Shown here one piece after another: positions 1 to 44,683 of a DNA stretch of 44,683 nt. A program made the position numbers and the translations under genes. Position 1 is the first letter of the stretch, and every line of letters starts with the position of its first letter. A model generated the notes under the pieces. It made no database searches, had not been told where the DNA came from, and saw only the letters and a program-made list of their open reading frames with translations. The stretch comes from a virus. The stretch is taken from IMG/VR virus record IMGVR_UViG_3300042384_001249, positions 1-44,683 of that record. One strand, written 5' to 3'.

Positions 1-127
1 AAGGGTTAGGCGAGGGGCAGGGCGATCGAGACGGCCCGGGCGGCGGCCCGCTCGGCGATCTCCGGCTCGGCGGCGTTGACGAGGGCGGTGAGGGCGGCGG
101 AGCCGGCCCGGATGGACGTGGCGTCGG
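1..127. repeat. Terminal direct repeat, left copy (circular overlap)
   Basis: These 127 bases are identical to positions 44557-44683. An exact overlap of 127 bases matches a common maximum assembler k-mer, so this is most simply the overlap of a circular or circularly permuted genome and not a biological terminal repeat. It lies inside a minus-strand gene, which also argues against a packaging-defined end. Confidence 0.9.
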
Positions 128-215
128 CGTCGCCCAACGCCCCACGCTCGGCGAGGTCGTCGAGGTAGGCGATGGCTTCGCGGAGGGCGGCCTGCTGGGT
201 GCTGTTGAGGATCAT
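6..215 (-). CDS. Small Ala-rich helical protein, unknown function
   Basis: This 69-residue protein (MILNSTQQAALREAIAYLDD...) is predicted to be almost all helix, with an acidic middle and an Ala-rich end. The ATG at 213-215 was chosen because it directly follows the C/A-rich leader that precedes most genes of this operon; the longer upstream reading frame is a shadow of the preceding gene. The 3' part of this gene is repeated at 44562-44683 because the genome is circular. It is the second gene of the minus-strand operon, after the one ending at 253. Its pattern of hydrophobic helix repeats loosely resembles the products at 253-756 and 43547-43819, so these may be diverged relatives. No function is recognised. 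Confidence 0.7.
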   Translation of the reverse strand: MILNSTQQAALREAIAYLDDLAERGALGDADATSIRAGSAALTALVNAAEPEIAERAAARAVSIALPLA

Positions 216-224
216 GGTGGTGCT

Positions 225-252
225 GGGTTGGGTGCTGGGTTGGTGGGAAGGG
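225..252 (+). repeat. Intergenic G-tract element (representative of an operon-wide repeat)
   Basis: Five GGG tracts separated by TT, TGCT, TTGGT and AA lie between the genes ending at 253 and starting at 215. Read on the mRNA strand this is TAA, CCCTTCCC and then repeated CCCAAC/CCCAGC up to the ATG. Versions occur at 44533-44561, 44218-44236, 43826-43860, 42724-42764 and 42044-42067, with weaker ones at 43519-43546, 43158-43194, 41581-41599, 41214-41225 and 40827-40841. Several satisfy the four-tract G-quadruplex pattern on the template strand. The mRNA version is unstructured, C/A-rich and may act as a translation initiation leader. Confidence 0.75.
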
Positions 253-756
253 TTAGGCGACGTCGTGGTTGAACGCGTCAGAGGAGCGGAAGGCGTGGTC
301 GATCGCGTCGTTGACGGCGTCCTCGACAGCCTCGGCCGGCGATCCGCCGGTGGTGACGCCGGAGGCCATGGCGAGCAGGGCGGCGGCACCGGCCAGCAGG
401 GCGGCACGTTCGCGGACCGGGGCCGCGGCGGCCTTGGTGCGGAGCAGATCGGCGGCGTCGAGCAGGGCGTTGGTCTGCTGGTCGGCGTCGGTGTTGGCGT
501 GCGTGGGGTTGGCGGCGACCGGGATCGCGGCGATCCGCTCGGCCTGCTCGGCCTTGAGGACGTCGAGATCGGCCTGCACGCGGTCGCGGCGGACGATCGT
601 GCGGTCGAGGGCGTCCTTGGCACGGACGTAGTCGCCGGCGTTGATCATCCGCTTGAGGTCGCAGGTGGCCCGGGCGATCGAGCGGTTGATCGTGGCGATC
701 CGCATTTCCGCGAGGGCGATGCAGTTTGCGATCTGGGTGTCGTTGAGGGATTTCAT
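253..756 (-). CDS. First protein of the minus-strand early operon, coiled-coil, unknown
   Basis: This 167-residue protein starts at the ATG 754-756 (MKSLNDTQIANCIALAE...), which follows the leader CCCAACAACCACCGAT; a longer frame beginning at 807 would pass through that leader and is not preferred. Residues about 1-75 form a heptad-rich helical region with many Arg and Asp. The second half is Ala-rich with a hydrophobic helix (LLAGAAALLAMASG, about residues 117-130) that could be a buried helix or a weak membrane segment. It is the promoter-proximal gene of the operon that continues leftwards through the circular join to 40530. Promoter-proximal small genes of phages are often host-takeover proteins, but nothing in the sequence shows its role. 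Confidence 0.7.
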   Translation of the reverse strand: MKSLNDTQIANCIALAEMRIATINRSIARATCDLKRMINAGDYVRAKDALDRTIVRRDRVQADLDVLKAEQAERIAAIPVAANPTHANTDADQQTNALLDAADLLRTKAAAAPVRERAALLAGAAALLAMASGVTTGGSPAEAVEDAVNDAIDHAFRSSDAFNHDVA

Positions 757-818
757 ATCGGTGGTTGTTGGGTTTTTTGGAGGTTGGGTGTCTTGCGACT
801 CAACCAATCAATCAGAAG

Positions 819-847
819 ATCGCGTCCGGCTCAAGGTCTTTTTTCAA
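819..847 (-). promoter_or_regulatory. Possible promoter of the minus-strand operon
   Basis: On the minus strand TTGAAA (847-842) is followed after 17 bases by CGCGAT (824-819), which resembles the CACGAT and CATGAT -10 elements seen at other units. Transcription would begin about 55-60 bases before the ATG at 756. The -10 box is poor, so this is tentative. Confidence 0.3.
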
Positions 848-1255
848 CGATCTTTCTGCCCACCCCAGCCCCGCCACGTTCCCAAGGGTTACGCGTGCGA
901 GCGGGCCAAGGCGATCAGCAGGCCCGCGATCCGGGCCGGCGAGGGGTGGGGCTTTCGCCGGATGGATGACGCACCCGCTCGCGTCATCAACCGGGCGTGC
1001 AGGCCCGCGATCTAACCGCGGGCGGGCAGGCGTGCGTTCAATCGCGTGCCTGCGTGCGTGCGTTCTACCGCGTGCGTGCGTTAGTACGCGGGCGAGCTGG
1101 CGTACGCGTACGCTGACGTGCGTACGCCCAGGCGTGCGACGCACGCTCCCTCCCGCACCCGACACCCCCGCGTACCACCCCCGCGACGACGCCCGCGATT
1201 CGTACACCCCCGCTCGGAAAAATCCGTGTAGGCAAAAAACTTTCTCCTACATTTG

Positions 1256-1275
1256 TGCGGAGATTAATCTCCGCA
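1256..1275. promoter_or_regulatory. 20-bp perfect palindrome, candidate operator
   Basis: TGCGGAGATTAATCTCCGCA is a perfect 20-base palindrome ending ten bases before the -35 box of the fibre promoter. That location suits an activator or repressor site controlling the virion operon. The Cro-like protein at 28933 or the double-HTH protein at 37718 are candidate binders, by inference only. Confidence 0.6.
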
Positions 1276-1285
1276 TCGCCATCTC

Positions 1286-1314
1286 TTGCTTCTATAGGCC
1301 GATTGGTACACTAT
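1286..1314 (+). promoter_or_regulatory. Promoter of fibre/terminase operon, leaderless layout
   Basis: TTGCTT (1286-1291), a 17-base spacer and CACTAT (1309-1314) are followed by CCGGAC and the ATG at 1321. The expected transcription start falls on or next to the A of the ATG. The same CCGGACATG follows the -10 box of rusA at 40001-40015. An alternative -10 is TACACT at 1307. Confidence 0.5.
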
Positions 1315-1320
1315 CCGGAC

Positions 1321-3285
1321 ATGCCTGTTCAATCTAGCCAGCCCCCAGAACCTTACGAACGCTCGTATTCGTTCACGGATTTCAGCCAATCCAACCCCAC
1401 CACTCCTCACCAAGGTCAGAAGATCGACCAGGAGCTGAACAATGTGCAGTCTTCGCTCAATGAAACCATCATCCGGCTTGGTGAAATCCAGGCCGACGAT
1501 GGCAAGTTGCGTACGACCGCCATGGATCTTGCTGTCGTCGCCGAAGTTGTTGAACAGTTGCTCACGGATGGACCTGTGCAGGCTGTTAATGCTGCCGGCG
1601 CGCAGCAAGTTGCTGCCGTAAACGACGCTGGTGACGCGAAAGTGGCTGAACTTGAGGCAGTTCTGACGTCCCAGAACGCTCTGGACGCCATTGCCGCGCG
1701 AGATGACGCTGAAATTGCCAAGGACGTCTCTGAATCTTCTGCGATTCTCGCCCAAGGCTACGCTGGTACGGCGCAAGGCTACGCCAACACCGCCTTGCAG
1801 GCGAAAAACTCCGCACAGGTCCACGCCCAGATCGCCCAACAGGCCGCTGCCGGCATCGGACTTGAGGGGTACGCCCAGTTGACCGGCGCTTCGTTCACCG
1901 GAAACGTGACTTCCCAAGGTCGCATGGCTATCGGTGGCGGTCTTGCCGTGAATCCTGCCAACAAGCTGGCGATCTACAACGGCAACGTCGTTTTCTCCTC
2001 CGGATATGGCATCGCCTTTGGCGATGGTACCACGCAGACGACTGCGGTAAACCTTTCCGGCTACGCCACGCAGTCCTATGTGACGTCGCAGGGTTACATC
2101 ACATCTGCTGCCTTGTCTGGCTACGCTACCGAAGGTTGGGTCAACGGACAAGGATTCGCTTCCCAGTCTGACTGGAGGCTTACCGCCGTTCAGAATTCGT
2201 CGTTCATCGACCTAAACAACGCCGCCACTTCTGGCCTGTACGATTTCACCTATTACGACGGATACGCCAGCGTAGACGTCACCACGCAGCTTGAAATCCA
2301 GTCTCCTGTCGATGGAAACAACTACAACGGATACTCCGTTGCCTTCGACGACACCCAGATGAATGGATATTTCAATGTCCTTGGCACGTCCGTAACTATC
2401 GGCATCGGCGGATATTACAACATGCAGGACGCACTCTCCGCTTTGAACAGCGGAAGTAGCTCTGGTGGCTGGAAACTGATTGGAAGCGGAAGCCCTTACG
2501 CCTCTGCCAGCGTCCTCGCCAGCGCAGGTCGAACCGTCTACAACGTACCTGTCACCGCTCAACCTGGCGACACCCTAGTCCTTCGCAACGGACTTAATAG
2601 CAATTTCAACGAGATGCTTCGCGAATGGCCTGGCGCGAACAAGCTTCTGGCTACCGACGAAAAAGGGAATCTGTACGCCTACGCATCCAACTACTATCTT
2701 ACCGCAGGGATTGCTTCGGATGTGTACATGCCTCGCGTTGGAGGTACGTTTTCCGGCAAGGTCAACTTCACGCCAAACGCCATCTCTGGCGCCGCCGGTT
2801 TGAACGTAGGCATCGGCGGAACATCCGCAGGATCAAGCGTCAATGGCGACATGTGGATCACTACTGGCGGTGCGAACCTTAACTTCCGTGACGGCACCGG
2901 CGCATGGAAGGTTGTTGCTTCGTTGCAGAACGGAAATGTCTTCTCTGCCGTCCAGGCCATTGATGTCACCAGCACCACCCCTGCCCTCCGCGTGACGCAG
3001 AAGGGAACTGGCAACGTCCTGTTGGTTGAAGACGCCCTCAACCCGGATACGACCGCCCTGGTCGTCGAGCAGAGCGGCAATGTCGGTATCGGTGTGGCTA
3101 CTGGCTTCGCAGCCACGGCCAAGCTTGAAGTCGTCGGCAACACCAAGTCCACGACCCTTTCGACCGGCGCAGGTCCGACCTTCTCCGTCAACAGCACCAC
3201 CACTCACAGCGGAGGTTCTGACACTCTCGACCTGTTGATCACCATCAACGGCGTACAATACCGCATCGGTCTTCGACCTGCCTAA
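1321..3285 (+). CDS. Tail fibre protein
   Basis: This 654-residue protein is probably a trimeric receptor-binding appendage. The N-terminus has the pattern FTDFSQSNPTTPHQG..., then LNNVQSSLNETIIRLGEIQ and DDGKL, as found in tail-fibre attachment domains of short-tailed phages. A helical stretch rich in Ala and Gln follows to about residue 180. Around residues 246-285 are the glycine/aromatic repeats SGYATQSYVTSQGYI and SGYATEGWVNGQGF typical of fibre shafts. The C-terminal part is beta-rich with GGTFSGKVNF and GNVGIGVATGFAATAKLEV motifs. No chaperone domain is evident. The ATG at 1321 was preferred over an upstream alternative because of the promoter placement. It overlaps the terminase gene by one base (TAATG), suggesting coupled translation. 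Host-range variation would be expected in the C-terminal half. Confidence 0.8.
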   Translation: MPVQSSQPPEPYERSYSFTDFSQSNPTTPHQGQKIDQELNNVQSSLNETIIRLGEIQADDGKLRTTAMDLAVVAEVVEQLLTDGPVQAVNAAGAQQVAAVNDAGDAKVAELEAVLTSQNALDAIAARDDAEIAKDVSESSAILAQGYAGTAQGYANTALQAKNSAQVHAQIAQQAAAGIGLEGYAQLTGASFTGNVTSQGRMAIGGGLAVNPANKLAIYNGNVVFSSGYGIAFGDGTTQTTAVNLSGYATQSYVTSQGYITSAALSGYATEGWVNGQGFASQSDWRLTAVQNSSFIDLNNAATSGLYDFTYYDGYASVDVTTQLEIQSPVDGNNYNGYSVAFDDTQMNGYFNVLGTSVTIGIGGYYNMQDALSALNSGSSSGGWKLIGSGSPYASASVLASAGRTVYNVPVTAQPGDTLVLRNGLNSNFNEMLREWPGANKLLATDEKGNLYAYASNYYLTAGIASDVYMPRVGGTFSGKVNFTPNAISGAAGLNVGIGGTSAGSSVNGDMWITTGGANLNFRDGTGAWKVVASLQNGNVFSAVQAIDVTSTTPALRVTQKGTGNVLLVEDALNPDTTALVVEQSGNVGIGVATGFAATAKLEVVGNTKSTTLSTGAGPTFSVNSTTTHSGGSDTLDLLITINGVQYRIGLRPA

Positions 3286-4886
3286 TGCCCAAGAAGGCTC
3301 CCAACGCCGAGGAGAAACGCAGGTTGGCAGAGATTGCCGAGGTGGAGTCGCAGTTGGCGGCTGCCACCCGGCTTCTCCGCGTCAAGCGCGCGAGGGAGTC
3401 GCTCATCGACTTCACGTCGATGACCATGCCCGACCCGGAAGATCCGGACAATGTTGACCGCTCCAGGTACGAACCTGTGAAGCACCACGCCACGATCTGC
3501 GCGGCCTTGGAGCAGGTGGAGCGTGGAGCGTACCAGCGTCTTATCATCTCCATGCCTCCTCGACATGGTAAGTCGGAACTAGCGTCTCGCCGTTTCCCGG
3601 CGTGGTTCTTGGGCAAAGACCCATACCGCCAGGTCATCTTCGCCACCTACAACGCCGACGTGGCGCAGGACTTCGGACGTTCCGTCCGTGAAATCATGCG
3701 TTCGCCGTCGTACCGCCAGGTCTTCCCTGGGTGCAAGCTGCGGACCGGCAGCCAGTCTTCAGACAAGCTCCAGACCGAGGAAGGCGGACTAGCCAACTTC
3801 GTCGGCGTGGGTGGCGGTCTGACTGGCCGTGGTGCTGACTTGCTGGTCATCGATGACCCGATCAAGGACCGTGAGGAGGCAGACTCCAAGCGTGAGCGTG
3901 ACAAGTTGTGGGAATGGTTCACGCAAGTGGCTATGACCCGACTGATGGCCGGCGCCAGGGTGGTGATCATTATGACCCGGTGGCATGAGGATGACCTGGT
4001 TGGTCGCCTCACCGACCCGAAGAATCCCTGTTACAACGACGAAGTCGCCCAGCAATGGCGTATCCTGGCGTTGCCGGCCATCGCCGTGGACAATGACCCG
4101 ATGGAACGCCCTATCGGTCAAGCCCTATGGCCGGAGCGTTATGGCTTGGACTTCTTGAACGAAATTCGCCGCCTCAACCCCAAGGGATTCTCCGCCCTGT
4201 ACCAGGGCAAGCCTACTCCCGACGACGGCGACTTCTTCCGCCGCGACTGGCTGAAGCCTTACCCAGGCGAGATTCCAAAGAACCTCCGTTACTACTGCGT
4301 ATCTGACCATGCCGTGTCTACCGCCCAGACGGCTGACAAGACCGTGCTGATGCCCTTCGGCTTGGACGAGGAAGACAACGTGTGGATCCTGCCGGACGTG
4401 TGGTGGCGTCGCGCCAGTACCGACCAGGTCATCGATGGGATGATCGACTTGATGTCCCGCCACAAGCCGGCCAAGTGGGGTGCGGAGCGAGGGCATATCT
4501 CCCAGTCCATCGGTCCGTTCCTGCGGAAAGTCCAGCAGGAGCGAGGCATCTGGACCGTGGTGGAGGAGATTACCCCGGTAAAGGACAAGCAGACCCGCGC
4601 GCAGGCGATCCGTGGACGCATGGCAATGGGCAAGGTATTCTTCCCCAAGTTCGCCCCCTGGTGGGCAGACGCGGAGACTGAACTGCTCAAGTTCCCTTCA
4701 GCCCGACACGATGACTTCGTGGACGCTATGGGTCTGGTCGGCCTGCTCCTTGGAACGATGGTCAGCGCGACCCGGTCGTATGAAAAACCCTCTGACATCC
4801 CCAAGTCCGGCACCCTCGCATGGGTGAAGATGTCCGCCAAGTGGGAAGAGGCGCGACGCAATCTCTTGCAGATGGGCGGCTTCTGA
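3285..4886 (+). CDS. terL: Terminase large subunit
   Basis: The 533-residue packaging motor has an N-terminal ATPase and a C-terminal RNase H-like nuclease. The Walker A motif is PPRHGKS at residues 91-97, the Walker B region is LLVIDDP at 186-192, and IIMTRWHEDD at about 228-237 fits the coupling motif of this family. In the nuclease half, VSDHAVSTAQTADKT (about residue 345) carries the first acidic residue, and RHDDFVDAMG near residue 475 supplies late acidic residues. Length is normal. Its ATG shares an A with the fibre stop codon. It is unusually far from the small subunit at 38133, which sits in the replication half. It should pump DNA through the portal encoded immediately downstream. 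Confidence 0.95.
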   Translation: MPKKAPNAEEKRRLAEIAEVESQLAAATRLLRVKRARESLIDFTSMTMPDPEDPDNVDRSRYEPVKHHATICAALEQVERGAYQRLIISMPPRHGKSELASRRFPAWFLGKDPYRQVIFATYNADVAQDFGRSVREIMRSPSYRQVFPGCKLRTGSQSSDKLQTEEGGLANFVGVGGGLTGRGADLLVIDDPIKDREEADSKRERDKLWEWFTQVAMTRLMAGARVVIIMTRWHEDDLVGRLTDPKNPCYNDEVAQQWRILALPAIAVDNDPMERPIGQALWPERYGLDFLNEIRRLNPKGFSALYQGKPTPDDGDFFRRDWLKPYPGEIPKNLRYYCVSDHAVSTAQTADKTVLMPFGLDEEDNVWILPDVWWRRASTDQVIDGMIDLMSRHKPAKWGAERGHISQSIGPFLRKVQQERGIWTVVEEITPVKDKQTRAQAIRGRMAMGKVFFPKFAPWWADAETELLKFPSARHDDFVDAMGLVGLLLGTMVSATRSYEKPSDIPKSGTLAWVKMSAKWEEARRNLLQMGGF

Positions 4887-4893
4887 ACATAAA
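4866..4893 (+). promoter_or_regulatory. Possible promoter before the portal gene
   Basis: TTGCAG (4866-4871), a 16-base spacer and CATAAA (4888-4893) precede the portal ATG by eight bases, in a locally A/T-rich gap. It resembles the leaderless layout of other units but the match is weak. Confidence 0.3.
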
Positions 4894-4901
4894 TACTCTA
4901 A

Positions 4902-7001
4902 ATGGAAAACGAATACGAGATGGGGGCGATGCCTGTAGACCCGATGCAGCCCGAACCGCAGCCGGTGTCGGCCATCAAGCGTGACGCCGAGAAGCCTGGT
5001 CCTTCCCGCGCCGCCCTGGTCAAGTCCCTCATCCAGAAGGTGGAACGCGCCAAGAAGCATTGGAAGAAGTCCTTCGACCGCATGAAGGAAGACACGGACT
5101 TCTACATGGGCAAGCAATGGTCGTCGTCCGACACGGACGACCGCTACGTCGCCAACATCGTCCAGCGTCACGTCGGCCAGCGAGTCTCCGCCCTGTACGC
5201 CAAGAATCCGAAGTTCGTCGCCAAGCGACGCGAGACTCTGGACTTCGCCGCCTGGGAAGGTGATATGTCGTCATTCCAGTCCATCCAGATGTCCATGCAG
5301 AATTCGATGGCTACTGGACAGCCCATGGATCCCACGATGATCCAGACGCTCCAGGACGCCCAGCAGGGTTTTGAGCGTCGCCGTATGATGGACAAGCTGG
5401 CGAAGACACTTGAGATTGTCGCCCACTATCAGCTCCAAGATCAGCAGCCTTCCTTCAAGGGGCAGATGAAGCAGCTGGTCCGTCGCACCTGCGTGAACGG
5501 CATCGGCTACGTCAAGATCGGTTACCAGCGCACCATGGAAAAGCGTCCGGAAGACGTCGAGCGTATCACCGACATCACGGAACAGTTGACGACCCTTGAG
5601 CGTCTCGGCGCCGATAAGCAGGACGAAAAGTTCTCCGAAGACCATGCGAAGGCGGAGCAGCTCCGACTGCTACTCGCCAATCTCCAGGCCAAGCAGGACG
5701 TCATCGTCCGCGAGGGAATCGTCTTCGACTTCCCGATGTCCAGTTCCATCATCGTGGATCCCAAGTGCCGGCAGTTGTCCGGATTCGTCGGCGCTGACTG
5801 GATCGCCCAGGAATTCATCCTCGACATCGACGAGGTGAAGGAAGTCTACAAGATTGACCTTGGTAAAGAATTCACGGCCTACGAAGATAAGGGTGAAGGC
5901 GACGACAAGTGCGAGAAGGCTACGGTGTGGGAAATTTATTCCAAGAAGGACGGACTAGTGTACGTCGTTTGCGACGGCTACCATGACTTCCTCAAGGAAC
6001 CGGAAGCCCCCACCCTTGAACTTGAACGCTTCTGGCCGTTCTTCCCGCTGATCTTCAACGAGGTTGACTCCGACAAGGACGTCATCCCTCCGTCCGACGT
6101 CCGCCTGCTGATGCCGGTGCAGAAGGAATACAACCGCGCGCGACAGGCTTTGCGCGAGCATCGGTTCGCCAACCGCCCCCTCTACGCCACCTACGAAGGT
6201 GCCTTGTCCGAGAAGGACATCAATAACCTCCAGGCTCACCCCGCCAACGCGGTCATCAAACTCCAGAACCTGTCTCCCGGCCAGGCCGTCAACTCCATCC
6301 TCCAGCCGGTTCAGCACGCCCCAATCGACCCAAGCCTGTACGATACGTCCATGCTCCTGGACGACATGATGCGTGTCGTCGGCAGCCAGGAAGCCAACCT
6401 TGGCGGTACGTCCGCGTCTACCGCCACGGAAGTATCTGTCGCAGAAGGTAGCCGTATGTCCAGCCTGTCGTCCAACGTGGATGACCTTGAGGACTTCCTC
6501 GGCGAACTGGCCCGCGCGACCGGCCATGTGCTGCTCGTCCAGATGGATCAGCAGACGGTGATGAAGATCGCCGGTCCTGGCGCCGTCTGGCCGCAGCTCA
6601 CCGCCAGCGAAGTCGCCCAGGAGCTGATGCTAGAAGTCGAAGCCGGCTCCAACGGTCGCCCCAACAAGGCCATCCAGATTCAGAACTTTGAGCGTATCGC
6701 CCCAATCCTGCTCCAGATCCCAGGCATGAATCCCGAATTCATGGCGAAGGAAGCCCTCAAACGCATGGACGATGGCATGGACATCACGGATGCGATCCGT
6801 GCAGCCTTGCCGTCCATCGTCGCCATGAACGCCCAGAAGCAGCTCGCCCAAGGCGATCCTGCCTCTGACCCGAACATGCAGGGTGCCGCCGGTGCGACTA
6901 ACGTCGCTCCCGCTCCCGGCGCGCCTGGTGCGGACGGTCCGACCGCTCCCGCATCGCCGGCCGACATCCGGTCGCAAGGCGTCCAGTACCCCAACGCTTG
7001 A
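4902..7001 (+). CDS. Portal protein
   Basis: This 699-residue protein sits directly after terL and before the scaffold and capsid genes, the standard place for a podovirus portal. The early region KRAKKHWKKSFDRMKEDTDFYMGKQW, read over residues about 48-72, and YVANIVQRHVGQRVSALYAKNPKF (about 84-107) match the opening of head-tail connector proteins of short-tailed phages. A central DPKCRQLSGFVGADWIAQEF segment and a helical region with SAEGSRMSSLSSNVDDL-like composition (about 510-530, STATEVSVAEGSRMSSLSSN) follow. The Pro/Ala/Gly-rich C-terminus (last 45 residues) is likely disordered. It should form the dodecameric ring at the unique vertex. It is large for a T7-type portal (about 536 residues) but in the range of related phages. 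Confidence 0.85.
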   Translation: MENEYEMGAMPVDPMQPEPQPVSAIKRDAEKPGPSRAALVKSLIQKVERAKKHWKKSFDRMKEDTDFYMGKQWSSSDTDDRYVANIVQRHVGQRVSALYAKNPKFVAKRRETLDFAAWEGDMSSFQSIQMSMQNSMATGQPMDPTMIQTLQDAQQGFERRRMMDKLAKTLEIVAHYQLQDQQPSFKGQMKQLVRRTCVNGIGYVKIGYQRTMEKRPEDVERITDITEQLTTLERLGADKQDEKFSEDHAKAEQLRLLLANLQAKQDVIVREGIVFDFPMSSSIIVDPKCRQLSGFVGADWIAQEFILDIDEVKEVYKIDLGKEFTAYEDKGEGDDKCEKATVWEIYSKKDGLVYVVCDGYHDFLKEPEAPTLELERFWPFFPLIFNEVDSDKDVIPPSDVRLLMPVQKEYNRARQALREHRFANRPLYATYEGALSEKDINNLQAHPANAVIKLQNLSPGQAVNSILQPVQHAPIDPSLYDTSMLLDDMMRVVGSQEANLGGTSASTATEVSVAEGSRMSSLSSNVDDLEDFLGELARATGHVLLVQMDQQTVMKIAGPGAVWPQLTASEVAQELMLEVEAGSNGRPNKAIQIQNFERIAPILLQIPGMNPEFMAKEALKRMDDGMDITDAIRAALPSIVAMNAQKQLAQGDPASDPNMQGAAGATNVAPAPGAPGADGPTAPASPADIRSQGVQYPNA

Positions 7002-7026
7002 TTTAAGATAAATCGTAGCGTATAGT
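6998..7026 (+). promoter_or_regulatory. Sigma70-like promoter of scaffold/capsid unit, leaderless layout
   Basis: TTGATT (6998-7003), exactly 17 bases, then TATAGT (7021-7026), then AATCTC and the ATG at 7033. This is the strongest promoter match in the window. The predicted start is at the ATG itself, so the scaffold would be translated from a leaderless mRNA. The TTG overlaps the last codons of the portal gene. Confidence 0.65.
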
Positions 7027-7032
7027 AATCTC

Positions 7033-8055
7033 ATGCCCGATCCAACCGAGCCAACCGACGCCATCGAAACGCAGGACAACGCTCCCGCGCCAGAACCCAT
7101 TTCCACTCCGGAACAGGAAACTGCTCCGGTAGCGGCCGACGCTAAAGAAACCAGCCAGACTACCTCGTCGGAGTCGGGCGACCAGGACGCTAACAAGAAG
7201 CCTAAATCCCTGCTAGACGCCGTCAAAAGCGCCGCGCGAGGATCGGCTGACGCGGAATCGTCCACCGTGGAAACCAACGGCAAATCCGCCGAAGGTGATG
7301 GAAACCCTACGCCTAGTCTGGACGACGCAGCGAAGGGCAGGTCCACGCCGGAAGCTGACAAGAAACTGCCGTTCCACAACCACCCTCGCTGGAAGGAGAT
7401 GATCACGGAGCGTGATGCATACCGCGCCGAATCGGAAGAATTCCGTAAGGTCACTACCTTCATGTCGTCGAATGGGTTGTCCACCGAAGAAGTCGCAGAA
7501 GGGTTCCAGATAATGGCCCTCATGAAGACCAATCCGGTCGCAGCCCACAAGATGATCAGCGAATACAAGTCGCGGCTCGATGCTTTCGTCGGTGCGACGC
7601 TACCCCCCGATATCCAGAAAAAGGTTGAAGAGGGTTACGTCGATGAGGAAAGCGCCAAGGAACTTGCTATGCTCAAAGCACAGCACGGTCTTTATCAGCA
7701 GCAACAGGCAAATGTGATTCAGCAGCGCGACCAACAGTCTCGCGGCAACATCCATTCTGCGGTGGTTGGTTGGGAACAGCAGATGCGAGTCAAGGATCCC
7801 GATTGGTCTGCCAAACAGGAGATGGTCATTGACCAGGTCAAACTGATGTTGCAGGCGGAAAAGCCGAGTACTCCGGAGGAGGCTCTTGCGCTCGTTGAGC
7901 GCGCCCACTCCACTATCAAGGAGCGGCTTTCCCGATTCGCACCCCAGCGTCGGCCTATCACCAATGTATCAAGCTCCACGTCGTCCGCCCACGCAACGGC
8001 CCAGCCGCGCAGCCTCCTAGAGGCGGTTCGTCTCGGCGCAATGCAAACCCGCTAA
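7033..8055 (+). CDS. Capsid assembly scaffolding protein
   Basis: This 340-residue acidic protein lies between portal and capsid genes, where short-tailed phages encode their scaffold. The first 110 residues are Pro/Glu/Thr-rich and probably disordered. LPFHNHPRWKEMITERD (about residues 113-129) is a motif common in such proteins, and the remainder is helical and coiled-coil with many Gln and Lys residues, ending in a basic segment (SRFAPQRRPI...). It should fill the procapsid and leave on maturation. The assignment rests mostly on gene position and composition. It begins at the predicted transcription start of the promoter at 6998. Confidence 0.75.
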   Translation: MPDPTEPTDAIETQDNAPAPEPISTPEQETAPVAADAKETSQTTSSESGDQDANKKPKSLLDAVKSAARGSADAESSTVETNGKSAEGDGNPTPSLDDAAKGRSTPEADKKLPFHNHPRWKEMITERDAYRAESEEFRKVTTFMSSNGLSTEEVAEGFQIMALMKTNPVAAHKMISEYKSRLDAFVGATLPPDIQKKVEEGYVDEESAKELAMLKAQHGLYQQQQANVIQQRDQQSRGNIHSAVVGWEQQMRVKDPDWSAKQEMVIDQVKLMLQAEKPSTPEEALALVERAHSTIKERLSRFAPQRRPITNVSSSTSSAHATAQPRSLLEAVRLGAMQTR

Positions 8056-8067
8056 CCAAAAACTACT

Positions 8068-9114
8068 ATGGCATTCACTAACGCTGAACTCGCTAACATC
8101 GCCGCGTCGGCCCTCGATTACTACATCAAGGGTCCGGCCTTCGCCCAGAACATCCAGGACAAGCCCCTGCTCAAAGCTCTCACCAGCAAGCAGAAGACTT
8201 TCCCTGGCGGTAAGGGTAACATCAGCCTCCCTGTCACGTTCGATTACACGACCGCGATCGCTGGCTTCACCCACAACGACACCGTCTCGTACGCCAACCC
8301 GGCTAACACGAAGCGCGCTAACTACCAGTGGAAGGAAATCCATGCTGGCATCTCGCTGACGCTCACCGAGCTGAAGCACGACGGTCTTTCCGTCGCTGAT
8401 TCCACCACCGGCGCCTCCACGTCCAAGCATTCCGAGCGCGACCTCACGGTCCTCACCGGCATCCTCGACGAAAAGCTCAAGGACATGACCGAAGGTTGGT
8501 CCCGCTCCTTCAACGAGATGCTCTGGAAGGACGGCTCGCAGGACGCCAAGGTCGTTCCCGGCCTCACGTCGCTGATCACGGACGACCCCACCACCGGCAC
8601 CGTCGGCGGTATCGACCGTGCTACCAACGCCAAGTGGCGCAACCGCGCCGCTGTCGGTGCTAACGCCATCGTCTGGATCTCCGGACAGCAGAAGGTCAGC
8701 GAATTCCTCCGCAAGGAAGTTCGCCAGCTTACCCGCTTCGGCGGCAAGCCGTCCCTCGTCCTCTGTGGTTCCGGCTTCCTGGAGTACCTCGACAAGGAAA
8801 TCACCTCCAAGGGCGTCTACACCCAGGAAGGCTTCTCCAAGTCCGACACGGACATCGGCCTCGCTGGCATCACCATGCGCGGTATCGGTACCTTCGTGTA
8901 CGATCCGACCCTGGACGACCTCGGTTACACCAACCGTGCTTACTTCATCGACCAGTCGAACATCAACCTCATGGTGATGGACGGCGAAGACAAGAAGCAG
9001 CACAACCCCGCCCGCCCGCATGACCAGTACGTTCTGTACCGCGCCATGACCTGGACCGGCGGCCTCGTTGGCAAGCAGTTCACCGGCTGCGCGGTCTACG
9101 AAATCACCGACTAA
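8068..9114 (+). CDS. Major capsid protein
   Basis: The 348-residue product has the composition and beta-rich pattern of an HK97-fold capsid protein: an N-terminal helix (NAELANIAASALDYYIKG), the IQDKPLLKALTSKQKTFPGG segment, and an IHAGISLTLTELKHDGLSV strand-helix region followed by an E-loop-like stretch. The C-terminal TWTGGLVGKQFTGCAVYEI (about residues 328-346) looks like the closing strand of the A domain. Codon use is strongly biased toward C-ending codons, as expected for the most highly translated gene. It is followed by a strong intrinsic terminator, which should separate scaffold/capsid expression from the tail genes. Confidence 0.85.
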   Translation: MAFTNAELANIAASALDYYIKGPAFAQNIQDKPLLKALTSKQKTFPGGKGNISLPVTFDYTTAIAGFTHNDTVSYANPANTKRANYQWKEIHAGISLTLTELKHDGLSVADSTTGASTSKHSERDLTVLTGILDEKLKDMTEGWSRSFNEMLWKDGSQDAKVVPGLTSLITDDPTTGTVGGIDRATNAKWRNRAAVGANAIVWISGQQKVSEFLRKEVRQLTRFGGKPSLVLCGSGFLEYLDKEITSKGVYTQEGFSKSDTDIGLAGITMRGIGTFVYDPTLDDLGYTNRAYFIDQSNINLMVMDGEDKKQHNPARPHDQYVLYRAMTWTGGLVGKQFTGCAVYEITD

Positions 9115-9137
9115 TCGGTAGTCGATAGACTCCCCCA

Positions 9138-9169
9138 GGGGGTGGTTACGCAAGTAGCCACCCCCTTTT
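9138..9169 (+). terminator. Intrinsic terminator after the capsid gene
   Basis: GGGGGTGGTTAC (9138-9149), a GCAA tetraloop and GTAGCCACCCCC (9154-9165) form a 12-bp stem with one G-U pair, followed by TTTT. It lies 24 bases after the capsid stop. It is the clearest terminator in the window and is followed at once by a new promoter. Confidence 0.9.
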
Positions 9170-9171
9170 GC

Positions 9172-9199
9172 TTGCAACAATGGCAAGCCGTGGCACGAT
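9172..9199 (+). promoter_or_regulatory. Promoter restarting tail-gene transcription
   Basis: TTGCAA (9172-9177), a 16-base spacer and CACGAT (9194-9199), then six bases and the ATG at 9206. The -10 to ATG distance is identical to that at 1321, 7033 and 40013. It begins three bases after the terminator T-run. Confidence 0.45.
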
Positions 9200-9205
9200 G
9201 TATGG

Positions 9206-9502
9206 ATGGAACACGCCAACGTAGAAATCCGACTCGCCGGCTCCCTTGAGAACACCGTTCGCAAGGAAGTCTCTGCTCCCGAAATCGCCGTCCTCAAAGC
9301 CATTCACGGCCACGACGCGGTGGTGAACATCAAGAAGTCCCGCACCGCCTCTGTCGAACAGGGCGTCGAACGCGCTCGCCTGGAGAAGCATTACGGCGAA
9401 GCCGTGATCGGCCGGTTCTTCCCCGGTGTCACCTCCAAGCTTCCTTCCACCCTCGCCGAAGTCGGCGTCGAAGTGCCGGAAGAAACCTCCAAGAAGAAGT
9501 AA
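9206..9502 (+). CDS. Small virion-cluster protein, unknown
   Basis: This 98-residue protein (MEHANVEIRLAGSLENTVRK...) has a mixed alpha/beta pattern and a Lys-rich tail ending KKK. It lies between the capsid and the tail tube A homologue, a slot that holds head-completion or decoration proteins in several phages. The segment GVERARLEKHYGEAVIGRFFPG looks like an amphipathic helix. No family is recognised. It is the first gene after the capsid terminator and follows its own promoter. A structural role is inferred from position only. Confidence 0.7.
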   Translation: MEHANVEIRLAGSLENTVRKEVSAPEIAVLKAIHGHDAVVNIKKSRTASVEQGVERARLEKHYGEAVIGRFFPGVTSKLPSTLAEVGVEVPEETSKKK

Positions 9503-9505
9503 CCG

Positions 9506-10204
9506 ATGGCTCGCGGCACCCAGCTCTCCGCGCTGGTCGATGCCCTGCGGGCAGAGATCGGTGCTTCGACCAACGTGGCAATGGGAGTTAACTCCCTGCC
9601 GGCGTTGAAGCAGATCCTCAATCGCACCCAATCCTGGCTGTGGGAAAAGTTCGACTGGCCGTTCGCGTATATCGAGCGAGACGAGCAAATGGTAAACGGC
9701 TCTCGGTACTACGGTTTCGACCCAGAGATCGACTTCGGTAGGATTACGGAAGCCCACGTCAAGTACTCGGATAGCTGGCGCAAACTGGACTACGGCATCG
9801 GCACGGAGCAGTACAACTCTTCCGACATCGCCGACGGCGACAAGGAAGACCCGCCCACCCGGTGGCGTCACTACGAAGGCAACCAGTTTGAAGTCTGGCC
9901 GACGCCTTCCAGCAACGAGTGTGTCGTCCGTTTCAAGGCGATCAAGAAGCTGCCGAAGATGGTCAACGACGGCGACGTCGCCCTACTGGACGACAATCTG
10001 ATCGTCCTGTTCGCTGCTGCCGAGATGCTCGCCCGCGCGAAGTCTGACGACGCCCAGGGCAAGATGAGTGCGGCCAACGAACTTTTCACCAAGCTCAAGG
10101 GTAGCGGCATCAAGAACGATGTCTTCGTGATGGGCGGCGGTCTGCCTGTTGAGGGTCAAAGCTTCCTTAACGGCGCGCGTATCCTGCCCAGCACCAGGGT
10201 CTAA
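9506..10204 (+). CDS. Tail tube protein A-like head-to-tail adaptor
   Basis: This 232-residue protein precedes the tail tube B homologue, matching gp11-gp12 order in T7-type phages. It opens with a helical adaptor-like region (QLSALVDALRAEIGASTN) and contains a WEKFDWPFAYIERDEQM segment (about residues 46-62) with aromatic residues typical of gp11-family adaptors, followed by beta-strand-rich sequence and a helical end (AAAEMLARAKSDDAQGKMSA). It should form the dodecameric ring below the portal. The gap to the preceding gene is three bases and to the next is three bases. Confidence 0.75.
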   Translation: MARGTQLSALVDALRAEIGASTNVAMGVNSLPALKQILNRTQSWLWEKFDWPFAYIERDEQMVNGSRYYGFDPEIDFGRITEAHVKYSDSWRKLDYGIGTEQYNSSDIADGDKEDPPTRWRHYEGNQFEVWPTPSSNECVVRFKAIKKLPKMVNDGDVALLDDNLIVLFAAAEMLARAKSDDAQGKMSAANELFTKLKGSGIKNDVFVMGGGLPVEGQSFLNGARILPSTRV

Positions 10205-10207
10205 TTT

Positions 10208-12868
10208 ATGGCATATATCGTCGTCGAGAACTTTTCAGCCGGCCTCGACACGCGGAGGCATCCCCTCACGGCTCGCCCAGGTACGCTCCAGACTCTGAAG
10301 AACGCCCACGTCTCGCGTGGGGGCGAAATTGAGAAGCGTAAGACTTTCGAGGCAATCAACTACGTCAACCCTGTCACATTCACTAGGCCGTTCCACGGCC
10401 TACAAGCTACGGCTGACAAGATCTATACCTTCACGGACGGATGGAATCACAATACTGGAAGTAACGAACTTCCTGTCGATCAATATGGCGTGTACGCTAT
10501 GCTTCTCAAGCATCCAAGCGTAACCCTTTGGTCTATCCCTGGTGATCGCCCAACCCTTGAAGGAATCGTCTACAGCACCCTGTACGGAGGTAAGACCTTT
10601 GTCCTGGCAAAGTGGAGTACCGGAGAGGTTATCCCATACTTTGACGGAGAGTTTATTTCTGACTTCTATGTCGGAAAGACGCGCGACTGGATGGCTAGTG
10701 CCTCTAATCCTTGGGATGTCTTTTGTGCTACCTTGGCTTGGCAGATCCGTGGTGGCAGTTACGGACTAACCACGACTGGATGGGATTCTGACAACTCCAA
10801 CATTCTTTATGGTGGAAACAGTTGGGTCGATTTGATCGCCCCTGCTGACGTTGACTTCACGCCTTCGTTCACGACTGAAGCAGGCGTATCCGTATCGACT
10901 TCCACGATTACGGAATTTAAGGCCGGCACAGCCGCAACAAAGGCTTCTGGTGGATTCTCCATCGTGTCTGGTACGCTTGGCACTCCGGCTTCCGCCACCC
11001 GCGCGCTTCAGTATGTCGGCGCGCTTGGTGCCGCAAAGATTATGAACATCTACTTCGATGAGCAGGAAGGCATCGATGAACCTGGAGGCTGGACTGGATT
11101 TGACGCCACAGGTTTCGCCAACACTTCCACCGGACTAGTAAGCCGAATTACTTACTACCTTACCAACTACAAGCGAAACAGAGACGGACTGGCTGATACT
11201 CCTGTCGGAGCTGCAATCGAATCGTATGCCTATCCGCGTAGACAGCCGGCCATCGGATACATCAAACTGTTCGTGCCTAACACTAGCGGCACTTACTTCG
11301 ACGATCACGCCGCCAACAATGGCAAGGACATCGAGATTGAGTTTGCCGCCGACCCTTCTTCGGTGCCTGGTATCAGCCAACTGATTGACGTCAGCACCAT
11401 CGCTCCTAGCGGTTTCAATGCCGGCCGGTGGACGGCGAAGTTCGCTTCTATGGCCGGCGGAGTCACCAATGCCGTCAGCCAAGTCCTGGTAGATGGCGTC
11501 GATGTTCTTGGTTCTCCTATGAAGTGGACTGGTTCTCACTCCATCACGATGACCAACATCGTAGACCAGATTAACACATTTAATTCCTCCCCGGAATATA
11601 CTGCGTCCTACGCCAACGACAAGATCACGCTTACTTCTGTCAACACAGGTGCTGACCAGAACGGACGAGTCGTCGAACTGAAGGTCATCGGCAACATCGG
11701 TTCGTCCGGCTACTCTTCATTTACCGGAGGTGCTGACGCCGTCCCTGCCGTCCGCAAGCGCGTAAGATTCAGTATCGGCGGCGGTGCTACCTTCACGTCG
11801 AACAAGAGCGTCACGCTGATCGCCACCAAGGCTTTGGATTCTTCCAATCCTGTGTACTTCGGCGCTACCCGCGTGACGGACACTATCCCTACGTCTGCAC
11901 TTACCTACAAGACCAAGGCTCACGTCGGCAGCGGATCTAGCCTGTTCTTCTCCGGAGTAAACAACCCGAAGAAGTGGGGACAGGACGGAGTCGGCGCCGG
12001 CTTCATCAACATGTCCAACAGCTCTGGTGGCAATGAAGTCATCACGGCTGTGTCTCTGTACCAAGGTAACCTGGCGGCCTTCAGCCGTCGCACGGTGCAA
12101 ATCTGGAGCATTGATACAGACCCTGCCAACAACCGCCAAGGCCAGGTGTTGTCCAACACCGGGGCGTTTGGTCCGCGTAGCGTCGTGTCTGTCGGTGATC
12201 TAGACGTATTCTACCTGTCCGACTCCGGAGTACGCTCCCTTCGCGCGCGAGACAGCTCTAACGCCGCCGTCGTCAACGATGTCGGTACGCCAATCGACAA
12301 CCTAATCTTGGCTGAAATCAGCGGTATGACTTTCGACCAGAAGGCTTCATGCCCTGCGGTCATCGAACCTATCGACGGACGCTACTGGGTAGCCATCGGA
12401 GACAAGATCTACGTCTACTCGTACTTCCCTAGCAGCCAAGTCGCCGCCTGGTCCACCTACGAACCTGGACATACCTTCACGGACTTCACTACCAAGGACG
12501 GCAAGGTCTACGCCAAGGAAGGCCAGTACGTCTACGTCTACGGCGGACTGGATGGTAATTCCTATGACGACGACGAAGTCGAAGTCATCCTGCCCTACCT
12601 TGACGGCGGCAAGCCCGCGCACATGAAGACCCTCATGGGTCTGGACATGACCTGCGAAGGCGAGTGGGCGGTTGAAATCGGTATGGATCCTATCAGCCCG
12701 GACGCCCGCGACCTAGTCGCCACGGTCAGCCAGCCTACCTTCACCCTTGGCCGCATCCAGGCTACCGGGATGGGGACGCACGTCGGCGTCCGTATGGTCA
12801 ACCAGTCTGCCGGCTACGCTCGGATTGCCAACCTCATCACCCACTTCGACTTCAATGAAAGTGACTGA
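10208..12868 (+). CDS. Tail tube protein B-like tail nozzle
   Basis: The 886-residue protein begins with a signature of gp12-type nozzles, VENFSAGLDTRRHPLTARP (residues about 5-23), then a LKNAHVSRGGEIEKRKTFE segment. The middle is long and beta-rich with Ig-like or insertion-like stretches (about 240-560). The C-terminal third returns to nozzle-like features: YQGNLAAFSRRTVQIWSID, GPRSVVSVGDLDVFYLSDSG and RYWVAIGDKIYVYSYFPSS, which suggest beta-propeller blades. It should form the hexameric distal tube through which DNA leaves. Codon usage is more A/T-tolerant than in the replication genes. It overlaps the next gene by 14 bases. Confidence 0.85.
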   Translation: MAYIVVENFSAGLDTRRHPLTARPGTLQTLKNAHVSRGGEIEKRKTFEAINYVNPVTFTRPFHGLQATADKIYTFTDGWNHNTGSNELPVDQYGVYAMLLKHPSVTLWSIPGDRPTLEGIVYSTLYGGKTFVLAKWSTGEVIPYFDGEFISDFYVGKTRDWMASASNPWDVFCATLAWQIRGGSYGLTTTGWDSDNSNILYGGNSWVDLIAPADVDFTPSFTTEAGVSVSTSTITEFKAGTAATKASGGFSIVSGTLGTPASATRALQYVGALGAAKIMNIYFDEQEGIDEPGGWTGFDATGFANTSTGLVSRITYYLTNYKRNRDGLADTPVGAAIESYAYPRRQPAIGYIKLFVPNTSGTYFDDHAANNGKDIEIEFAADPSSVPGISQLIDVSTIAPSGFNAGRWTAKFASMAGGVTNAVSQVLVDGVDVLGSPMKWTGSHSITMTNIVDQINTFNSSPEYTASYANDKITLTSVNTGADQNGRVVELKVIGNIGSSGYSSFTGGADAVPAVRKRVRFSIGGGATFTSNKSVTLIATKALDSSNPVYFGATRVTDTIPTSALTYKTKAHVGSGSSLFFSGVNNPKKWGQDGVGAGFINMSNSSGGNEVITAVSLYQGNLAAFSRRTVQIWSIDTDPANNRQGQVLSNTGAFGPRSVVSVGDLDVFYLSDSGVRSLRARDSSNAAVVNDVGTPIDNLILAEISGMTFDQKASCPAVIEPIDGRYWVAIGDKIYVYSYFPSSQVAAWSTYEPGHTFTDFTTKDGKVYAKEGQYVYVYGGLDGNSYDDDEVEVILPYLDGGKPAHMKTLMGLDMTCEGEWAVEIGMDPISPDARDLVATVSQPTFTLGRIQATGMGTHVGVRMVNQSAGYARIANLITHFDFNESD

Positions 12869-13340
12869 ACTGTATCCCGAAGGGGTGCAGCATGTGGTTC
12901 ACAACATGAGGGCGAAGGACCAGGCGGAGGTGTACGCCACCCAATGGTCGGACAATCCGTGGGAATTCGGCAACAGCATCCTACGAGTCGGAGGGGGAGG
13001 CTTCGTCCTCCACGCCGACGACGGCGAACCTGTGGTGTGCTGTGGGGCGATGCCGATGTGGAACGGCGTCATGTCGATTTGGATGTTCGCAACCGACAGG
13101 TTCGACGAGATATCTCTATCCGTACATCGGTTCGCCAAGAAGGTATTCTTCCCATGCCTAGACGAGATTGGGTGGCATAGGCTTGAGTGCCGGAGCATCG
13201 CCAGTCACGACGTAGCCCACCGATGGCTGGAGCTGCTCGGTGCGACCAAGGAGTGTGAAGTTTCTAACTACGGCAAGGCCGGCGAGGCGTTCTATCTGTA
13301 TTGCTGGACAAAGCCGCCGGCAGAGACACAATCGACCTAG
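12855..13340 (+). CDS. GNAT-fold-like internal virion protein (T7 gp13-like)
   Basis: The ATG at 12855 lies inside the end of the nozzle gene. The 161-residue product has the strand-helix layout of GCN5-type acetyltransferases: FVLHADDGEPVVCCGAMPMW in the beta core, a helix from about residue 80, and GWHRLECRSIASHDVAHRWL followed by LLGATKECEVSNYGKAGEAF, the usual late GNAT region. T7-type phages have a GNAT-like gp13 in the same place, used in virion assembly and often thought catalytically dead. Whether this one binds acetyl-CoA cannot be told from the sequence. Confidence 0.6.
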   Translation: MKVTELYPEGVQHVVHNMRAKDQAEVYATQWSDNPWEFGNSILRVGGGGFVLHADDGEPVVCCGAMPMWNGVMSIWMFATDRFDEISLSVHRFAKKVFFPCLDEIGWHRLECRSIASHDVAHRWLELLGATKECEVSNYGKAGEAFYLYCWTKPPAETQST

Positions 13341-13344
13341 CAAG

Positions 13345-13644
13345 ATGTGTACCCCTGTAACCAGCGGAGGCGGCTTCAAGATGCTTGGAGATATGATCCA
13401 AGAGGGTAAGCGCGTCCGTGACGAATCGTACACGAACGCATTTATGTCTCCCAGGGGAGATGCCGGCATCCAGAAGCAGGCTCAACAGCCCACCCCATCC
13501 AGGTTTCAAATCGGCACTCTTTCTAATCCTATGGGCAACGCTATGGTCGGCATGGCAATCGCCAAGAACAACCCCAGCGCATTCGCCAACGGACCTATCA
13601 AAGTGAATACTTCTAATCAACAGACCGGGAGGGTCATCTCCTAA
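13345..13644 (+). CDS. Met-Cys virion protein 1, unknown
   Basis: This 99-residue protein starts MCTPVTSGGG at 13345; the longer upstream frame is a shadow of the GNAT-like gene. It is Gly/Asn/Gln-rich and probably flexible. It is the first of four consecutive genes whose products all begin Met-Cys (13345, 13644, 14270, 14755). Its stop shares bases with the next ATG (TAATG). Its place among internal core genes suggests a virion component, but no family is recognised. Confidence 0.65.
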   Translation: MCTPVTSGGGFKMLGDMIQEGKRVRDESYTNAFMSPRGDAGIQKQAQQPTPSRFQIGTLSNPMGNAMVGMAIAKNNPSAFANGPIKVNTSNQQTGRVIS

Positions 13645-14264
13645 TGTGCTTCGGCGGAGGAGGCGGTGACGGCGGTGCAGCCCAGGCGCGCGCTGACGAG
13701 CAGGCGCGTCAAGCCCGCATCAAGCAGGGCGTTGGACGGATCAACGAACAGTTCAACCAGTTCGACGACAGTTTCTACCAGGGTCGTAAGGACGCCTATA
13801 AGAACTTCGCAGCCCCCCAGGTCAATGACGCCTATAAGCAGGTCAGCGATCAGTTGGCATTCAGCCTAGCCCGCACCGGCCTTGACCAGTCCAGCGAAGC
13901 CGCCCGACAGCAGGGTGTACTGATGCGCGACAACGCCCTCGCTCGCCAGGGTCTTGCCGAAGGTGCGACGACTGAAGCCACCAAGGCTCGCCAGGCCGTC
14001 GAAGACCAGCGCAACGCCCTCATCCAGCAGGTCAACATGACCAGCGATCCGGAGATGGCCGCCCAGAATGCCCTCCGCTCTGCCGGCATTCTGGAGCAAC
14101 AGCAGGCTTTCAACCCAGTCGCCAACTTGTTCGCAAACACCACCGGCATGCTCGGTGCTGCACAGAATTCTGGCTACTACTCCGGCGGTCCTGGTCTGAA
14201 GCCGTTCCGAGAATTCGTCGGTCTTGGATCTAACAAAGACAACCGAGTTGTTCAAAGCCGATAA
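13644..14264 (+). CDS. Met-Cys virion protein 2, internal core candidate
   Basis: The 206-residue protein begins MCFGGGGGDGGAAQ, continues with a long helical region (ARADEQARQARIKQGVGRIN and SDQLAFSLARTGLDQSSEAA), and ends in a Gly/Phe-rich tail. Ala/Gln-rich helices after a glycine stretch resemble the ejected core proteins of short-tailed phages, which are helical and lack secretion signals. Met-Cys followed by glycines could expose an N-terminal Cys after Met removal. It is coupled to the previous gene by a one-base overlap. Confidence 0.65.
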   Translation: MCFGGGGGDGGAAQARADEQARQARIKQGVGRINEQFNQFDDSFYQGRKDAYKNFAAPQVNDAYKQVSDQLAFSLARTGLDQSSEAARQQGVLMRDNALARQGLAEGATTEATKARQAVEDQRNALIQQVNMTSDPEMAAQNALRSAGILEQQQAFNPVANLFANTTGMLGAAQNSGYYSGGPGLKPFREFVGLGSNKDNRVVQSR

Positions 14265-14269
14265 CTTTT

Positions 14270-14755
14270 ATGTGTACTCCACAAATTCAACAGGCCATTG
14301 CCGGCGCGCAAGCCGCCGGCATCATCCCCGGTCAGCAGGTTAACCCCCAGGAAGCCATCACCGAAGGTACCGTATCTTCCGGCCTCCAGTCTGTTCCCCC
14401 GGCTGGATTCGACCCGCGTATGAACGATCCTCGCTACAACAAATTTGGTGCGACCGCTTCGCAGATTTCTGAACTTTTCGATCCTCGTACCGGACAGGTA
14501 ACCCGCCAGGTTGGTCCGCCCAAGGAAATGCAAATCGTTCCTATCAGCAAGGAAGAGTTTGATGGTCCGGTAATGAGCGACAGCATCAACAGCATCCCGC
14601 AGCACATGATGCGTAAGCAATACGCTCCTATCCCCCTAGAGCAGCCTATCCGTCGTTCTCCTACTGTCGGTGAGTTGCTTGGCATCAAGCCTGGTCAGTA
14701 CGAAGAAGTTGGCGGTCCTGGTGACTTCCGAAACCTCAACGTCCCCCTTCGTTAA
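14270..14755 (+). CDS. Met-Cys virion protein 3, unknown
   Basis: This 161-residue protein (MCTPQIQQAIAGAQAAGIIPG...) has a short hydrophobic/Ala-rich start, then Pro-rich, probably extended sequence containing FDPRMNDPRYNKFGATASQI and FDPRTGQVTRQVGPPKEM, two FDPR elements. It is not recognised. The N-terminus is nearly identical in style to that of its two neighbours. Its TAA shares a base with the ATG of the next Met-Cys gene. A virion role is inferred from the cluster. Confidence 0.65.
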   Translation: MCTPQIQQAIAGAQAAGIIPGQQVNPQEAITEGTVSSGLQSVPPAGFDPRMNDPRYNKFGATASQISELFDPRTGQVTRQVGPPKEMQIVPISKEEFDGPVMSDSINSIPQHMMRKQYAPIPLEQPIRRSPTVGELLGIKPGQYEEVGGPGDFRNLNVPLR

Positions 14756-15624
14756 TGTGTAATCCTGTTGCCATCGCCCTATCTCTAACGGCGGCAGGAT
14801 CTGCCGCCCAGGCCGCCGGCGCGCGTCGCGCAGCCAAGGCTATGGAAGGCGCGCGTGTTGCCGAAAGCATCCGCCAAAAGGGATTCCAGGACGAAGCCAA
14901 CAAGGTCGTCGATGAGTCGCTGAACAAGTCCGGCAAGTCGTCTACAGAAGCCGGGATGAAGGCCGCAGCCGAAGCGCGAGCTGCCGATGCCGCTGCGGCG
15001 ACCGCTGAAGTCCGAAAGCCCATCGAGGCGACCGGAGAGAACCTCGCCGGAGACACGGCTGGCAACAAGGTCATGGCTACGGAAAGCGACCTACAGGCAG
15101 CCAAGAACCTTGGCTACGCCGGTCAGCAGGGTGCCGCCAAGGCTAACATGCTTTCGTTCAACGACGTCACGTTCCAGAACGCGATCAATAACATCCGCGC
15201 CGGTCAGCAACTCAACACGACTGGTAACTTCATGCGAGGTTCTGCTGGCGTACTGCCTGTTGAACTTGAATACGCATCCAAGAAGGGCGACAGTCTAAAG
15301 ACCCTTGGTACTGCCCTGTCTACCGCTGGAACCATCGTTGGTATGGGTGCTGGTGCTGACTGGTGGAAGGCCGCAGATACGGCCGGTAGCGGCGTCGCCG
15401 CCGGCACCGCCATCACGACCAATCCTGCCGGAGCAATCACTCCCGCTATTACGTCCACCCCTGCCAATCTTCCTGCCAACCTATTCCCAGAAGTAGGCAA
15501 GCTGCCTGTCCAGAAGAGTCTGTTCGATCTTCGTTTCGGACATCTCCTTTCCGGCACTCCTCAAGCCAATCTCTTTGGCACTCCCTGGTCGGAGGCACTA
15601 AAAGTACCTTACAAAATTAACTAA
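14755..15624 (+). CDS. Met-Cys virion protein 4, T7 gp14-like internal core protein
   Basis: The 289-residue protein starts MCNPVAIALSLTAAGSAAQA, very like the opening of T7 gp14, which also begins Met-Cys and has a hydrophobic Ala-rich start. T7 gp14 is ejected first and forms the outer-membrane pore. A long Ala-rich helical region follows (KAAAEARAADAAAATAEVRK), then a hydrophobic Gly/Ala segment (TLGTALSTAGTIVGMGAGAD, about residues 183-202) that might enter a membrane. The match is by motif and gene order. Confidence 0.7.
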   Translation: MCNPVAIALSLTAAGSAAQAAGARRAAKAMEGARVAESIRQKGFQDEANKVVDESLNKSGKSSTEAGMKAAAEARAADAAAATAEVRKPIEATGENLAGDTAGNKVMATESDLQAAKNLGYAGQQGAAKANMLSFNDVTFQNAINNIRAGQQLNTTGNFMRGSAGVLPVELEYASKKGDSLKTLGTALSTAGTIVGMGAGADWWKAADTAGSGVAAGTAITTNPAGAITPAITSTPANLPANLFPEVGKLPVQKSLFDLRFGHLLSGTPQANLFGTPWSEALKVPYKIN

Positions 15625-15626
15625 AC

Positions 15627-17015
15627 ATGGCTGATACCGTAAATGTTCAAGGCGACCCTCTGTGGGGCAAAGGACTTAACAGCATCGCTGGAATGTTCGA
15701 CCCGAAGGCTGAAGCCCAGGGTGCGTCCGTGCTTGCCACCACTCGTTACAACAACGCAAAGGCCGCCGGCGTCGAAGACCAGAACAACGCCTTGAGCGAC
15801 GCATACCTTGCTGCCGCCGGCTATTCCCCGGCAGAGATTGCCGCCGCGCGCGCTACGCGAGACAACTCGCTGGCTTCCTTCGGTAGGGGCATCAATGAGT
15901 TTCGCGGTCGTGAAGCCCTCATCAAGGGCGACACCAAGGTAGCCCTTCCGCTCCTTGGACAGGCAAACGCCTACGATGATTACACCAAGGGCGAAATGGT
16001 CCGCCGTCTTACCACCAACCCGGACGGCACCCTCAATATGACCTTTGCCCCTGCCCTGGCTGCCGGCGTCACCACTAGCGGTGGCGTCATCACCCAGCTT
16101 GGAGAAGACGGCAAGTTCAAGATCATCGACACGACTCCTGCCGGCAAGGTTGACCTGGGTCGAATCAAAACGGATAAGGCGGAGTCTGAAGCCAAGATCA
16201 AACTGATGGGGACGAGGGAAACCAATTTGGGTCGCCTTACGGACGCCCAGATTGCCCTGCTCAAGTCGAAGGGTGTTGCTGTTGAGTATCTTACCGAAGC
16301 AAAGGTCGGCGCCATTGAGAATGCGGCTAATAACGCTACCGCTGAAAGCGAAGCCAGAATCGCCCTTACTAACCTTACTGGCGAAGAACGCACCAGGCTT
16401 ACGAACGCACAGATTGCTCGCCTACAGGGTCTGACTAACACGGACAAGTTGAAGGCCGACGCAGAAGCTGCCCGCGCCAACCTCAACGACCAGGCGAAGC
16501 AACTGACCGTACGCAAGGGGATCGAGGATATCTACGCCAAGGACTTCGCCGAGAACCTTGGAACGGCAAACGCATGGGAGCAGGTAGATCCTGCCCAGAA
16601 GAAGTCCCTCACGGATCGTGCCATGCAGTACATCCTGCGAGACAAGCTGGACGTCATGGCGGCCATGAGGAAGTCCGAGGCTGACCATAAGATTACCGGA
16701 AGCATGGTTAAGGGCAAGAAGGACGTCTTCTGGGGCTTGAAACAGAGCGACAACGGAAAGATCAGCTTTGAAGGATTTACGGTTCCCGAAGCCTTGGCCG
16801 ATGTCGTAGCCAGCGGTGCGGCCCCTACTAGTACGCCCGCCGCCCCTGTCATTGCTCCGGCTGCCGGGGCTGCTCCTGCGGCCGCCGCCGCGCCTGCCGT
16901 AACAGCCGACACCCCTAGGATTACCGACGATGCGGCCGGCCGAGAGGCTTGGGGTAAGCTTGCTCCAGGTACTGTTTATGTTGCTCCAGATGGAAGCGTC
17001 CGTACAAAGGAGTAA
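15627..17015 (+). CDS. Internal virion protein, gp15-position
   Basis: This 462-residue protein sits where T7-type phages encode gp15, the middle component of the ejectosome. It begins NVQGDPLWGKGLNSIAGMFD, is helical throughout the first 390 residues (AADQ/N-rich with KADAEAARANLNDQAKQL), and has a Pro/Ala-rich linker (about residues 395-430, APAAGAAPAAAAAPAV) before a short C-terminal domain ending AWGKLAPGTVYVAPDGSVRT. That last motif is common at the ends of phage virion proteins. The Pro/Ala linker resembles those of the giant protein next to it. TAATG coupling to the next gene, with an AAAGGAG Shine-Dalgarno-like sequence just before. Confidence 0.65.
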   Translation: MADTVNVQGDPLWGKGLNSIAGMFDPKAEAQGASVLATTRYNNAKAAGVEDQNNALSDAYLAAAGYSPAEIAAARATRDNSLASFGRGINEFRGREALIKGDTKVALPLLGQANAYDDYTKGEMVRRLTTNPDGTLNMTFAPALAAGVTTSGGVITQLGEDGKFKIIDTTPAGKVDLGRIKTDKAESEAKIKLMGTRETNLGRLTDAQIALLKSKGVAVEYLTEAKVGAIENAANNATAESEARIALTNLTGEERTRLTNAQIARLQGLTNTDKLKADAEAARANLNDQAKQLTVRKGIEDIYAKDFAENLGTANAWEQVDPAQKKSLTDRAMQYILRDKLDVMAAMRKSEADHKITGSMVKGKKDVFWGLKQSDNGKISFEGFTVPEALADVVASGAAPTSTPAAPVIAPAAGAAPAAAAAPAVTADTPRITDDAAGREAWGKLAPGTVYVAPDGSVRTKE

Positions 17016-20000
17016 TGAGCAATTTCTGGGAAAACGACAAGCCAGTACAGCCCAAGCAAGACACCAAACCGAAAGTTAACTTTTGGGAGCAGGACAAGCC
17101 TGCCGACGTCCCTGCCCCTGTCGTAACCCAGCAGCCTGTAGTCCAGGTCGAGACGCAGGCGCCGGTCGTCGCCGCTCCGTCGGTCGCCGATGCGTTCAAA
17201 CTGGCGACGCCGAACGATCCTCAACTGACAGCCCCTGGGGCAGGCGTGTTGCTCCCCCAGCCGCAGATGCGAGGCGTCGGCGGTGGTGTACGCCAACTCG
17301 GCCAGTCCCTTAACGCGGACGCTCCGGTCGTCGGACAATGGGAAAGCCTGTTCAACTCCGCTTTGTCGTCCTGGTACGGCAAAGACATGGCTGCGGCGGA
17401 GAACAACTTCTTCAACCTGGTATCCAGAGAGTCTGAACTGGTTGAAAAAATTACCAACTTCACGCCAATGGGTTACGACCTTCCTGGCCCTCTGCCTCCT
17501 GGTGCGCCGGAATCAGCCCGACAAACAGTAAAGAATCAAGACGTGAAGGCGCTTGAAAAATTGAAGCAGGAACTTGTCGAAGTCCGCGCAAAAATCCCGC
17601 TCGCAAAGGCGGAGAAGGACGAGATGGAAAAGACGATGGCTGGCATTGCCGGCCGAACCGAAGACGTTCTGCGATTCCAGAAGGCAGCCAACGCCCAAGA
17701 CATCGGCGGAGCTGCTCGCGTACTGAAGGGAGACTACGGAACGAATTCCGCAGAAGTCGCCATTAACATGGCTTTGGAATCCGCATGGCCTAGCCTCAAG
17801 AGTGCAGGCATCGACGTCGGCAAGGCCGGCGTCACCTACGCGACTGGCGGAGCAGCCGCTCCTTGGGTTTATGGTGGCGGTATTGCCGCCCAAGGCGGTA
17901 TGGCCGGACGAGACGCCTACGTCGGCAACGCATCGCAGAATTTCAAGGAATGGCTTCAGACCCAGGGCGTTGACGCGGATGACGAAGCAGCCGTCATCGC
18001 CCTTCGCAACAAAGACCCGAAGGCTTTCAACCAGGCTTTGTCTGACGCGAAGCAAATCGCCCTTGCAGCCGCCGGCGCCGAAGGTGCGGTGACTGGTGGC
18101 TTCAGCATGATCCCAGGCGCTGGAAGCATCAAGGCTATCGGTAAGAATAAGGGCGTTCAATGGGTCATCAAGAATGGCGTACCTCTGCTCATCGAGGCTG
18201 CCAAAGAAGGTGCCGAAGAAGCTGTCGTCAGCGCGGCGTCACAGGGTGCTGGCATTGCCGCTGGATCGAAGAAGCCGTTCAGCATGACCGACGTAGCCTT
18301 CGCCGGTACTGGTGGCTTCTTGGCCGGCGGCGCAAGCGACGTTGGCATGAAGGCTGGTGGTGGCGTCTTTAAGGCTGGGTGGAAGGCTGCTAGTGGGAAC
18401 AAGCCTGCCGCCCCTGTTGCTCCTGCCCCTGGTGCGACCCAGCCTCCGCCTGCTGCTCCGGCTCCAGCAGCCGGTGGCGCCGCCGCCGCTCCTGCAACCA
18501 ATGTTGCCGGCGAAGTCGTCCCTCCCGCCCCCGCCGCCGCTACCGCCGCCCCGGCTGCTCCCGCCGCCGCTGCTGCTGCCGCTCCGGCCGCACCAGCTGC
18601 CGCTCCTGCCGCTCCGACCGTCGATCCTACCATCGCCCTCCAGGAGCAACTGAATTCAGCCAATGAGCGACTGTCTAAAGCCCAGGCAAACGAAGCCCAG
18701 GCAAACTTTGACTTTGAGGCTGCCAAGGCGGCATTGGATGACGATCCGGAAAACCAAGAAAAACAGGCCGCACTAAATGCCGCATCGAATGCGGTCGTTG
18801 CTGCTCTTGCCGAACAAGGCAAAGCATACGGAGATATCTCTTCGCTAACCCAGCAGCTTGAGGAAGCTTCAGCTGCTTATAACGAAGCGCAGAAGAACGC
18901 CCCTCCCGCCCCTGCCGCCCCTGCCGCACCTGCCGCACCTGCCGCTCCTGCCGCCCCTGCCGCTCCTGCCGCCGCCCCTGCCGCAGCTCCGGCCGCCAAC
19001 GCCCAGCCGAAGAACGTACTGGAGCAGAGGTTTGATGAACTTAACGAGAAGATCCGTTTCATCAAAGCAGAGTTGACCAGAAAGAAGGCCGAGGTTGACG
19101 CCGCCGCCAAGGCCGGCCGGCCGAACGCTGAAGGCCGCGCCAGCGTCCAGCGTCTTGAGAAAAGCCTGTCCGACGCCGAAGGTACGTTGAAGGATCTGAA
19201 GGATCGCAACGCTCCCAGGTCTGAACTTCCCGCTCCCCAGAAGGAAAAGACTCCGGAAGAGAATCTAGCACAGAAGAAGGCAGAACTAGACGCGATTAAT
19301 CGACAGCTCGACCAGGCTTACCGAAGCCAGCGAGACGTCGATGGCGAACGCATTGCGTTGCTTGAGGCTGAACAGGAACGTATCTCGGAAGAATACGAAG
19401 TCGCACGCGCTGCCGTCGAAGGTAACGCGACAGCGTCCGCTCCGGATACTACTCCTCCCGCCGGCACCGACGGATCGGCTGCATCAAATAATGAACCGCA
19501 AGGCGTCAAGGACGCCCGCGCGCAACTCAAGAAGATGGAAGACTCCGGTCGTGCCGGCAGTCGCCAGGCCAAGCTTCGACGAAAGTATATCCGCGAGTGG
19601 GAAAGGAAGAATGGTCTTCCCTACAGCGTCGAACTTGAAGCCCCGAAGCCGGCAAAGCCTGCCCCGGTTGCGAAGCCTGCTGCCCCTGTCGCGGACGTAC
19701 CGCCGGCTGATGCTCCTGCTGCTGACGCACCTGCCGCACCGGTCGTAGCTACTGCTGCCCCCGCTGCCGCTGCTCCAGCCGCAGCCCCTGCTGCTCCGGT
19801 CGTAGCTGCTGACGCCCCTGCCGCAGCCCCTGTCGCCAAGGCTGACGCTGGAGCAGCTCCGGCAGCCACCACTACTACCGCCCCTGCCCCGAAGCCGAAG
19901 TCTGACCTGGTTACCGGCCTACGCGGTGCAGCTGCCGCCCTCGCCGGCCGCGAGCGTTCCAACGCCCCCGCCCCGACCGTAGCCCCCTCCGGCAATGTCA

Positions 20001-23000
20001 ACGCCAGCGACCCTCGCAATGATCGCCGCTACGCCGGTCTTCGACAGCTTCTGCGAAGTGCTATCAACGTAGCACACAACAAGATCATCAACGACGAGAA
20101 GGCCCGCGAGAAACTTATCCAGGAAGGTCGCTCGACCAGGAACCTGGATGACCGCATCGCCCAGAACAAGGAGAAGATTGAACGCATCCTTTCCGGCCAG
20201 CCGGCAGTAAAGCCTAACACTCCGGTAGATCCGAACGTCGCGCCTATCGACCCGATGGCCGCAGACCAGCAGTACGACTACGACGATACTCCTGCCACTC
20301 CGGAACAGTTGAGCATCCTGGACAAACTTGATGCGGCTGGTGATGAAGCTATTGCGCTTGGACGCAAGGAAATCGAAGAAGGCAGAAGCGGAGCTGGTCG
20401 AGGCGCCTTGGGCGGCCAGTCTTTGAGCGGACGGATCAATATCGGTGTTGGTTATGGATATAAGTTCGCAGCAAAGCTTGGTAAGAAAGCTAACCTTAAA
20501 AACAAGGCCGCAGCTTTGGCTGAATTCGTGAAGATGTTCGGCGAATCTTCTGAAATCTATTTCGATGCCGCCTATGAAACGGCGAAGAAGCTGCTTGGTA
20601 AGAACTATTTCGAGACTACCAATAACATTAACAAAGACGTCATCTCAAAAGCCGACGCCGACCTGGCCGCCTCTAGGCCAGAAGCAAGTACGGCACGCGA
20701 AGTGGAAGCGTCTTACGTCCGTGAAGCAGGCGTATTTGCACTCCGAAATCTTGATAAGAAAGCTAAAAATAAGGAAGCTGCCAGCGATTCTGCTTTCAAG
20801 AAATGGATGGATACCGATCCGTTTGGCGACGCTCCGCAGTACGTCAAGGATAACGCCCGCGCAATCTGGGACAAAGCAGTAGCCCTTGGCGGTAGAAATG
20901 AAGCAGAAGTAACTACCAATGTGATGCGAGACGTCACCGGAAGAGACGTAGACGATGGAAAAATGTCAAAGGAGGAAAAGGCAAAGATGGACGCACTTCG
21001 CGCAAAAATCGAATCCCCATCCCTTCGTCGTCACTTTGACGATGCGCTTTCCGGGCTTACCCCGGAAGAGCGTGCGCGAATCAAATCTAACACAGCCACC
21101 GGCCTGGCCGAAGCTACGGCAGCCCTGCCGAATGTTGATCAGACGGCCGCCGCGGCAGCAGCCGGCAAGGCGAAGAAGAAGTGGTACTGGCGTTCTGCCG
21201 AAGCAATTAAGCTTATCTTCGGCAAGGATCGTCACCGATTCGCAGCCCTGCTCGCAGCCCTTTCTCCGCAGACAAGCGTTGAGGCTAATCTTGAAAATAC
21301 GCTCCGCGTGTGGCGCACTTGGGTCAATGAAGGACGTCCTACTGACGAGGCTTCGATCCTTCGCATCATGGGCAAGTCTGTGATTGGCGATAAGGGCGAG
21401 GATTCGGTGCTGGACGCTTGGAAGAATAATTCAATCCGCGCGCTGTCTTCTACGGAACCGGAAAACCTTACTATTTCCGGACCGAAGGTGAACAGCTTCT
21501 CAATGAATCTGCGGCACATCTTCACCGCAGTAACGGCTGACGCATGGATGGCTAACTGGGCATACGTTGACCAGGCCATCTTCGGCGGAGGTATCAATGC
21601 TGCCGGCACGGACCCGGGCAAGGGCATGGGTTACCTTGCGATGACGTCGCTTTGTCGCCGGGCAGCCGAAAAGCTAACCATGGAGACAGGCCAATCCTGG
21701 ACTCCGGACCAGGTACAGGAAACGGTTTGGTCTTGGGCCAAGACTGTCCTTGAGAAGGCTGTCGCCGAAGGCAAGACGGTGCAGGAGGTGGTAAGCCAGG
21801 GTCTTGTTAATGATAATGACATTGCATCGACCCCGGATTTCGCCACTCTATTTACAGATGATCCCAAATACAGACAGCTCCTCGAAGAATCCGGCTACGC
21901 CGACCAGCTCAAACAACTCGACGAAAAGCGGGTACAAGGTCAAGAGCAGCGAGGAACTGCGTCCGATGGCGGCGCAGGATCTGGTGGAGAGCGGAAAGTA
22001 CGAGAACTTGGAGGAAGCAATCCAAGCACTCCGGGAATCCGGGTTCTAGAAAATACTCCGGAAAACCGTAAGCTGTTTGCTGATCTAGTAAGCAAACTAC
22101 AGGCAGGTAACCCGCGCGGCGCCCAGGTTACGGCCAAGACGGCAGATGAATATGAAGGCCACACGATGGTCATCGCTTTCGACGGAGAAGCCGTAGGTTC
22201 TATTTCTCCGGAAGGCGAAACTACCAGCCTAGTTGCAAGACCAGACGCTCGGCCGGAAGCGGTGCAGGTTCTTTTCCAAGCCGCAATCGATACCGGAAGG
22301 GTTAAGTTCTGTTCGTGCTTTGATACTATTCTTCCGGAATCCTACGCAAGACGTGGCTTTGAGGCTGTTGCCAGAGTTGCTTTCGACGAGAAATTCGCTC
22401 CAGAAAATTGGGACACCGAGACATACGAGCGATTCAATAACGCGAAGCCCGACATTATCTTCATGCGGTTCGTCGGTGATAATGCAAGGCCGCACTCCGA
22501 AGTTCGTGCAAACTTGCCTGTACTCGATTACGCAGCCGCAGAAGACGCGGCAAAGAGAGGAATAAGCGCCGAGCAAGCAGCATCAGAGAAACAAAGCCGC
22601 GCCGAAGAAAAGTTTAAGCCGGAACTCAAGGAGTCCATCGACCGACTGGAAAGGGAGCGAATCTCTAGAAAGATTTCAGCGGCAGACACCCAGCTGAAAA
22701 AGATGATCGAAACGCTGAAGTCGCTCAACAAGGCCATCAAGAAGGCGAAGTCTGAAGGCAATACCGAGCTGATGAATGAACTTGAGAAGCAGGCTGAAAA
22801 GACGCGCGAGCAGATTAAATCCAGGGAATCAAAGAATGAAAAGCAGGTCGAAAGGGAGCTGAAAGAACTTCGTAACCAGCCTGCCGAGAATACGGAAACA
22901 AAAGCCGATGCCGGCCAACAGGCTTCCGAAGCAGGATCTGACGCGACCGTAAAGGGTTGGGCTGATACCGTCGCTCGCGCGCAGCGCGACAAGCCGGAGT

Positions 23001-26000
23001 CTGCCATGCTGGACGCACAGAAGGTCGTCAAAGGCGGAGCCGCGAATTACGCGATCGAGCATATTGGTGACATCCTTCACCGGGTTTACCAACGATTGGC
23101 CCAGTCCGGAGACGATCCTAGCTTCGGCTTCAATGGCGTAAAAAACAAGGTGGAGAACGCCTTGAAAAACCTAATCGGAGACAACATCACAACGGAGGCT
23201 GATTTCTGGGCCAAGGAAAAGGAACAGCACGGCATGGAAGTAGCCAGCGGAAAGCCTGGCGTTCCTTCATGGGAACAGCGTAAGCAGGAAATCACCGATA
23301 AGATGAAGCGGTTTTCAGAAGAGCATGCCGCCCTGCCGGCGGAGAATGATCTGCAAGCCACCGTCAAGGGTATCAATGTCGCCCTTGGCAACCTGGACTT
23401 CCAGGCCGCCATCGACGGTCTGAACAAACTCAAGCAGAAGCTTGATTCGCAGGAGTCTTGGAGGAACTACGCCAAGGAAGTCGGAACTAACACCGAAAAT
23501 AAAGCCGGCGAAAAGGCGCAAAGTACTTCCCAAGAACCGCGCGAATCAAGGGAAGCTGCCAAGGTCCGCATCGAGCTGGAAGAAGCCGCAAAGGGCGATC
23601 CTGCTACACTCGGTGAGCGTATCAAGAATGCGTTGGACGCATGGGAATTGGATTCCCTAGGGCCGGACGATAAGCCTAACGCCAGGGCGTTCTCGTTCGG
23701 ACCTAACGAACTTGCGGCCTGGGGCTATCGTATCGCCAAGCTGATTGCGAAGACTGGCATGAAGTTCGCCTCATGGGCGAAGAGCATGGCCGGCAAGATG
23801 AACAAGCAGAACATGAAGGATATCTGGCAGATCGCCAAGGCGATCGTCCGATTCCCCGGAGCAATCGCCAAGCACTTCCTGGACAGCCGCGCCGACAAGC
23901 TGTGGGAATACGCTAACAAGCGAAAGGATTCCGCCGCCATGCGTAAGCTTGCCAACCTTATCTTCACCCGATCCGGACCGGACGCGGACGCCGAAATTAC
24001 TACCACCGGACCGGACGGCAAGCCTGTGACTGAAGCGGTTCGCAATTCGATTCCGCAGCGTATCAAGCAGATCCGCACCCAGTACGCGAACAAGTACGCC
24101 AACATGCTCAACCGATTCGGTACTGAATTCGCCAACATGACCGAAGCCCAGCGTAAGGCTTGGGACAAGGAATTCCGTCGTGCCGTCATCGGCCTTGACC
24201 CTCTACCTCCTGGAGAGAAGGGCAAGGCAGTCCTTGAATTCCGACAGATGATGAAGGAGCTGCTGGATTACCAGCGCGAAGCCGGCATCGACATCGGCGA
24301 TTCCGGAACTGGATACTTCCCGCGAATCTGGTCCAGTAAGCTGATCCAGGAGAACATCCAGAAGTTCTACCAGGTCGCCAAGGAGATGTATAAGAAGCGC
24401 GACCAGCGACTGCTCGACAAGGCCATCGCTGATATCAACGCCGGCGTCGATCAGAATGCCGCAGACAAGAAGGCCAGGGACAAGAAGTATGGTCGTAAGA
24501 TCAAGACGGACGCCGAGTACCAGCAGGAAGCCAGGGATGACGCCGATGAGAAGATCGCCGCCTTGCAGGCTGCACATGACGCCAAGGACGAAGCCCACTA
24601 CCAGTCCATGGCGGAGTCTTGGGCGTTGCGCGCGCAGACCGGTCGTCTCGACGAAGTCACTCTGAATGACAACGGCATCAACCAGGCCAACGCTCCGGAC
24701 CATGCTGACCCTCGCATGTTCACGGACGAAGAGGCTTCCCTTGCCGACGAATTCCAGGACGACGACATCGATAAGACCGTCATCCGCTACGTCCACGCTG
24801 CCGTAAAGAAATCCGAACTTGCCCGCGTGTTCGGTGAAAAGGGAGATAAGTTCGGCAAGATGCTTGAGCAGCTACAGAAAGACGGATTCTCCGAAGAGGA
24901 GATCAAGCATATCGCCAAGCTGACACGCCAGTCGCTCGACGTAACCTCCAATAAGCTTGAAGGGTTTGAAGCCAAGTTCATGGACTGGGCTAACTTCGTC
25001 GTCGTATCTGGTTACCTTGGGTTGAGCTACATCAACAATCTCTTCCTTGAACCTGTTTCGTACGGTATCCGTACCGGAAGCCCTGCTCTTGCGCTTGAGG
25101 CTGTGGTGCGTACTTGGCACCAGTTCGGCCGCGAGCTTCTGCGATCGGTCAACGACTCAAACTTCATCCGCAGGAAATACAAGAACCGAAAGGAATTCGC
25201 CAGGTCCATGGACATGGCTTTGGCGGAGACTCTCGGCCTTACCCACGTCGAACTTGATCGTATCGCCGCAGACAGCCATTGGGACTTCAATGCCGACATG
25301 GAGGAATCCGGCAGCCCCCTCGCCAAGTGGCTTACCCAGCGTGTGCTGAAGGCCAACTTCATGGAGCAGTCCGAACGCGCGAAGGTTGCCGCCTCCATGG
25401 CTATCGCCAAGGGCCATCTCTCAAACGTCGCACGCACGTTCAACGGAAACTCGTTCCTACAGGAAGTGTTCTCCAAGGCCGGAGTCGATGTGACGGCAGA
25501 AGCTGCGGCAAAGTCGATGCTCCGCGAAGCCGGCGTGGCAGACGCTGATCATGCTGCGTTCGTAGCCTTCGTCACCTCCCTACAGGCGATGAGCGACTCC
25601 GACTATGAGGCAGCCGTGATGGGCAACAGCCGAGAAGCCAAAATGTACCGCCAGGCACTCCAGCGTACCAGCACCGGAATGGCTATCAGTACGGACCCTT
25701 CGATGAAGACCGAAGGATCTGACAGTATCTTCGGCAAGATGCTCATGCAGCTGATGAACTACTCCTACGCCTACTCGCAGTTGGTGAAGGATCGTATGTA
25801 CGACAGCGCGCTCGGTGCGTTCAAGCGTTCTACGCCGACCGAACAGATCAACGCGATGGATCGCGTGAAGTACTTGATGCCATTGGTGGCGGGAGGTTCG
25901 ATGACCGTTATCGCGTCGATCGCCACCAAGGCTTTGGTTGCCTCCGTGTTCCCATCCGACTCCGGAGACGAGTGGATGGAGAAGGATCCGGCAATCCAAT

Positions 26001-26341
26001 TCCTGGACGCAGCTTCCTACGCCGGCATGTTCGGCAAGAAGTTTGAATACCTGTCCCGCATGGTCATCCGTAAGCAGGTGCCTATGGGTCCGATTCCGGA
26101 AGCCGCAGGGAAGGCTATCATCGCCGCGTCTACCGCCATTGAAAAGGGTGGTGACTCCGATCGTGCTAACTACAACGCGTTGAAGTCAGTCCAGCGGACC
26201 GGCTTGAATCCGGCCGTGGTTGGTGCCGCTTCGGCATTCAACCCTGTTGTGGGTGCCGGGGCTAACTACCTCATGCGCGACCGAGACTACAGCGACGCGA
26301 TCCTTGAGGGTCTGACTGGCACCACTAAACCCAAGAAGTAA
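17015..26341 (+). CDS. Giant multidomain ejected virion protein (polyvalent, gp16-like C-terminus)
   Basis: This 3,108-residue protein fills 21% of the genome. Order: two FWENDKP/FWEQDKP motifs (residues 3-30); a Gly/Ala-rich, possibly membrane-active region (250-450); three Pro/Ala-rich linkers (about 463-540, 628-665, 882-992) separated by coiled coils; an HhH-GPD-like domain (about 1386-1620) with ALLAALSPQTSVEANLENTL and SGPKVNSFSMNL, followed by VTADAW carrying a possible catalytic Asp; a GNAT-like domain (about 1673-1826) with RRGFEAVARVAFDEKFAPEN; long coiled coils to about 2200; then a core (2225-3108) with YFPRIWSSKLI (about 2432), FMDWANFVVVSGYLGLSYIN (about 2655) and a hydrophobic segment near 2953-2982, as in large ejected proteins. 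It is likely packaged and injected with DNA. No lysozyme or transglycosylase motif was found in it. Domain names are motif-level calls. Confidence 0.75.
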   Translation: MSNFWENDKPVQPKQDTKPKVNFWEQDKPADVPAPVVTQQPVVQVETQAPVVAAPSVADAFKLATPNDPQLTAPGAGVLLPQPQMRGVGGGVRQLGQSLNADAPVVGQWESLFNSALSSWYGKDMAAAENNFFNLVSRESELVEKITNFTPMGYDLPGPLPPGAPESARQTVKNQDVKALEKLKQELVEVRAKIPLAKAEKDEMEKTMAGIAGRTEDVLRFQKAANAQDIGGAARVLKGDYGTNSAEVAINMALESAWPSLKSAGIDVGKAGVTYATGGAAAPWVYGGGIAAQGGMAGRDAYVGNASQNFKEWLQTQGVDADDEAAVIALRNKDPKAFNQALSDAKQIALAAAGAEGAVTGGFSMIPGAGSIKAIGKNKGVQWVIKNGVPLLIEAAKEGAEEAVVSAASQGAGIAAGSKKPFSMTDVAFAGTGGFLAGGASDVGMKAGGGVFKAGWKAASGNKPAAPVAPAPGATQPPPAAPAPAAGGAAAAPATNVAGEVVPPAPAAATAAPAAPAAAAAAAPAAPAAAPAAPTVDPTIALQEQLNSANERLSKAQANEAQANFDFEAAKAALDDDPENQEKQAALNAASNAVVAALAEQGKAYGDISSLTQQLEEASAAYNEAQKNAPPAPAAPAAPAAPAAPAAPAAPAAAPAAAPAANAQPKNVLEQRFDELNEKIRFIKAELTRKKAEVDAAAKAGRPNAEGRASVQRLEKSLSDAEGTLKDLKDRNAPRSELPAPQKEKTPEENLAQKKAELDAINRQLDQAYRSQRDVDGERIALLEAEQERISEEYEVARAAVEGNATASAPDTTPPAGTDGSAASNNEPQGVKDARAQLKKMEDSGRAGSRQAKLRRKYIREWERKNGLPYSVELEAPKPAKPAPVAKPAAPVADVPPADAPAADAPAAPVVATAAPAAAAPAAAPAAPVVAADAPAAAPVAKADAGAAPAATTTTAPAPKPKSDLVTGLRGAAAALAGRERSNAPAPTVAPSGNVNASDPRNDRRYAGLRQLLRSAINVAHNKIINDEKAREKLIQEGRSTRNLDDRIAQNKEKIERILSGQPAVKPNTPVDPNVAPIDPMAADQQYDYDDTPATPEQLSILDKLDAAGDEAIALGRKEIEEGRSGAGRGALGGQSLSGRINIGVGYGYKFAAKLGKKANLKNKAAALAEFVKMFGESSEIYFDAAYETAKKLLGKNYFETTNNINKDVISKADADLAASRPEASTAREVEASYVREAGVFALRNLDKKAKNKEAASDSAFKKWMDTDPFGDAPQYVKDNARAIWDKAVALGGRNEAEVTTNVMRDVTGRDVDDGKMSKEEKAKMDALRAKIESPSLRRHFDDALSGLTPEERARIKSNTATGLAEATAALPNVDQTAAAAAAGKAKKKWYWRSAEAIKLIFGKDRHRFAALLAALSPQTSVEANLENTLRVWRTWVNEGRPTDEASILRIMGKSVIGDKGEDSVLDAWKNNSIRALSSTEPENLTISGPKVNSFSMNLRHIFTAVTADAWMANWAYVDQAIFGGGINAAGTDPGKGMGYLAMTSLCRRAAEKLTMETGQSWTPDQVQETVWSWAKTVLEKAVAEGKTVQEVVSQGLVNDNDIASTPDFATLFTDDPKYRQLLEESGYADQLKQLDEKRVQGQEQRGTASDGGAGSGGERKVRELGGSNPSTPGIRVLENTPENRKLFADLVSKLQAGNPRGAQVTAKTADEYEGHTMVIAFDGEAVGSISPEGETTSLVARPDARPEAVQVLFQAAIDTGRVKFCSCFDTILPESYARRGFEAVARVAFDEKFAPENWDTETYERFNNAKPDIIFMRFVGDNARPHSEVRANLPVLDYAAAEDAAKRGISAEQAASEKQSRAEEKFKPELKESIDRLERERISRKISAADTQLKKMIETLKSLNKAIKKAKSEGNTELMNELEKQAEKTREQIKSRESKNEKQVERELKELRNQPAENTETKADAGQQASEAGSDATVKGWADTVARAQRDKPESAMLDAQKVVKGGAANYAIEHIGDILHRVYQRLAQSGDDPSFGFNGVKNKVENALKNLIGDNITTEADFWAKEKEQHGMEVASGKPGVPSWEQRKQEITDKMKRFSEEHAALPAENDLQATVKGINVALGNLDFQAAIDGLNKLKQKLDSQESWRNYAKEVGTNTENKAGEKAQSTSQEPRESREAAKVRIELEEAAKGDPATLGERIKNALDAWELDSLGPDDKPNARAFSFGPNELAAWGYRIAKLIAKTGMKFASWAKSMAGKMNKQNMKDIWQIAKAIVRFPGAIAKHFLDSRADKLWEYANKRKDSAAMRKLANLIFTRSGPDADAEITTTGPDGKPVTEAVRNSIPQRIKQIRTQYANKYANMLNRFGTEFANMTEAQRKAWDKEFRRAVIGLDPLPPGEKGKAVLEFRQMMKELLDYQREAGIDIGDSGTGYFPRIWSSKLIQENIQKFYQVAKEMYKKRDQRLLDKAIADINAGVDQNAADKKARDKKYGRKIKTDAEYQQEARDDADEKIAALQAAHDAKDEAHYQSMAESWALRAQTGRLDEVTLNDNGINQANAPDHADPRMFTDEEASLADEFQDDDIDKTVIRYVHAAVKKSELARVFGEKGDKFGKMLEQLQKDGFSEEEIKHIAKLTRQSLDVTSNKLEGFEAKFMDWANFVVVSGYLGLSYINNLFLEPVSYGIRTGSPALALEAVVRTWHQFGRELLRSVNDSNFIRRKYKNRKEFARSMDMALAETLGLTHVELDRIAADSHWDFNADMEESGSPLAKWLTQRVLKANFMEQSERAKVAASMAIAKGHLSNVARTFNGNSFLQEVFSKAGVDVTAEAAAKSMLREAGVADADHAAFVAFVTSLQAMSDSDYEAAVMGNSREAKMYRQALQRTSTGMAISTDPSMKTEGSDSIFGKMLMQLMNYSYAYSQLVKDRMYDSALGAFKRSTPTEQINAMDRVKYLMPLVAGGSMTVIASIATKALVASVFPSDSGDEWMEKDPAIQFLDAASYAGMFGKKFEYLSRMVIRKQVPMGPIPEAAGKAIIAASTAIEKGGDSDRANYNALKSVQRTGLNPAVVGAASAFNPVVGAGANYLMRDRDYSDAILEGLTGTTKPKK

Positions 26342-26399
26342 CGAATCAGTTGACGAATGTTGGGTGTTGTGGGAGGATGATCTCGCAATGCCCAACATT
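26342..26399 (+). promoter_or_regulatory. Inverted repeat and possible promoter at the DUF1599-like start
   Basis: AATGTTGGG (26357-26365) and CCCAACATT (26391-26399) are perfect inverted repeats that bracket the ATG at 26388, so a hairpin could hide the start codon. TTGACG (26350) and GATGAT (26376-26381, six bases before the ATG) resemble other promoters here, but the 20-base spacer is long. Confidence 0.4.
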
Positions 26400-26723
26400 G
26401 ATACCGACGCCCTGGCCGATAAGCTCCACGCTGATCTCGGCCTACAGACTGAAATGGGACGCGAATACCTCCGCGCCATTCTTCCCCTCGCCATGCTTAT
26501 GGACCATAAGCAGCGCGACTACGGAAGCAGCAACATCAGTCTGAACGGCGAGTTGGGTGTCATGGTCCGCACCCAGGACAAGGTCAGCCGCATCCGCAAT
26601 CTCCTCACAAAGGAGATGAAGGGTGAGCCGGCCGCATCGAACGAACCTATCGTCGATTCCTGGTCCGATCTCGCGAACTACGGCGTCATCGGCCTGCTCC
26701 TCCGGAGCGGCAAGTGGCGTTGA
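26388..26723 (+). CDS. DUF1599-type (nucleotide-modification-associated domain 1) protein
   Basis: The 111-residue protein contains the family pattern DHKQRDYGSSNISLNGELGV, then RTQDKVSRIRNLLTKEM and DSWSDLANYGVIGLLLRSGK, with paired acidic residues on helices as in all-alpha MazG/dUTPase-like folds. This family is found near phage genes for modified pyrimidines and has been named Nmad1. No thymidylate-synthase-like hydroxymethylase or kinase was recognised here, so the partner pathway is missing or host-encoded. The ATG at 26388 was chosen over the upstream TTG at 26364. Its TGA stop (26721-26723) is followed in the same frame by the HNH-type protein. Confidence 0.75.
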   Translation: MPNIDTDALADKLHADLGLQTEMGREYLRAILPLAMLMDHKQRDYGSSNISLNGELGVMVRTQDKVSRIRNLLTKEMKGEPAASNEPIVDSWSDLANYGVIGLLLRSGKWR

Positions 26724-26804
26724 ACGCCCATCCGTAGCGGCGCCGATAAGGCGGCTTGGATAAAGCAATACCGGACGGACAATCCGGCGAGATACCTTCT
26801 CTGT

Positions 26805-27095
26805 TTGGCAAAGCAGAGGGCAAGGCGGTACGGACTGGAGTTTAACCTCAAGCCGGCCGACATCCCGGTAGGCACCCATTGCCCTGTCCTGGGCATTGAA
26901 TTCAAGAGGGGTATCAATGGCACCCCAATCGACACCTCCCCCACCATCGACCGCGTCGATAACTCCAAAGGTTACATAAAGGGCAATGTGGTGGTGGTTT
27001 GTTACCTGGCTAACCGCATCAAGTCTTCGGCCAACGCCGAGCAGCTAGGCCGGGTGTACAGGTGGCTGAAACGGTTGACCAAAGTCCGGGCCTAG
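26805..27095 (+). CDS. HNH/endonuclease VII-like protein with unclear start
   Basis: The conserved part reads RARRYGLEFNLKPADIPVG, CPVLGIEFKRG, TIDRVDNSKGYIKGNVVVV and YLANRIKSSA, the pattern of small phage HNH-like endonucleases (D-R-x-D and two Asn). In such proteins homology usually begins about 20 residues earlier, and here the open frame does continue upstream (AWIKQYRTDNPARYLLCL) to the TGA at 26721. No ATG, GTG or TTG lies between that TGA and the TTG at 26805. The real product could use a rare start (ATC 26730, ATA 26760, ACG 26724), start at TTG 26805, or be a readthrough fusion with the preceding gene. It may nick or cut DNA during replication or packaging. Confidence 0.6.
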   Translation: MAKQRARRYGLEFNLKPADIPVGTHCPVLGIEFKRGINGTPIDTSPTIDRVDNSKGYIKGNVVVVCYLANRIKSSANAEQLGRVYRWLKRLTKVRA

Positions 27096-27102
27096 ACAAG
27101 AT
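27075..27102 (+). promoter_or_regulatory. Possible lysis-cassette promoter
   Basis: TTGACC (27075-27080), a 16-base spacer and CAAGAT (27097-27102) lie nine bases before the first lysis-cassette ATG at 27112. TTGACC is also the -35 box of the rusA promoter. The call is tentative. Confidence 0.35.
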
Positions 27103-27111
27103 GGTAGGGGT

Positions 27112-27243
27112 ATGATCCTCGCCCTAATCTGTCTCGCTATCGGTCTGGCCTGCGGCTTCGCCGCCGGCGTCAAGAACGCCAACTCATCCAAGGTCGCCAA
27201 GGCCAAGGAAATCGCCGAAATCTTCAAGTCCGATAAGGAGTGA
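27112..27243 (+). CDS. Small single-pass membrane protein in the lysis cassette
   Basis: The 43-residue product (MILALICLAIGLACGFAAG, then VKNANSSKVAKAKEIAEIFK) has one N-terminal membrane helix and a charged amphipathic tail. It precedes the lipoprotein gene, whose ATG overlaps its TGA (TGATG), with an AAGGAG Shine-Dalgarno-like sequence. Candidate roles are a second holin, antiholin or spanin partner. It is too short to place in a family. Confidence 0.6.
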   Translation: MILALICLAIGLACGFAAGVKNANSSKVAKAKEIAEIFKSDKE

Positions 27244-27956
27244 TGTGGCGTCTCCTGCCAGTCGTACTGGTTGCGCTGGCAGGATGCTCATCCAAGCCCG
27301 AAGTAATCCCTGTCCAGCCGCCGGCACCGACAAAGGAGTCTGCGGTCAAGGATCTAGGCAGCGACCTGGACAAGGCCGACCATCGTGTCGGTGCGGCCCT
27401 GGTCGCCATTGAGCGTAATGCCGACAAGCCGAAGGTCGTGGTGGCTGAATCTCGCCTAGCCCAGTCCTACCTACCTCCGCCCCCGGAGAAGGACGTCCAG
27501 TTCGCCCTGGCGCGCGCGACCAAGGGTAGTGAAATCGACTACTCCAAGCAGATGGCCTTCGGTCGCCAGTTGGCGACGGCGGTCAACAAGGCATGGGAGC
27601 GTCTTGAGGCAGACCAAGCCGAGGCGAAGAGAGTCTCCGACCTAAAGGACAAGAAGATCGCCGAGCTGACGGAGAAGATTGAGCAAGGGAAAAAAGACGT
27701 GTGGACCATGGCCGGAGCAGCCCTCGCAGTTATCGGCGGGGTGGTGACTGCCCTAGTAGGTCCGCGTACTGGCATCCCATTGCTCCTGTGCGGGGCGGCC
27801 ATCGGAGCATTCCCCTTCGTGGTGGATAGTCCGTACTTTAATTATATCGCCGGATGTACGCTGGCCGCAGGCTGCGTACTCCTGCTCTACCTGCTGTGGG
27901 ATTACGTCCGCGACAAAGCCAATGAAGACACGCCCAAAGATCAAGGTGGTGTTTAA
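27243..27956 (+). CDS. Lipoprotein with C-terminal membrane segments, spanin-like candidate
   Basis: The 237-residue protein begins with a lipoprotein signal, VVLVALAGC, with the lipobox LAGC at residues 12-15, so Cys15 should be acylated. A Pro-rich stretch follows, then a coiled coil (about 100-152) and three hydrophobic segments at about 155-173, 177-194 and 200-219, ending in a charged tail. A lipid-anchored N-terminus joined by a coiled coil to a C-terminal membrane anchor is the plan of unimolecular spanins, which fuse inner and outer membranes; the usual form has one C-terminal helix, so three would be unusual. The segments might instead belong to a holin-like protein. It requires a diderm host if correct. 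Confidence 0.65.
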   Translation: MWRLLPVVLVALAGCSSKPEVIPVQPPAPTKESAVKDLGSDLDKADHRVGAALVAIERNADKPKVVVAESRLAQSYLPPPPEKDVQFALARATKGSEIDYSKQMAFGRQLATAVNKAWERLEADQAEAKRVSDLKDKKIAELTEKIEQGKKDVWTMAGAALAVIGGVVTALVGPRTGIPLLLCGAAIGAFPFVVDSPYFNYIAGCTLAAGCVLLLYLLWDYVRDKANEDTPKDQGGV

Positions 27957-28188
27957 GGAGCTGGGCGAACATCCGCCCACCAACACCAACTCCACGGACT
28001 TCGGCCAGGCCGACAAGACGACCGGCGAAGTAACCCTGGATCCGCGCCAGCCGGAGTCTGAAATGATGGACAGCGCGGTACACGAATTTCTCCACGTCGC
28101 CTGTCCATGGATGGCTGAAAAGAATGTGGCTACAACCGCGACCATCGTAGCCAACGCCCTGTGGAACATGGGCTATCGACGTAAATGA
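27922..28188 (+). CDS. HExxH mini-metalloprotease-like protein
   Basis: This 88-residue protein carries AVHEFLHVACPWMAEKN, with HEFLH at residues 54-58, the zinc-binding signature of gluzincin/zincin peptidases. A Glu at 66 and a C-terminal helix (ATTATIVANALWNMGY) could provide the third ligand and core. It is far shorter than typical peptidases and has no secretion signal. It overlaps the lipoprotein gene by 35 bases and the holin gene by four (ATGA), so it is tightly embedded in the lysis cassette. The role could be peptide cleavage of a partner protein, or a non-catalytic zinc protein. Confidence 0.65.
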   Translation: MKTRPKIKVVFKELGEHPPTNTNSTDFGQADKTTGEVTLDPRQPESEMMDSAVHEFLHVACPWMAEKNVATTATIVANALWNMGYRRK

Positions 28189-28550
28189 AGCCGCCCGACG
28201 AAGCCCAGTCCGGTGCTGACCTGCTCACGCACCTCAAGCAAGGTGGCTTCACGGCAGCCCTCATCGGTATGGCCGGCATGGTGGCGAAGATCCTCCTTTC
28301 CAACGACGCCGAGATGACAGTCGGCAAGGCAGCCCGCCACGTCCTGGCCGCCGGCATCGTCGCCTGGCTGGTCGGCCAGGGTCTACAGGAAGTCGCCATG
28401 TCGCAGGGTCTGAAGACCGCATGCATCGGCGTAGCCGGCGCCGCCGCTACTCACATCGTGGACTACGCCATCGCCTGGGTTAAGGCGAAAGGGGAGGCGG
28501 AGGTTGCCAAGGTCAAGAAGGGAGGCAGCCGTGGTAAAAGGAAAAAGTAA
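28185..28550 (+). CDS. Holin
   Basis: The 121-residue protein has a soluble start (about 1-22), membrane helices at about 25-40 (FTAALIGMAGMVAKILL), 50-66 (AARHVLAAGIVAWLVGQG) and 75-95 (GLKTACIGVAGAAATHIVDYAI), and a strongly basic tail (KVKKGGSRGKRKK). Three helices and a basic end are typical of holins, which time inner-membrane permeabilisation. Its TAA overlaps the next gene. The lysozyme-like protein is not next to it but near 37284. Confidence 0.75.
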   Translation: MKPPDEAQSGADLLTHLKQGGFTAALIGMAGMVAKILLSNDAEMTVGKAARHVLAAGIVAWLVGQGLQEVAMSQGLKTACIGVAGAAATHIVDYAIAWVKAKGEAEVAKVKKGGSRGKRKK

Positions 28551-28845
28551 GGGCATGCCCACGCTGGAGGTTGCCCTCGTCGGCACGCTGTTCATCGCCG
28601 ACGCCGTGTGTGTGCGGTTGTGGATGATCATGGAGGATATCCGACTTGCACTTACAGATCCGGGAGCGATGGCTATCATCGTCACCGAGGATTCAATCAA
28701 GAGTGACAGCGCGCGAGTAGAGAACCAACTCAACACGGCGCGATCTGCGTTTGAAGATACGGAGAGAGCGACGGCGGTATTCAGCGTGTGCCTCGCACTC
28801 ATCACGTTGGCCCTGCTGATCCGCATGTTTAGGGTCAAAAAGTAG
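28531..28845 (+). CDS. Two-TM protein of the lysis cassette
   Basis: About 104 residues, starting at GTG 28531, which has a GGAGG five bases upstream; an alternative is ATG 28555 (MPTLEVALVG). Helix 1 is LEVALVGTLFIADAVCVRLW, helix 2 FSVCLALITLALLIRMF near the end, and between them a charged, probably coiled stretch (SIKSDSARVENQLNTARSAF). The spacing of two membrane helices around a helical middle could fit an antiholin or spanin component. It overlaps the holin gene by 20 bases. No family is recognised. Confidence 0.55.
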   Translation: MVKGKSKGMPTLEVALVGTLFIADAVCVRLWMIMEDIRLALTDPGAMAIIVTEDSIKSDSARVENQLNTARSAFEDTERATAVFSVCLALITLALLIRMFRVKK

Positions 28846-28932
28846 GGTACCAGAAAAAGCATAGTAAAAACAAAGTCGTGATTGACGACCCTACACCCAG
28901 TAGGCACAACCCTATCCATCGGACCCAACACC
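28846..28932 (+). promoter_or_regulatory. Promoter/operator region before the Cro-like gene
   Basis: GTAGGGT (28842-28848) and ACCCTAC (28888-28894) form a 7-bp inverted repeat. TTGACG (28882-28887), a 17-base spacer and CACAAC (28905-28910) would give a transcript whose short leader contains CCCAACACC right before the GTG at 28933. An ATAGTAA at 28860-28866 recalls the -10 region before 7033. The region probably separates lysis from replication transcription. Confidence 0.35.
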
Positions 28933-29220
28933 GTGGACATCAAACTCGACATTAAAAAGCTGGTCGCCTACTTCGGCGGTCGCATCAATCTCTGGCGCAA
29001 ACTCAATGCCGCCGGCTACGCCCTCTCGATCAAGACCATCGAGAAGTGGTCGGAACGAGACAGCCTCCCGGCCCACCGCATCGTCCAACTTATGGACCTT
29101 GCCAAGAAGGACGGACGTGTCCTTGATCTTAACTCTTTCCTGCTTAACTCCGCACCCAACGCCGAGAAGAAGCTTTCCCCCAACACCGATGAAAAACAAA
29201 AAGTCCGCAGCAGCCGTTAA
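28933..29220 (+). CDS. Cro/CI-like DNA-binding regulator
   Basis: The 95-residue protein carries an HTH: INLWRKLNAAGYALSIKTIE then KWSERDSLPAHRIVQLMDLA, like Cro/CI family regulators. The GTG at 28933 was chosen because the bases before it are CCCAACACC, the same leader found before ATGs in the replication block. It lies first in the replication transcription unit and overlaps the next gene by 32 bases. It could repress its own promoter or the virion promoters, where palindromes lie (for instance 1256-1275). Confidence 0.65.
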   Translation: MDIKLDIKKLVAYFGGRINLWRKLNAAGYALSIKTIEKWSERDSLPAHRIVQLMDLAKKDGRVLDLNSFLLNSAPNAEKKLSPNTDEKQKVRSSR

Positions 29221-29635
29221 GGCTCTCACGGAGATGGACGTCGCGGAACTCCGCGACGCCGCCTCCATCCAGAACAACATCGTCGATGCCGCCAAGGCTC
29301 GACTCGCCGACATCCAGTCGGAACTGACCACCCGGTTCGCCGACGTGATCAAGTCCGCCTTGGAAGACGAAGGCAAGACCCACGGCCAGCACACCTTTGA
29401 GTCCGAGGGCGTCAAGCTCACGTCCGAGGTTCGCGCTACCGTCAAGTGGGACAGCACCAAGCTGGAAACCGTCGCCCGGTCCCTGCCTTACGACCAGGTC
29501 CAGCGTATGTTCAAGATCGAATTCTCCGTGCCGGAGAAGACGTTCCAGACTGTCACCGACAACAACCTCAAGGATAAGCTCCTCGACGCCCGCACCGTCA
29601 AGTACAGCGAACCCAAGTTCACCTTCGTTTCCTAA
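29189..29635 (+). CDS. Recombination-block protein upstream of the Sak4-like gene
   Basis: The 148-residue protein starts at the ATG 29189 after CCCCCAACACCG. It is helical from about 10 to 55 (VDAAKARLADIQSELTTRFA), then mixed (SEGVKLTSEVRATVKWDSTK), and ends YSEPKFTFVS. The helical start followed by a beta-rich end recalls other small phage proteins associated with annealing and exonuclease systems, but I do not recognise the family. It is followed after 14 bases by the Sak4-like ATPase. Confidence 0.6.
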   Translation: MKNKKSAAAVKALTEMDVAELRDAASIQNNIVDAAKARLADIQSELTTRFADVIKSALEDEGKTHGQHTFESEGVKLTSEVRATVKWDSTKLETVARSLPYDQVQRMFKIEFSVPEKTFQTVTDNNLKDKLLDARTVKYSEPKFTFVS

Positions 29636-29649
29636 TCTCCCCCAACACC

Positions 29650-30522
29650 ATGATCAAAATCATCAAAGCAGACGACCGCTTGAAGGCGGTTCCCAAGATC
29701 AACATCGCCCTGTTCGGCCCCGCCGGCGTGGGCAAGACCACGCAGGCCCGCACCCTCGACCCGAAGACCACCCTCTTCGTGGACTTGGAAGCCGGCACCC
29801 TCGCGATCCAAGACTGGCCGGCAGACGTCATCGACGTCCGCGATGTCGCCCAGACCTTCGGAAAGTATCCGTGGGAAATCGCCCGCGCCCTCGCCCTGTA
29901 CGTCGGCGGCCACGATCCCAGCGACGCTACCGGTCCGTACTCCAAGCCGGTGCATGAGGCTGTCTCGGCCGCCTTCGCCAACATCGACCTCGCCAAGTAC
30001 GACACGATCTTCATCGACTCCATCACGGTCGCCGGTCGTGAGTGCTTCAAGTGGGCCAAGGTCCAGCCGGAGACGTTTAACCGTGACGGCAAGCCGGACA
30101 CTCGCGGTGCTTATGGTCTGCTCGGCCAGGAGATGATCCGCTGGCTGACCCACCTACAGCACAGCAACAAGTCCATCATCCTGTCGGGCATCCTCGACCA
30201 AGAGATCGACGACCTCAAGCGTGTGTCTTGGAATCCCCAGATCGAAGGCTCCAAGACCGGCCGCGAACTGCCGGGTATCTTCGACCAGGTGATCACCCTC
30301 CAGAACTTCAAGAACGAGGACGGCTCGATGTACCGTGCCTTCTGCTGCCAGCAGCAGAATCCGTGGGGCTATCCCGCCAAGGACCGCTCCGGTCGCCTCG
30401 ACATTCTTGAAGCTCCCGATCTCGGTGCGCTCATCAAGAAGATCCGTTCCGGCAAGCGTGTGGACACCAACCTCGTCCGCACCATCCCCGCCCCTTCCAC
30501 CCCCAATAACAACACCAAGTAA
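29650..30522 (+). CDS. Sak4-like RecA-fold ATPase (single-strand annealing)
   Basis: The 290-residue protein is an AAA/RecA-like P-loop ATPase: ALFGPAGVGKTTQARTLD (Walker A about residues 24-32), LFVDLEAGTLAIQDWP, and the Walker B TIFIDSITVAGRECF (about 118-130). ILSGILDQEIDDLKRVSWNP and GSKTGRELPGIFDQVITLQ are late conserved stretches of AAA_24/Sak4 proteins. Such proteins work with an SSB to anneal strands during recombination-dependent phage replication. The adjacent gene encodes an SSB-like protein, which supports this. The start follows CCCAACACC. Confidence 0.8.
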   Translation: MIKIIKADDRLKAVPKINIALFGPAGVGKTTQARTLDPKTTLFVDLEAGTLAIQDWPADVIDVRDVAQTFGKYPWEIARALALYVGGHDPSDATGPYSKPVHEAVSAAFANIDLAKYDTIFIDSITVAGRECFKWAKVQPETFNRDGKPDTRGAYGLLGQEMIRWLTHLQHSNKSIILSGILDQEIDDLKRVSWNPQIEGSKTGRELPGIFDQVITLQNFKNEDGSMYRAFCCQQQNPWGYPAKDRSGRLDILEAPDLGALIKKIRSGKRVDTNLVRTIPAPSTPNNNTK

Positions 30523-30531
30523 TACACAGAT

Positions 30532-31125
30532 ATGAGCATGTTCTCCCCCACCTCCGGCGCCGGTTCGGCCCCGGAACTCATCCCCAACGGCACCATCGCG
30601 TGGGCGTTGGTCACCGTCGGCGGTGCCAAGCAGTCGAAGACCAGCGGCGGCACCTACTACCCGGTGACGCTCACGATCATCGGCGGTGAGTACGAAGGCC
30701 GCAAGGTCTTCGACATGATCCCCGACGTGCAGGACGATCGCAACGGCGAGAAGTGGCGCAAGATGGGCATCACGTCCATCACCCGCATCTTCGAGTCCAG
30801 CGGTCACTTCAAGCCCTCCGACCCCAAGTCCTACGAGGCGTTCACCGGCAAGGATACTCTCATGATCATGAACTTCATGGACGGCCAGCGTGTCGCCATC
30901 AAGGTCAAGGTCGAGAAGAACACCGACCCGGCCTACGCCGACAAGAACAAGGTCGGCGAATGGCTGTCGCCCAACCCCGCTTCCGGCGGCTACCGCGACT
31001 TCCAGAAGCTGATCGCCGGCCAGTCCGGCGTCGTCGAACAGGCTCGCTCTGCGGCCTTCTCCGCGCCGGCTCCGTCCGCCGCTCCGGGTTGGGTGAAGAC
31101 TCCGTCTTCGTCCAATCCGTTCTAA
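30532..31125 (+). CDS. Single-stranded DNA-binding protein, phage type
   Basis: The 197-residue protein has an OB-fold-like beta pattern: GTIAWALVTVGGAKQSKTSG, YYPVTLTIIGGEYEGRKVF, then MIMNFMDGQRVAIKVKVEKN, followed by a flexible Ala/Pro-rich tail ending SSSNPF. A flexible tail ending with Asn/Asp-Pro-Phe is usual for SSB proteins that recruit partners. Its position directly after the Sak4-like gene fits phage annealing modules. It would coat unwound single strands. Confidence 0.7.
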   Translation: MSMFSPTSGAGSAPELIPNGTIAWALVTVGGAKQSKTSGGTYYPVTLTIIGGEYEGRKVFDMIPDVQDDRNGEKWRKMGITSITRIFESSGHFKPSDPKSYEAFTGKDTLMIMNFMDGQRVAIKVKVEKNTDPAYADKNKVGEWLSPNPASGGYRDFQKLIAGQSGVVEQARSAAFSAPAPSAAPGWVKTPSSSNPF

Positions 31126-31141
31126 TCGGATCCCATCCAGG

Positions 31142-31201
31142 CGTCCCTTGATTAAGTTGCTGACAAATCTGAATAACATGTCAGCATCTTATCAAGGGAC
31201 G
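31142..31201 (+). terminator. Long imperfect inverted repeat after the SSB-like gene
   Basis: A 24-base left arm (31142-31165) pairs with a 23-base right arm (31179-31201) with only one bulge and one mismatch, around a 13-base loop. T-rich sequence follows (31202-31219, TTTGTCCTTTTGCTC). It is A/T-richer than its surroundings. It could be a strong terminator, an RNA-processing site or an initiation hairpin. It lies 16 bases after the SSB-like stop. Confidence 0.6.
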
Positions 31202-31449
31202 TTTGTCCTTTTGCTCTTTAAAACACAGGGTGAGAGTGGGACGACAACCCGGCCGTCGGTCCGGACACTTACGTCTACGCTCGCAGCGGTGACGCAGATG
31301 TTGGGTTTGCCTCTCCCGCCGCCCCCCTCTTTCCGCTCTAGCGGGAAACTACAACGGCTCCCTCCTCTGCCGAAAGGTACGAGGGAGTCTTCCCTTTCGA
31401 CCGATCGGCCCTCTCGACGATGGTTTCTCTCGGTCGGTTTTCTTTCCCG
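31202..31449 (+). other. Structured leader before the helicase gene, possible attenuator
   Basis: This 248-base gap contains no credible gene. After a T-rich stretch the RNA can fold into at least three local hairpins: TTTCCGC/GCGGGAAA near 31330-31348; CTCCCTC (31358-31364) with GAGGGAG (31381-31387), enclosing a small GCC-GAAA-GGT stem; and CGACCGA (31398-31404) with TCGGTCG (31430-31436) followed by GTTTTCTTT, then the ATG 13 bases on. A hairpin with a T-run directly before a start codon suggests an attenuator controlling the helicase, but the base pairing is by eye only. Confidence 0.45.
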
Positions 31450-33105
31450 ATGAAGCTCCGACCCAGGCAGGTGGACTTCGTTCACAAGGTTAACTACGCC
31501 CTCAAAGAAAAGGGCAACACGCTCGGCGTCGCCCCTACTGGCGCCGGCAAGACTGTCATGCTGTCAGCCGCCATCAAGGCTTTCGGCAAGGGCAAGACCA
31601 TCGTCCTCCAGCATCGAGACGAACTGGTCGCCCAGAACCGGGCGACATTCCGGCGGATCGACGCCGAGTCTCCGACCGATATCTACGCCGCCGACCGCAA
31701 GCGTTGGTCCGAAGGCGTCACCTTCGCGATGGTCCAGACCCTAGCAAGGGAAGAGAACCTTGCGACCATGCCACCTGTGGACCTGCTCGTCATCGACGAG
31801 GCCCACCACGTCGCCGCAGACTCCTACCTCCGGGTGATCGACCGGGCCAAGGAGCTTAACCCACAGCTCCGGGTGTTCGGCGTAACCGCCACCCCCCAGC
31901 GTGCCGACAAGAAAGCCCTCGCCGCAGTATTCTCCAACGTCGCCGACGTCATCTCCATCAAAGAGCTGATCGAGGCCGGCAATCTAGTACGCCCTCGCGT
32001 CTTCGTCATCGACTGCGGACTGCGGTCCGAACTGGCCGGCGTCAAAAGAACCGTGGCCGACTTCGACATGGCAGAGGTCGAAGCGATCATGGACAAGTCA
32101 GCCGTCACCGAGCGGGTGATCGCCGAGTGGCGTGACAAGGCCGGCACCCGGAAGACCATCGCCTTCTGCTCCACAGTCGAGCATGCGGAGCATGTGACCC
32201 AAGCCTTCTGCGACGCCGGCATCAAGGCCGACATCGTCCACGGCAACCTGTCCGACGGCGACCGACGTCGCGCCCTCATCGACTTTGAGAAGGACCGCAC
32301 CCAGGTGCTGGTCAACGTGGCCGTACTGACCGAGGGCTACGATTGCCAGACTGTGTCGTGCGTCCTGCTCCTCCGCCCCTGCTCATTCAAGTCCACCATG
32401 ATCCAGATGATCGGCCGTGGCCTTCGCAAGGTGGACCCGGAGAAACACCCCGGAGCCATCAAGTCAGACTGCGTCGTCCTAGACTTCGGATACTCGATCC
32501 TAACCCACGGCGGACTGGATACGGACGTCGTGCTGGAGCCTGTCAAGGGTACCGCCAGGACCAAGGTATGCCCATCATGCAAGATGGAGGTACCCCTAGG
32601 GGTGGCCGTATGCCCGGCATGCGAGCATATCTTCGACGGCGTCGAGCGTCGCCAGAAGGAAGCCGAGGAACGTGGCGACCTAATCAATTTCACCCTCACC
32701 GAGGTGGAGATCCTTGAGATGTCCCCCTTCCGGTGGGAGTCTTTCTGGGACGGCATGGTGACGATCGCCTCGGCCATGACCGCATGGGCATGCGTACTCC
32801 AGCACGACGGCAAGCAGTACGCTATCGGCGGACGCGACGGCCAGACCGGTGCCACCCTCATCTCCGTGACCGACGACCGGCTCCAGGCCGTAGCCTCGGC
32901 CGACGACTACCTCCGCGAACATGGCGACAAGGACGCCGCCCGGAAGAGCAAGCGTTGGCTGACCGAACCTCCGTCCGACAAGCAGCTTATCCAGCTTGGG
33001 CTTGATGTATTCTCCGCCGCCGGCATGACCAAGTACCGGGCGACCTGTGCTTTGACATGGAAGTGGCGCGAGCGTTTTATTAAAGCCAAAGTACTTTCGA
33101 TTTAA
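31450..33105 (+). CDS. DEAH-box superfamily 2 helicase with zinc-binding insert
   Basis: The 551-residue protein has Walker A VAPTGAGKTV (about 27-36), DEAH box VIDEAHHVAADS (about 114-125), motif III VTATPQRADKKAL (about 145), and late helicase motifs EGYDCQTVSCVLLLRPC and QMIGRGLRKVD. A C4-type zinc ribbon CPSCKMEVPLGVAVCPAC lies near 373-391. It resembles phage RecQ/type III-like helicases that work in recombination-dependent replication. The ATG at 31450 was preferred to an upstream ATG at 31420 because the latter lies inside the leader hairpin region. Confidence 0.8.
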   Translation: MKLRPRQVDFVHKVNYALKEKGNTLGVAPTGAGKTVMLSAAIKAFGKGKTIVLQHRDELVAQNRATFRRIDAESPTDIYAADRKRWSEGVTFAMVQTLAREENLATMPPVDLLVIDEAHHVAADSYLRVIDRAKELNPQLRVFGVTATPQRADKKALAAVFSNVADVISIKELIEAGNLVRPRVFVIDCGLRSELAGVKRTVADFDMAEVEAIMDKSAVTERVIAEWRDKAGTRKTIAFCSTVEHAEHVTQAFCDAGIKADIVHGNLSDGDRRRALIDFEKDRTQVLVNVAVLTEGYDCQTVSCVLLLRPCSFKSTMIQMIGRGLRKVDPEKHPGAIKSDCVVLDFGYSILTHGGLDTDVVLEPVKGTARTKVCPSCKMEVPLGVAVCPACEHIFDGVERRQKEAEERGDLINFTLTEVEILEMSPFRWESFWDGMVTIASAMTAWACVLQHDGKQYAIGGRDGQTGATLISVTDDRLQAVASADDYLREHGDKDAARKSKRWLTEPPSDKQLIQLGLDVFSAAGMTKYRATCALTWKWRERFIKAKVLSI

Positions 33106-33115
33106 TCCCAACAAC

Positions 33116-33895
33116 ATGTTCAAACCAGAATCCAAACCATGCGAGATCGCCGAGGGCGTGAAAGCCCAGATCGACGCAGGCATCAAGAAGAAGCGAGGCG
33201 AACAGGTCGCACGCCAGTACCTCGGAGCGTCACGCATCGGCGACGAATGCGAGCGTCGTCTGGCGTACGAATTCCACATGACGCCCAAGGACGAAGGTGC
33301 CGAATTCAAGGCCAACACCCTCCGGATCTTCGACATGGGGCATGACGGCGAAGAGCGTGTCGCCGAGTATCTCAAGCTGGCCGGCTTCGACCTAGTCACC
33401 CACCAGCCCGACGGCAAGCAGTTCGGAATCTCCGACGCCGGCGACAAGTTCAAGGGACATCTCGACGGCATCATCCAAGACGGACCTGCTCTGGCCGGCA
33501 TGTTCTACCCATGCCTGTGGGAAAGCAAAGCCCTCGGCGACAAGAGCTGGAGTGACGTCGAGAAGAAGGGTCTGAAGGATTCCAAGCCTGTGTACTACGC
33601 CCAGGTCCAGATCTACATGGCGTACAAGGATCTTCTGTCGTGCCTGTTCACGGCCATCAACCGCGACACCGGCGAGATGTACGTCGAGATCGTACCCTTC
33701 AACGCACGCGACGCCCAGACATACATCGACCGCGCCGTCCGCATCGTGAAGACCGACAACCCGGATCAGCTTGGCCGCATCGGTCGAGGCGTCGATGACT
33801 TCAAGTGCAAGTGGTGCGACTACAAGAAGCGTTGCCACGGCGTCGTCGAACAGGTCGTCGCCCCGGTCGAACAGCCCAAAGGATGGGCTTGGTAA
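33116..33895 (+). CDS. Cas4/RecB-like PD-(D/E)XK exonuclease
   Basis: The 259-residue protein contains the PD-(D/E)XK core: GHLDGIIQDG with the catalytic Asp (about residue 116), then LWESKALGDKSW with the Glu-x-Lys (about 136-138). An N-terminal Cys (ECERR, about 46) and a C-terminal cluster CKWCDYKKRC (about 231-240) match the four cysteines that bind an iron-sulphur cluster in Cas4 and AddB-type nucleases. It should resect ends or process recombination intermediates together with the Sak4-like and SSB-like proteins. The start follows CCCAACA. Confidence 0.75.
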   Translation: MFKPESKPCEIAEGVKAQIDAGIKKKRGEQVARQYLGASRIGDECERRLAYEFHMTPKDEGAEFKANTLRIFDMGHDGEERVAEYLKLAGFDLVTHQPDGKQFGISDAGDKFKGHLDGIIQDGPALAGMFYPCLWESKALGDKSWSDVEKKGLKDSKPVYYAQVQIYMAYKDLLSCLFTAINRDTGEMYVEIVPFNARDAQTYIDRAVRIVKTDNPDQLGRIGRGVDDFKCKWCDYKKRCHGVVEQVVAPVEQPKGWAW

Positions 33896-33904
33896 TTTCC
33901 CAAC

Positions 33905-34204
33905 ATGCGTATCCATAAAACCGAGAAGAGTCATCTCAAGAAGATGGCTAAAGAAAACCGCAAGACCCTCACCGACCGGCTCGATTGGCTTGACGAAGCG
34001 ACGCTCACGGCGGACGGCTTCGACGCCGCGATCATCGGGCTGACCGAGGAGTCGCCTGTCCGGGTCGTCTACGACCATGACATCTGCGTCCGCGTGCTGA
34101 TGGCCGACGGCATGTCCGAAGAGGACGCCATCGAACACATGTCTTTCAACGTGACCGGTAGCCACGTCGGCGAACAGACGCCCATCTTCATTTACCCCCT
34201 GTGA
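33905..34204 (+). CDS. Conserved small phage protein, unknown
   Basis: The 99-residue protein carries GFDAAIIGLTEESPVRVVYD, then MADGMSEEDAIEHMSFNVTG and GEQTPIFIYPL. This arrangement is seen in many small phage proteins of unknown role that sit in replication modules, where a GMSEEDA-type helix is followed by a YxxNVxG-like strand. The start is TTTCCCAACATG, a clean example of the CCCAAC leader abutting the ATG. Its stop overlaps the next gene's GTG by four bases. Confidence 0.65.
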   Translation: MRIHKTEKSHLKKMAKENRKTLTDRLDWLDEATLTADGFDAAIIGLTEESPVRVVYDHDICVRVLMADGMSEEDAIEHMSFNVTGSHVGEQTPIFIYPL

Positions 34205-34767
34205 GACTCCGCATCAAACTGGACGAGATCACCATGACCCAGGCCGAGGCCGAAAGCCTCGCCAGGCATGAGTCCAGCCGGGCCGCCGGCGTACCAGACC
34301 AGCACGTCGGCAAGCAATCCGGCAAGGTCATGGACTTGGTCGGCCTGCTGGGTGAGATCGCCTTCTCCAAGCTGTTCAGCATGGAGCGGGATGATACTGT
34401 CTCCCCGCGATCCGGGACCGTTGACTTCATGGCCGCCAACGGCCAGTCCGTGGAGGTCAAGTCCAGCCACCACGTCAACCCCCACCTGCTGGTGCCGTCG
34501 TACGAGATCAACGGACAGATCACCACCAAGGAATTGGTGGACATCTACGTCCTCATGCGGGTCGAGTACAACGACCGGGCCGTCACCTTCATGGGCTGGG
34601 CGGAGCGATCCGAGGTCATCAGACCGGACCGACTCCAGCACTTCCGGGGCGCCGGCCGGCTGTCGTTCGTGGTACCCCCGGAGGACATGCGTCAGCTCGA
34701 CGACATGACCGCCACATGGATCGCCGCCGGGCTGAAGGCAAAGGGCGAGATTGTGGAATTGACCTAG
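34201..34767 (+). CDS. PD-(D/E)XK nuclease-like protein
   Basis: The 188-residue protein reads SGKVMDLVGLLGEIAFSKLF then GTVDFMAANGQSVEVKSSHH, the helix, Asp and (D/E)-x-K spacing of restriction-endonuclease-like folds (Asp near 80, Glu-x-Lys near 90-92). The start is GTG 34201 by the GTGA overlap; ATG 34234 (MTQAEAE) is an alternative. It sits just before the primase-helicase and is smaller than the Cas4-like gene nearby. A resolvase or end-processing role is possible. Confidence 0.6.
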   Translation: MRLRIKLDEITMTQAEAESLARHESSRAAGVPDQHVGKQSGKVMDLVGLLGEIAFSKLFSMERDDTVSPRSGTVDFMAANGQSVEVKSSHHVNPHLLVPSYEINGQITTKELVDIYVLMRVEYNDRAVTFMGWAERSEVIRPDRLQHFRGAGRLSFVVPPEDMRQLDDMTATWIAAGLKAKGEIVELT

Positions 34768-34799
34768 GCCGCCCAACGCCCAGGAATAACAGACCCAAC

Positions 34800-37064
34800 A
34801 TGAGCGACATGATTCCGATTGATAACGAAGCCGTAGCCAGCCACGTCGAACTGCTGTTCGGCCGCGAGGCCAAGGGCTACGTCTGCCTCCGTGGCATCGG
34901 CGAGAAAGGCACGTCCCGCGAGGGCGTCTTCCGCGAGGACATCTTCCTAGAGCCGGAGCGGATGGGCTGGGAACGATTCGTCTCCGCCGTCATCTTCCAC
35001 GCCACCCGGTGGGGACAGCACGACGTCGCCACCTTCATCGTGCCTTGCACCTTGAAGGACGATCGCGGTACCGCCGAGAACTGCGACGTCTTCCGCACAG
35101 TCTGTGCCGACTTCGACACCGGCGACACCGACGCCAAGCTGGCCTTCGTCGAGCAGCACTTCGGCCAAGCCGCCATGGTCGTGCTGTCCGGGGGCATGAC
35201 CGATGAAGGCAAGGCCAAGCGGCACGCCTACTGGCAGGTCGCCGGGCTGGACGTACCCAAGGTCGTGGCCGTCCGAGACTACATCGCCCGCAAGGCGGGA
35301 GCCGACATCCAGTTCGGGCTTGGCGTCGATGGTAACCCCTATGGTCGCGCCCACCAACCGATCCGCGTCGCCGGCTCCATCCACGGCAAGTCCGGGGTGA
35401 AGCGTCTGGTCGTCATCGAGCGTCACGATCCTGCGGCGTTCGTCACCACCCCTTGTGCCTTGTCTGAAATCATGCCGGAGTCGGAGTGGGCGATCAAGGA
35501 AGTGCCGGCCGATCCGCTCATGCCGAAGACGCATACCCCGGCCGTCGATATGCTGACCGAGAACGTCAACGCCGGCGGCGAAGGTACCACCCGGTGGTCC
35601 GCGTTCAACGGCGTGGCCGGCCATTACATCCACACCGCACGCATCGGCAAGATGACCCTCGATGCGGCCAGGCTTGCCACCTATGGATGGATGCAGGCCC
35701 ACATGTCCCCGCCTTGGCCGGAAGCTAGGTTCGACACCGAGTGGCTGGGCCTGCTCCGCAACGACATCCACAACAACGGCCCCATGCCGGAGCCGGAGAA
35801 GCCGATCCTCGACGAGGGCAAGGGCTTGGCCGTATGGGCCGCCCACCGGTGGAGCCTAGCCCCTCGACCGGAGCGTCAGTTCCTCGTCCAGAATTGGCTA
35901 CAGGCCGCCAAGCACCAGCTGCTCGTCGCCGAGGGCGGTGCCGGCAAGACCTTCATGGTGCTGGACCTAGCCCTCAAGATCACGGCCCGCCGGGAAGGCG
36001 ACACATGGTGCGGCATGCCGGTCATGCGTAAGGGAGCCGTGGTCATCCTCACCACGGAAGACGACAAGGACGAACTGCACATCCGCCTCGCCGACATGGA
36101 CGCGGACGGAAGCCGACGCCGCGAGGCCGGCGACGATCTGATCATCCTGCCGTCGATCAACTCCGGCGGTGCGTTCGCCCTCGTCGAGAAAGACCCGAAG
36201 ACCCAGGAGTCCAGACCATCCCGCAAGTGGCTGGAATTCTTCGCCCTGCTCCGTCAGATTCCCAACCTCCAACTGGTGGTGATCGACACCCTCAACAGCG
36301 TGCTTCACGGCGAAGAGAACAGCGCGACTGTGATCAATGAATTCATCCGCGTCGCCAGCCAAGTAGGCGGCGAGCTTGGTGCCGCCTTGATCGTCATCCA
36401 CCACATCAAGAAGCAAGGCGACGAGCCGATCCGGAACGCCGAGCAGATGGCGTCCCAGGTCCGCGGATCGTCGGCCCTGCTGGGTGCCTTCCGCGGTGCC
36501 ATCGGCGTCTGGCATGCGTCCGACTACGAGCGTCGCATGAAGGGCATGGGTCTGGTGCCGAAGCGTAAGCACCTGTGGAAGGCCGCGATCATCAAGGCCA
36601 ACAACCCGGAGATGCTCGACACCGAGCGTACGCTATTGCGTACGGAGATCGGCACCCTCACGGACGTCACCGACAGGGACAAGTTCAACGACGTCAACTT
36701 CCTAGAGCGGCAGGCATGGCTGGTCGCCGCCGTCACCCTCGCGTCGAGGGCCGGCCATCCCTACAGCATCGAAGGCAAGAACGCCAAGAGCGGCCTGTAC
36801 CGCCGGCGTGGGGAGCTTCCGGTCATCCTGCGATCCATCGGCCCGGGGGAATTCGCCCACCTTGTGGACGACATGCTCCTCCAGAAGATACTCGTCGCCG
36901 CGGCGGCCAAGGGCGGCAAGGACAAGAAGTGGTTGGACCTGCCCAACGGACCGATCGCTTCCGACGAGGTCGGTGCCGAGATCAACTCCGGTGCCTACGA
37001 CCCGGCCGATTGGGAAGAGTTTGAATATGATAAGGATAGCCGTACAGTAATCCGTAAACCATGA
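34800..37064 (+). CDS. Primase-polymerase/RepA-type helicase fusion
   Basis: The 754-residue replication protein has an N-terminal archaeo-eukaryotic primase-like domain: TVCADFDTGDTDAKL with two catalytic Asp near 103-105, LSGGMTDEGKAKRHAYWQ, and QPIRVAGSIHGKSGVKR. The C-terminal half is a RecA-fold RepA/DnaB-like ATPase with Walker A EGGAGKTFMV (about 378-387) and Walker B LVVIDTLNSVLHGEENS (about 491-507). It should prime and unwind at the origin; the genome encodes no replicative polymerase, so host polymerase is used. The start follows GACCCAACATG. It overlaps the next gene by four bases. Confidence 0.8.
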   Translation: MSDMIPIDNEAVASHVELLFGREAKGYVCLRGIGEKGTSREGVFREDIFLEPERMGWERFVSAVIFHATRWGQHDVATFIVPCTLKDDRGTAENCDVFRTVCADFDTGDTDAKLAFVEQHFGQAAMVVLSGGMTDEGKAKRHAYWQVAGLDVPKVVAVRDYIARKAGADIQFGLGVDGNPYGRAHQPIRVAGSIHGKSGVKRLVVIERHDPAAFVTTPCALSEIMPESEWAIKEVPADPLMPKTHTPAVDMLTENVNAGGEGTTRWSAFNGVAGHYIHTARIGKMTLDAARLATYGWMQAHMSPPWPEARFDTEWLGLLRNDIHNNGPMPEPEKPILDEGKGLAVWAAHRWSLAPRPERQFLVQNWLQAAKHQLLVAEGGAGKTFMVLDLALKITARREGDTWCGMPVMRKGAVVILTTEDDKDELHIRLADMDADGSRRREAGDDLIILPSINSGGAFALVEKDPKTQESRPSRKWLEFFALLRQIPNLQLVVIDTLNSVLHGEENSATVINEFIRVASQVGGELGAALIVIHHIKKQGDEPIRNAEQMASQVRGSSALLGAFRGAIGVWHASDYERRMKGMGLVPKRKHLWKAAIIKANNPEMLDTERTLLRTEIGTLTDVTDRDKFNDVNFLERQAWLVAAVTLASRAGHPYSIEGKNAKSGLYRRRGELPVILRSIGPGEFAHLVDDMLLQKILVAAAAKGGKDKKWLDLPNGPIASDEVGAEINSGAYDPADWEEFEYDKDSRTVIRKP

Positions 37065-37252
37065 GCAACCGCCCCATCATCCGCATGGCCGACGACGGCC
37101 GCGACAACGTCAGCCTGTGGGAGCGTTGCCGAATGATCGTCGAGAATGGCATCAAGAAGTACGGCGACGCCGGCGGGCTTCCCATATCGGGAACCGGCCG
37201 GGCCAGGAAAAAGAAAGCCGTTGAAAAAAAGAAGATTGCCAAGCGTAAGTAG
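37061..37252 (+). CDS. Small basic protein, unknown
   Basis: The 63-residue product has a hydrophobic core stretch SLWERCRMIVENGIKKYG and a very basic tail (GRARKKKAVEKKKIAKRK). ATGA overlap with the primase-helicase suggests coupled translation. A nucleic-acid-binding accessory role is plausible but unproven. Confidence 0.55.
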   Translation: MSNRPIIRMADDGRDNVSLWERCRMIVENGIKKYGDAGGLPISGTGRARKKKAVEKKKIAKRK

Positions 37253-37283
37253 GCGGTCAGCTTCGGTGTCCCAACCCACCGAT

Positions 37284-37721
37284 ATGCTTTCAACCCTAGC
37301 CTTCATCGCCGCATCGATCGCTCCTGTCCCAGAGAAATGGGTGGACGCAGTCGAGCAGGTCGAATCCTCCGGACGCGGAGCCGACACCCCCCGGGGTGAC
37401 ACCGGCCGGGCCAGAGGACCATTCCAATTCTGGCACGCCGCTTGGCTGGACTGTTCCGACATCCGCCGGCAGGCCGGCCTTCCCACCTACCCATACAGGC
37501 TTGCGTCTGATCCGGTGATCGCACGCCAGTACGCCCGCACATGGCTGGCCTACCTCCGGTCAAGGGTGTCGAGGCGACTAGGCCGCCCCGCCGACGCCGG
37601 CGAGACTTGGCTTGCCTTCAACCTTGGCATGTCGGGCTTCGGTTCCTATGGATACAACATCCAGAAGGTGCCAGACCGCAAATTCATGAAGGCCAACCTA
37701 ATCAATATCAATGTCCGATGA
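37284..37721 (+). CDS. Lysozyme/transglycosylase-like endolysin candidate
   Basis: The 145-residue protein starts after GTCCCAACCCACCGAT with a short hydrophobic stretch (MLSTLAFIAASIAPVP) that could be a signal or signal-anchor. Then WVDAVEQVESSGRG supplies a Glu in the position of the catalytic acid of lysozyme-like transglycosylases, followed by GRARGPFQFWHAAWLDCSD, the GPFQF motif of the fold, and LAFNLGMSGFGSYGYN late. It is probably the cell-wall hydrolase that the holin lets through, though it is 9 kb from the holin in the replication half. A virion-associated muralytic role is possible. Confidence 0.7.
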   Translation: MLSTLAFIAASIAPVPEKWVDAVEQVESSGRGADTPRGDTGRARGPFQFWHAAWLDCSDIRRQAGLPTYPYRLASDPVIARQYARTWLAYLRSRVSRRLGRPADAGETWLAFNLGMSGFGSYGYNIQKVPDRKFMKANLININVR

Positions 37722-38152
37722 GCGAACTAATCACCAACAAGGAAGCCCCGATCCTGCGATTCCAGAACCGAGGAGCCGTGTCCTTCCGGGGCAGGCTTAT
37801 GTTCGCATCGCGGGCCGCCCGCATCTGCGAATACAGGGCGGACTTGCGCCGGCTGGCGGAGTCTGGCCTGTGCATGCCGGCGGTCGCCCGGAAGCTTGGC
37901 TTCTCCGTCACCACCATCAAGAACTGGGCCGAGATCCTCGGGATCGGATTCAAGAAGGTCCGCTCCCGCAAGTGTCGCAAGTACGACAAATCAACGTGGG
38001 AGGATGTGATTGTCCGGGCTGCCGCTGAAGGCAAGACCCAGGGCGACGTCGCCTTCATGCTGGGCGTGCCTCATGTCAATGTCCACCGGTGGTGCATTGA
38101 AAACGGATTTAACTGGAAACAGACCAAACAAGATGCCAAAGCAAAACGATAA
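37718..38152 (+). CDS. Double helix-turn-helix protein
   Basis: The 144-residue protein has two HTH-like segments: ADLRRLAESGLCMPAVARKL with GFSVTTIKNWAEILGIGF, and STWEDVIVRAAAEGKTQGDV with AFMLGVPHVNVHRWCIENGF, separated by a basic linker (KKVRSRKCRKYDK). Such proteins bind DNA as regulators or, when next to terS, may be packaging-initiation helpers. Here it overlaps the terS gene by 20 bases. It is a candidate late-gene activator for the leaderless promoters. Confidence 0.65.
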   Translation: MSELITNKEAPILRFQNRGAVSFRGRLMFASRAARICEYRADLRRLAESGLCMPAVARKLGFSVTTIKNWAEILGIGFKKVRSRKCRKYDKSTWEDVIVRAAAEGKTQGDVAFMLGVPHVNVHRWCIENGFNWKQTKQDAKAKR

Positions 38153-38672
38153 AGACCAATGGAAGGGCGGACTGGTCATCCGCCACGACGTCGATCCGGT
38201 GCTGACTCAACAGCAGGAAGCCTTCGTCGCGGCCTACGTCGCCAACGGCGGCAACGCCGTGCAGGCCGGCAAGACGGCCGGCTTCGCCGACGGCAACTCC
38301 CAGTTGTCTTCGCATAAGGTCCGCGAGGCGATCGAGCTGAAGCGAGACATGGACATCAAGACCGGCGGTGCCACCATGGCATGGCAGGTCATGCAGTCCC
38401 TGCTCACCGATCCGGCCGCACCTCCCCAGGTCCGGTTCCAAGCCGCCCGGTGGACGCTGGAGGCATCCGGACATGGACTGTCGGCGATCGCCGCCGCGAT
38501 CCACCTAGGCAACCGGAATAAGAAGGACCAGCATGAGATGTCCGTGTCCGAGCTAGTCGAGCTAGTCGATAAGGGCCGGAAGCAATTGGAATCCATGAAG
38601 CAGGTCGCCAACGAACTGAAGTCCGTCGAGGACGCCATCATTCTCCCACCCAACACACCCAACCATGAGTAA
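38133..38672 (+). CDS. terS: Terminase small subunit
   Basis: The 179-residue protein has the small-terminase HTH start LTQQQEAFVAAYVANGGNAV then QAGKTAGFADGNSQLSSHKV, and a helical oligomerisation region ending at NHE. The ATG at 38133 was selected because the upstream frame is a shadow. It should bind the packaging site. It is about 33 kb away from the large subunit on the linear map, although the circle brings them to about 10 kb apart. Confidence 0.8.
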   Translation: MPKQNDKDQWKGGLVIRHDVDPVLTQQQEAFVAAYVANGGNAVQAGKTAGFADGNSQLSSHKVREAIELKRDMDIKTGGATMAWQVMQSLLTDPAAPPQVRFQAARWTLEASGHGLSAIAAAIHLGNRNKKDQHEMSVSELVELVDKGRKQLESMKQVANELKSVEDAIILPPNTPNHE

Positions 38673-38970
38673 CGAACAACCCCACGATCCGACCATCACC
38701 CTCCGCTTGGAGCTTGGCCGGGTAACCGATCAACGCGACGCCTTCAAGGCCGCCCTCACCACCGAGGTGCTGAAGGTAGCCAAGGTGGCGATCATCCAAG
38801 CCGCCATCGACGCCGAAAAGTCTTCCGACGCAGACATGCTCGGTTGCATGTACGTCGAACTGGACGACCTGCGGAAGGAAAACGCCCGCCTCAAGGCCGA
38901 GGTGGATCGTCTGACCGACGCCATCACGGCCGGCCAGGCCATCACCCCGGACGCAAGGATCATCCCATGA
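38665..38970 (+). CDS. Coiled-coil protein, unknown
   Basis: The 101-residue product is Glu/Leu-rich with heptads in LDDLRKENARLKAEVDRLTD, so a coiled coil is likely. The start lies after CACACCCAACC. It overlaps terS by eight bases and the next gene by four (ATGA). Unknown function. Confidence 0.55.
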   Translation: MSNEQPHDPTITLRLELGRVTDQRDAFKAALTTEVLKVAKVAIIQAAIDAEKSSDADMLGCMYVELDDLRKENARLKAEVDRLTDAITAGQAITPDARIIP

Positions 38971-39176
38971 TCCACGAATTCCGCAACCCCATCCTGGTCG
39001 AGACTCCGCTCGGCTATGGGATGCTGATCTACGTCCGCGACGGCGGGAGCTTCTCCAACGACGTCTTCGCGGTGGTGCTGGACGACGACGGCGTGATCCG
39101 GCACATGACGACTGACCAGTTCAAGCTGGTACGCAACGACACCTTCGGCATCCGCGACCGGGAGGGCGACCGATGA
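38967..39176 (+). CDS. Small beta-rich protein, unknown
   Basis: The 69-residue protein (MIHEFRNPILVETPLGYGML...) has beta-hairpin-like strands, PLGYGMLIYVRDGGSFSNDV and FAVVLDDDGVIRHMTTDQF. Such compact beta-rich proteins are common in phage early regions. Linked by ATGA overlaps on both sides. Confidence 0.6.
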   Translation: MIHEFRNPILVETPLGYGMLIYVRDGGSFSNDVFAVVLDDDGVIRHMTTDQFKLVRNDTFGIRDREGDR

Positions 39177-39328
39177 AGGCCGCACGCACCCCGGTAGAGG
39201 CAAGGGCGACGCCCGGTCTGAAGCTACTGACACCCCTTGAACTTGCGCTGATCAAACGCATGACCAAGGCCGACCGGGAGCGTTGGGCCGGCCTGCTGGC
39301 ACGCAACAAGTGGAGGGCCGCCAAGTGA
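39173..39328 (+). CDS. Very small basic protein, unknown
   Basis: The 51-residue product (MKAARTPVEARATPGLKLLT...) ends MTKADRERWAGLLARNKWRA and is basic. It overlaps its upstream neighbour by ATGA and its downstream one by GTGA. It was found by following the overlaps. Function unknown. Confidence 0.5.
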   Translation: MKAARTPVEARATPGLKLLTPLELALIKRMTKADRERWAGLLARNKWRAAK

Positions 39329-39588
39329 GGGAAGTAGAGATCGAGGTGACCCTGGCCGGCGAGGTTTACGCGGTGACCTTGGACGTCGAGGTGCAATGGA
39401 TCGACGACAGCTTCGACCATGAATTCGGCACCGAGGAATGCGGCCATTGGGAGATCGACTGGGACGCCACCAGCATCGTCTCATGCATCGATCCGGACGG
39501 CGACGACATCGACCCGGACGGCGTCCCCGGGCTGATGCGGAAGATCGAGTCGAAGGCGGGCGGGCTGGACTTCTCGGACTGGGATTAA
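39325..39588 (+). CDS. Acidic small protein, unknown
   Basis: The 87-residue protein starts at GTG 39325 (overlap GTGA). It contains EVYAVTLDVEVQWIDDSF, then FGTEECGHWEIDWDATSI, and is very acidic (ends DFSDWD). A strongly acidic beta-rich small protein could mimic DNA, as anti-restriction proteins do, but that is a guess from charge only. It is the last gene before the hairpin/iteron region. Confidence 0.55.
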   Translation: MREVEIEVTLAGEVYAVTLDVEVQWIDDSFDHEFGTEECGHWEIDWDATSIVSCIDPDGDDIDPDGVPGLMRKIESKAGGLDFSDWD

Positions 39589-40012
39589 GGGCTACATGCC
39601 TGCCCTGTACCCGGGCGGATCGAGGAGCAGGGCAAGGCATGGCACGAAGTGCCAACCCTCCAGCATGTGGGAGAAAAGGCGGGGATGAGGAAGGGGTTTA
39701 GCTACCCCCCTTTCCCCGCTTCCTCGCGGCGTCGAGGATACTAGGTTAAGTCGTTGTTTGATATAGGGTTAACCCTGTTGCACCCCCCCTTCCTCGGTGG
39801 TTTTACGAAAACGCACACCCCCCTTCCTCGTCCATAAGTCACTACACGCACGCCACTTACGCATGGTCGAGGAAGCGAGGATCGCCCTGTATTAAGACTA
39901 ATAGGCCATCCTCGGGCTTTGGCCCTATCCCGATGGGGAAGGGCGTCGCCTCGCTGTCCCTATAGTCGAGGGGAAGGGTTGACCCAACAACGCGACACCC
40001 CATGATCCGGAC
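39589..40012. other. Hairpin and iteron region, candidate origin or regulatory RNA
   Basis: No convincing gene. A 13-bp hairpin with one bulge forms from 39595-39607 and 39628-39641, followed by TGGCAC-GAA-GTGCCA (39640-39654) and a larger one from GAGGAAG (39687-39693) with CTTCCTC (39719-39725). CTTCCTCG occurs three times on this strand (39719, 39789, 39823) and inverted once (39868), two copies behind runs of Cs. AGGGTTAACCCT (39765-39776) is a perfect 12-bp palindrome. The right end holds the rusA promoter. Iterons with a palindrome suggest an origin; the hairpins could equally be transcription stops. Confidence 0.5.
39979..40006 (+). promoter_or_regulatory. Promoter of rusA, leaderless layout
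   Basis: TTGACC (39979-39984), a 16-base spacer and CATGAT (40001-40006), then CCGGAC and ATG at 40013. The CCGGACATG is identical to that of the fibre promoter at 1315-1323. The upstream ATG at 40002 is out of frame. Confidence 0.5.
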
Positions 40013-40459
40013 ATGGACGACATCGTCATGCTCAACATCGAAGGCACCCCCAGGCCGCAACCTAGGCCGAGGCTGTGCAAGGGCAGGATCGTCTCGACCG
40101 CAGACGCCAACGCACGCAGGTGGAAGGACATGATCCGGCAGGCCGGGAAGATGGCCGCCGATGCACATGGGCAGATCGCGACGTCGGCCGTCGCCGTCGT
40201 CATGCGGTTCGACATGCCAACCCCCAAGGCAGACCGGCATGGCCGGCCGCATACCTTCAGACCAGACGCCGACAACCTAGCTAAACTTGCGCTGGATGCA
40301 GTCAAGGACGCCGGCCTGCTCAAGGACGACGCGGCCGTCTCGACCCTAGTGGTGACCAAGACGTGGGCAGGGAAGGGCGGGCTGGTCATGACCCTGCACG
40401 ACGACGACCGCACCCCTTCACCGGTGCCGGCCGATCGGTTCCCGGACTGGATCAAGTAA
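40013..40459 (+). CDS. rusA: RusA-type Holliday junction resolvase
   Basis: The 148-residue protein has the RusA pattern FRPDADNLAKLALDAVKDAG followed by LLKDDAAVS, with the four Asp (about 85, 87, 105, 106) that coordinate metal, plus a basic start GTPRPQPRPRLCKGR. It cuts four-way junctions and would resolve branched or concatemeric replication products before packaging. It is a single-gene transcription unit, bounded by its own promoter and a hairpin after the stop. Confidence 0.85.
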   Translation: MDDIVMLNIEGTPRPQPRPRLCKGRIVSTADANARRWKDMIRQAGKMAADAHGQIATSAVAVVMRFDMPTPKADRHGRPHTFRPDADNLAKLALDAVKDAGLLKDDAAVSTLVVTKTWAGKGGLVMTLHDDDRTPSPVPADRFPDWIK

Positions 40460-40466
40460 ATGAGAA

Positions 40467-40488
40467 GGCCCGCCGGTGAGGGCGGGCC
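40467..40488. terminator. Hairpin between convergent rusA and the minus-strand operon
   Basis: GGCCCGCC (40467-40474), a 6-base loop and GGCGGGCC (40481-40488) form an 8-bp G/C stem at the convergent junction. There is no T-run, so it may be a weak or bidirectional stop. A second small stem, GGCCG-TGG-CGGCC, lies at 40507-40519. Confidence 0.5.
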
Positions 40489-40529
40489 GATAGACCTATC
40501 TGGCTGGGCCGTGGCGGCCGGCGGACAGG

Positions 40530-40826
40530 CTACCCCATGCCGGCGGCCTGGCCCTTGATCGTCGCGACCCAATGGCCGGTGCCGTCGTGCGTCCAGCCGT
40601 CCACGTCGATGTCGTCCGGGTGAAGACCGCCCGGGTAGGGCAGGCCGTTAAGGGACTGCTTGGCCGCCGACTGGTGGTTGTCGTGGATGCCGTACTGGTG
40701 GAGCCAAGACTGGAACCGGCGGTGCTTCGATCCGTCCGCCTTGAGGTGGATGGTGACGAGGATCCGGGAGCCGCGGGCATCCGTCGGTCCGCGGTACTTG
40801 GTGGTGATGATGGCGAGCATAGTCAT
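40530..40826 (-). CDS. Conserved small protein of the RGSRI type
   Basis: The 98-residue product reads MTMLAIITTKYRGPTDARGS then RILVTIHLKADGS and GWTHDGTGHWVATIKGQ. The ITTKYxGPTxxRGSRI start recalls small conserved phage and bacterial proteins of unknown role. It is the last gene of the minus-strand operon and follows the leader CCAACACC. No catalytic motif seen. Confidence 0.65.
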   Translation of the reverse strand: MTMLAIITTKYRGPTDARGSRILVTIHLKADGSKHRRFQSWLHQYGIHDNHQSAAKQSLNGLPYPGGLHPDDIDVDGWTHDGTGHWVATIKGQAAGMG

Positions 40827-40841
40827 GGTGTTGGTGCTGGG

Positions 40842-41213
40842 TTAGGATTGGCTGGTGAGTCGGTCGTAGTAGGCGACCGCGGCGGCGTTGGCTACCGCCT
40901 GCGTCTTTTGCCACTCGTCCACGGCGATGTCGAAGTCGATCTTCGCGGTGCGGCGAATGCCGGACAGGCGGGCGTGGTTCAGCTCGCACGCGACGACGTC
41001 GTCATCGTCTACCTTGCCGGCCTTGTTGCGGGCTTCGAGGTGTTCGAGTTTCGTCCACTCGACCGCGATGTCCCGGTCGAGGGAACCGATCAGCCGGGCC
41101 AGATCGGCGGCGGCGTTCGACCGGTGGAGGTTGGCGATGTCGGCGTCGGCCTTCGCTTCGCGGAGGGAAGCGAGGACGGCGTCGTGCTTGGGGGTGCGGG
41201 TGCGTTTGCTCAT
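40842..41213 (-). CDS. Helical small protein, unknown
   Basis: The 123-residue protein (MSKRTRTPKHDAVLASLREA...) is helical, with charged coiled-coil-like sequence (KADADIANLHRSNAAADLAR and WTKLEHLEARNKAGKVDDDD). Leader before the ATG is short, TCCTTCCCACCC. Unknown function. Confidence 0.6.
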   Translation of the reverse strand: MSKRTRTPKHDAVLASLREAKADADIANLHRSNAAADLARLIGSLDRDIAVEWTKLEHLEARNKAGKVDDDDVVACELNHARLSGIRRTAKIDFDIAVDEWQKTQAVANAAAVAYYDRLTSQS

Positions 41214-41225
41214 GGGTGGGAAGGA

Positions 41226-41345
41226 TTAGAGGTTGGGGTTGTCGATGATCTCGAGCAGGTCCGGCCCGGTCGCGAACGCCCAGAGGGCGAAGGCGATGAG
41301 GGCCGCGAGGGCGAGGGCGAACAGGATGGTGCGGATGGTGGACAT
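41226..41345 (-). CDS. Small single-pass membrane protein
   Basis: The 39-residue product (MSTIRTILFALALAALIAFA, then LWAFATGPDLLEIIDNPNL) has one strong membrane helix and a short acidic tail. Its ATG is one base after the stop of the gene upstream (TAACATG), with no leader. It may act at the inner membrane, for instance in superinfection exclusion or signalling; that is a guess. Confidence 0.55.
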   Translation of the reverse strand: MSTIRTILFALALAALIAFALWAFATGPDLLEIIDNPNL

Positions 41346-41346
41346 G

Positions 41347-41580
41347 TTACTTGGTCCGCTTGAGGTTAAGCTTGGCCGCGGCCTTGGCCTGCTTGAGGTG
41401 GCAGTAGACCTGCTCCGGCGTCGCGGCGTGCGTCGCGGTGATCACCTCGTCGGCCCGCACCATGGCGAGCAGGGTGGGCGACGAGGGCCAGCGGCCATGC
41501 GTGGCTTCGTACTTGCACGCGTCCAGCAGGCTGGACAGGGCGTCGATGGCGGCGGCGTGGGTGATGGGGGATTGGCTCAT
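41347..41580 (-). CDS. Small helical protein, unknown
   Basis: The 77-residue protein (MSQSPITHAAAIDALSSLLD...) is helical, with a Lys-rich end (HLKQAKAAAKLNLKRTK). The leader ends ACCCAACATG. One base separates it from the next gene. Unknown. Confidence 0.6.
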   Translation of the reverse strand: MSQSPITHAAAIDALSSLLDACKYEATHGRWPSSPTLLAMVRADEVITATHAATPEQVYCHLKQAKAAAKLNLKRTK

Positions 41581-41599
41581 GTTGGGTATGGGTGAGGGG

Positions 41600-42037
41600 T
41601 TACTTGGTGACGTCGTGCAGGATGTCGGTGGACCAATTGCATGCCCACTCCTCGACGCTGTCGCCGATCACGTCGCCGATCCGGTCCTCGATCTCCTGCA
41701 TGACCATGCCCTCGGCCTGCCCGACCGAGCCGGCTTCGACGACGAACCTGGCGATGATCTCGAACGAGACAGTCCAGCGGCCGATGTCTTCGCCGTCGCA
41801 CTCGGGGCCGTTGTCCTCGATGGACTGGGCGATGACGTCGAAGCGATCGGCGAGAGCCGCGAGGCTCTTGTCGGTGGACGCCTTGGCCGTGCGGCAGGTG
41901 GCCCGCTTGGCGATCAGTCCGTCGAGTTCCTCGCGGGTATTCTTGAGGGCGGACGTCGCGGTCATGTAGCCCTTGCCGGTGTCCTCATAACGATCGATGA
42001 GGAAGCGGACGAGGACGGCGTGGGTGGTGTCTTTCAT
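41600..42037 (-). CDS. Early operon protein, unknown
   Basis: The 145-residue protein (MKDTTHAVLVRFLIDRYEDT...) has an N-terminal amphipathic helix, a coiled-coil-like middle (SALKNTREELDGLIAKRATC) and an acidic C-terminal half (MVMQEIEDRIGDVIGDSVEE). Leader: CCCAACCCAACACCCAACACC. Not recognised. Confidence 0.6.
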   Translation of the reverse strand: MKDTTHAVLVRFLIDRYEDTGKGYMTATSALKNTREELDGLIAKRATCRTAKASTDKSLAALADRFDVIAQSIEDNGPECDGEDIGRWTVSFEIIARFVVEAGSVGQAEGMVMQEIEDRIGDVIGDSVEEWACNWSTDILHDVTK

Positions 42038-42043
42038 GGTGTT

Positions 42044-42067
42044 GGGTGTTGGGTTGGGGGTGAAGGG
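42044..42067 (+). repeat. Intergenic G-tract element
   Basis: Four G tracts with loops TGTT, TT and TGAA satisfy the canonical G-quadruplex pattern. The mRNA strand carries CCCAACCCAACAC before the ATG at 42037. Same family as 225-252. Confidence 0.7.
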
Positions 42068-42388
42068 TTAGAGGGCGATCTCGTACTGGGTGCCGGCGAC
42101 GGCCGGCTTGGTGGTGATGAAGTAGCCGATCCGGTTGACGATGCGGTAGGCTTCGACGACGTACTGTCCTTCGTCGCCTTCGACCAGCGTCCAGACCCGG
42201 AGGTGGGAGTGCTTGCCGTGGGCGTGGATCAGCACGTCAACGAGGTCCGACCCGAACGTCTCAAACATGGTGCCGTCGAAGGCGGAGCCGGGGGTGGCGG
42301 TGTTCACGATCGGCTTGAACTTTTCGACCCAGTCGTCGAAGGACATGGTGATGAAGGCGGGCGTGGCGGGCTTGGTGGATTTGCTCAT
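42068..42388 (-). CDS. Early operon protein, unknown
   Basis: The 106-residue protein (MSKSTKPATPAFITMSFDDW...) looks like a compact alpha/beta fold: FDDWVEKFKPIVNTAT, then MFETFGSDLVDVLIHAHGKH and LRVWTLVEGDEGQYVVEAYR. The long shadow frame through 43345 is rejected because it runs across three other leaders. The leader also contains a direct repeat GGACAT(A)CCTCCA at about 42403-42437. Unknown. Confidence 0.6.
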   Translation of the reverse strand: MSKSTKPATPAFITMSFDDWVEKFKPIVNTATPGSAFDGTMFETFGSDLVDVLIHAHGKHSHLRVWTLVEGDEGQYVVEAYRIVNRIGYFITTKPAVAGTQYEIAL

Positions 42389-42441
42389 GGTGTTGGGTTG
42401 GTAGATGGAGGTATGTCCTACAGATTGGAGGATGTCCAGAT

Positions 42442-42723
42442 TTATTTTTGGCCGGCCTCGATCGAGGCAAGGGCGTCTTCCCGGGCGTCGGCCTTTTGCT
42501 TCGCGGCGTGGATCGCGTCCATCGCGGCGTGGCACGCACGCTGGGCGTCGAAGATCGCCTTGCGTACGGCGATCGCGTCCTTCCGGGCGTCGGTCGCCTC
42601 GATGGTGTTGAAGACGAGGGCGTAGCCGGCCTCCTCGGCCCGGTTGGACGCCATGACGAGGGTGGCGGTGGCGTTGAGGGCGGCGGCGTAGTCCGCCGGG
42701 CTTGCGTTGTGGGGGTGGATCAT
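42442..42723 (-). CDS. Ala-rich helical protein, unknown
   Basis: The 93-residue product (MIHPHNASPADYAAALNATA...) is helical, with FDAQRACHAAMDAIHAAKQK near the end. Leader: CCCAGCACCCAACCCACCACC. Resembles other Ala-rich members of the operon in composition only. Confidence 0.6.
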   Translation of the reverse strand: MIHPHNASPADYAAALNATATLVMASNRAEEAGYALVFNTIEATDARKDAIAVRKAIFDAQRACHAAMDAIHAAKQKADAREDALASIEAGQK

Positions 42724-42764
42724 GGTGGTGGGTTGGGTGCTGGGTTGGTGGTGGGGTGGAAGGG

Positions 42765-43157
42765 TTAGGATCGGAAGCGGGCGAGGGCGTCGGCCATGGC
42801 CGGCTTGGGGTTGTAGTCCGGGAGGACGCGGGCGAGGATGTTGAGGTCGATGAGGATGCCCGGCTCGTCGAACATGCGACGCTTGACGTAGTCGTCGCCG
42901 GTCGCCTCGCACGCGGCGAGGAACTTTTGCCAGACGTCGAGATCGCGGTGCATGCCGACGCGGATGTCGTCGAGCTGACCGGCCTCGGCTTCCTTGGTGA
43001 CGAAGGTGAGCCAAGCCTCGGCACGCTCGGCCTCGGATCGGGCCTTGTCGGCGTCTCGCTTGGCCGCCGCGAGGGTGGCGAGGGTGGCGTCGGCGACGGC
43101 CTTCCGGATGAAGGCGACGTCGATGCCGGCGATGGTGGTGGTGGGGGTGTTGGACAT
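42765..43157 (-). CDS. Helical protein, unknown
   Basis: The 130-residue protein (MSNTPTTTIAGIDVAFIRKA...) is strongly helical with KRDADKARSEAERAEAWLTF as a coiled-coil stretch and a C-terminal ILIDLNILARVLPDYNPKPA. Leader AGCGCAAACTCAAC. Unknown. Confidence 0.6.
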   Translation of the reverse strand: MSNTPTTTIAGIDVAFIRKAVADATLATLAAAKRDADKARSEAERAEAWLTFVTKEAEAGQLDDIRVGMHRDLDVWQKFLAACEATGDDYVKRRMFDEPGILIDLNILARVLPDYNPKPAMADALARFRS

Positions 43158-43194
43158 GTTGAGTTTGCGCTGGTGGTGGTGGCTGGGTGAAGGG

Positions 43195-43518
43195 TTAGGC
43201 ACGGACGTGGGTGATCGGGACCATGCGGATCGTCCGCTGGTTGAAGGCGAGCAGGGCGGCCATGGCGTCCTGCCGGCAACCCTCCGCCTCTTCGCGTTGG
43301 GTGATCGAGCCGTACCGGTCGGCGTCGAGGACGCGACGCTGGCACAGGGTGACGTGCGACTCGAGCATGGCACGCTCGGCGGCGTTGGACTGGGCGATGG
43401 ACCTGGCGATGCCGTCGGCGGTGGCGTTGGACGCCGGCGTGCCGATGGCCCGGAGGGCGGCGATCTCCGCCTTCGCGGCGGCGTGCTGGTGGGGGGTCAT
43501 GATCATGGGGTTGGACAT
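43195..43518 (-). CDS. Ala-rich helical protein, unknown
   Basis: The 107-residue product (MSNPMIMTPHQHAAAKAEIA...) is helical with AIAQ/AERAMLESHVTLCQRRVL heptads and a more basic tail. Leader TAATCTCCACCACCAACCC. Unknown, probably part of the Ala-rich family of this operon. Confidence 0.6.
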   Translation of the reverse strand: MSNPMIMTPHQHAAAKAEIAALRAIGTPASNATADGIARSIAQSNAAERAMLESHVTLCQRRVLDADRYGSITQREEAEGCRQDAMAALLAFNQRTIRMVPITHVRA

Positions 43519-43546
43519 GTTGGTGGTGCTGGGTTGGTGGTGGAGA

Positions 43547-43819
43547 TTAGCGGCGGGGCATGGCGGCGGACGCGGCGATCGCGACGCCCATGTGATGCTC
43601 CGGCGTGCGGCTGGAGGAGTACGGATCGATCGCGGTGAGGACGCTGGTCAAGAGGGCCGACGCCACCCGGAGGGCGGCGGCGTCCTGCTTGGACAGGCCG
43701 AGGTGGCCGGCGTCCGCTTCCATGTCGCGGATGTTGCGGCCGGCGTTGTCGAGGCCGCGGATGACGTCGCGGATGTTGTCGTCGGTGATGGTGGTGATGG
43801 CGATCATGTGGTTGTGCAT
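43547..43819 (-). CDS. Small helical protein, unknown
   Basis: The 90-residue protein (MHNHMIAITTITDDNIRDVI...) has an acidic N-terminal half (RGLDNAGRNIRDMEADAGHL) and an Ala-rich helix (ALRVASALLTSVLTAIDPYS). It starts after a leader that contains six G tracts on the other strand (43826-43860). Unknown. Confidence 0.6.
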   Translation of the reverse strand: MHNHMIAITTITDDNIRDVIRGLDNAGRNIRDMEADAGHLGLSKQDAAALRVASALLTSVLTAIDPYSSSRTPEHHMGVAIAASAAMPRR

Positions 43820-43825
43820 GGTGTT

Positions 43826-43860
43826 GGGTGCTGGGTGTTGGGTTGGGTTAGGGGGAAGGG
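43826..43860 (+). repeat. Intergenic G-tract element, longest copy
   Basis: Six G tracts, the longest of five, with loops of two to four bases. Canonical G-quadruplex pattern. On the mRNA strand it is a run of CCCAAC and CCCAGC. Same family as 225-252. Confidence 0.7.
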
Positions 43861-44208
43861 TTAGCGGGCGAGCATGGCGTGGTGGACGTGCATCCAGCCG
43901 GCCTCGGGGCAACAGCAGGTCGCCTCGTCGAGCAGGTCGATCAGATCGTCGCCGGTGATGGGGGACTGGGTGTCGCAGTCAACGCCCTCGACGACGACGA
44001 CGTAGGTCGCGGCGATGTGCCACTCGTTGACCCGGGTGACGGAGCCGACGGTGATGTCGTGGACGATCACGTCGTCATGCTCGATCTCGAGGCCGGCGAT
44101 GTCGTCGAGCAGGGCGGCTCGCTTGAGGGCGGTGGGGGTGATGTCGTGGCCGTTGTCCCGGGCGAGCAGGACGGTGAAGACGACGGTGGTGGTGGTGGGC
44201 TTGCTCAT
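43861..44208 (-). CDS. Early operon protein, unknown
   Basis: The 115-residue protein (MSKPTTTTVVFTVLLARDNG...) looks beta-rich: VVFTVLLARDNGHDITPTAL, then VIVHDITVGSVTRVNEWHI and TYVVVVEGVDCDTQSPITG. ATCCCPEAGW near its end has three consecutive Cys, possibly metal-binding. Unknown. Confidence 0.6.
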   Translation of the reverse strand: MSKPTTTTVVFTVLLARDNGHDITPTALKRAALLDDIAGLEIEHDDVIVHDITVGSVTRVNEWHIAATYVVVVEGVDCDTQSPITGDDLIDLLDEATCCCPEAGWMHVHHAMLAR

Positions 44209-44217
44209 GGTGGTGCT

Positions 44218-44236
44218 GGGTTGGGTTGGGTTGGGG
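44218..44236 (+). repeat. Intergenic G-tract element, perfect copy
   Basis: GGGTTGGGTTGGGTTGGGG: four tracts with three two-base loops, the most regular G-quadruplex motif in the window. Located on the template strand between the genes starting at 44208 and ending at 44242. Confidence 0.75.
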
Positions 44237-44241
44237 AAGGG

Positions 44242-44526
44242 TTAGGCGATCTTGACGAGGGCGTCGTTGGCCTCGAGGACGAGCCGGGTGAGCCGGCGGC
44301 GATCGGCGAAGGTAAGGTGGGCCTGCTCTACCAGACCGGCGGCGATCCGGGTGGCCTGCCGGGCTTCGTCGATCGCGTCCTGCTGGGCCTTGAGGGCCGC
44401 GAGGATGGTCAGCACGGCGATCTGGTCGGCGTCGCCGAGGCACCCGATCTGGTGGTCGGTGATGGAGCCGGGGCCGGTGATCATGGCGATCGCTTCGGCG
44501 AGGGTGGTGGGGGAGGGCTTGGACAT
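44242..44526 (-). CDS. Helical small protein, unknown
   Basis: The 94-residue protein (MSKPSPTTLAEAIAMITGPG...) has helices IAVLTILAALKAQQDAIDEA and RRRLTRLVLEANDALVKIA. Its start MSKP resembles that of the product starting at 44208. Unknown. Confidence 0.6.
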   Translation of the reverse strand: MSKPSPTTLAEAIAMITGPGSITDHQIGCLGDADQIAVLTILAALKAQQDAIDEARQATRIAAGLVEQAHLTFADRRRLTRLVLEANDALVKIA

Positions 44527-44532
44527 GGTCGT

Positions 44533-44561
44533 GGGTGTTGGGTTGGGTTGGGTGGGAAGGG
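44533..44561 (+). repeat. Intergenic G-tract element
   Basis: Six GGG tracts with loops TGTT, TT, TT, T and AA between the genes starting at 44526 and ending at 44562. Canonical G-quadruplex pattern. Confidence 0.75.
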
Positions 44562-44683
44562 TTAGGCGAGGGGCAGGGCGATCGAGACGGCCCGGGCGGC
44601 GGCCCGCTCGGCGATCTCCGGCTCGGCGGCGTTGACGAGGGCGGTGAGGGCGGCGGAGCCGGCCCGGATGGACGTGGCGTCGG
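44557..44683. repeat. Terminal direct repeat, right copy (circular overlap)
   Basis: Exact copy of 1-127; see the left copy. Removing one gives a closed circle of about 44,556 bp, with gene order continuous across the join. Confidence 0.9.
44562..44683 (-). CDS. Partial second copy of the gene at 6-215
   Basis: This holds the last roughly 39 codons and stop of the gene at 6-215, duplicated only because the circular genome was written with a 127-base overlap. Its start lies beyond the window end. Confidence 0.85.
   Translation of the reverse strand, partial: DATSIRAGSAALTALVNAAEPEIAERAAARAVSIALPLA

Follow-up and report, generated by a model that had tools for sequence, protein, structure and literature searches.

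What do the short C/A-rich leaders that precede start codons across an uncultured phage genome do, and is there a molecule that recognizes them? The question is raised by an IMG/VR virus record of 44,683 bases, analysed over its whole length (hereafter the window), for which an earlier note had proposed that a CCCAAC element acts as a genome-specific translation start signal. The first 127 bases of the window are identical to its last 127, which points to a circular assembly of about 44.56 kb. A cluster of small minus-strand genes occupies 40.5-44.5 kb and continues past the join as far as position 756; these genes are called ‘early’ here as in the earlier note, an assignment that gene order suggests. 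No tRNA was found in the window, and its main landmarks are as follows.

3285: terminase gene
4902: portal gene
8068: major capsid gene
29650: Sak4-like protein gene
near 31420/31450: helicase gene
33116: Cas4-like exonuclease gene
34800: primase/helicase gene

The leader at start codons

Genes and their starts in the window were called from codon usage alone, with no use of the motif. The leaders found in front of these starts are listed below.

216-251, minus: leader of gene 6-215, CCCTTCCCACCAACCCAGCACCCAACCCAGCACCACC
757-795, minus: leader of gene 253-756, two CCCAAC plus ACCGAT adjoining the ATG
44527-44561, minus: leader of gene 44242-44526, three tandem CCCAAC
44209-44241, minus: leader of gene 43861-44208, three tandem CCCAAC plus CCCAGC
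43820-43860, minus: leader of gene 43547-43819, three CCCAAC plus CCCAGC
43519-43546, minus: leader of gene 43195-43518, CCCAGC variant
43158-43194, minus: leader of gene 42765-43157, C/A-rich with the CCCAGC variant
42724-42764, minus: leader of gene 42442-42723, CCCAGC plus CCCAAC
42389-42441, minus: leader of gene 42068-42388, CCCAACACC-ATG
42038-42067, minus: leader of gene 41600-42037, three CCCAAC
41581-41599, minus: leader of gene 41347-41580, CCCAAC abutting the ATG
40827-40841, minus: leader of gene 40530-40826, CCCAGCACCAACACC
28924-28932, plus: CCCAACACC upstream of the GTG at 28933
29179-29188, plus: CCCAACACCG upstream of the ATG at 29189, within the 3′ end of the preceding gene
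29636-29649, plus: leader of the Sak4-like gene, motif conserved in relatives
33107-33115, plus: CCCAACAAC upstream of the Cas4-like exonuclease gene
33899-33904, plus: CCCAAC abutting the ATG at 33905
34794-34799, plus: CCCAAC abutting the ATG at 34800 (primase/helicase gene)
37270-37283, plus: CCCAACCCACCGAT upstream of the ATG at 37284, holding both leader motifs
38649-38664, plus: CCCAACACACCCAACC upstream of the ATG at 38665

CCCAAC or CCCAGC lies within 40 nt upstream of all 13 minus-strand genes; CCCAAC itself is present at 10 of these 13 starts, at 9 of 18 replication-module starts and, in agreement with the remark that virion genes mostly lack it, at none of the 20 virion starts. The accompanying description of a full TAA-CCCTTCCC spacer before the minus-strand genes is too general, as that spacer is found only before some of them (those at 43819, 44208, 44526 and 215), the remainder having CCCTTCA, CCCTTCCA, TCTCC or another pyrimidine stretch instead. 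At each of the eight plus-strand sites that had been singled out (28933, 29189, 29650, 33116, 33905, 34800, 37284 and 38665), the start selected from codon usage has CCCAAC 0-8 nt upstream. This includes the ambiguous GTG at 28933, where codon usage alone picks the same start, with CCCAAC just upstream.

These counts exceed those obtained in 300 dinucleotide shuffles of the same 40-nt upstream regions, with 19 CCCAAC in the minus cluster (shuffle mean 4.6, maximum 10) and 12 in the replication module (mean 1.5, maximum 6). Equal density in coding sequence would speak against a start signal, and in the minus cluster the densities are 36.5 per kb upstream vs 0.23 per kb in coding sequence; coding-sequence density is 0.2-0.7 per kb, and the whole window holds 52 CCCAAC vs 25.7 expected. 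Neither the reverse complement, GTTGGG, nor AGGAG occurs upstream of the early and replication genes of the window. Shine-Dalgarno (SD)-like strings are indeed as rare as had been stated: they precede one of 13 genes in the minus cluster, with no enrichment, and in the replication module they occur at the density of coding sequence, so a test of SD initiation gave no enrichment over coding sequence for genes with the leader.

Folding energy over positions -30 to +33 is -3.5 kcal/mol for leader genes vs -12.3 kcal/mol for virion genes, and the unpaired probability around the start is 0.77 vs 0.55; such a nearly unstructured leader is what SD-free initiation would be expected to have. A promoter or terminator reading of the leader was ruled out by its distance of 0-4 nt to many starts and by its use within gene clusters.

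To place the leader in a wider setting, 93 related loci were fetched, with more added later. The leader is shared by dozens of relatives in IMG/VR, which form a family of uncultured freshwater phages, and was therefore wrongly described as genome-specific; the other part of that proposal, a translation start signal, is supported by the association with starts, the strand, the unstructured context and the conservation. Orthologous starts retain the motif while the flanks vary (for the Sak4-like gene, TAATCTCCCCCAACACC, TAATCTCCCAACCCAACCAC and TAATTTCCACCCAACCAAATAACC), in phages of 46-64% GC. In the main group of relatives (group A), CCCAAC is the top upstream hexamer (278 vs 9.8 expected, 967 genes) and reaches 26 times expectation in the leaders. 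Its single-base neighbours are mostly enriched 1-6 times, the exceptions being CCTAAC, CCAAAC and CCCAAA at 11-16 times with small counts. The distance of CCCAAC from the start has peaks at 0 and 3 nt in this group, with 36 copies at distance 0, where ACCGAC is also found 16 times (0.43 expected). The more distant groups B and C have AACCGAC adjoining the start in place of CCCAAC, and group D, the most distant, has A/C-rich leaders with neither motif.

A structured RNA whose loops complement the leaders

The hexamer GTTGGG does occur in a non-coding stretch between the ssb-like gene and the helicase gene, where it is part of a structured RNA. This RNA, which belongs with the leader, is absent from the earlier note.

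31209-31332, plus: conserved structured ‘anti-leader RNA’, a three-way junction with two hairpin arms, in the interval between the ssb-like gene and the helicase gene (cmsearch 129.8 bits)
31253-31260, plus: apical loop 1, CCGUCGGU, of which the CGUCGGU part is invariant; complements ACCGAC
31299-31305, plus: apical loop 2, UGUUGGG, invariant in 20 aligned lineages; complements CCCAACA exactly

The comparison covered 56 distinct intergenic regions, of which 40 were aligned, and the consensus structure was derived from 20 lineages. Relatives with CCCAAC leaders have GTTGGG at the same place and in a hairpin, the stem of which varies while the loop is constant (GCGAC-UGUUGGG-GUCGC, GCUUC-UGUUGGG-GAAGC, GUGAC-UGUUGGG-GUCAC and GCAGA-UGUUGGG-UUUGC). 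In the 20 lineages, 21 of the 25 consensus pairs have compensatory changes on both sides and 98.6% of cells are paired, the covariation score being 0.72 vs 0.02-0.14 in slid controls. Searches with a covariance model detect the RNA across the whole main group, with weak matches in groups B and C; no Rfam family matched the window or its relatives at or above the gathering score. The helicase start follows the RNA closely in many relatives, and the RNA could thus be merely a cis-acting 5′ UTR of that gene, the leader of which has no CCCAAC in the window. It may be a separate transcript, a processed helicase 5′ UTR or both.

The match between loops and leaders was examined by scanning each hexamer of the window RNA for complementarity to the 599 distinct leaders of its group. 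The scan peaks at loop 2, with a match in 137 of the 599 leaders vs 8.8 expected (z=43), hexamers that overlap loop 2 give 20-28 and other positions at most 14. Among the leaders of the window alone, CCCAAC, the complement of loop 2, is present in 18 of 47 (0.45 expected). In group B the RNA lacks loop 2 and retains GUCGGUU, that is loop 1, and it is at loop 1 that the scan of this group peaks (12-14 of 93 leaders vs 0.5-0.9 expected). More generally, strong enrichment of CCCAACA is confined to lineages with UGUUGGG as loop 2 (53 of 570 leaders vs 1.8 expected in the main loop-2 group, 0-1 in other groups), AACCGAC is enriched only in lineages that have loop 1 (GUCGGUU), and both are near background in lineages where no RNA was found. 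In groups C1-C4, loop 1 (GUCGGUU) likewise matches enriched AACCGA/AACCGAC leaders. The second loop of group C1, UUGGUUGG, matches AACCAA leaders, which is weak evidence because AACCAA is also raised in group D, where the RNA is missing. Loop 1 is invariant in the main group, yet its complement is only mildly enriched there overall (25 vs 11.7), the enrichment being concentrated at distance 0 from the start. This correspondence across lineages is the main argument that leaders and loops may pair, although the relatedness of the phages means that few independent changes lie behind it.

A predicted duplex with loop 2 at -8 or better is obtained for 12 of 13 early, 8 of 18 replication and 2 of 20 virion starts. 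Even when loop 2 is permuted, its pairing with the C-rich early leaders is fairly good, at -7.9 vs -10.0 kcal/mol.

Proposed repression by a phage RNA and competing explanations

Judged from sequence comparison, the leader probably serves as an SD-independent initiation region and is, in addition, targeted by a GcvB-like RNA which the phage encodes and which most likely represses translation of the early genes; a probability of about 0.6 is assigned to this reading. Specifically, a C/A-rich, unstructured leader would initiate translation without SD at early and replication genes, and its motifs would be the targets of one phage RNA, UGUUGGG pairing with CCCAACA and CGUCGGU with ACCGAC. The resulting duplex would lie 0-20 nt from the start codon and block access of the 30S subunit, and an RNA acting in trans in the manner of GcvB would turn down early and replication genes together. 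The timing may be that of a switch to the virion genes, which would escape as they have no leader. Repression, as exerted by GcvB on CA-rich enhancers, is the likelier sign because a duplex directly next to the start codon should keep the 30S subunit out. GcvB has a GU-rich segment that pairs with CA-rich elements in or beside many ribosome binding sites, and such an element itself enhances translation, which the GU-rich sRNA silences (PMC3879156). The likeness lies in a phage RNA loop that complements CA-rich elements at many starts. However, GcvB is chromosomal, has an unstructured pairing region and acts on elements beside an SD, whereas the phage RNA is encoded by the phage, presents hairpin loops of 7-8 nt and faces SD-free leaders; no homology to GcvB was found by Rfam at the gathering score in the window and its relatives.

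An unlikely alternative is that the phage exaggerates a host-type initiation region that is simply generic, C/A-rich, unstructured and free of SD, and that the match of the leader to the loop is incidental. Such leaders do exist in a Prosthecobacter genome (a MAG picked for holding a tandem leader match), in which SD is absent and leaders are C-rich: AACCCA, CAACCC, CCAACC and CCCTTC are enriched upstream of its genes, more weakly than in the phage, and in a further 400 kb, with 279 genes, AACCCA was found 12 times (1.0 expected), CCAACC 12 times (1.2) and CCCTTC 12 times (1.9). This enrichment was not clearly seen in the other Verrucomicrobiota sampled, and the anti-SD of the Verrucomicrobiota 16S examined is normal. 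The strong lack of structure in the phage leaders is also in keeping with a generic region, as are C-rich non-SD sites that function in vitro (PMC3310771) and the A/C-rich leaders of phages without the RNA. Indeed, AACCAA is present in 11 of 72 leaders of RNA-less lineages (1.5 expected), and C/A-rich leaders in such lineages suggest that the leader has a role independent of the RNA. Against an incidental match, the one hexamer enriched 26 times is the complement of an invariant apical loop, and group B differs in motif and, correspondingly, in loop.

The same correspondence, the missing SD and the tandem copies upstream of many early genes would also fit a positive role of the RNA, in which it would act as an activator or external anti-Shine-Dalgarno and recruit the leaders to the ribosome by pairing with them. 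This is distinctly improbable, since the motifs often abut the start, with the 36 CCCAAC and 16 ACCGAC at distance 0 where a duplex should block the 30S subunit, their spacing is loose, and leaders persist in lineages that have no RNA.

Direct pairing of the leader with the 16S rRNA segment GAUGUUGGGUUAAG (E. coli 1082-1093, h36/h37) appears very improbable. Pairing with 16S h36/h37 has reportedly been proposed for the tuf leader of Mycoplasma genitalium, Verrucomicrobiota 16S has AGAUGUUGGGUUAAG once, which fits CCCAAC, and some Cas4 leaders (UUAACCCAACAU, in L008 and L021) complement the 16S site over 12 nt. GUCGGU, the partner that ACCGAC would need, is however absent from the 16S examined, extension past the hexamer is not generally enriched, and the GUUGGG at this site presumably lies within the h37 stem, which also counts against such pairing.

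A DNA-level element, either stoperator-like sites for a phage regulator or a G-quadruplex/i-motif in the tandem repeats, for which the four template-strand G-runs of (CCCAA)n upstream of some early genes might speak, can be given hardly any weight, as the motif is in gene sense only (GTTGGG being absent upstream of early and replication genes), is often 0-4 nt from the start codon, is single-copy at most replication-module sites and corresponds to loops of a covarying RNA.

A bolder, tentative reading, given somewhat less than even odds, is a family-wide translation-control code with a dedicated leader on most early and replication genes, in which one RNA, with loops co-evolving with the leader, would switch a whole gene class on or off; it may possibly reach host genes with similar leaders as well. 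If true, a phage would control an entire temporal class of genes at translation with one RNA and a shared, co-evolving leader, which would add a new layer to early/late control. The leader would also be an initiation signal that occurs in nature, needs no SD and has a defined sequence, it could guide the annotation of start codons in uncultured phages, and leader and RNA together would make a compact two-part regulator open to reporter tests.

Known relatives of the leader and a possible host

The earlier statement that no initiation signal of this form had been described was too strong: the leader is of a known kind, SD-free, C/A-rich and start-associated, and C-rich non-SD sites (PMC3310771), CA-rich enhancers (PMC3879156) and the SAS elements (PMC3203893) are on record. 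SAS/ESAS motifs precede the starts of non-structural genes in cluster K mycobacteriophages, and an RNA or protein partner was left open, none being reported (PMC3203893). SAS resembles the leader in being short, asymmetric and repeated, in lying a few nt ahead of start codons in the orientation of the gene, in its restriction to non-structural genes and in its conservation within a phage group; its consensus, GGGATAGGAGCCC, has an SD core, whereas the CCCAAC leader has none and does not match that consensus. In vitro selection has yielded C-rich ribosome-binding sites without SD, which are inefficient in E. coli; pairing with a G-rich 16S segment was proposed for them, and C-rich 5′ UTRs in some phages were pointed out (PMC3310771). 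They share with the leader its C-richness and initiation without SD, but they are products of selection, whereas the leader is natural, of defined sequence and accompanied by a cognate phage RNA. SD-scarce bacteria (Bacteroidota and some Verrucomicrobiota) have genes without SD and an intact anti-SD, and the available part of that account describes no specific CCCAAC leader or phage RNA (PMC10783764). A phage RNA with loops complementary to leaders appears to be undescribed.

No isolate phage is closely related, identity reaching at most 50% for TerL and MCP and at most 48% for Sak4, and the structured RNA was not found in isolate phages. Searching 85k genomes with the Sak4-like protein gave no relative. 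In 388 Verrucomicrobiota genomes, no MCP and no match to the RNA covariance model were found, and phage DNA gave only short or low-identity matches, none of which was taken as a prophage or spacer. Tetranucleotide correlation made no single host stand out, and the ratio of CCCAACN{0,6}ATG to its reversed control proved a poor guide to the host, several high-ratio genomes using SD. A Verrucomicrobiota host is plausible, because the leaders of the Prosthecobacter genome are C-rich, lack SD and are enriched in the same strings. A search with the tandem leader found one further contig with CCCAAC leaders, L336; the RNA model has no match in its 22 kb, and the contig may be a fragment.

The RNA loop and its surroundings

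Apical loop 2 (UGUUGGG, 31299-31305) of the conserved structured RNA at 31209-31332 (+) is the complement of CCCAACA in the leader, the C/A-rich CCCAAC element preceding most early and replication gene starts. In the window's sub-lineage, this loop with its flanks (31296-31308 (+), AGATGTTGGGTT) shares a 12-nt identity with the h36/h37 segment of 16S rRNA (E. coli 1082-1093), an unlikely rival candidate for pairing with the leader, but in other relatives the flanks differ, and the identity is therefore probably due to chance.

Two further stretches were noted:
31137-31195 (+), long hairpin (dyad TGCTGACA...TGTCAGCA) directly 3′ of the ssb-like gene and 5′ of the RNA, retained in many relatives; a putative terminator or operator
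26355-26377 (+), G/U-rich GTTGGGTGTTGTGGG, 5′ of the gene at 26388 and likewise complementary to the leader

A further contig with leaders

In a contig retrieved via its tandem leader (IMGVR_UViG_3300032239_001098), small genes in a minus-strand cluster carry CCCAAC leaders, with G making up only 3% of the sequence upstream of these genes. No similarity between this contig and the window was found, and a search of its 22 kb with the RNA model returned no match.

Record ends and other regions

An identical 127-bp repeat occupies both record ends (1-127 and 44557-44683), resembling that of a circular assembly, and one gene, 6-215 (-), spans their join.

Elsewhere in the window:
17015-26341 (+), one ORF encoding 3108 aa and filling a fifth of the genome; by its position, a putative tail or virion protein
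39600-40500, rich in G/C runs and weakly coding, separating convergent gene clusters

Follow-up and report, generated by a model that had tools for sequence, protein, structure and literature searches.

A DNA-glycosylase-fold domain in a giant, predicted ejected polyvalent protein of a podovirus-like phage

The window analyzed here, a stretch of 44,683 nucleotides (positions 1 to 44,683 of the IMG/VR virus record IMGVR_UViG_3300042384_001249), carries on its plus strand a succession of predicted virion genes ending in an exceptionally long open reading frame. The terminase large subunit (3285..4886) was assigned from family matches and the gene order of relatives, and the P22-like portal protein (4902..7001) from a match to Pfam P22_portal (E 1.1e-6) and from similarity to that of the relative L118 (45.6%). 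A homologue of the “packaged DNA stabilization protein” follows at 10208..12868, and a small 206-aa protein of the ejection block, 33.8-66.5% identical in the relatives L118, L119 and L002, at 13644..14264. A 462-aa ORF (15627..17015), 44% identical in L002 and devoid of any match in family scans, is by its position a candidate second ejection protein; it shares one base with the start of the giant ORF (17015..26341). The block runs in the order terminase large subunit, portal, scaffold, major capsid protein, adaptor, stabilization protein, small proteins and giant, with the giant last, in synteny with the Microcystis phage Mae-Yong1326-1. As judged by gene order, this is a morphogenesis block of podovirus-like type, in which the giant takes the place of an ejection protein.

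The giant is encoded in one uninterrupted frame of 3,108 aa on the plus strand, with an ATG start codon and AAAGGAG a short way before it. Inspection of the sequence reveals a tandem motif at its N-terminus, NFWENDKP / NFWEQDKP (residues 3-10 and 22-29; 17021..17101), and low-complexity Pro/Ala-rich linkers with coiled segments at approximately residues 461-1028 (18395..20098). Comparable doubled aromatic/acidic motifs are seen in the giants of L002 and Mae-Yong1326-1. Towards the other end, residues 2300-2619 (23912..24871) are homologous, by profile comparison, to the 2,441-aa giant of Mae-Yong1326-1 (E 3.9e-7, probability 92.8). The sequence-only reading had called this C-terminus gp16-like; direct comparison of the giant with T7 gp16 in hhalign was not significant (probability 0.3, E 0.22), and the relationship that stands is the one with the syntenic Mae-Yong1326-1 protein. 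A nucleotide-level search among phages gave no match. Pfam and PHROG scans of the giant found no muralytic or lytic family, as that reading had also noted, and with that no counterpart of the muralytic domain at the N-terminus of T7 gp16; Pfam scans found no LPD domain.

Two folded domains lie between these regions, both of which were missed when the whole giant was scanned against Pfam and were detected only when the segments were submitted separately. The first, at residues 1372-1609 (21128..21841), had been proposed to be of the HhH-GPD type (residues 1386-1620). Submitted alone, this segment matches DUF7178 (PF23802; E 8e-10, 39.4 bits against a Pfam cut-off of 27), some mycobacteriophage members of which are annotated “glycosylase” or “N-glycosylase”, and also phrog_3842 (E 1.6e-7). 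Its predicted structure is all-helical (pLDDT 87.0, pTM 0.86). Foldseek alone returned no significant PDB match at E 0.001, and a PDB sequence search with the segment gave none; two AI-designed TIM barrels met in PDB sequence searching (E <0.001 over ~42 residues) were treated as chance. A second look at the Foldseek list with VIA-align placed on top three OGG2 enzymes, 8-oxoguanine glycosylases of the archaeal type, namely 3knt (Z 10.8, 178 residues, 3.7 A), 3n0u (Z 10.8) and 3fhg (Z 10.3), although a Z of about 11 is below the level that the tool's own note deems safe for helical bundles. The top rows comprise OGG2, MagIII, endonuclease III and AGOG, and the 15 entries with Z of at least 5.6 all presumably have the DNA-glycosylase fold, in part going by their titles, while the next entry, an unrelated lyase, scores Z 4.6. 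Among these 15, we take 7ugk to be a queuine salvage enzyme and 8z2n a DNA-base transferase. Comparison of the domain with OGG-like and endonuclease III-like sequences in hhalign was not significant (E 0.11-0.25), nor was the control with the second, GNAT-like domain against the same profile (E 0.48); the best alignment of the first domain each time paired lysine with lysine and aspartate with aspartate. Structure prediction and structural matching thus agree on an HhH-GPD DNA-glycosylase fold at approximately residues 1372-1609, and at the level of the model the proposal is confirmed.

Bifunctional glycosylase/AP-lyases use a Lys-Asp pair, these being the catalytic residues of endonuclease III and OGG2. 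The candidate equivalents in the giant are K1491, within SGPK (21485..21487), and D1509, within VTADAW (21539..21541), both kept in every one of the 21 relatives aligned. A broader protein alignment against viral contigs confirmed 150 relatives, and both residues also recur in all 80 further loci examined among the matches listed; the lysine lies in a GPK pattern in 76 of these and, read by eye, in GAK or GNK in the other 4. The two residues are spaced by 18 positions, as in the endonuclease III-like sequence L114 (18), the OGG-like L112 and L115 having 19. Upstream, the motif LSPQTSVEA (residues 1416-1424, preceding N1425; 21260..21286) sits at the LSxQT position of endonuclease III-type enzymes, as judged by eye against TILSQNTSDRN of L113/L114, and S1417, V1422 and N1425 are kept in 21/21 relatives. 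By fold and catalytic-type residues, therefore, the statement that the giant carries a DNA-glycosylase-like domain holds on the predicted model, whereas glycosylase activity goes beyond what fold and residues convey. The pair is not in itself proof of glycosylase chemistry, because the amino acid:DNA transferase ADDT, of related fold, also shows, by eye, a GxK...D pair.

Relative to L002, the glycosylase domain has a dN/dS of 0.026, compared with 0.086-0.485 for the eight other segments, so that no part of the giant is under tighter constraint. This very strong purifying selection fits better with a fixed DNA substrate than with an arms race against a host protein, and a host DNA target is compatible with it.

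The second domain, at residues 1672-1823 (22028..22483), has a GNAT fold, as had been anticipated for residues 1673-1826. The segment matches phrog_2563 (E 0.0017), and the first 18 Foldseek rows for its model are acyltransferases (1yr0, E 1.8e-4), with RimI as the best structural match (Z 11.8, 131 residues, 2.9 A). The part of the earlier proposal that is weakened is an acetyltransferase function: what we take to be the standard acetyl-CoA loop, Q/RxxGxG/A, is present in 0 of 26 aligned members, and in the giant S1767 stands where 24 of the 26 have aspartate. Acetyltransferase activity in the window lineage is doubtful because of this absence of the loop and loss of the acidic residue, and the domain should not be called an acetyltransferase without proof. 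The wider family does have the loop, since the solo protein BroPlease gp74 reads RVKGRGA there. Y1777, which presumably corresponds to the catalytic tyrosine of RimI preceding GF, is present in 26/26.

Both domains recur in other phages, the first of them within giants of many uncultured ones. An earlier viral-contig scan yielded only 2 relatives owing to poor patterns. Among 33 viral records, the DUF7178 cut-off is passed in 28, always in open frames of at least 1,423 aa, and LPD38 is matched in 7, in frames equal in length to the glycosylase-bearing ORF; the relative DC33, a Limnohabitans phage with an isolate host, has LPD22 and ART-PolyVal domains, and some of the chains matched in BFVD bear the names polyvalent protein or ART-PolyVal protein. 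The relatives are not all of the window's phage type, because P22_portal is found in only 2 of the 33, once over the cut-off. With regard to pairing, an upstream stretch of 450 aa or more is present in 39 of 59 GNAT-like ORFs, and 38 of the 39 contain the glycosylase domain, a count in which many ORFs are near-identical and two of the three query-alignment sequences come from proteins with both domains. When the GNAT-like ORFs are grouped into lineages (60% clusters), the glycosylase domain is found in 7 of 17, or in 7 of 8 if only lineages with room for it are counted; viewed in reverse, a GNAT-like domain is found in 9 of 12 glycosylase-fold lineages with room (158 sequences, some from the same contigs). 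The pairing is thus frequent and not obligatory, because only 9 of 61 sequences (50 with room) in the lineage of the window's sister carry the GNAT-like domain. As a suggestive side observation, HATV-2 gp117, which is GNAT-like, adjoins gp118, an “endonuclease III” whose match to PF22175 (E 0.0013) is below the cut-off.

Polyvalent phage proteins are thought to hit host targets early, and GNAT domains have been described among them (Iyer et al. 2017, PMC5512222); the word “glycosylase” is absent from the main text of that paper. The giant resembles such proteins as a giant multidomain product encoded among virion genes, with relatives bearing LPD22, LPD38 and ART-PolyVal, and differs in that no LPD domain was found in it. 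The Mae-Yong1326-1 giant, named a “peptidoglycan transglycosylase”, shares the gene slot, the C-terminus and the Pro/Ala-rich stretches, but has LPD1 and no DUF7178 match at E 0.01. The mycobacteriophage proteins Pocahontas gp86 and Kumao gp115 have DUF7178 with the motifs P-K-x-x-S-F-x-x-N and V-T-x-D-x-W, yet are products of solo genes of ~200 aa, whereas the window's domain is embedded in 3,108 aa at an ejection slot. The OGG2 enzymes of M. jannaschii, T. maritima and S. solfataricus, the best structural matches, share the Lys-Asp pair and, by eye, a C-terminal helix bearing a tryptophan; they are only 8-11% identical in sequence, and in the window a tryptophan replaces the histidine two residues past the aspartate. 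Members of the GNAT-like family also occur in a virion-protein context as fusions to the minor capsid proteins VG15 (Microbacterium phage Caron gp4), Phage_Mu_F (L095) and Phage_min_cap2 (L101), in whose ORFs no glycosylase domain was found. A search of part of the literature turned up neither a description of a DNA glycosylase domain within polyvalent or ejected proteins of phages nor any paper mentioning “DUF7178”; GNAT domains in polyvalent proteins are already known.

The proposal that the giant is polyvalent and ejected is well supported by genomic evidence: the gene position, the homologous C-terminus, the LPD domains of several relatives, the GNAT-like minor-capsid fusions and the two unrelated folds within one ORF at the ejection slot. 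That it is instead an intracellular enzyme merely located in the late region, and no virion protein, is very improbable given the slot at the end of the morphogenesis block shared with the Mae-Yong1326-1 giant and the homologous C-termini. From sequence and prediction we have the open frame with its two folds and conserved residues, the pattern of selection, the position of the gene and the recurrence; the explanation that we propose, and to which as a whole we give a little better than an even chance, is a polyvalent ejection protein carrying an HhH-GPD glycosylase that acts on entering DNA. The giant would probably be packaged in the head of a podovirus-like phage and probably enter the cell together with the DNA, its putative glycosylase domain lying between the Pro/Ala-linked N-terminal half and the ejection-type C-terminal region. 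Inside the cell, the domain would excise a damaged or modified base after flipping it out, the likeliest target being the incoming phage DNA, ahead of transcription and replication. The GNAT-fold domain, a recurrent partner and in the window lineage probably no normal acetyltransferase, may serve in ligand binding or in support of the glycosylase. Our best guess is thus early-infection DNA processing rather than acetylation of host proteins.

The same conserved residues could serve an attack on host or rival DNA, for instance on bases modified by the host or a resident phage, leading to abasic sites and breaks. The early action on host targets ascribed to polyvalent proteins (PMC5512222) is in keeping with this; the very low dN/dS, however, suggests a constant substrate, and a way of sparing the phage's own DNA is not evident, which makes such an attack unlikely. 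A comparably small chance may be given to both domains being non-enzymatic, old enzyme folds reused as DNA binders or parts of the ejection machine: the degenerate acetyl-CoA loop in 26/26 members and S1767 in place of the aspartate of 24/26 would suit this, but the glycosylase lysine and aspartate are kept in every sequence examined and lie in the most constrained segment.

In thymidine hypermodification, the products of neighboring genes, one of HhH fold and one a GNAT, would respectively modify the base and acetylate the result. It is conceivable that the glycosylase-fold domain is likewise a transferase that modifies DNA bases, comparable to the amino acid:DNA transferase ADDT, a 5-PmdU glycinyltransferase, of Pseudomonas phage PaMx11, with the GNAT-fold domain acetylating its product. 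PaMx11 gp46 (ADDT, PF18724) and gp48 (GNAT) are two genes apart, and 8z2n, the enzyme from PaMx11, figures in the list of structural matches to the glycosylase model (Z 5.6). The OGG2 matches are nevertheless far stronger (Z 10.8), the segment matches in Pfam DUF7178 only and not ADDT, which gp46 does match, and profiles of the window families found no match to gp46 or gp48. Moreover, the 44.7-kb record, possibly a fragment, has no thymidylate-synthase homologue, and a virion protein would act after DNA synthesis rather than during it; altogether we regard this as quite improbable.

Returning to a glycosylase acting on entering DNA, it is tempting to go further and suppose, tentatively and with distinctly less confidence, that certain tailed phages send a preformed base-excision enzyme into the cell along with their DNA, in which the glycosylase-fold and GNAT-like domains would form a single virion-delivered module recognizing and removing a chemically altered base as infection begins. 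Its purpose might be the clearance of lesions from the packaged genome or the disarming of DNA that bears defensive or rival modifications, the GNAT-like domain being a dedicated sensor or partner.

These observations make the DNA-glycosylase fold a recurrent component of presumably injected giant proteins of phages, and provide DUF7178, a Pfam family without an assigned function, with a predicted fold and a testable chemistry. Some phages may carry in a base-removing enzyme for DNA rather than make one after entry. Should the domain prove active, base excision could precede all phage gene expression, and the handling of DNA lesions or modifications would be added to the tasks for which phages are known to inject enzymes.

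The 3,108-aa giant ORF (17015-26341) of this 44,683-bp virus record closes a morphogenesis block comprising genes for a terminase, a P22-like portal, a scaffold-like protein, the major head protein, an adaptor, a "packaged DNA stabilization protein" homologue, several small proteins and a 462-aa protein. Microcystis phage Mae-Yong1326-1 has the same gene order (identity 49.5% for terminase, 45.6% for portal and 45.8% for major capsid protein), and the corresponding place there is taken by a giant of 2,441 aa that is annotated as "peptidoglycan transglycosylase" and carries an LPD1 domain. The gp16-like C-terminus proposed in the sequence-only reading has indirect support: direct comparison with T7 gp16 was below significance, whereas the C-terminal parts of the two giants are homologous (hhalign E 3.9e-7). 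Shared slot and homologous C-terminus, together with the name "putative injection protein" given to a Rhizobium phage RHph_N65 gene of the corresponding region, support the prediction that the giant is an ejected protein.

Same-slot giants also bear a doubled aromatic/acidic short motif at the N-terminus (NFWENDKP/NFWEQDKP at 17021-17101 of the window, NPFDELV/NPFDALV in the relative L002, DPWAVV twice in the Mae-Yong1326-1 giant, L118:18409), possibly a packaging or docking signal. The stabilization-protein homologue (10208-12868) has 886 aa versus 587 in RHph_N65 and 465 in Mae-Yong1326-1, and relative to these it contains an inserted stretch a few hundred residues long. Solo genes annotated as N-acetyl- or N-acyltransferases lie inside the ejection blocks of Mae-Yong1326-1 (L118:15191-15682) and RHph_N65 (L119:5473-5919), the product of the latter matching Pfam Acetyltransf_1. 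A 191-aa ORF at 37146-37721 looks lysozyme- or transglycosylase-like by eye (VEQVESSGRG) and has no match in Pfam or PHROG.

The suspected HhH-GPD-like segment (residues ~1372-1609) is borne out by a match to Pfam DUF7178 (E 8e-10) and by a predicted structure built from 21 sequences (alignment A3; pLDDT 87.0, pTM 0.86). Foldseek gave no significant match of this model in the PDB; in a second look with VIA-align, OGG2 enzymes ranked highest (Z 10.8, 10.8 and 10.3). Next came a queuine salvage enzyme, MagIII, endonuclease III, AGOG and further entries, the lowest glycosylase-fold row being a phage 5-PmdU glycinyltransferase (Z 5.6), with unrelated chains from 4.6 down. The acetyltransferase-like segment (residues ~1672-1823) fared differently in fold and in motif. 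Its model (pLDDT 85.5, pTM 0.76) retrieved acyltransferases throughout Foldseek rows 1-18, VIA-align placed RimI first (Z 11.8 over 131 residues, 2.9 A), and Y1777 is conserved in 26/26 aligned members; the acetyl-CoA-type Q/RxxGxG/A motif, however, is missing from the loop after strand 4 in all 26, and position 1767 is S in the window and L002 but D in the remaining 24. We therefore describe this modelled domain by its GNAT fold and make no claim that it works as an acetyltransferase.

The two domains often recur together. With the GNAT-like query, 38 of the 39 ORFs with sufficient upstream sequence, and 7/8 lineages with room, bear the glycosylase domain, always N-terminal of the GNAT; with the glycosylase query, the GNAT-like domain appears in 9/12 lineages with room, and in only 9 of the 61 sequences of the largest lineage. 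DUF7178 passed its cut-off in 28 of 33 viral records tested, every time in frames of 1,423-4,090 aa, and LPD38 matched in seven of the 33, in frames as long as the glycosylase-bearing ORF. Among the structures that the glycosylase model matched in BFVD are chains bearing the names "ART-PolyVal-like" and "Large polyvalent protein associated", and the cultivated Limnohabitans phage DC33 encodes a 3,125-aa protein combining LPD22, ART-PolyVal, the glycosylase domain and the GNAT-like domain. Fusions of the GNAT-like domain to minor capsid proteins occur as well, in three families (VG15, Phage_Mu_F and Phage_min_cap2). GNAT-bearing polyvalent proteins are known (Iyer et al. 2017, PMC5512222; mentioned again in PMC7824862). 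The word "glycosylase" is absent from the main text of PMC5512222, and nothing found in the part of the literature searched describes polyvalent proteins with a DNA-glycosylase domain.

Several single loci deserve mention. The DC33 record (PQ492659.1) is filed under Inoviridae, although its 39-kb genome and polyvalent protein look tailed-phage-like. In Haloarcula tailed virus 2 (L108:3974-5080), a solo GNAT-like gp117 is followed after 63 bases by gp118, annotated as endonuclease III, which may be the same pairing as separate genes. A 1,174-aa ORF (L096:5554-9075) joins the GNAT-like domain to NUDIX and topoisomerase IB domains. The giant of a Chloroflexi MAG contig (L104:5307-13865) has the glycosylase domain and no GNAT-like match, with a HEVAH stretch, zincin-like by eye, after the former and a HEMGH stretch further along; in a Nitriliruptoraceae MAG contig (L105:114-2885) the DUF7178-bearing ORF is broken by one in-frame TAG.

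Twelve positions of the glycosylase-like domain are invariant in A3, including, in the numbering of the window's giant, W1390, Y1391, S1417, N1425, K1491, F1495, N1498, T1507, D1509 and W1511. Lysine and aspartate are both present in all 80 loci listed from a second set of 150 confirmed relatives, some on contigs already used earlier, as GPK then D in 76 and with GAK or GNK in four. Their spacing of 18 equals that of an endonuclease III-like sequence (L114), the OGG-like L112 and L115 having one more. Between the window and L002, the domain retains 92.1% amino acid identity versus 32-75% in eight other measured segments, and its dN/dS is 0.026 (at a dS of ~1.8, close to saturation) versus 0.086-0.485; it is the giant's most constrained part.

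The simplest reading is that the giant acts as a DNA glycosylase that enters the cell by injection, possibly with additional AP-lyase activity. The main rival is that the glycosylase-fold domain performs the chemistry of ADDT, the HhH-fold amino acid:DNA transferase of PaMx11, whose gene lies two away from that of a GNAT and which by eye likewise has a GxK...D pair; yet the window's segment matches DUF7178 rather than ADDT, OGG2 enzymes are its better structural matches, and a thymidylate-synthase homologue was not found in the window record, which may be incomplete. For an injected glycosylase, the strong purifying selection on the domain points to a substrate that would be chemically constant, such as a damaged base, and on that ground early processing of the incoming DNA is favoured over a reading in which the enzyme attacks a host target that varies.
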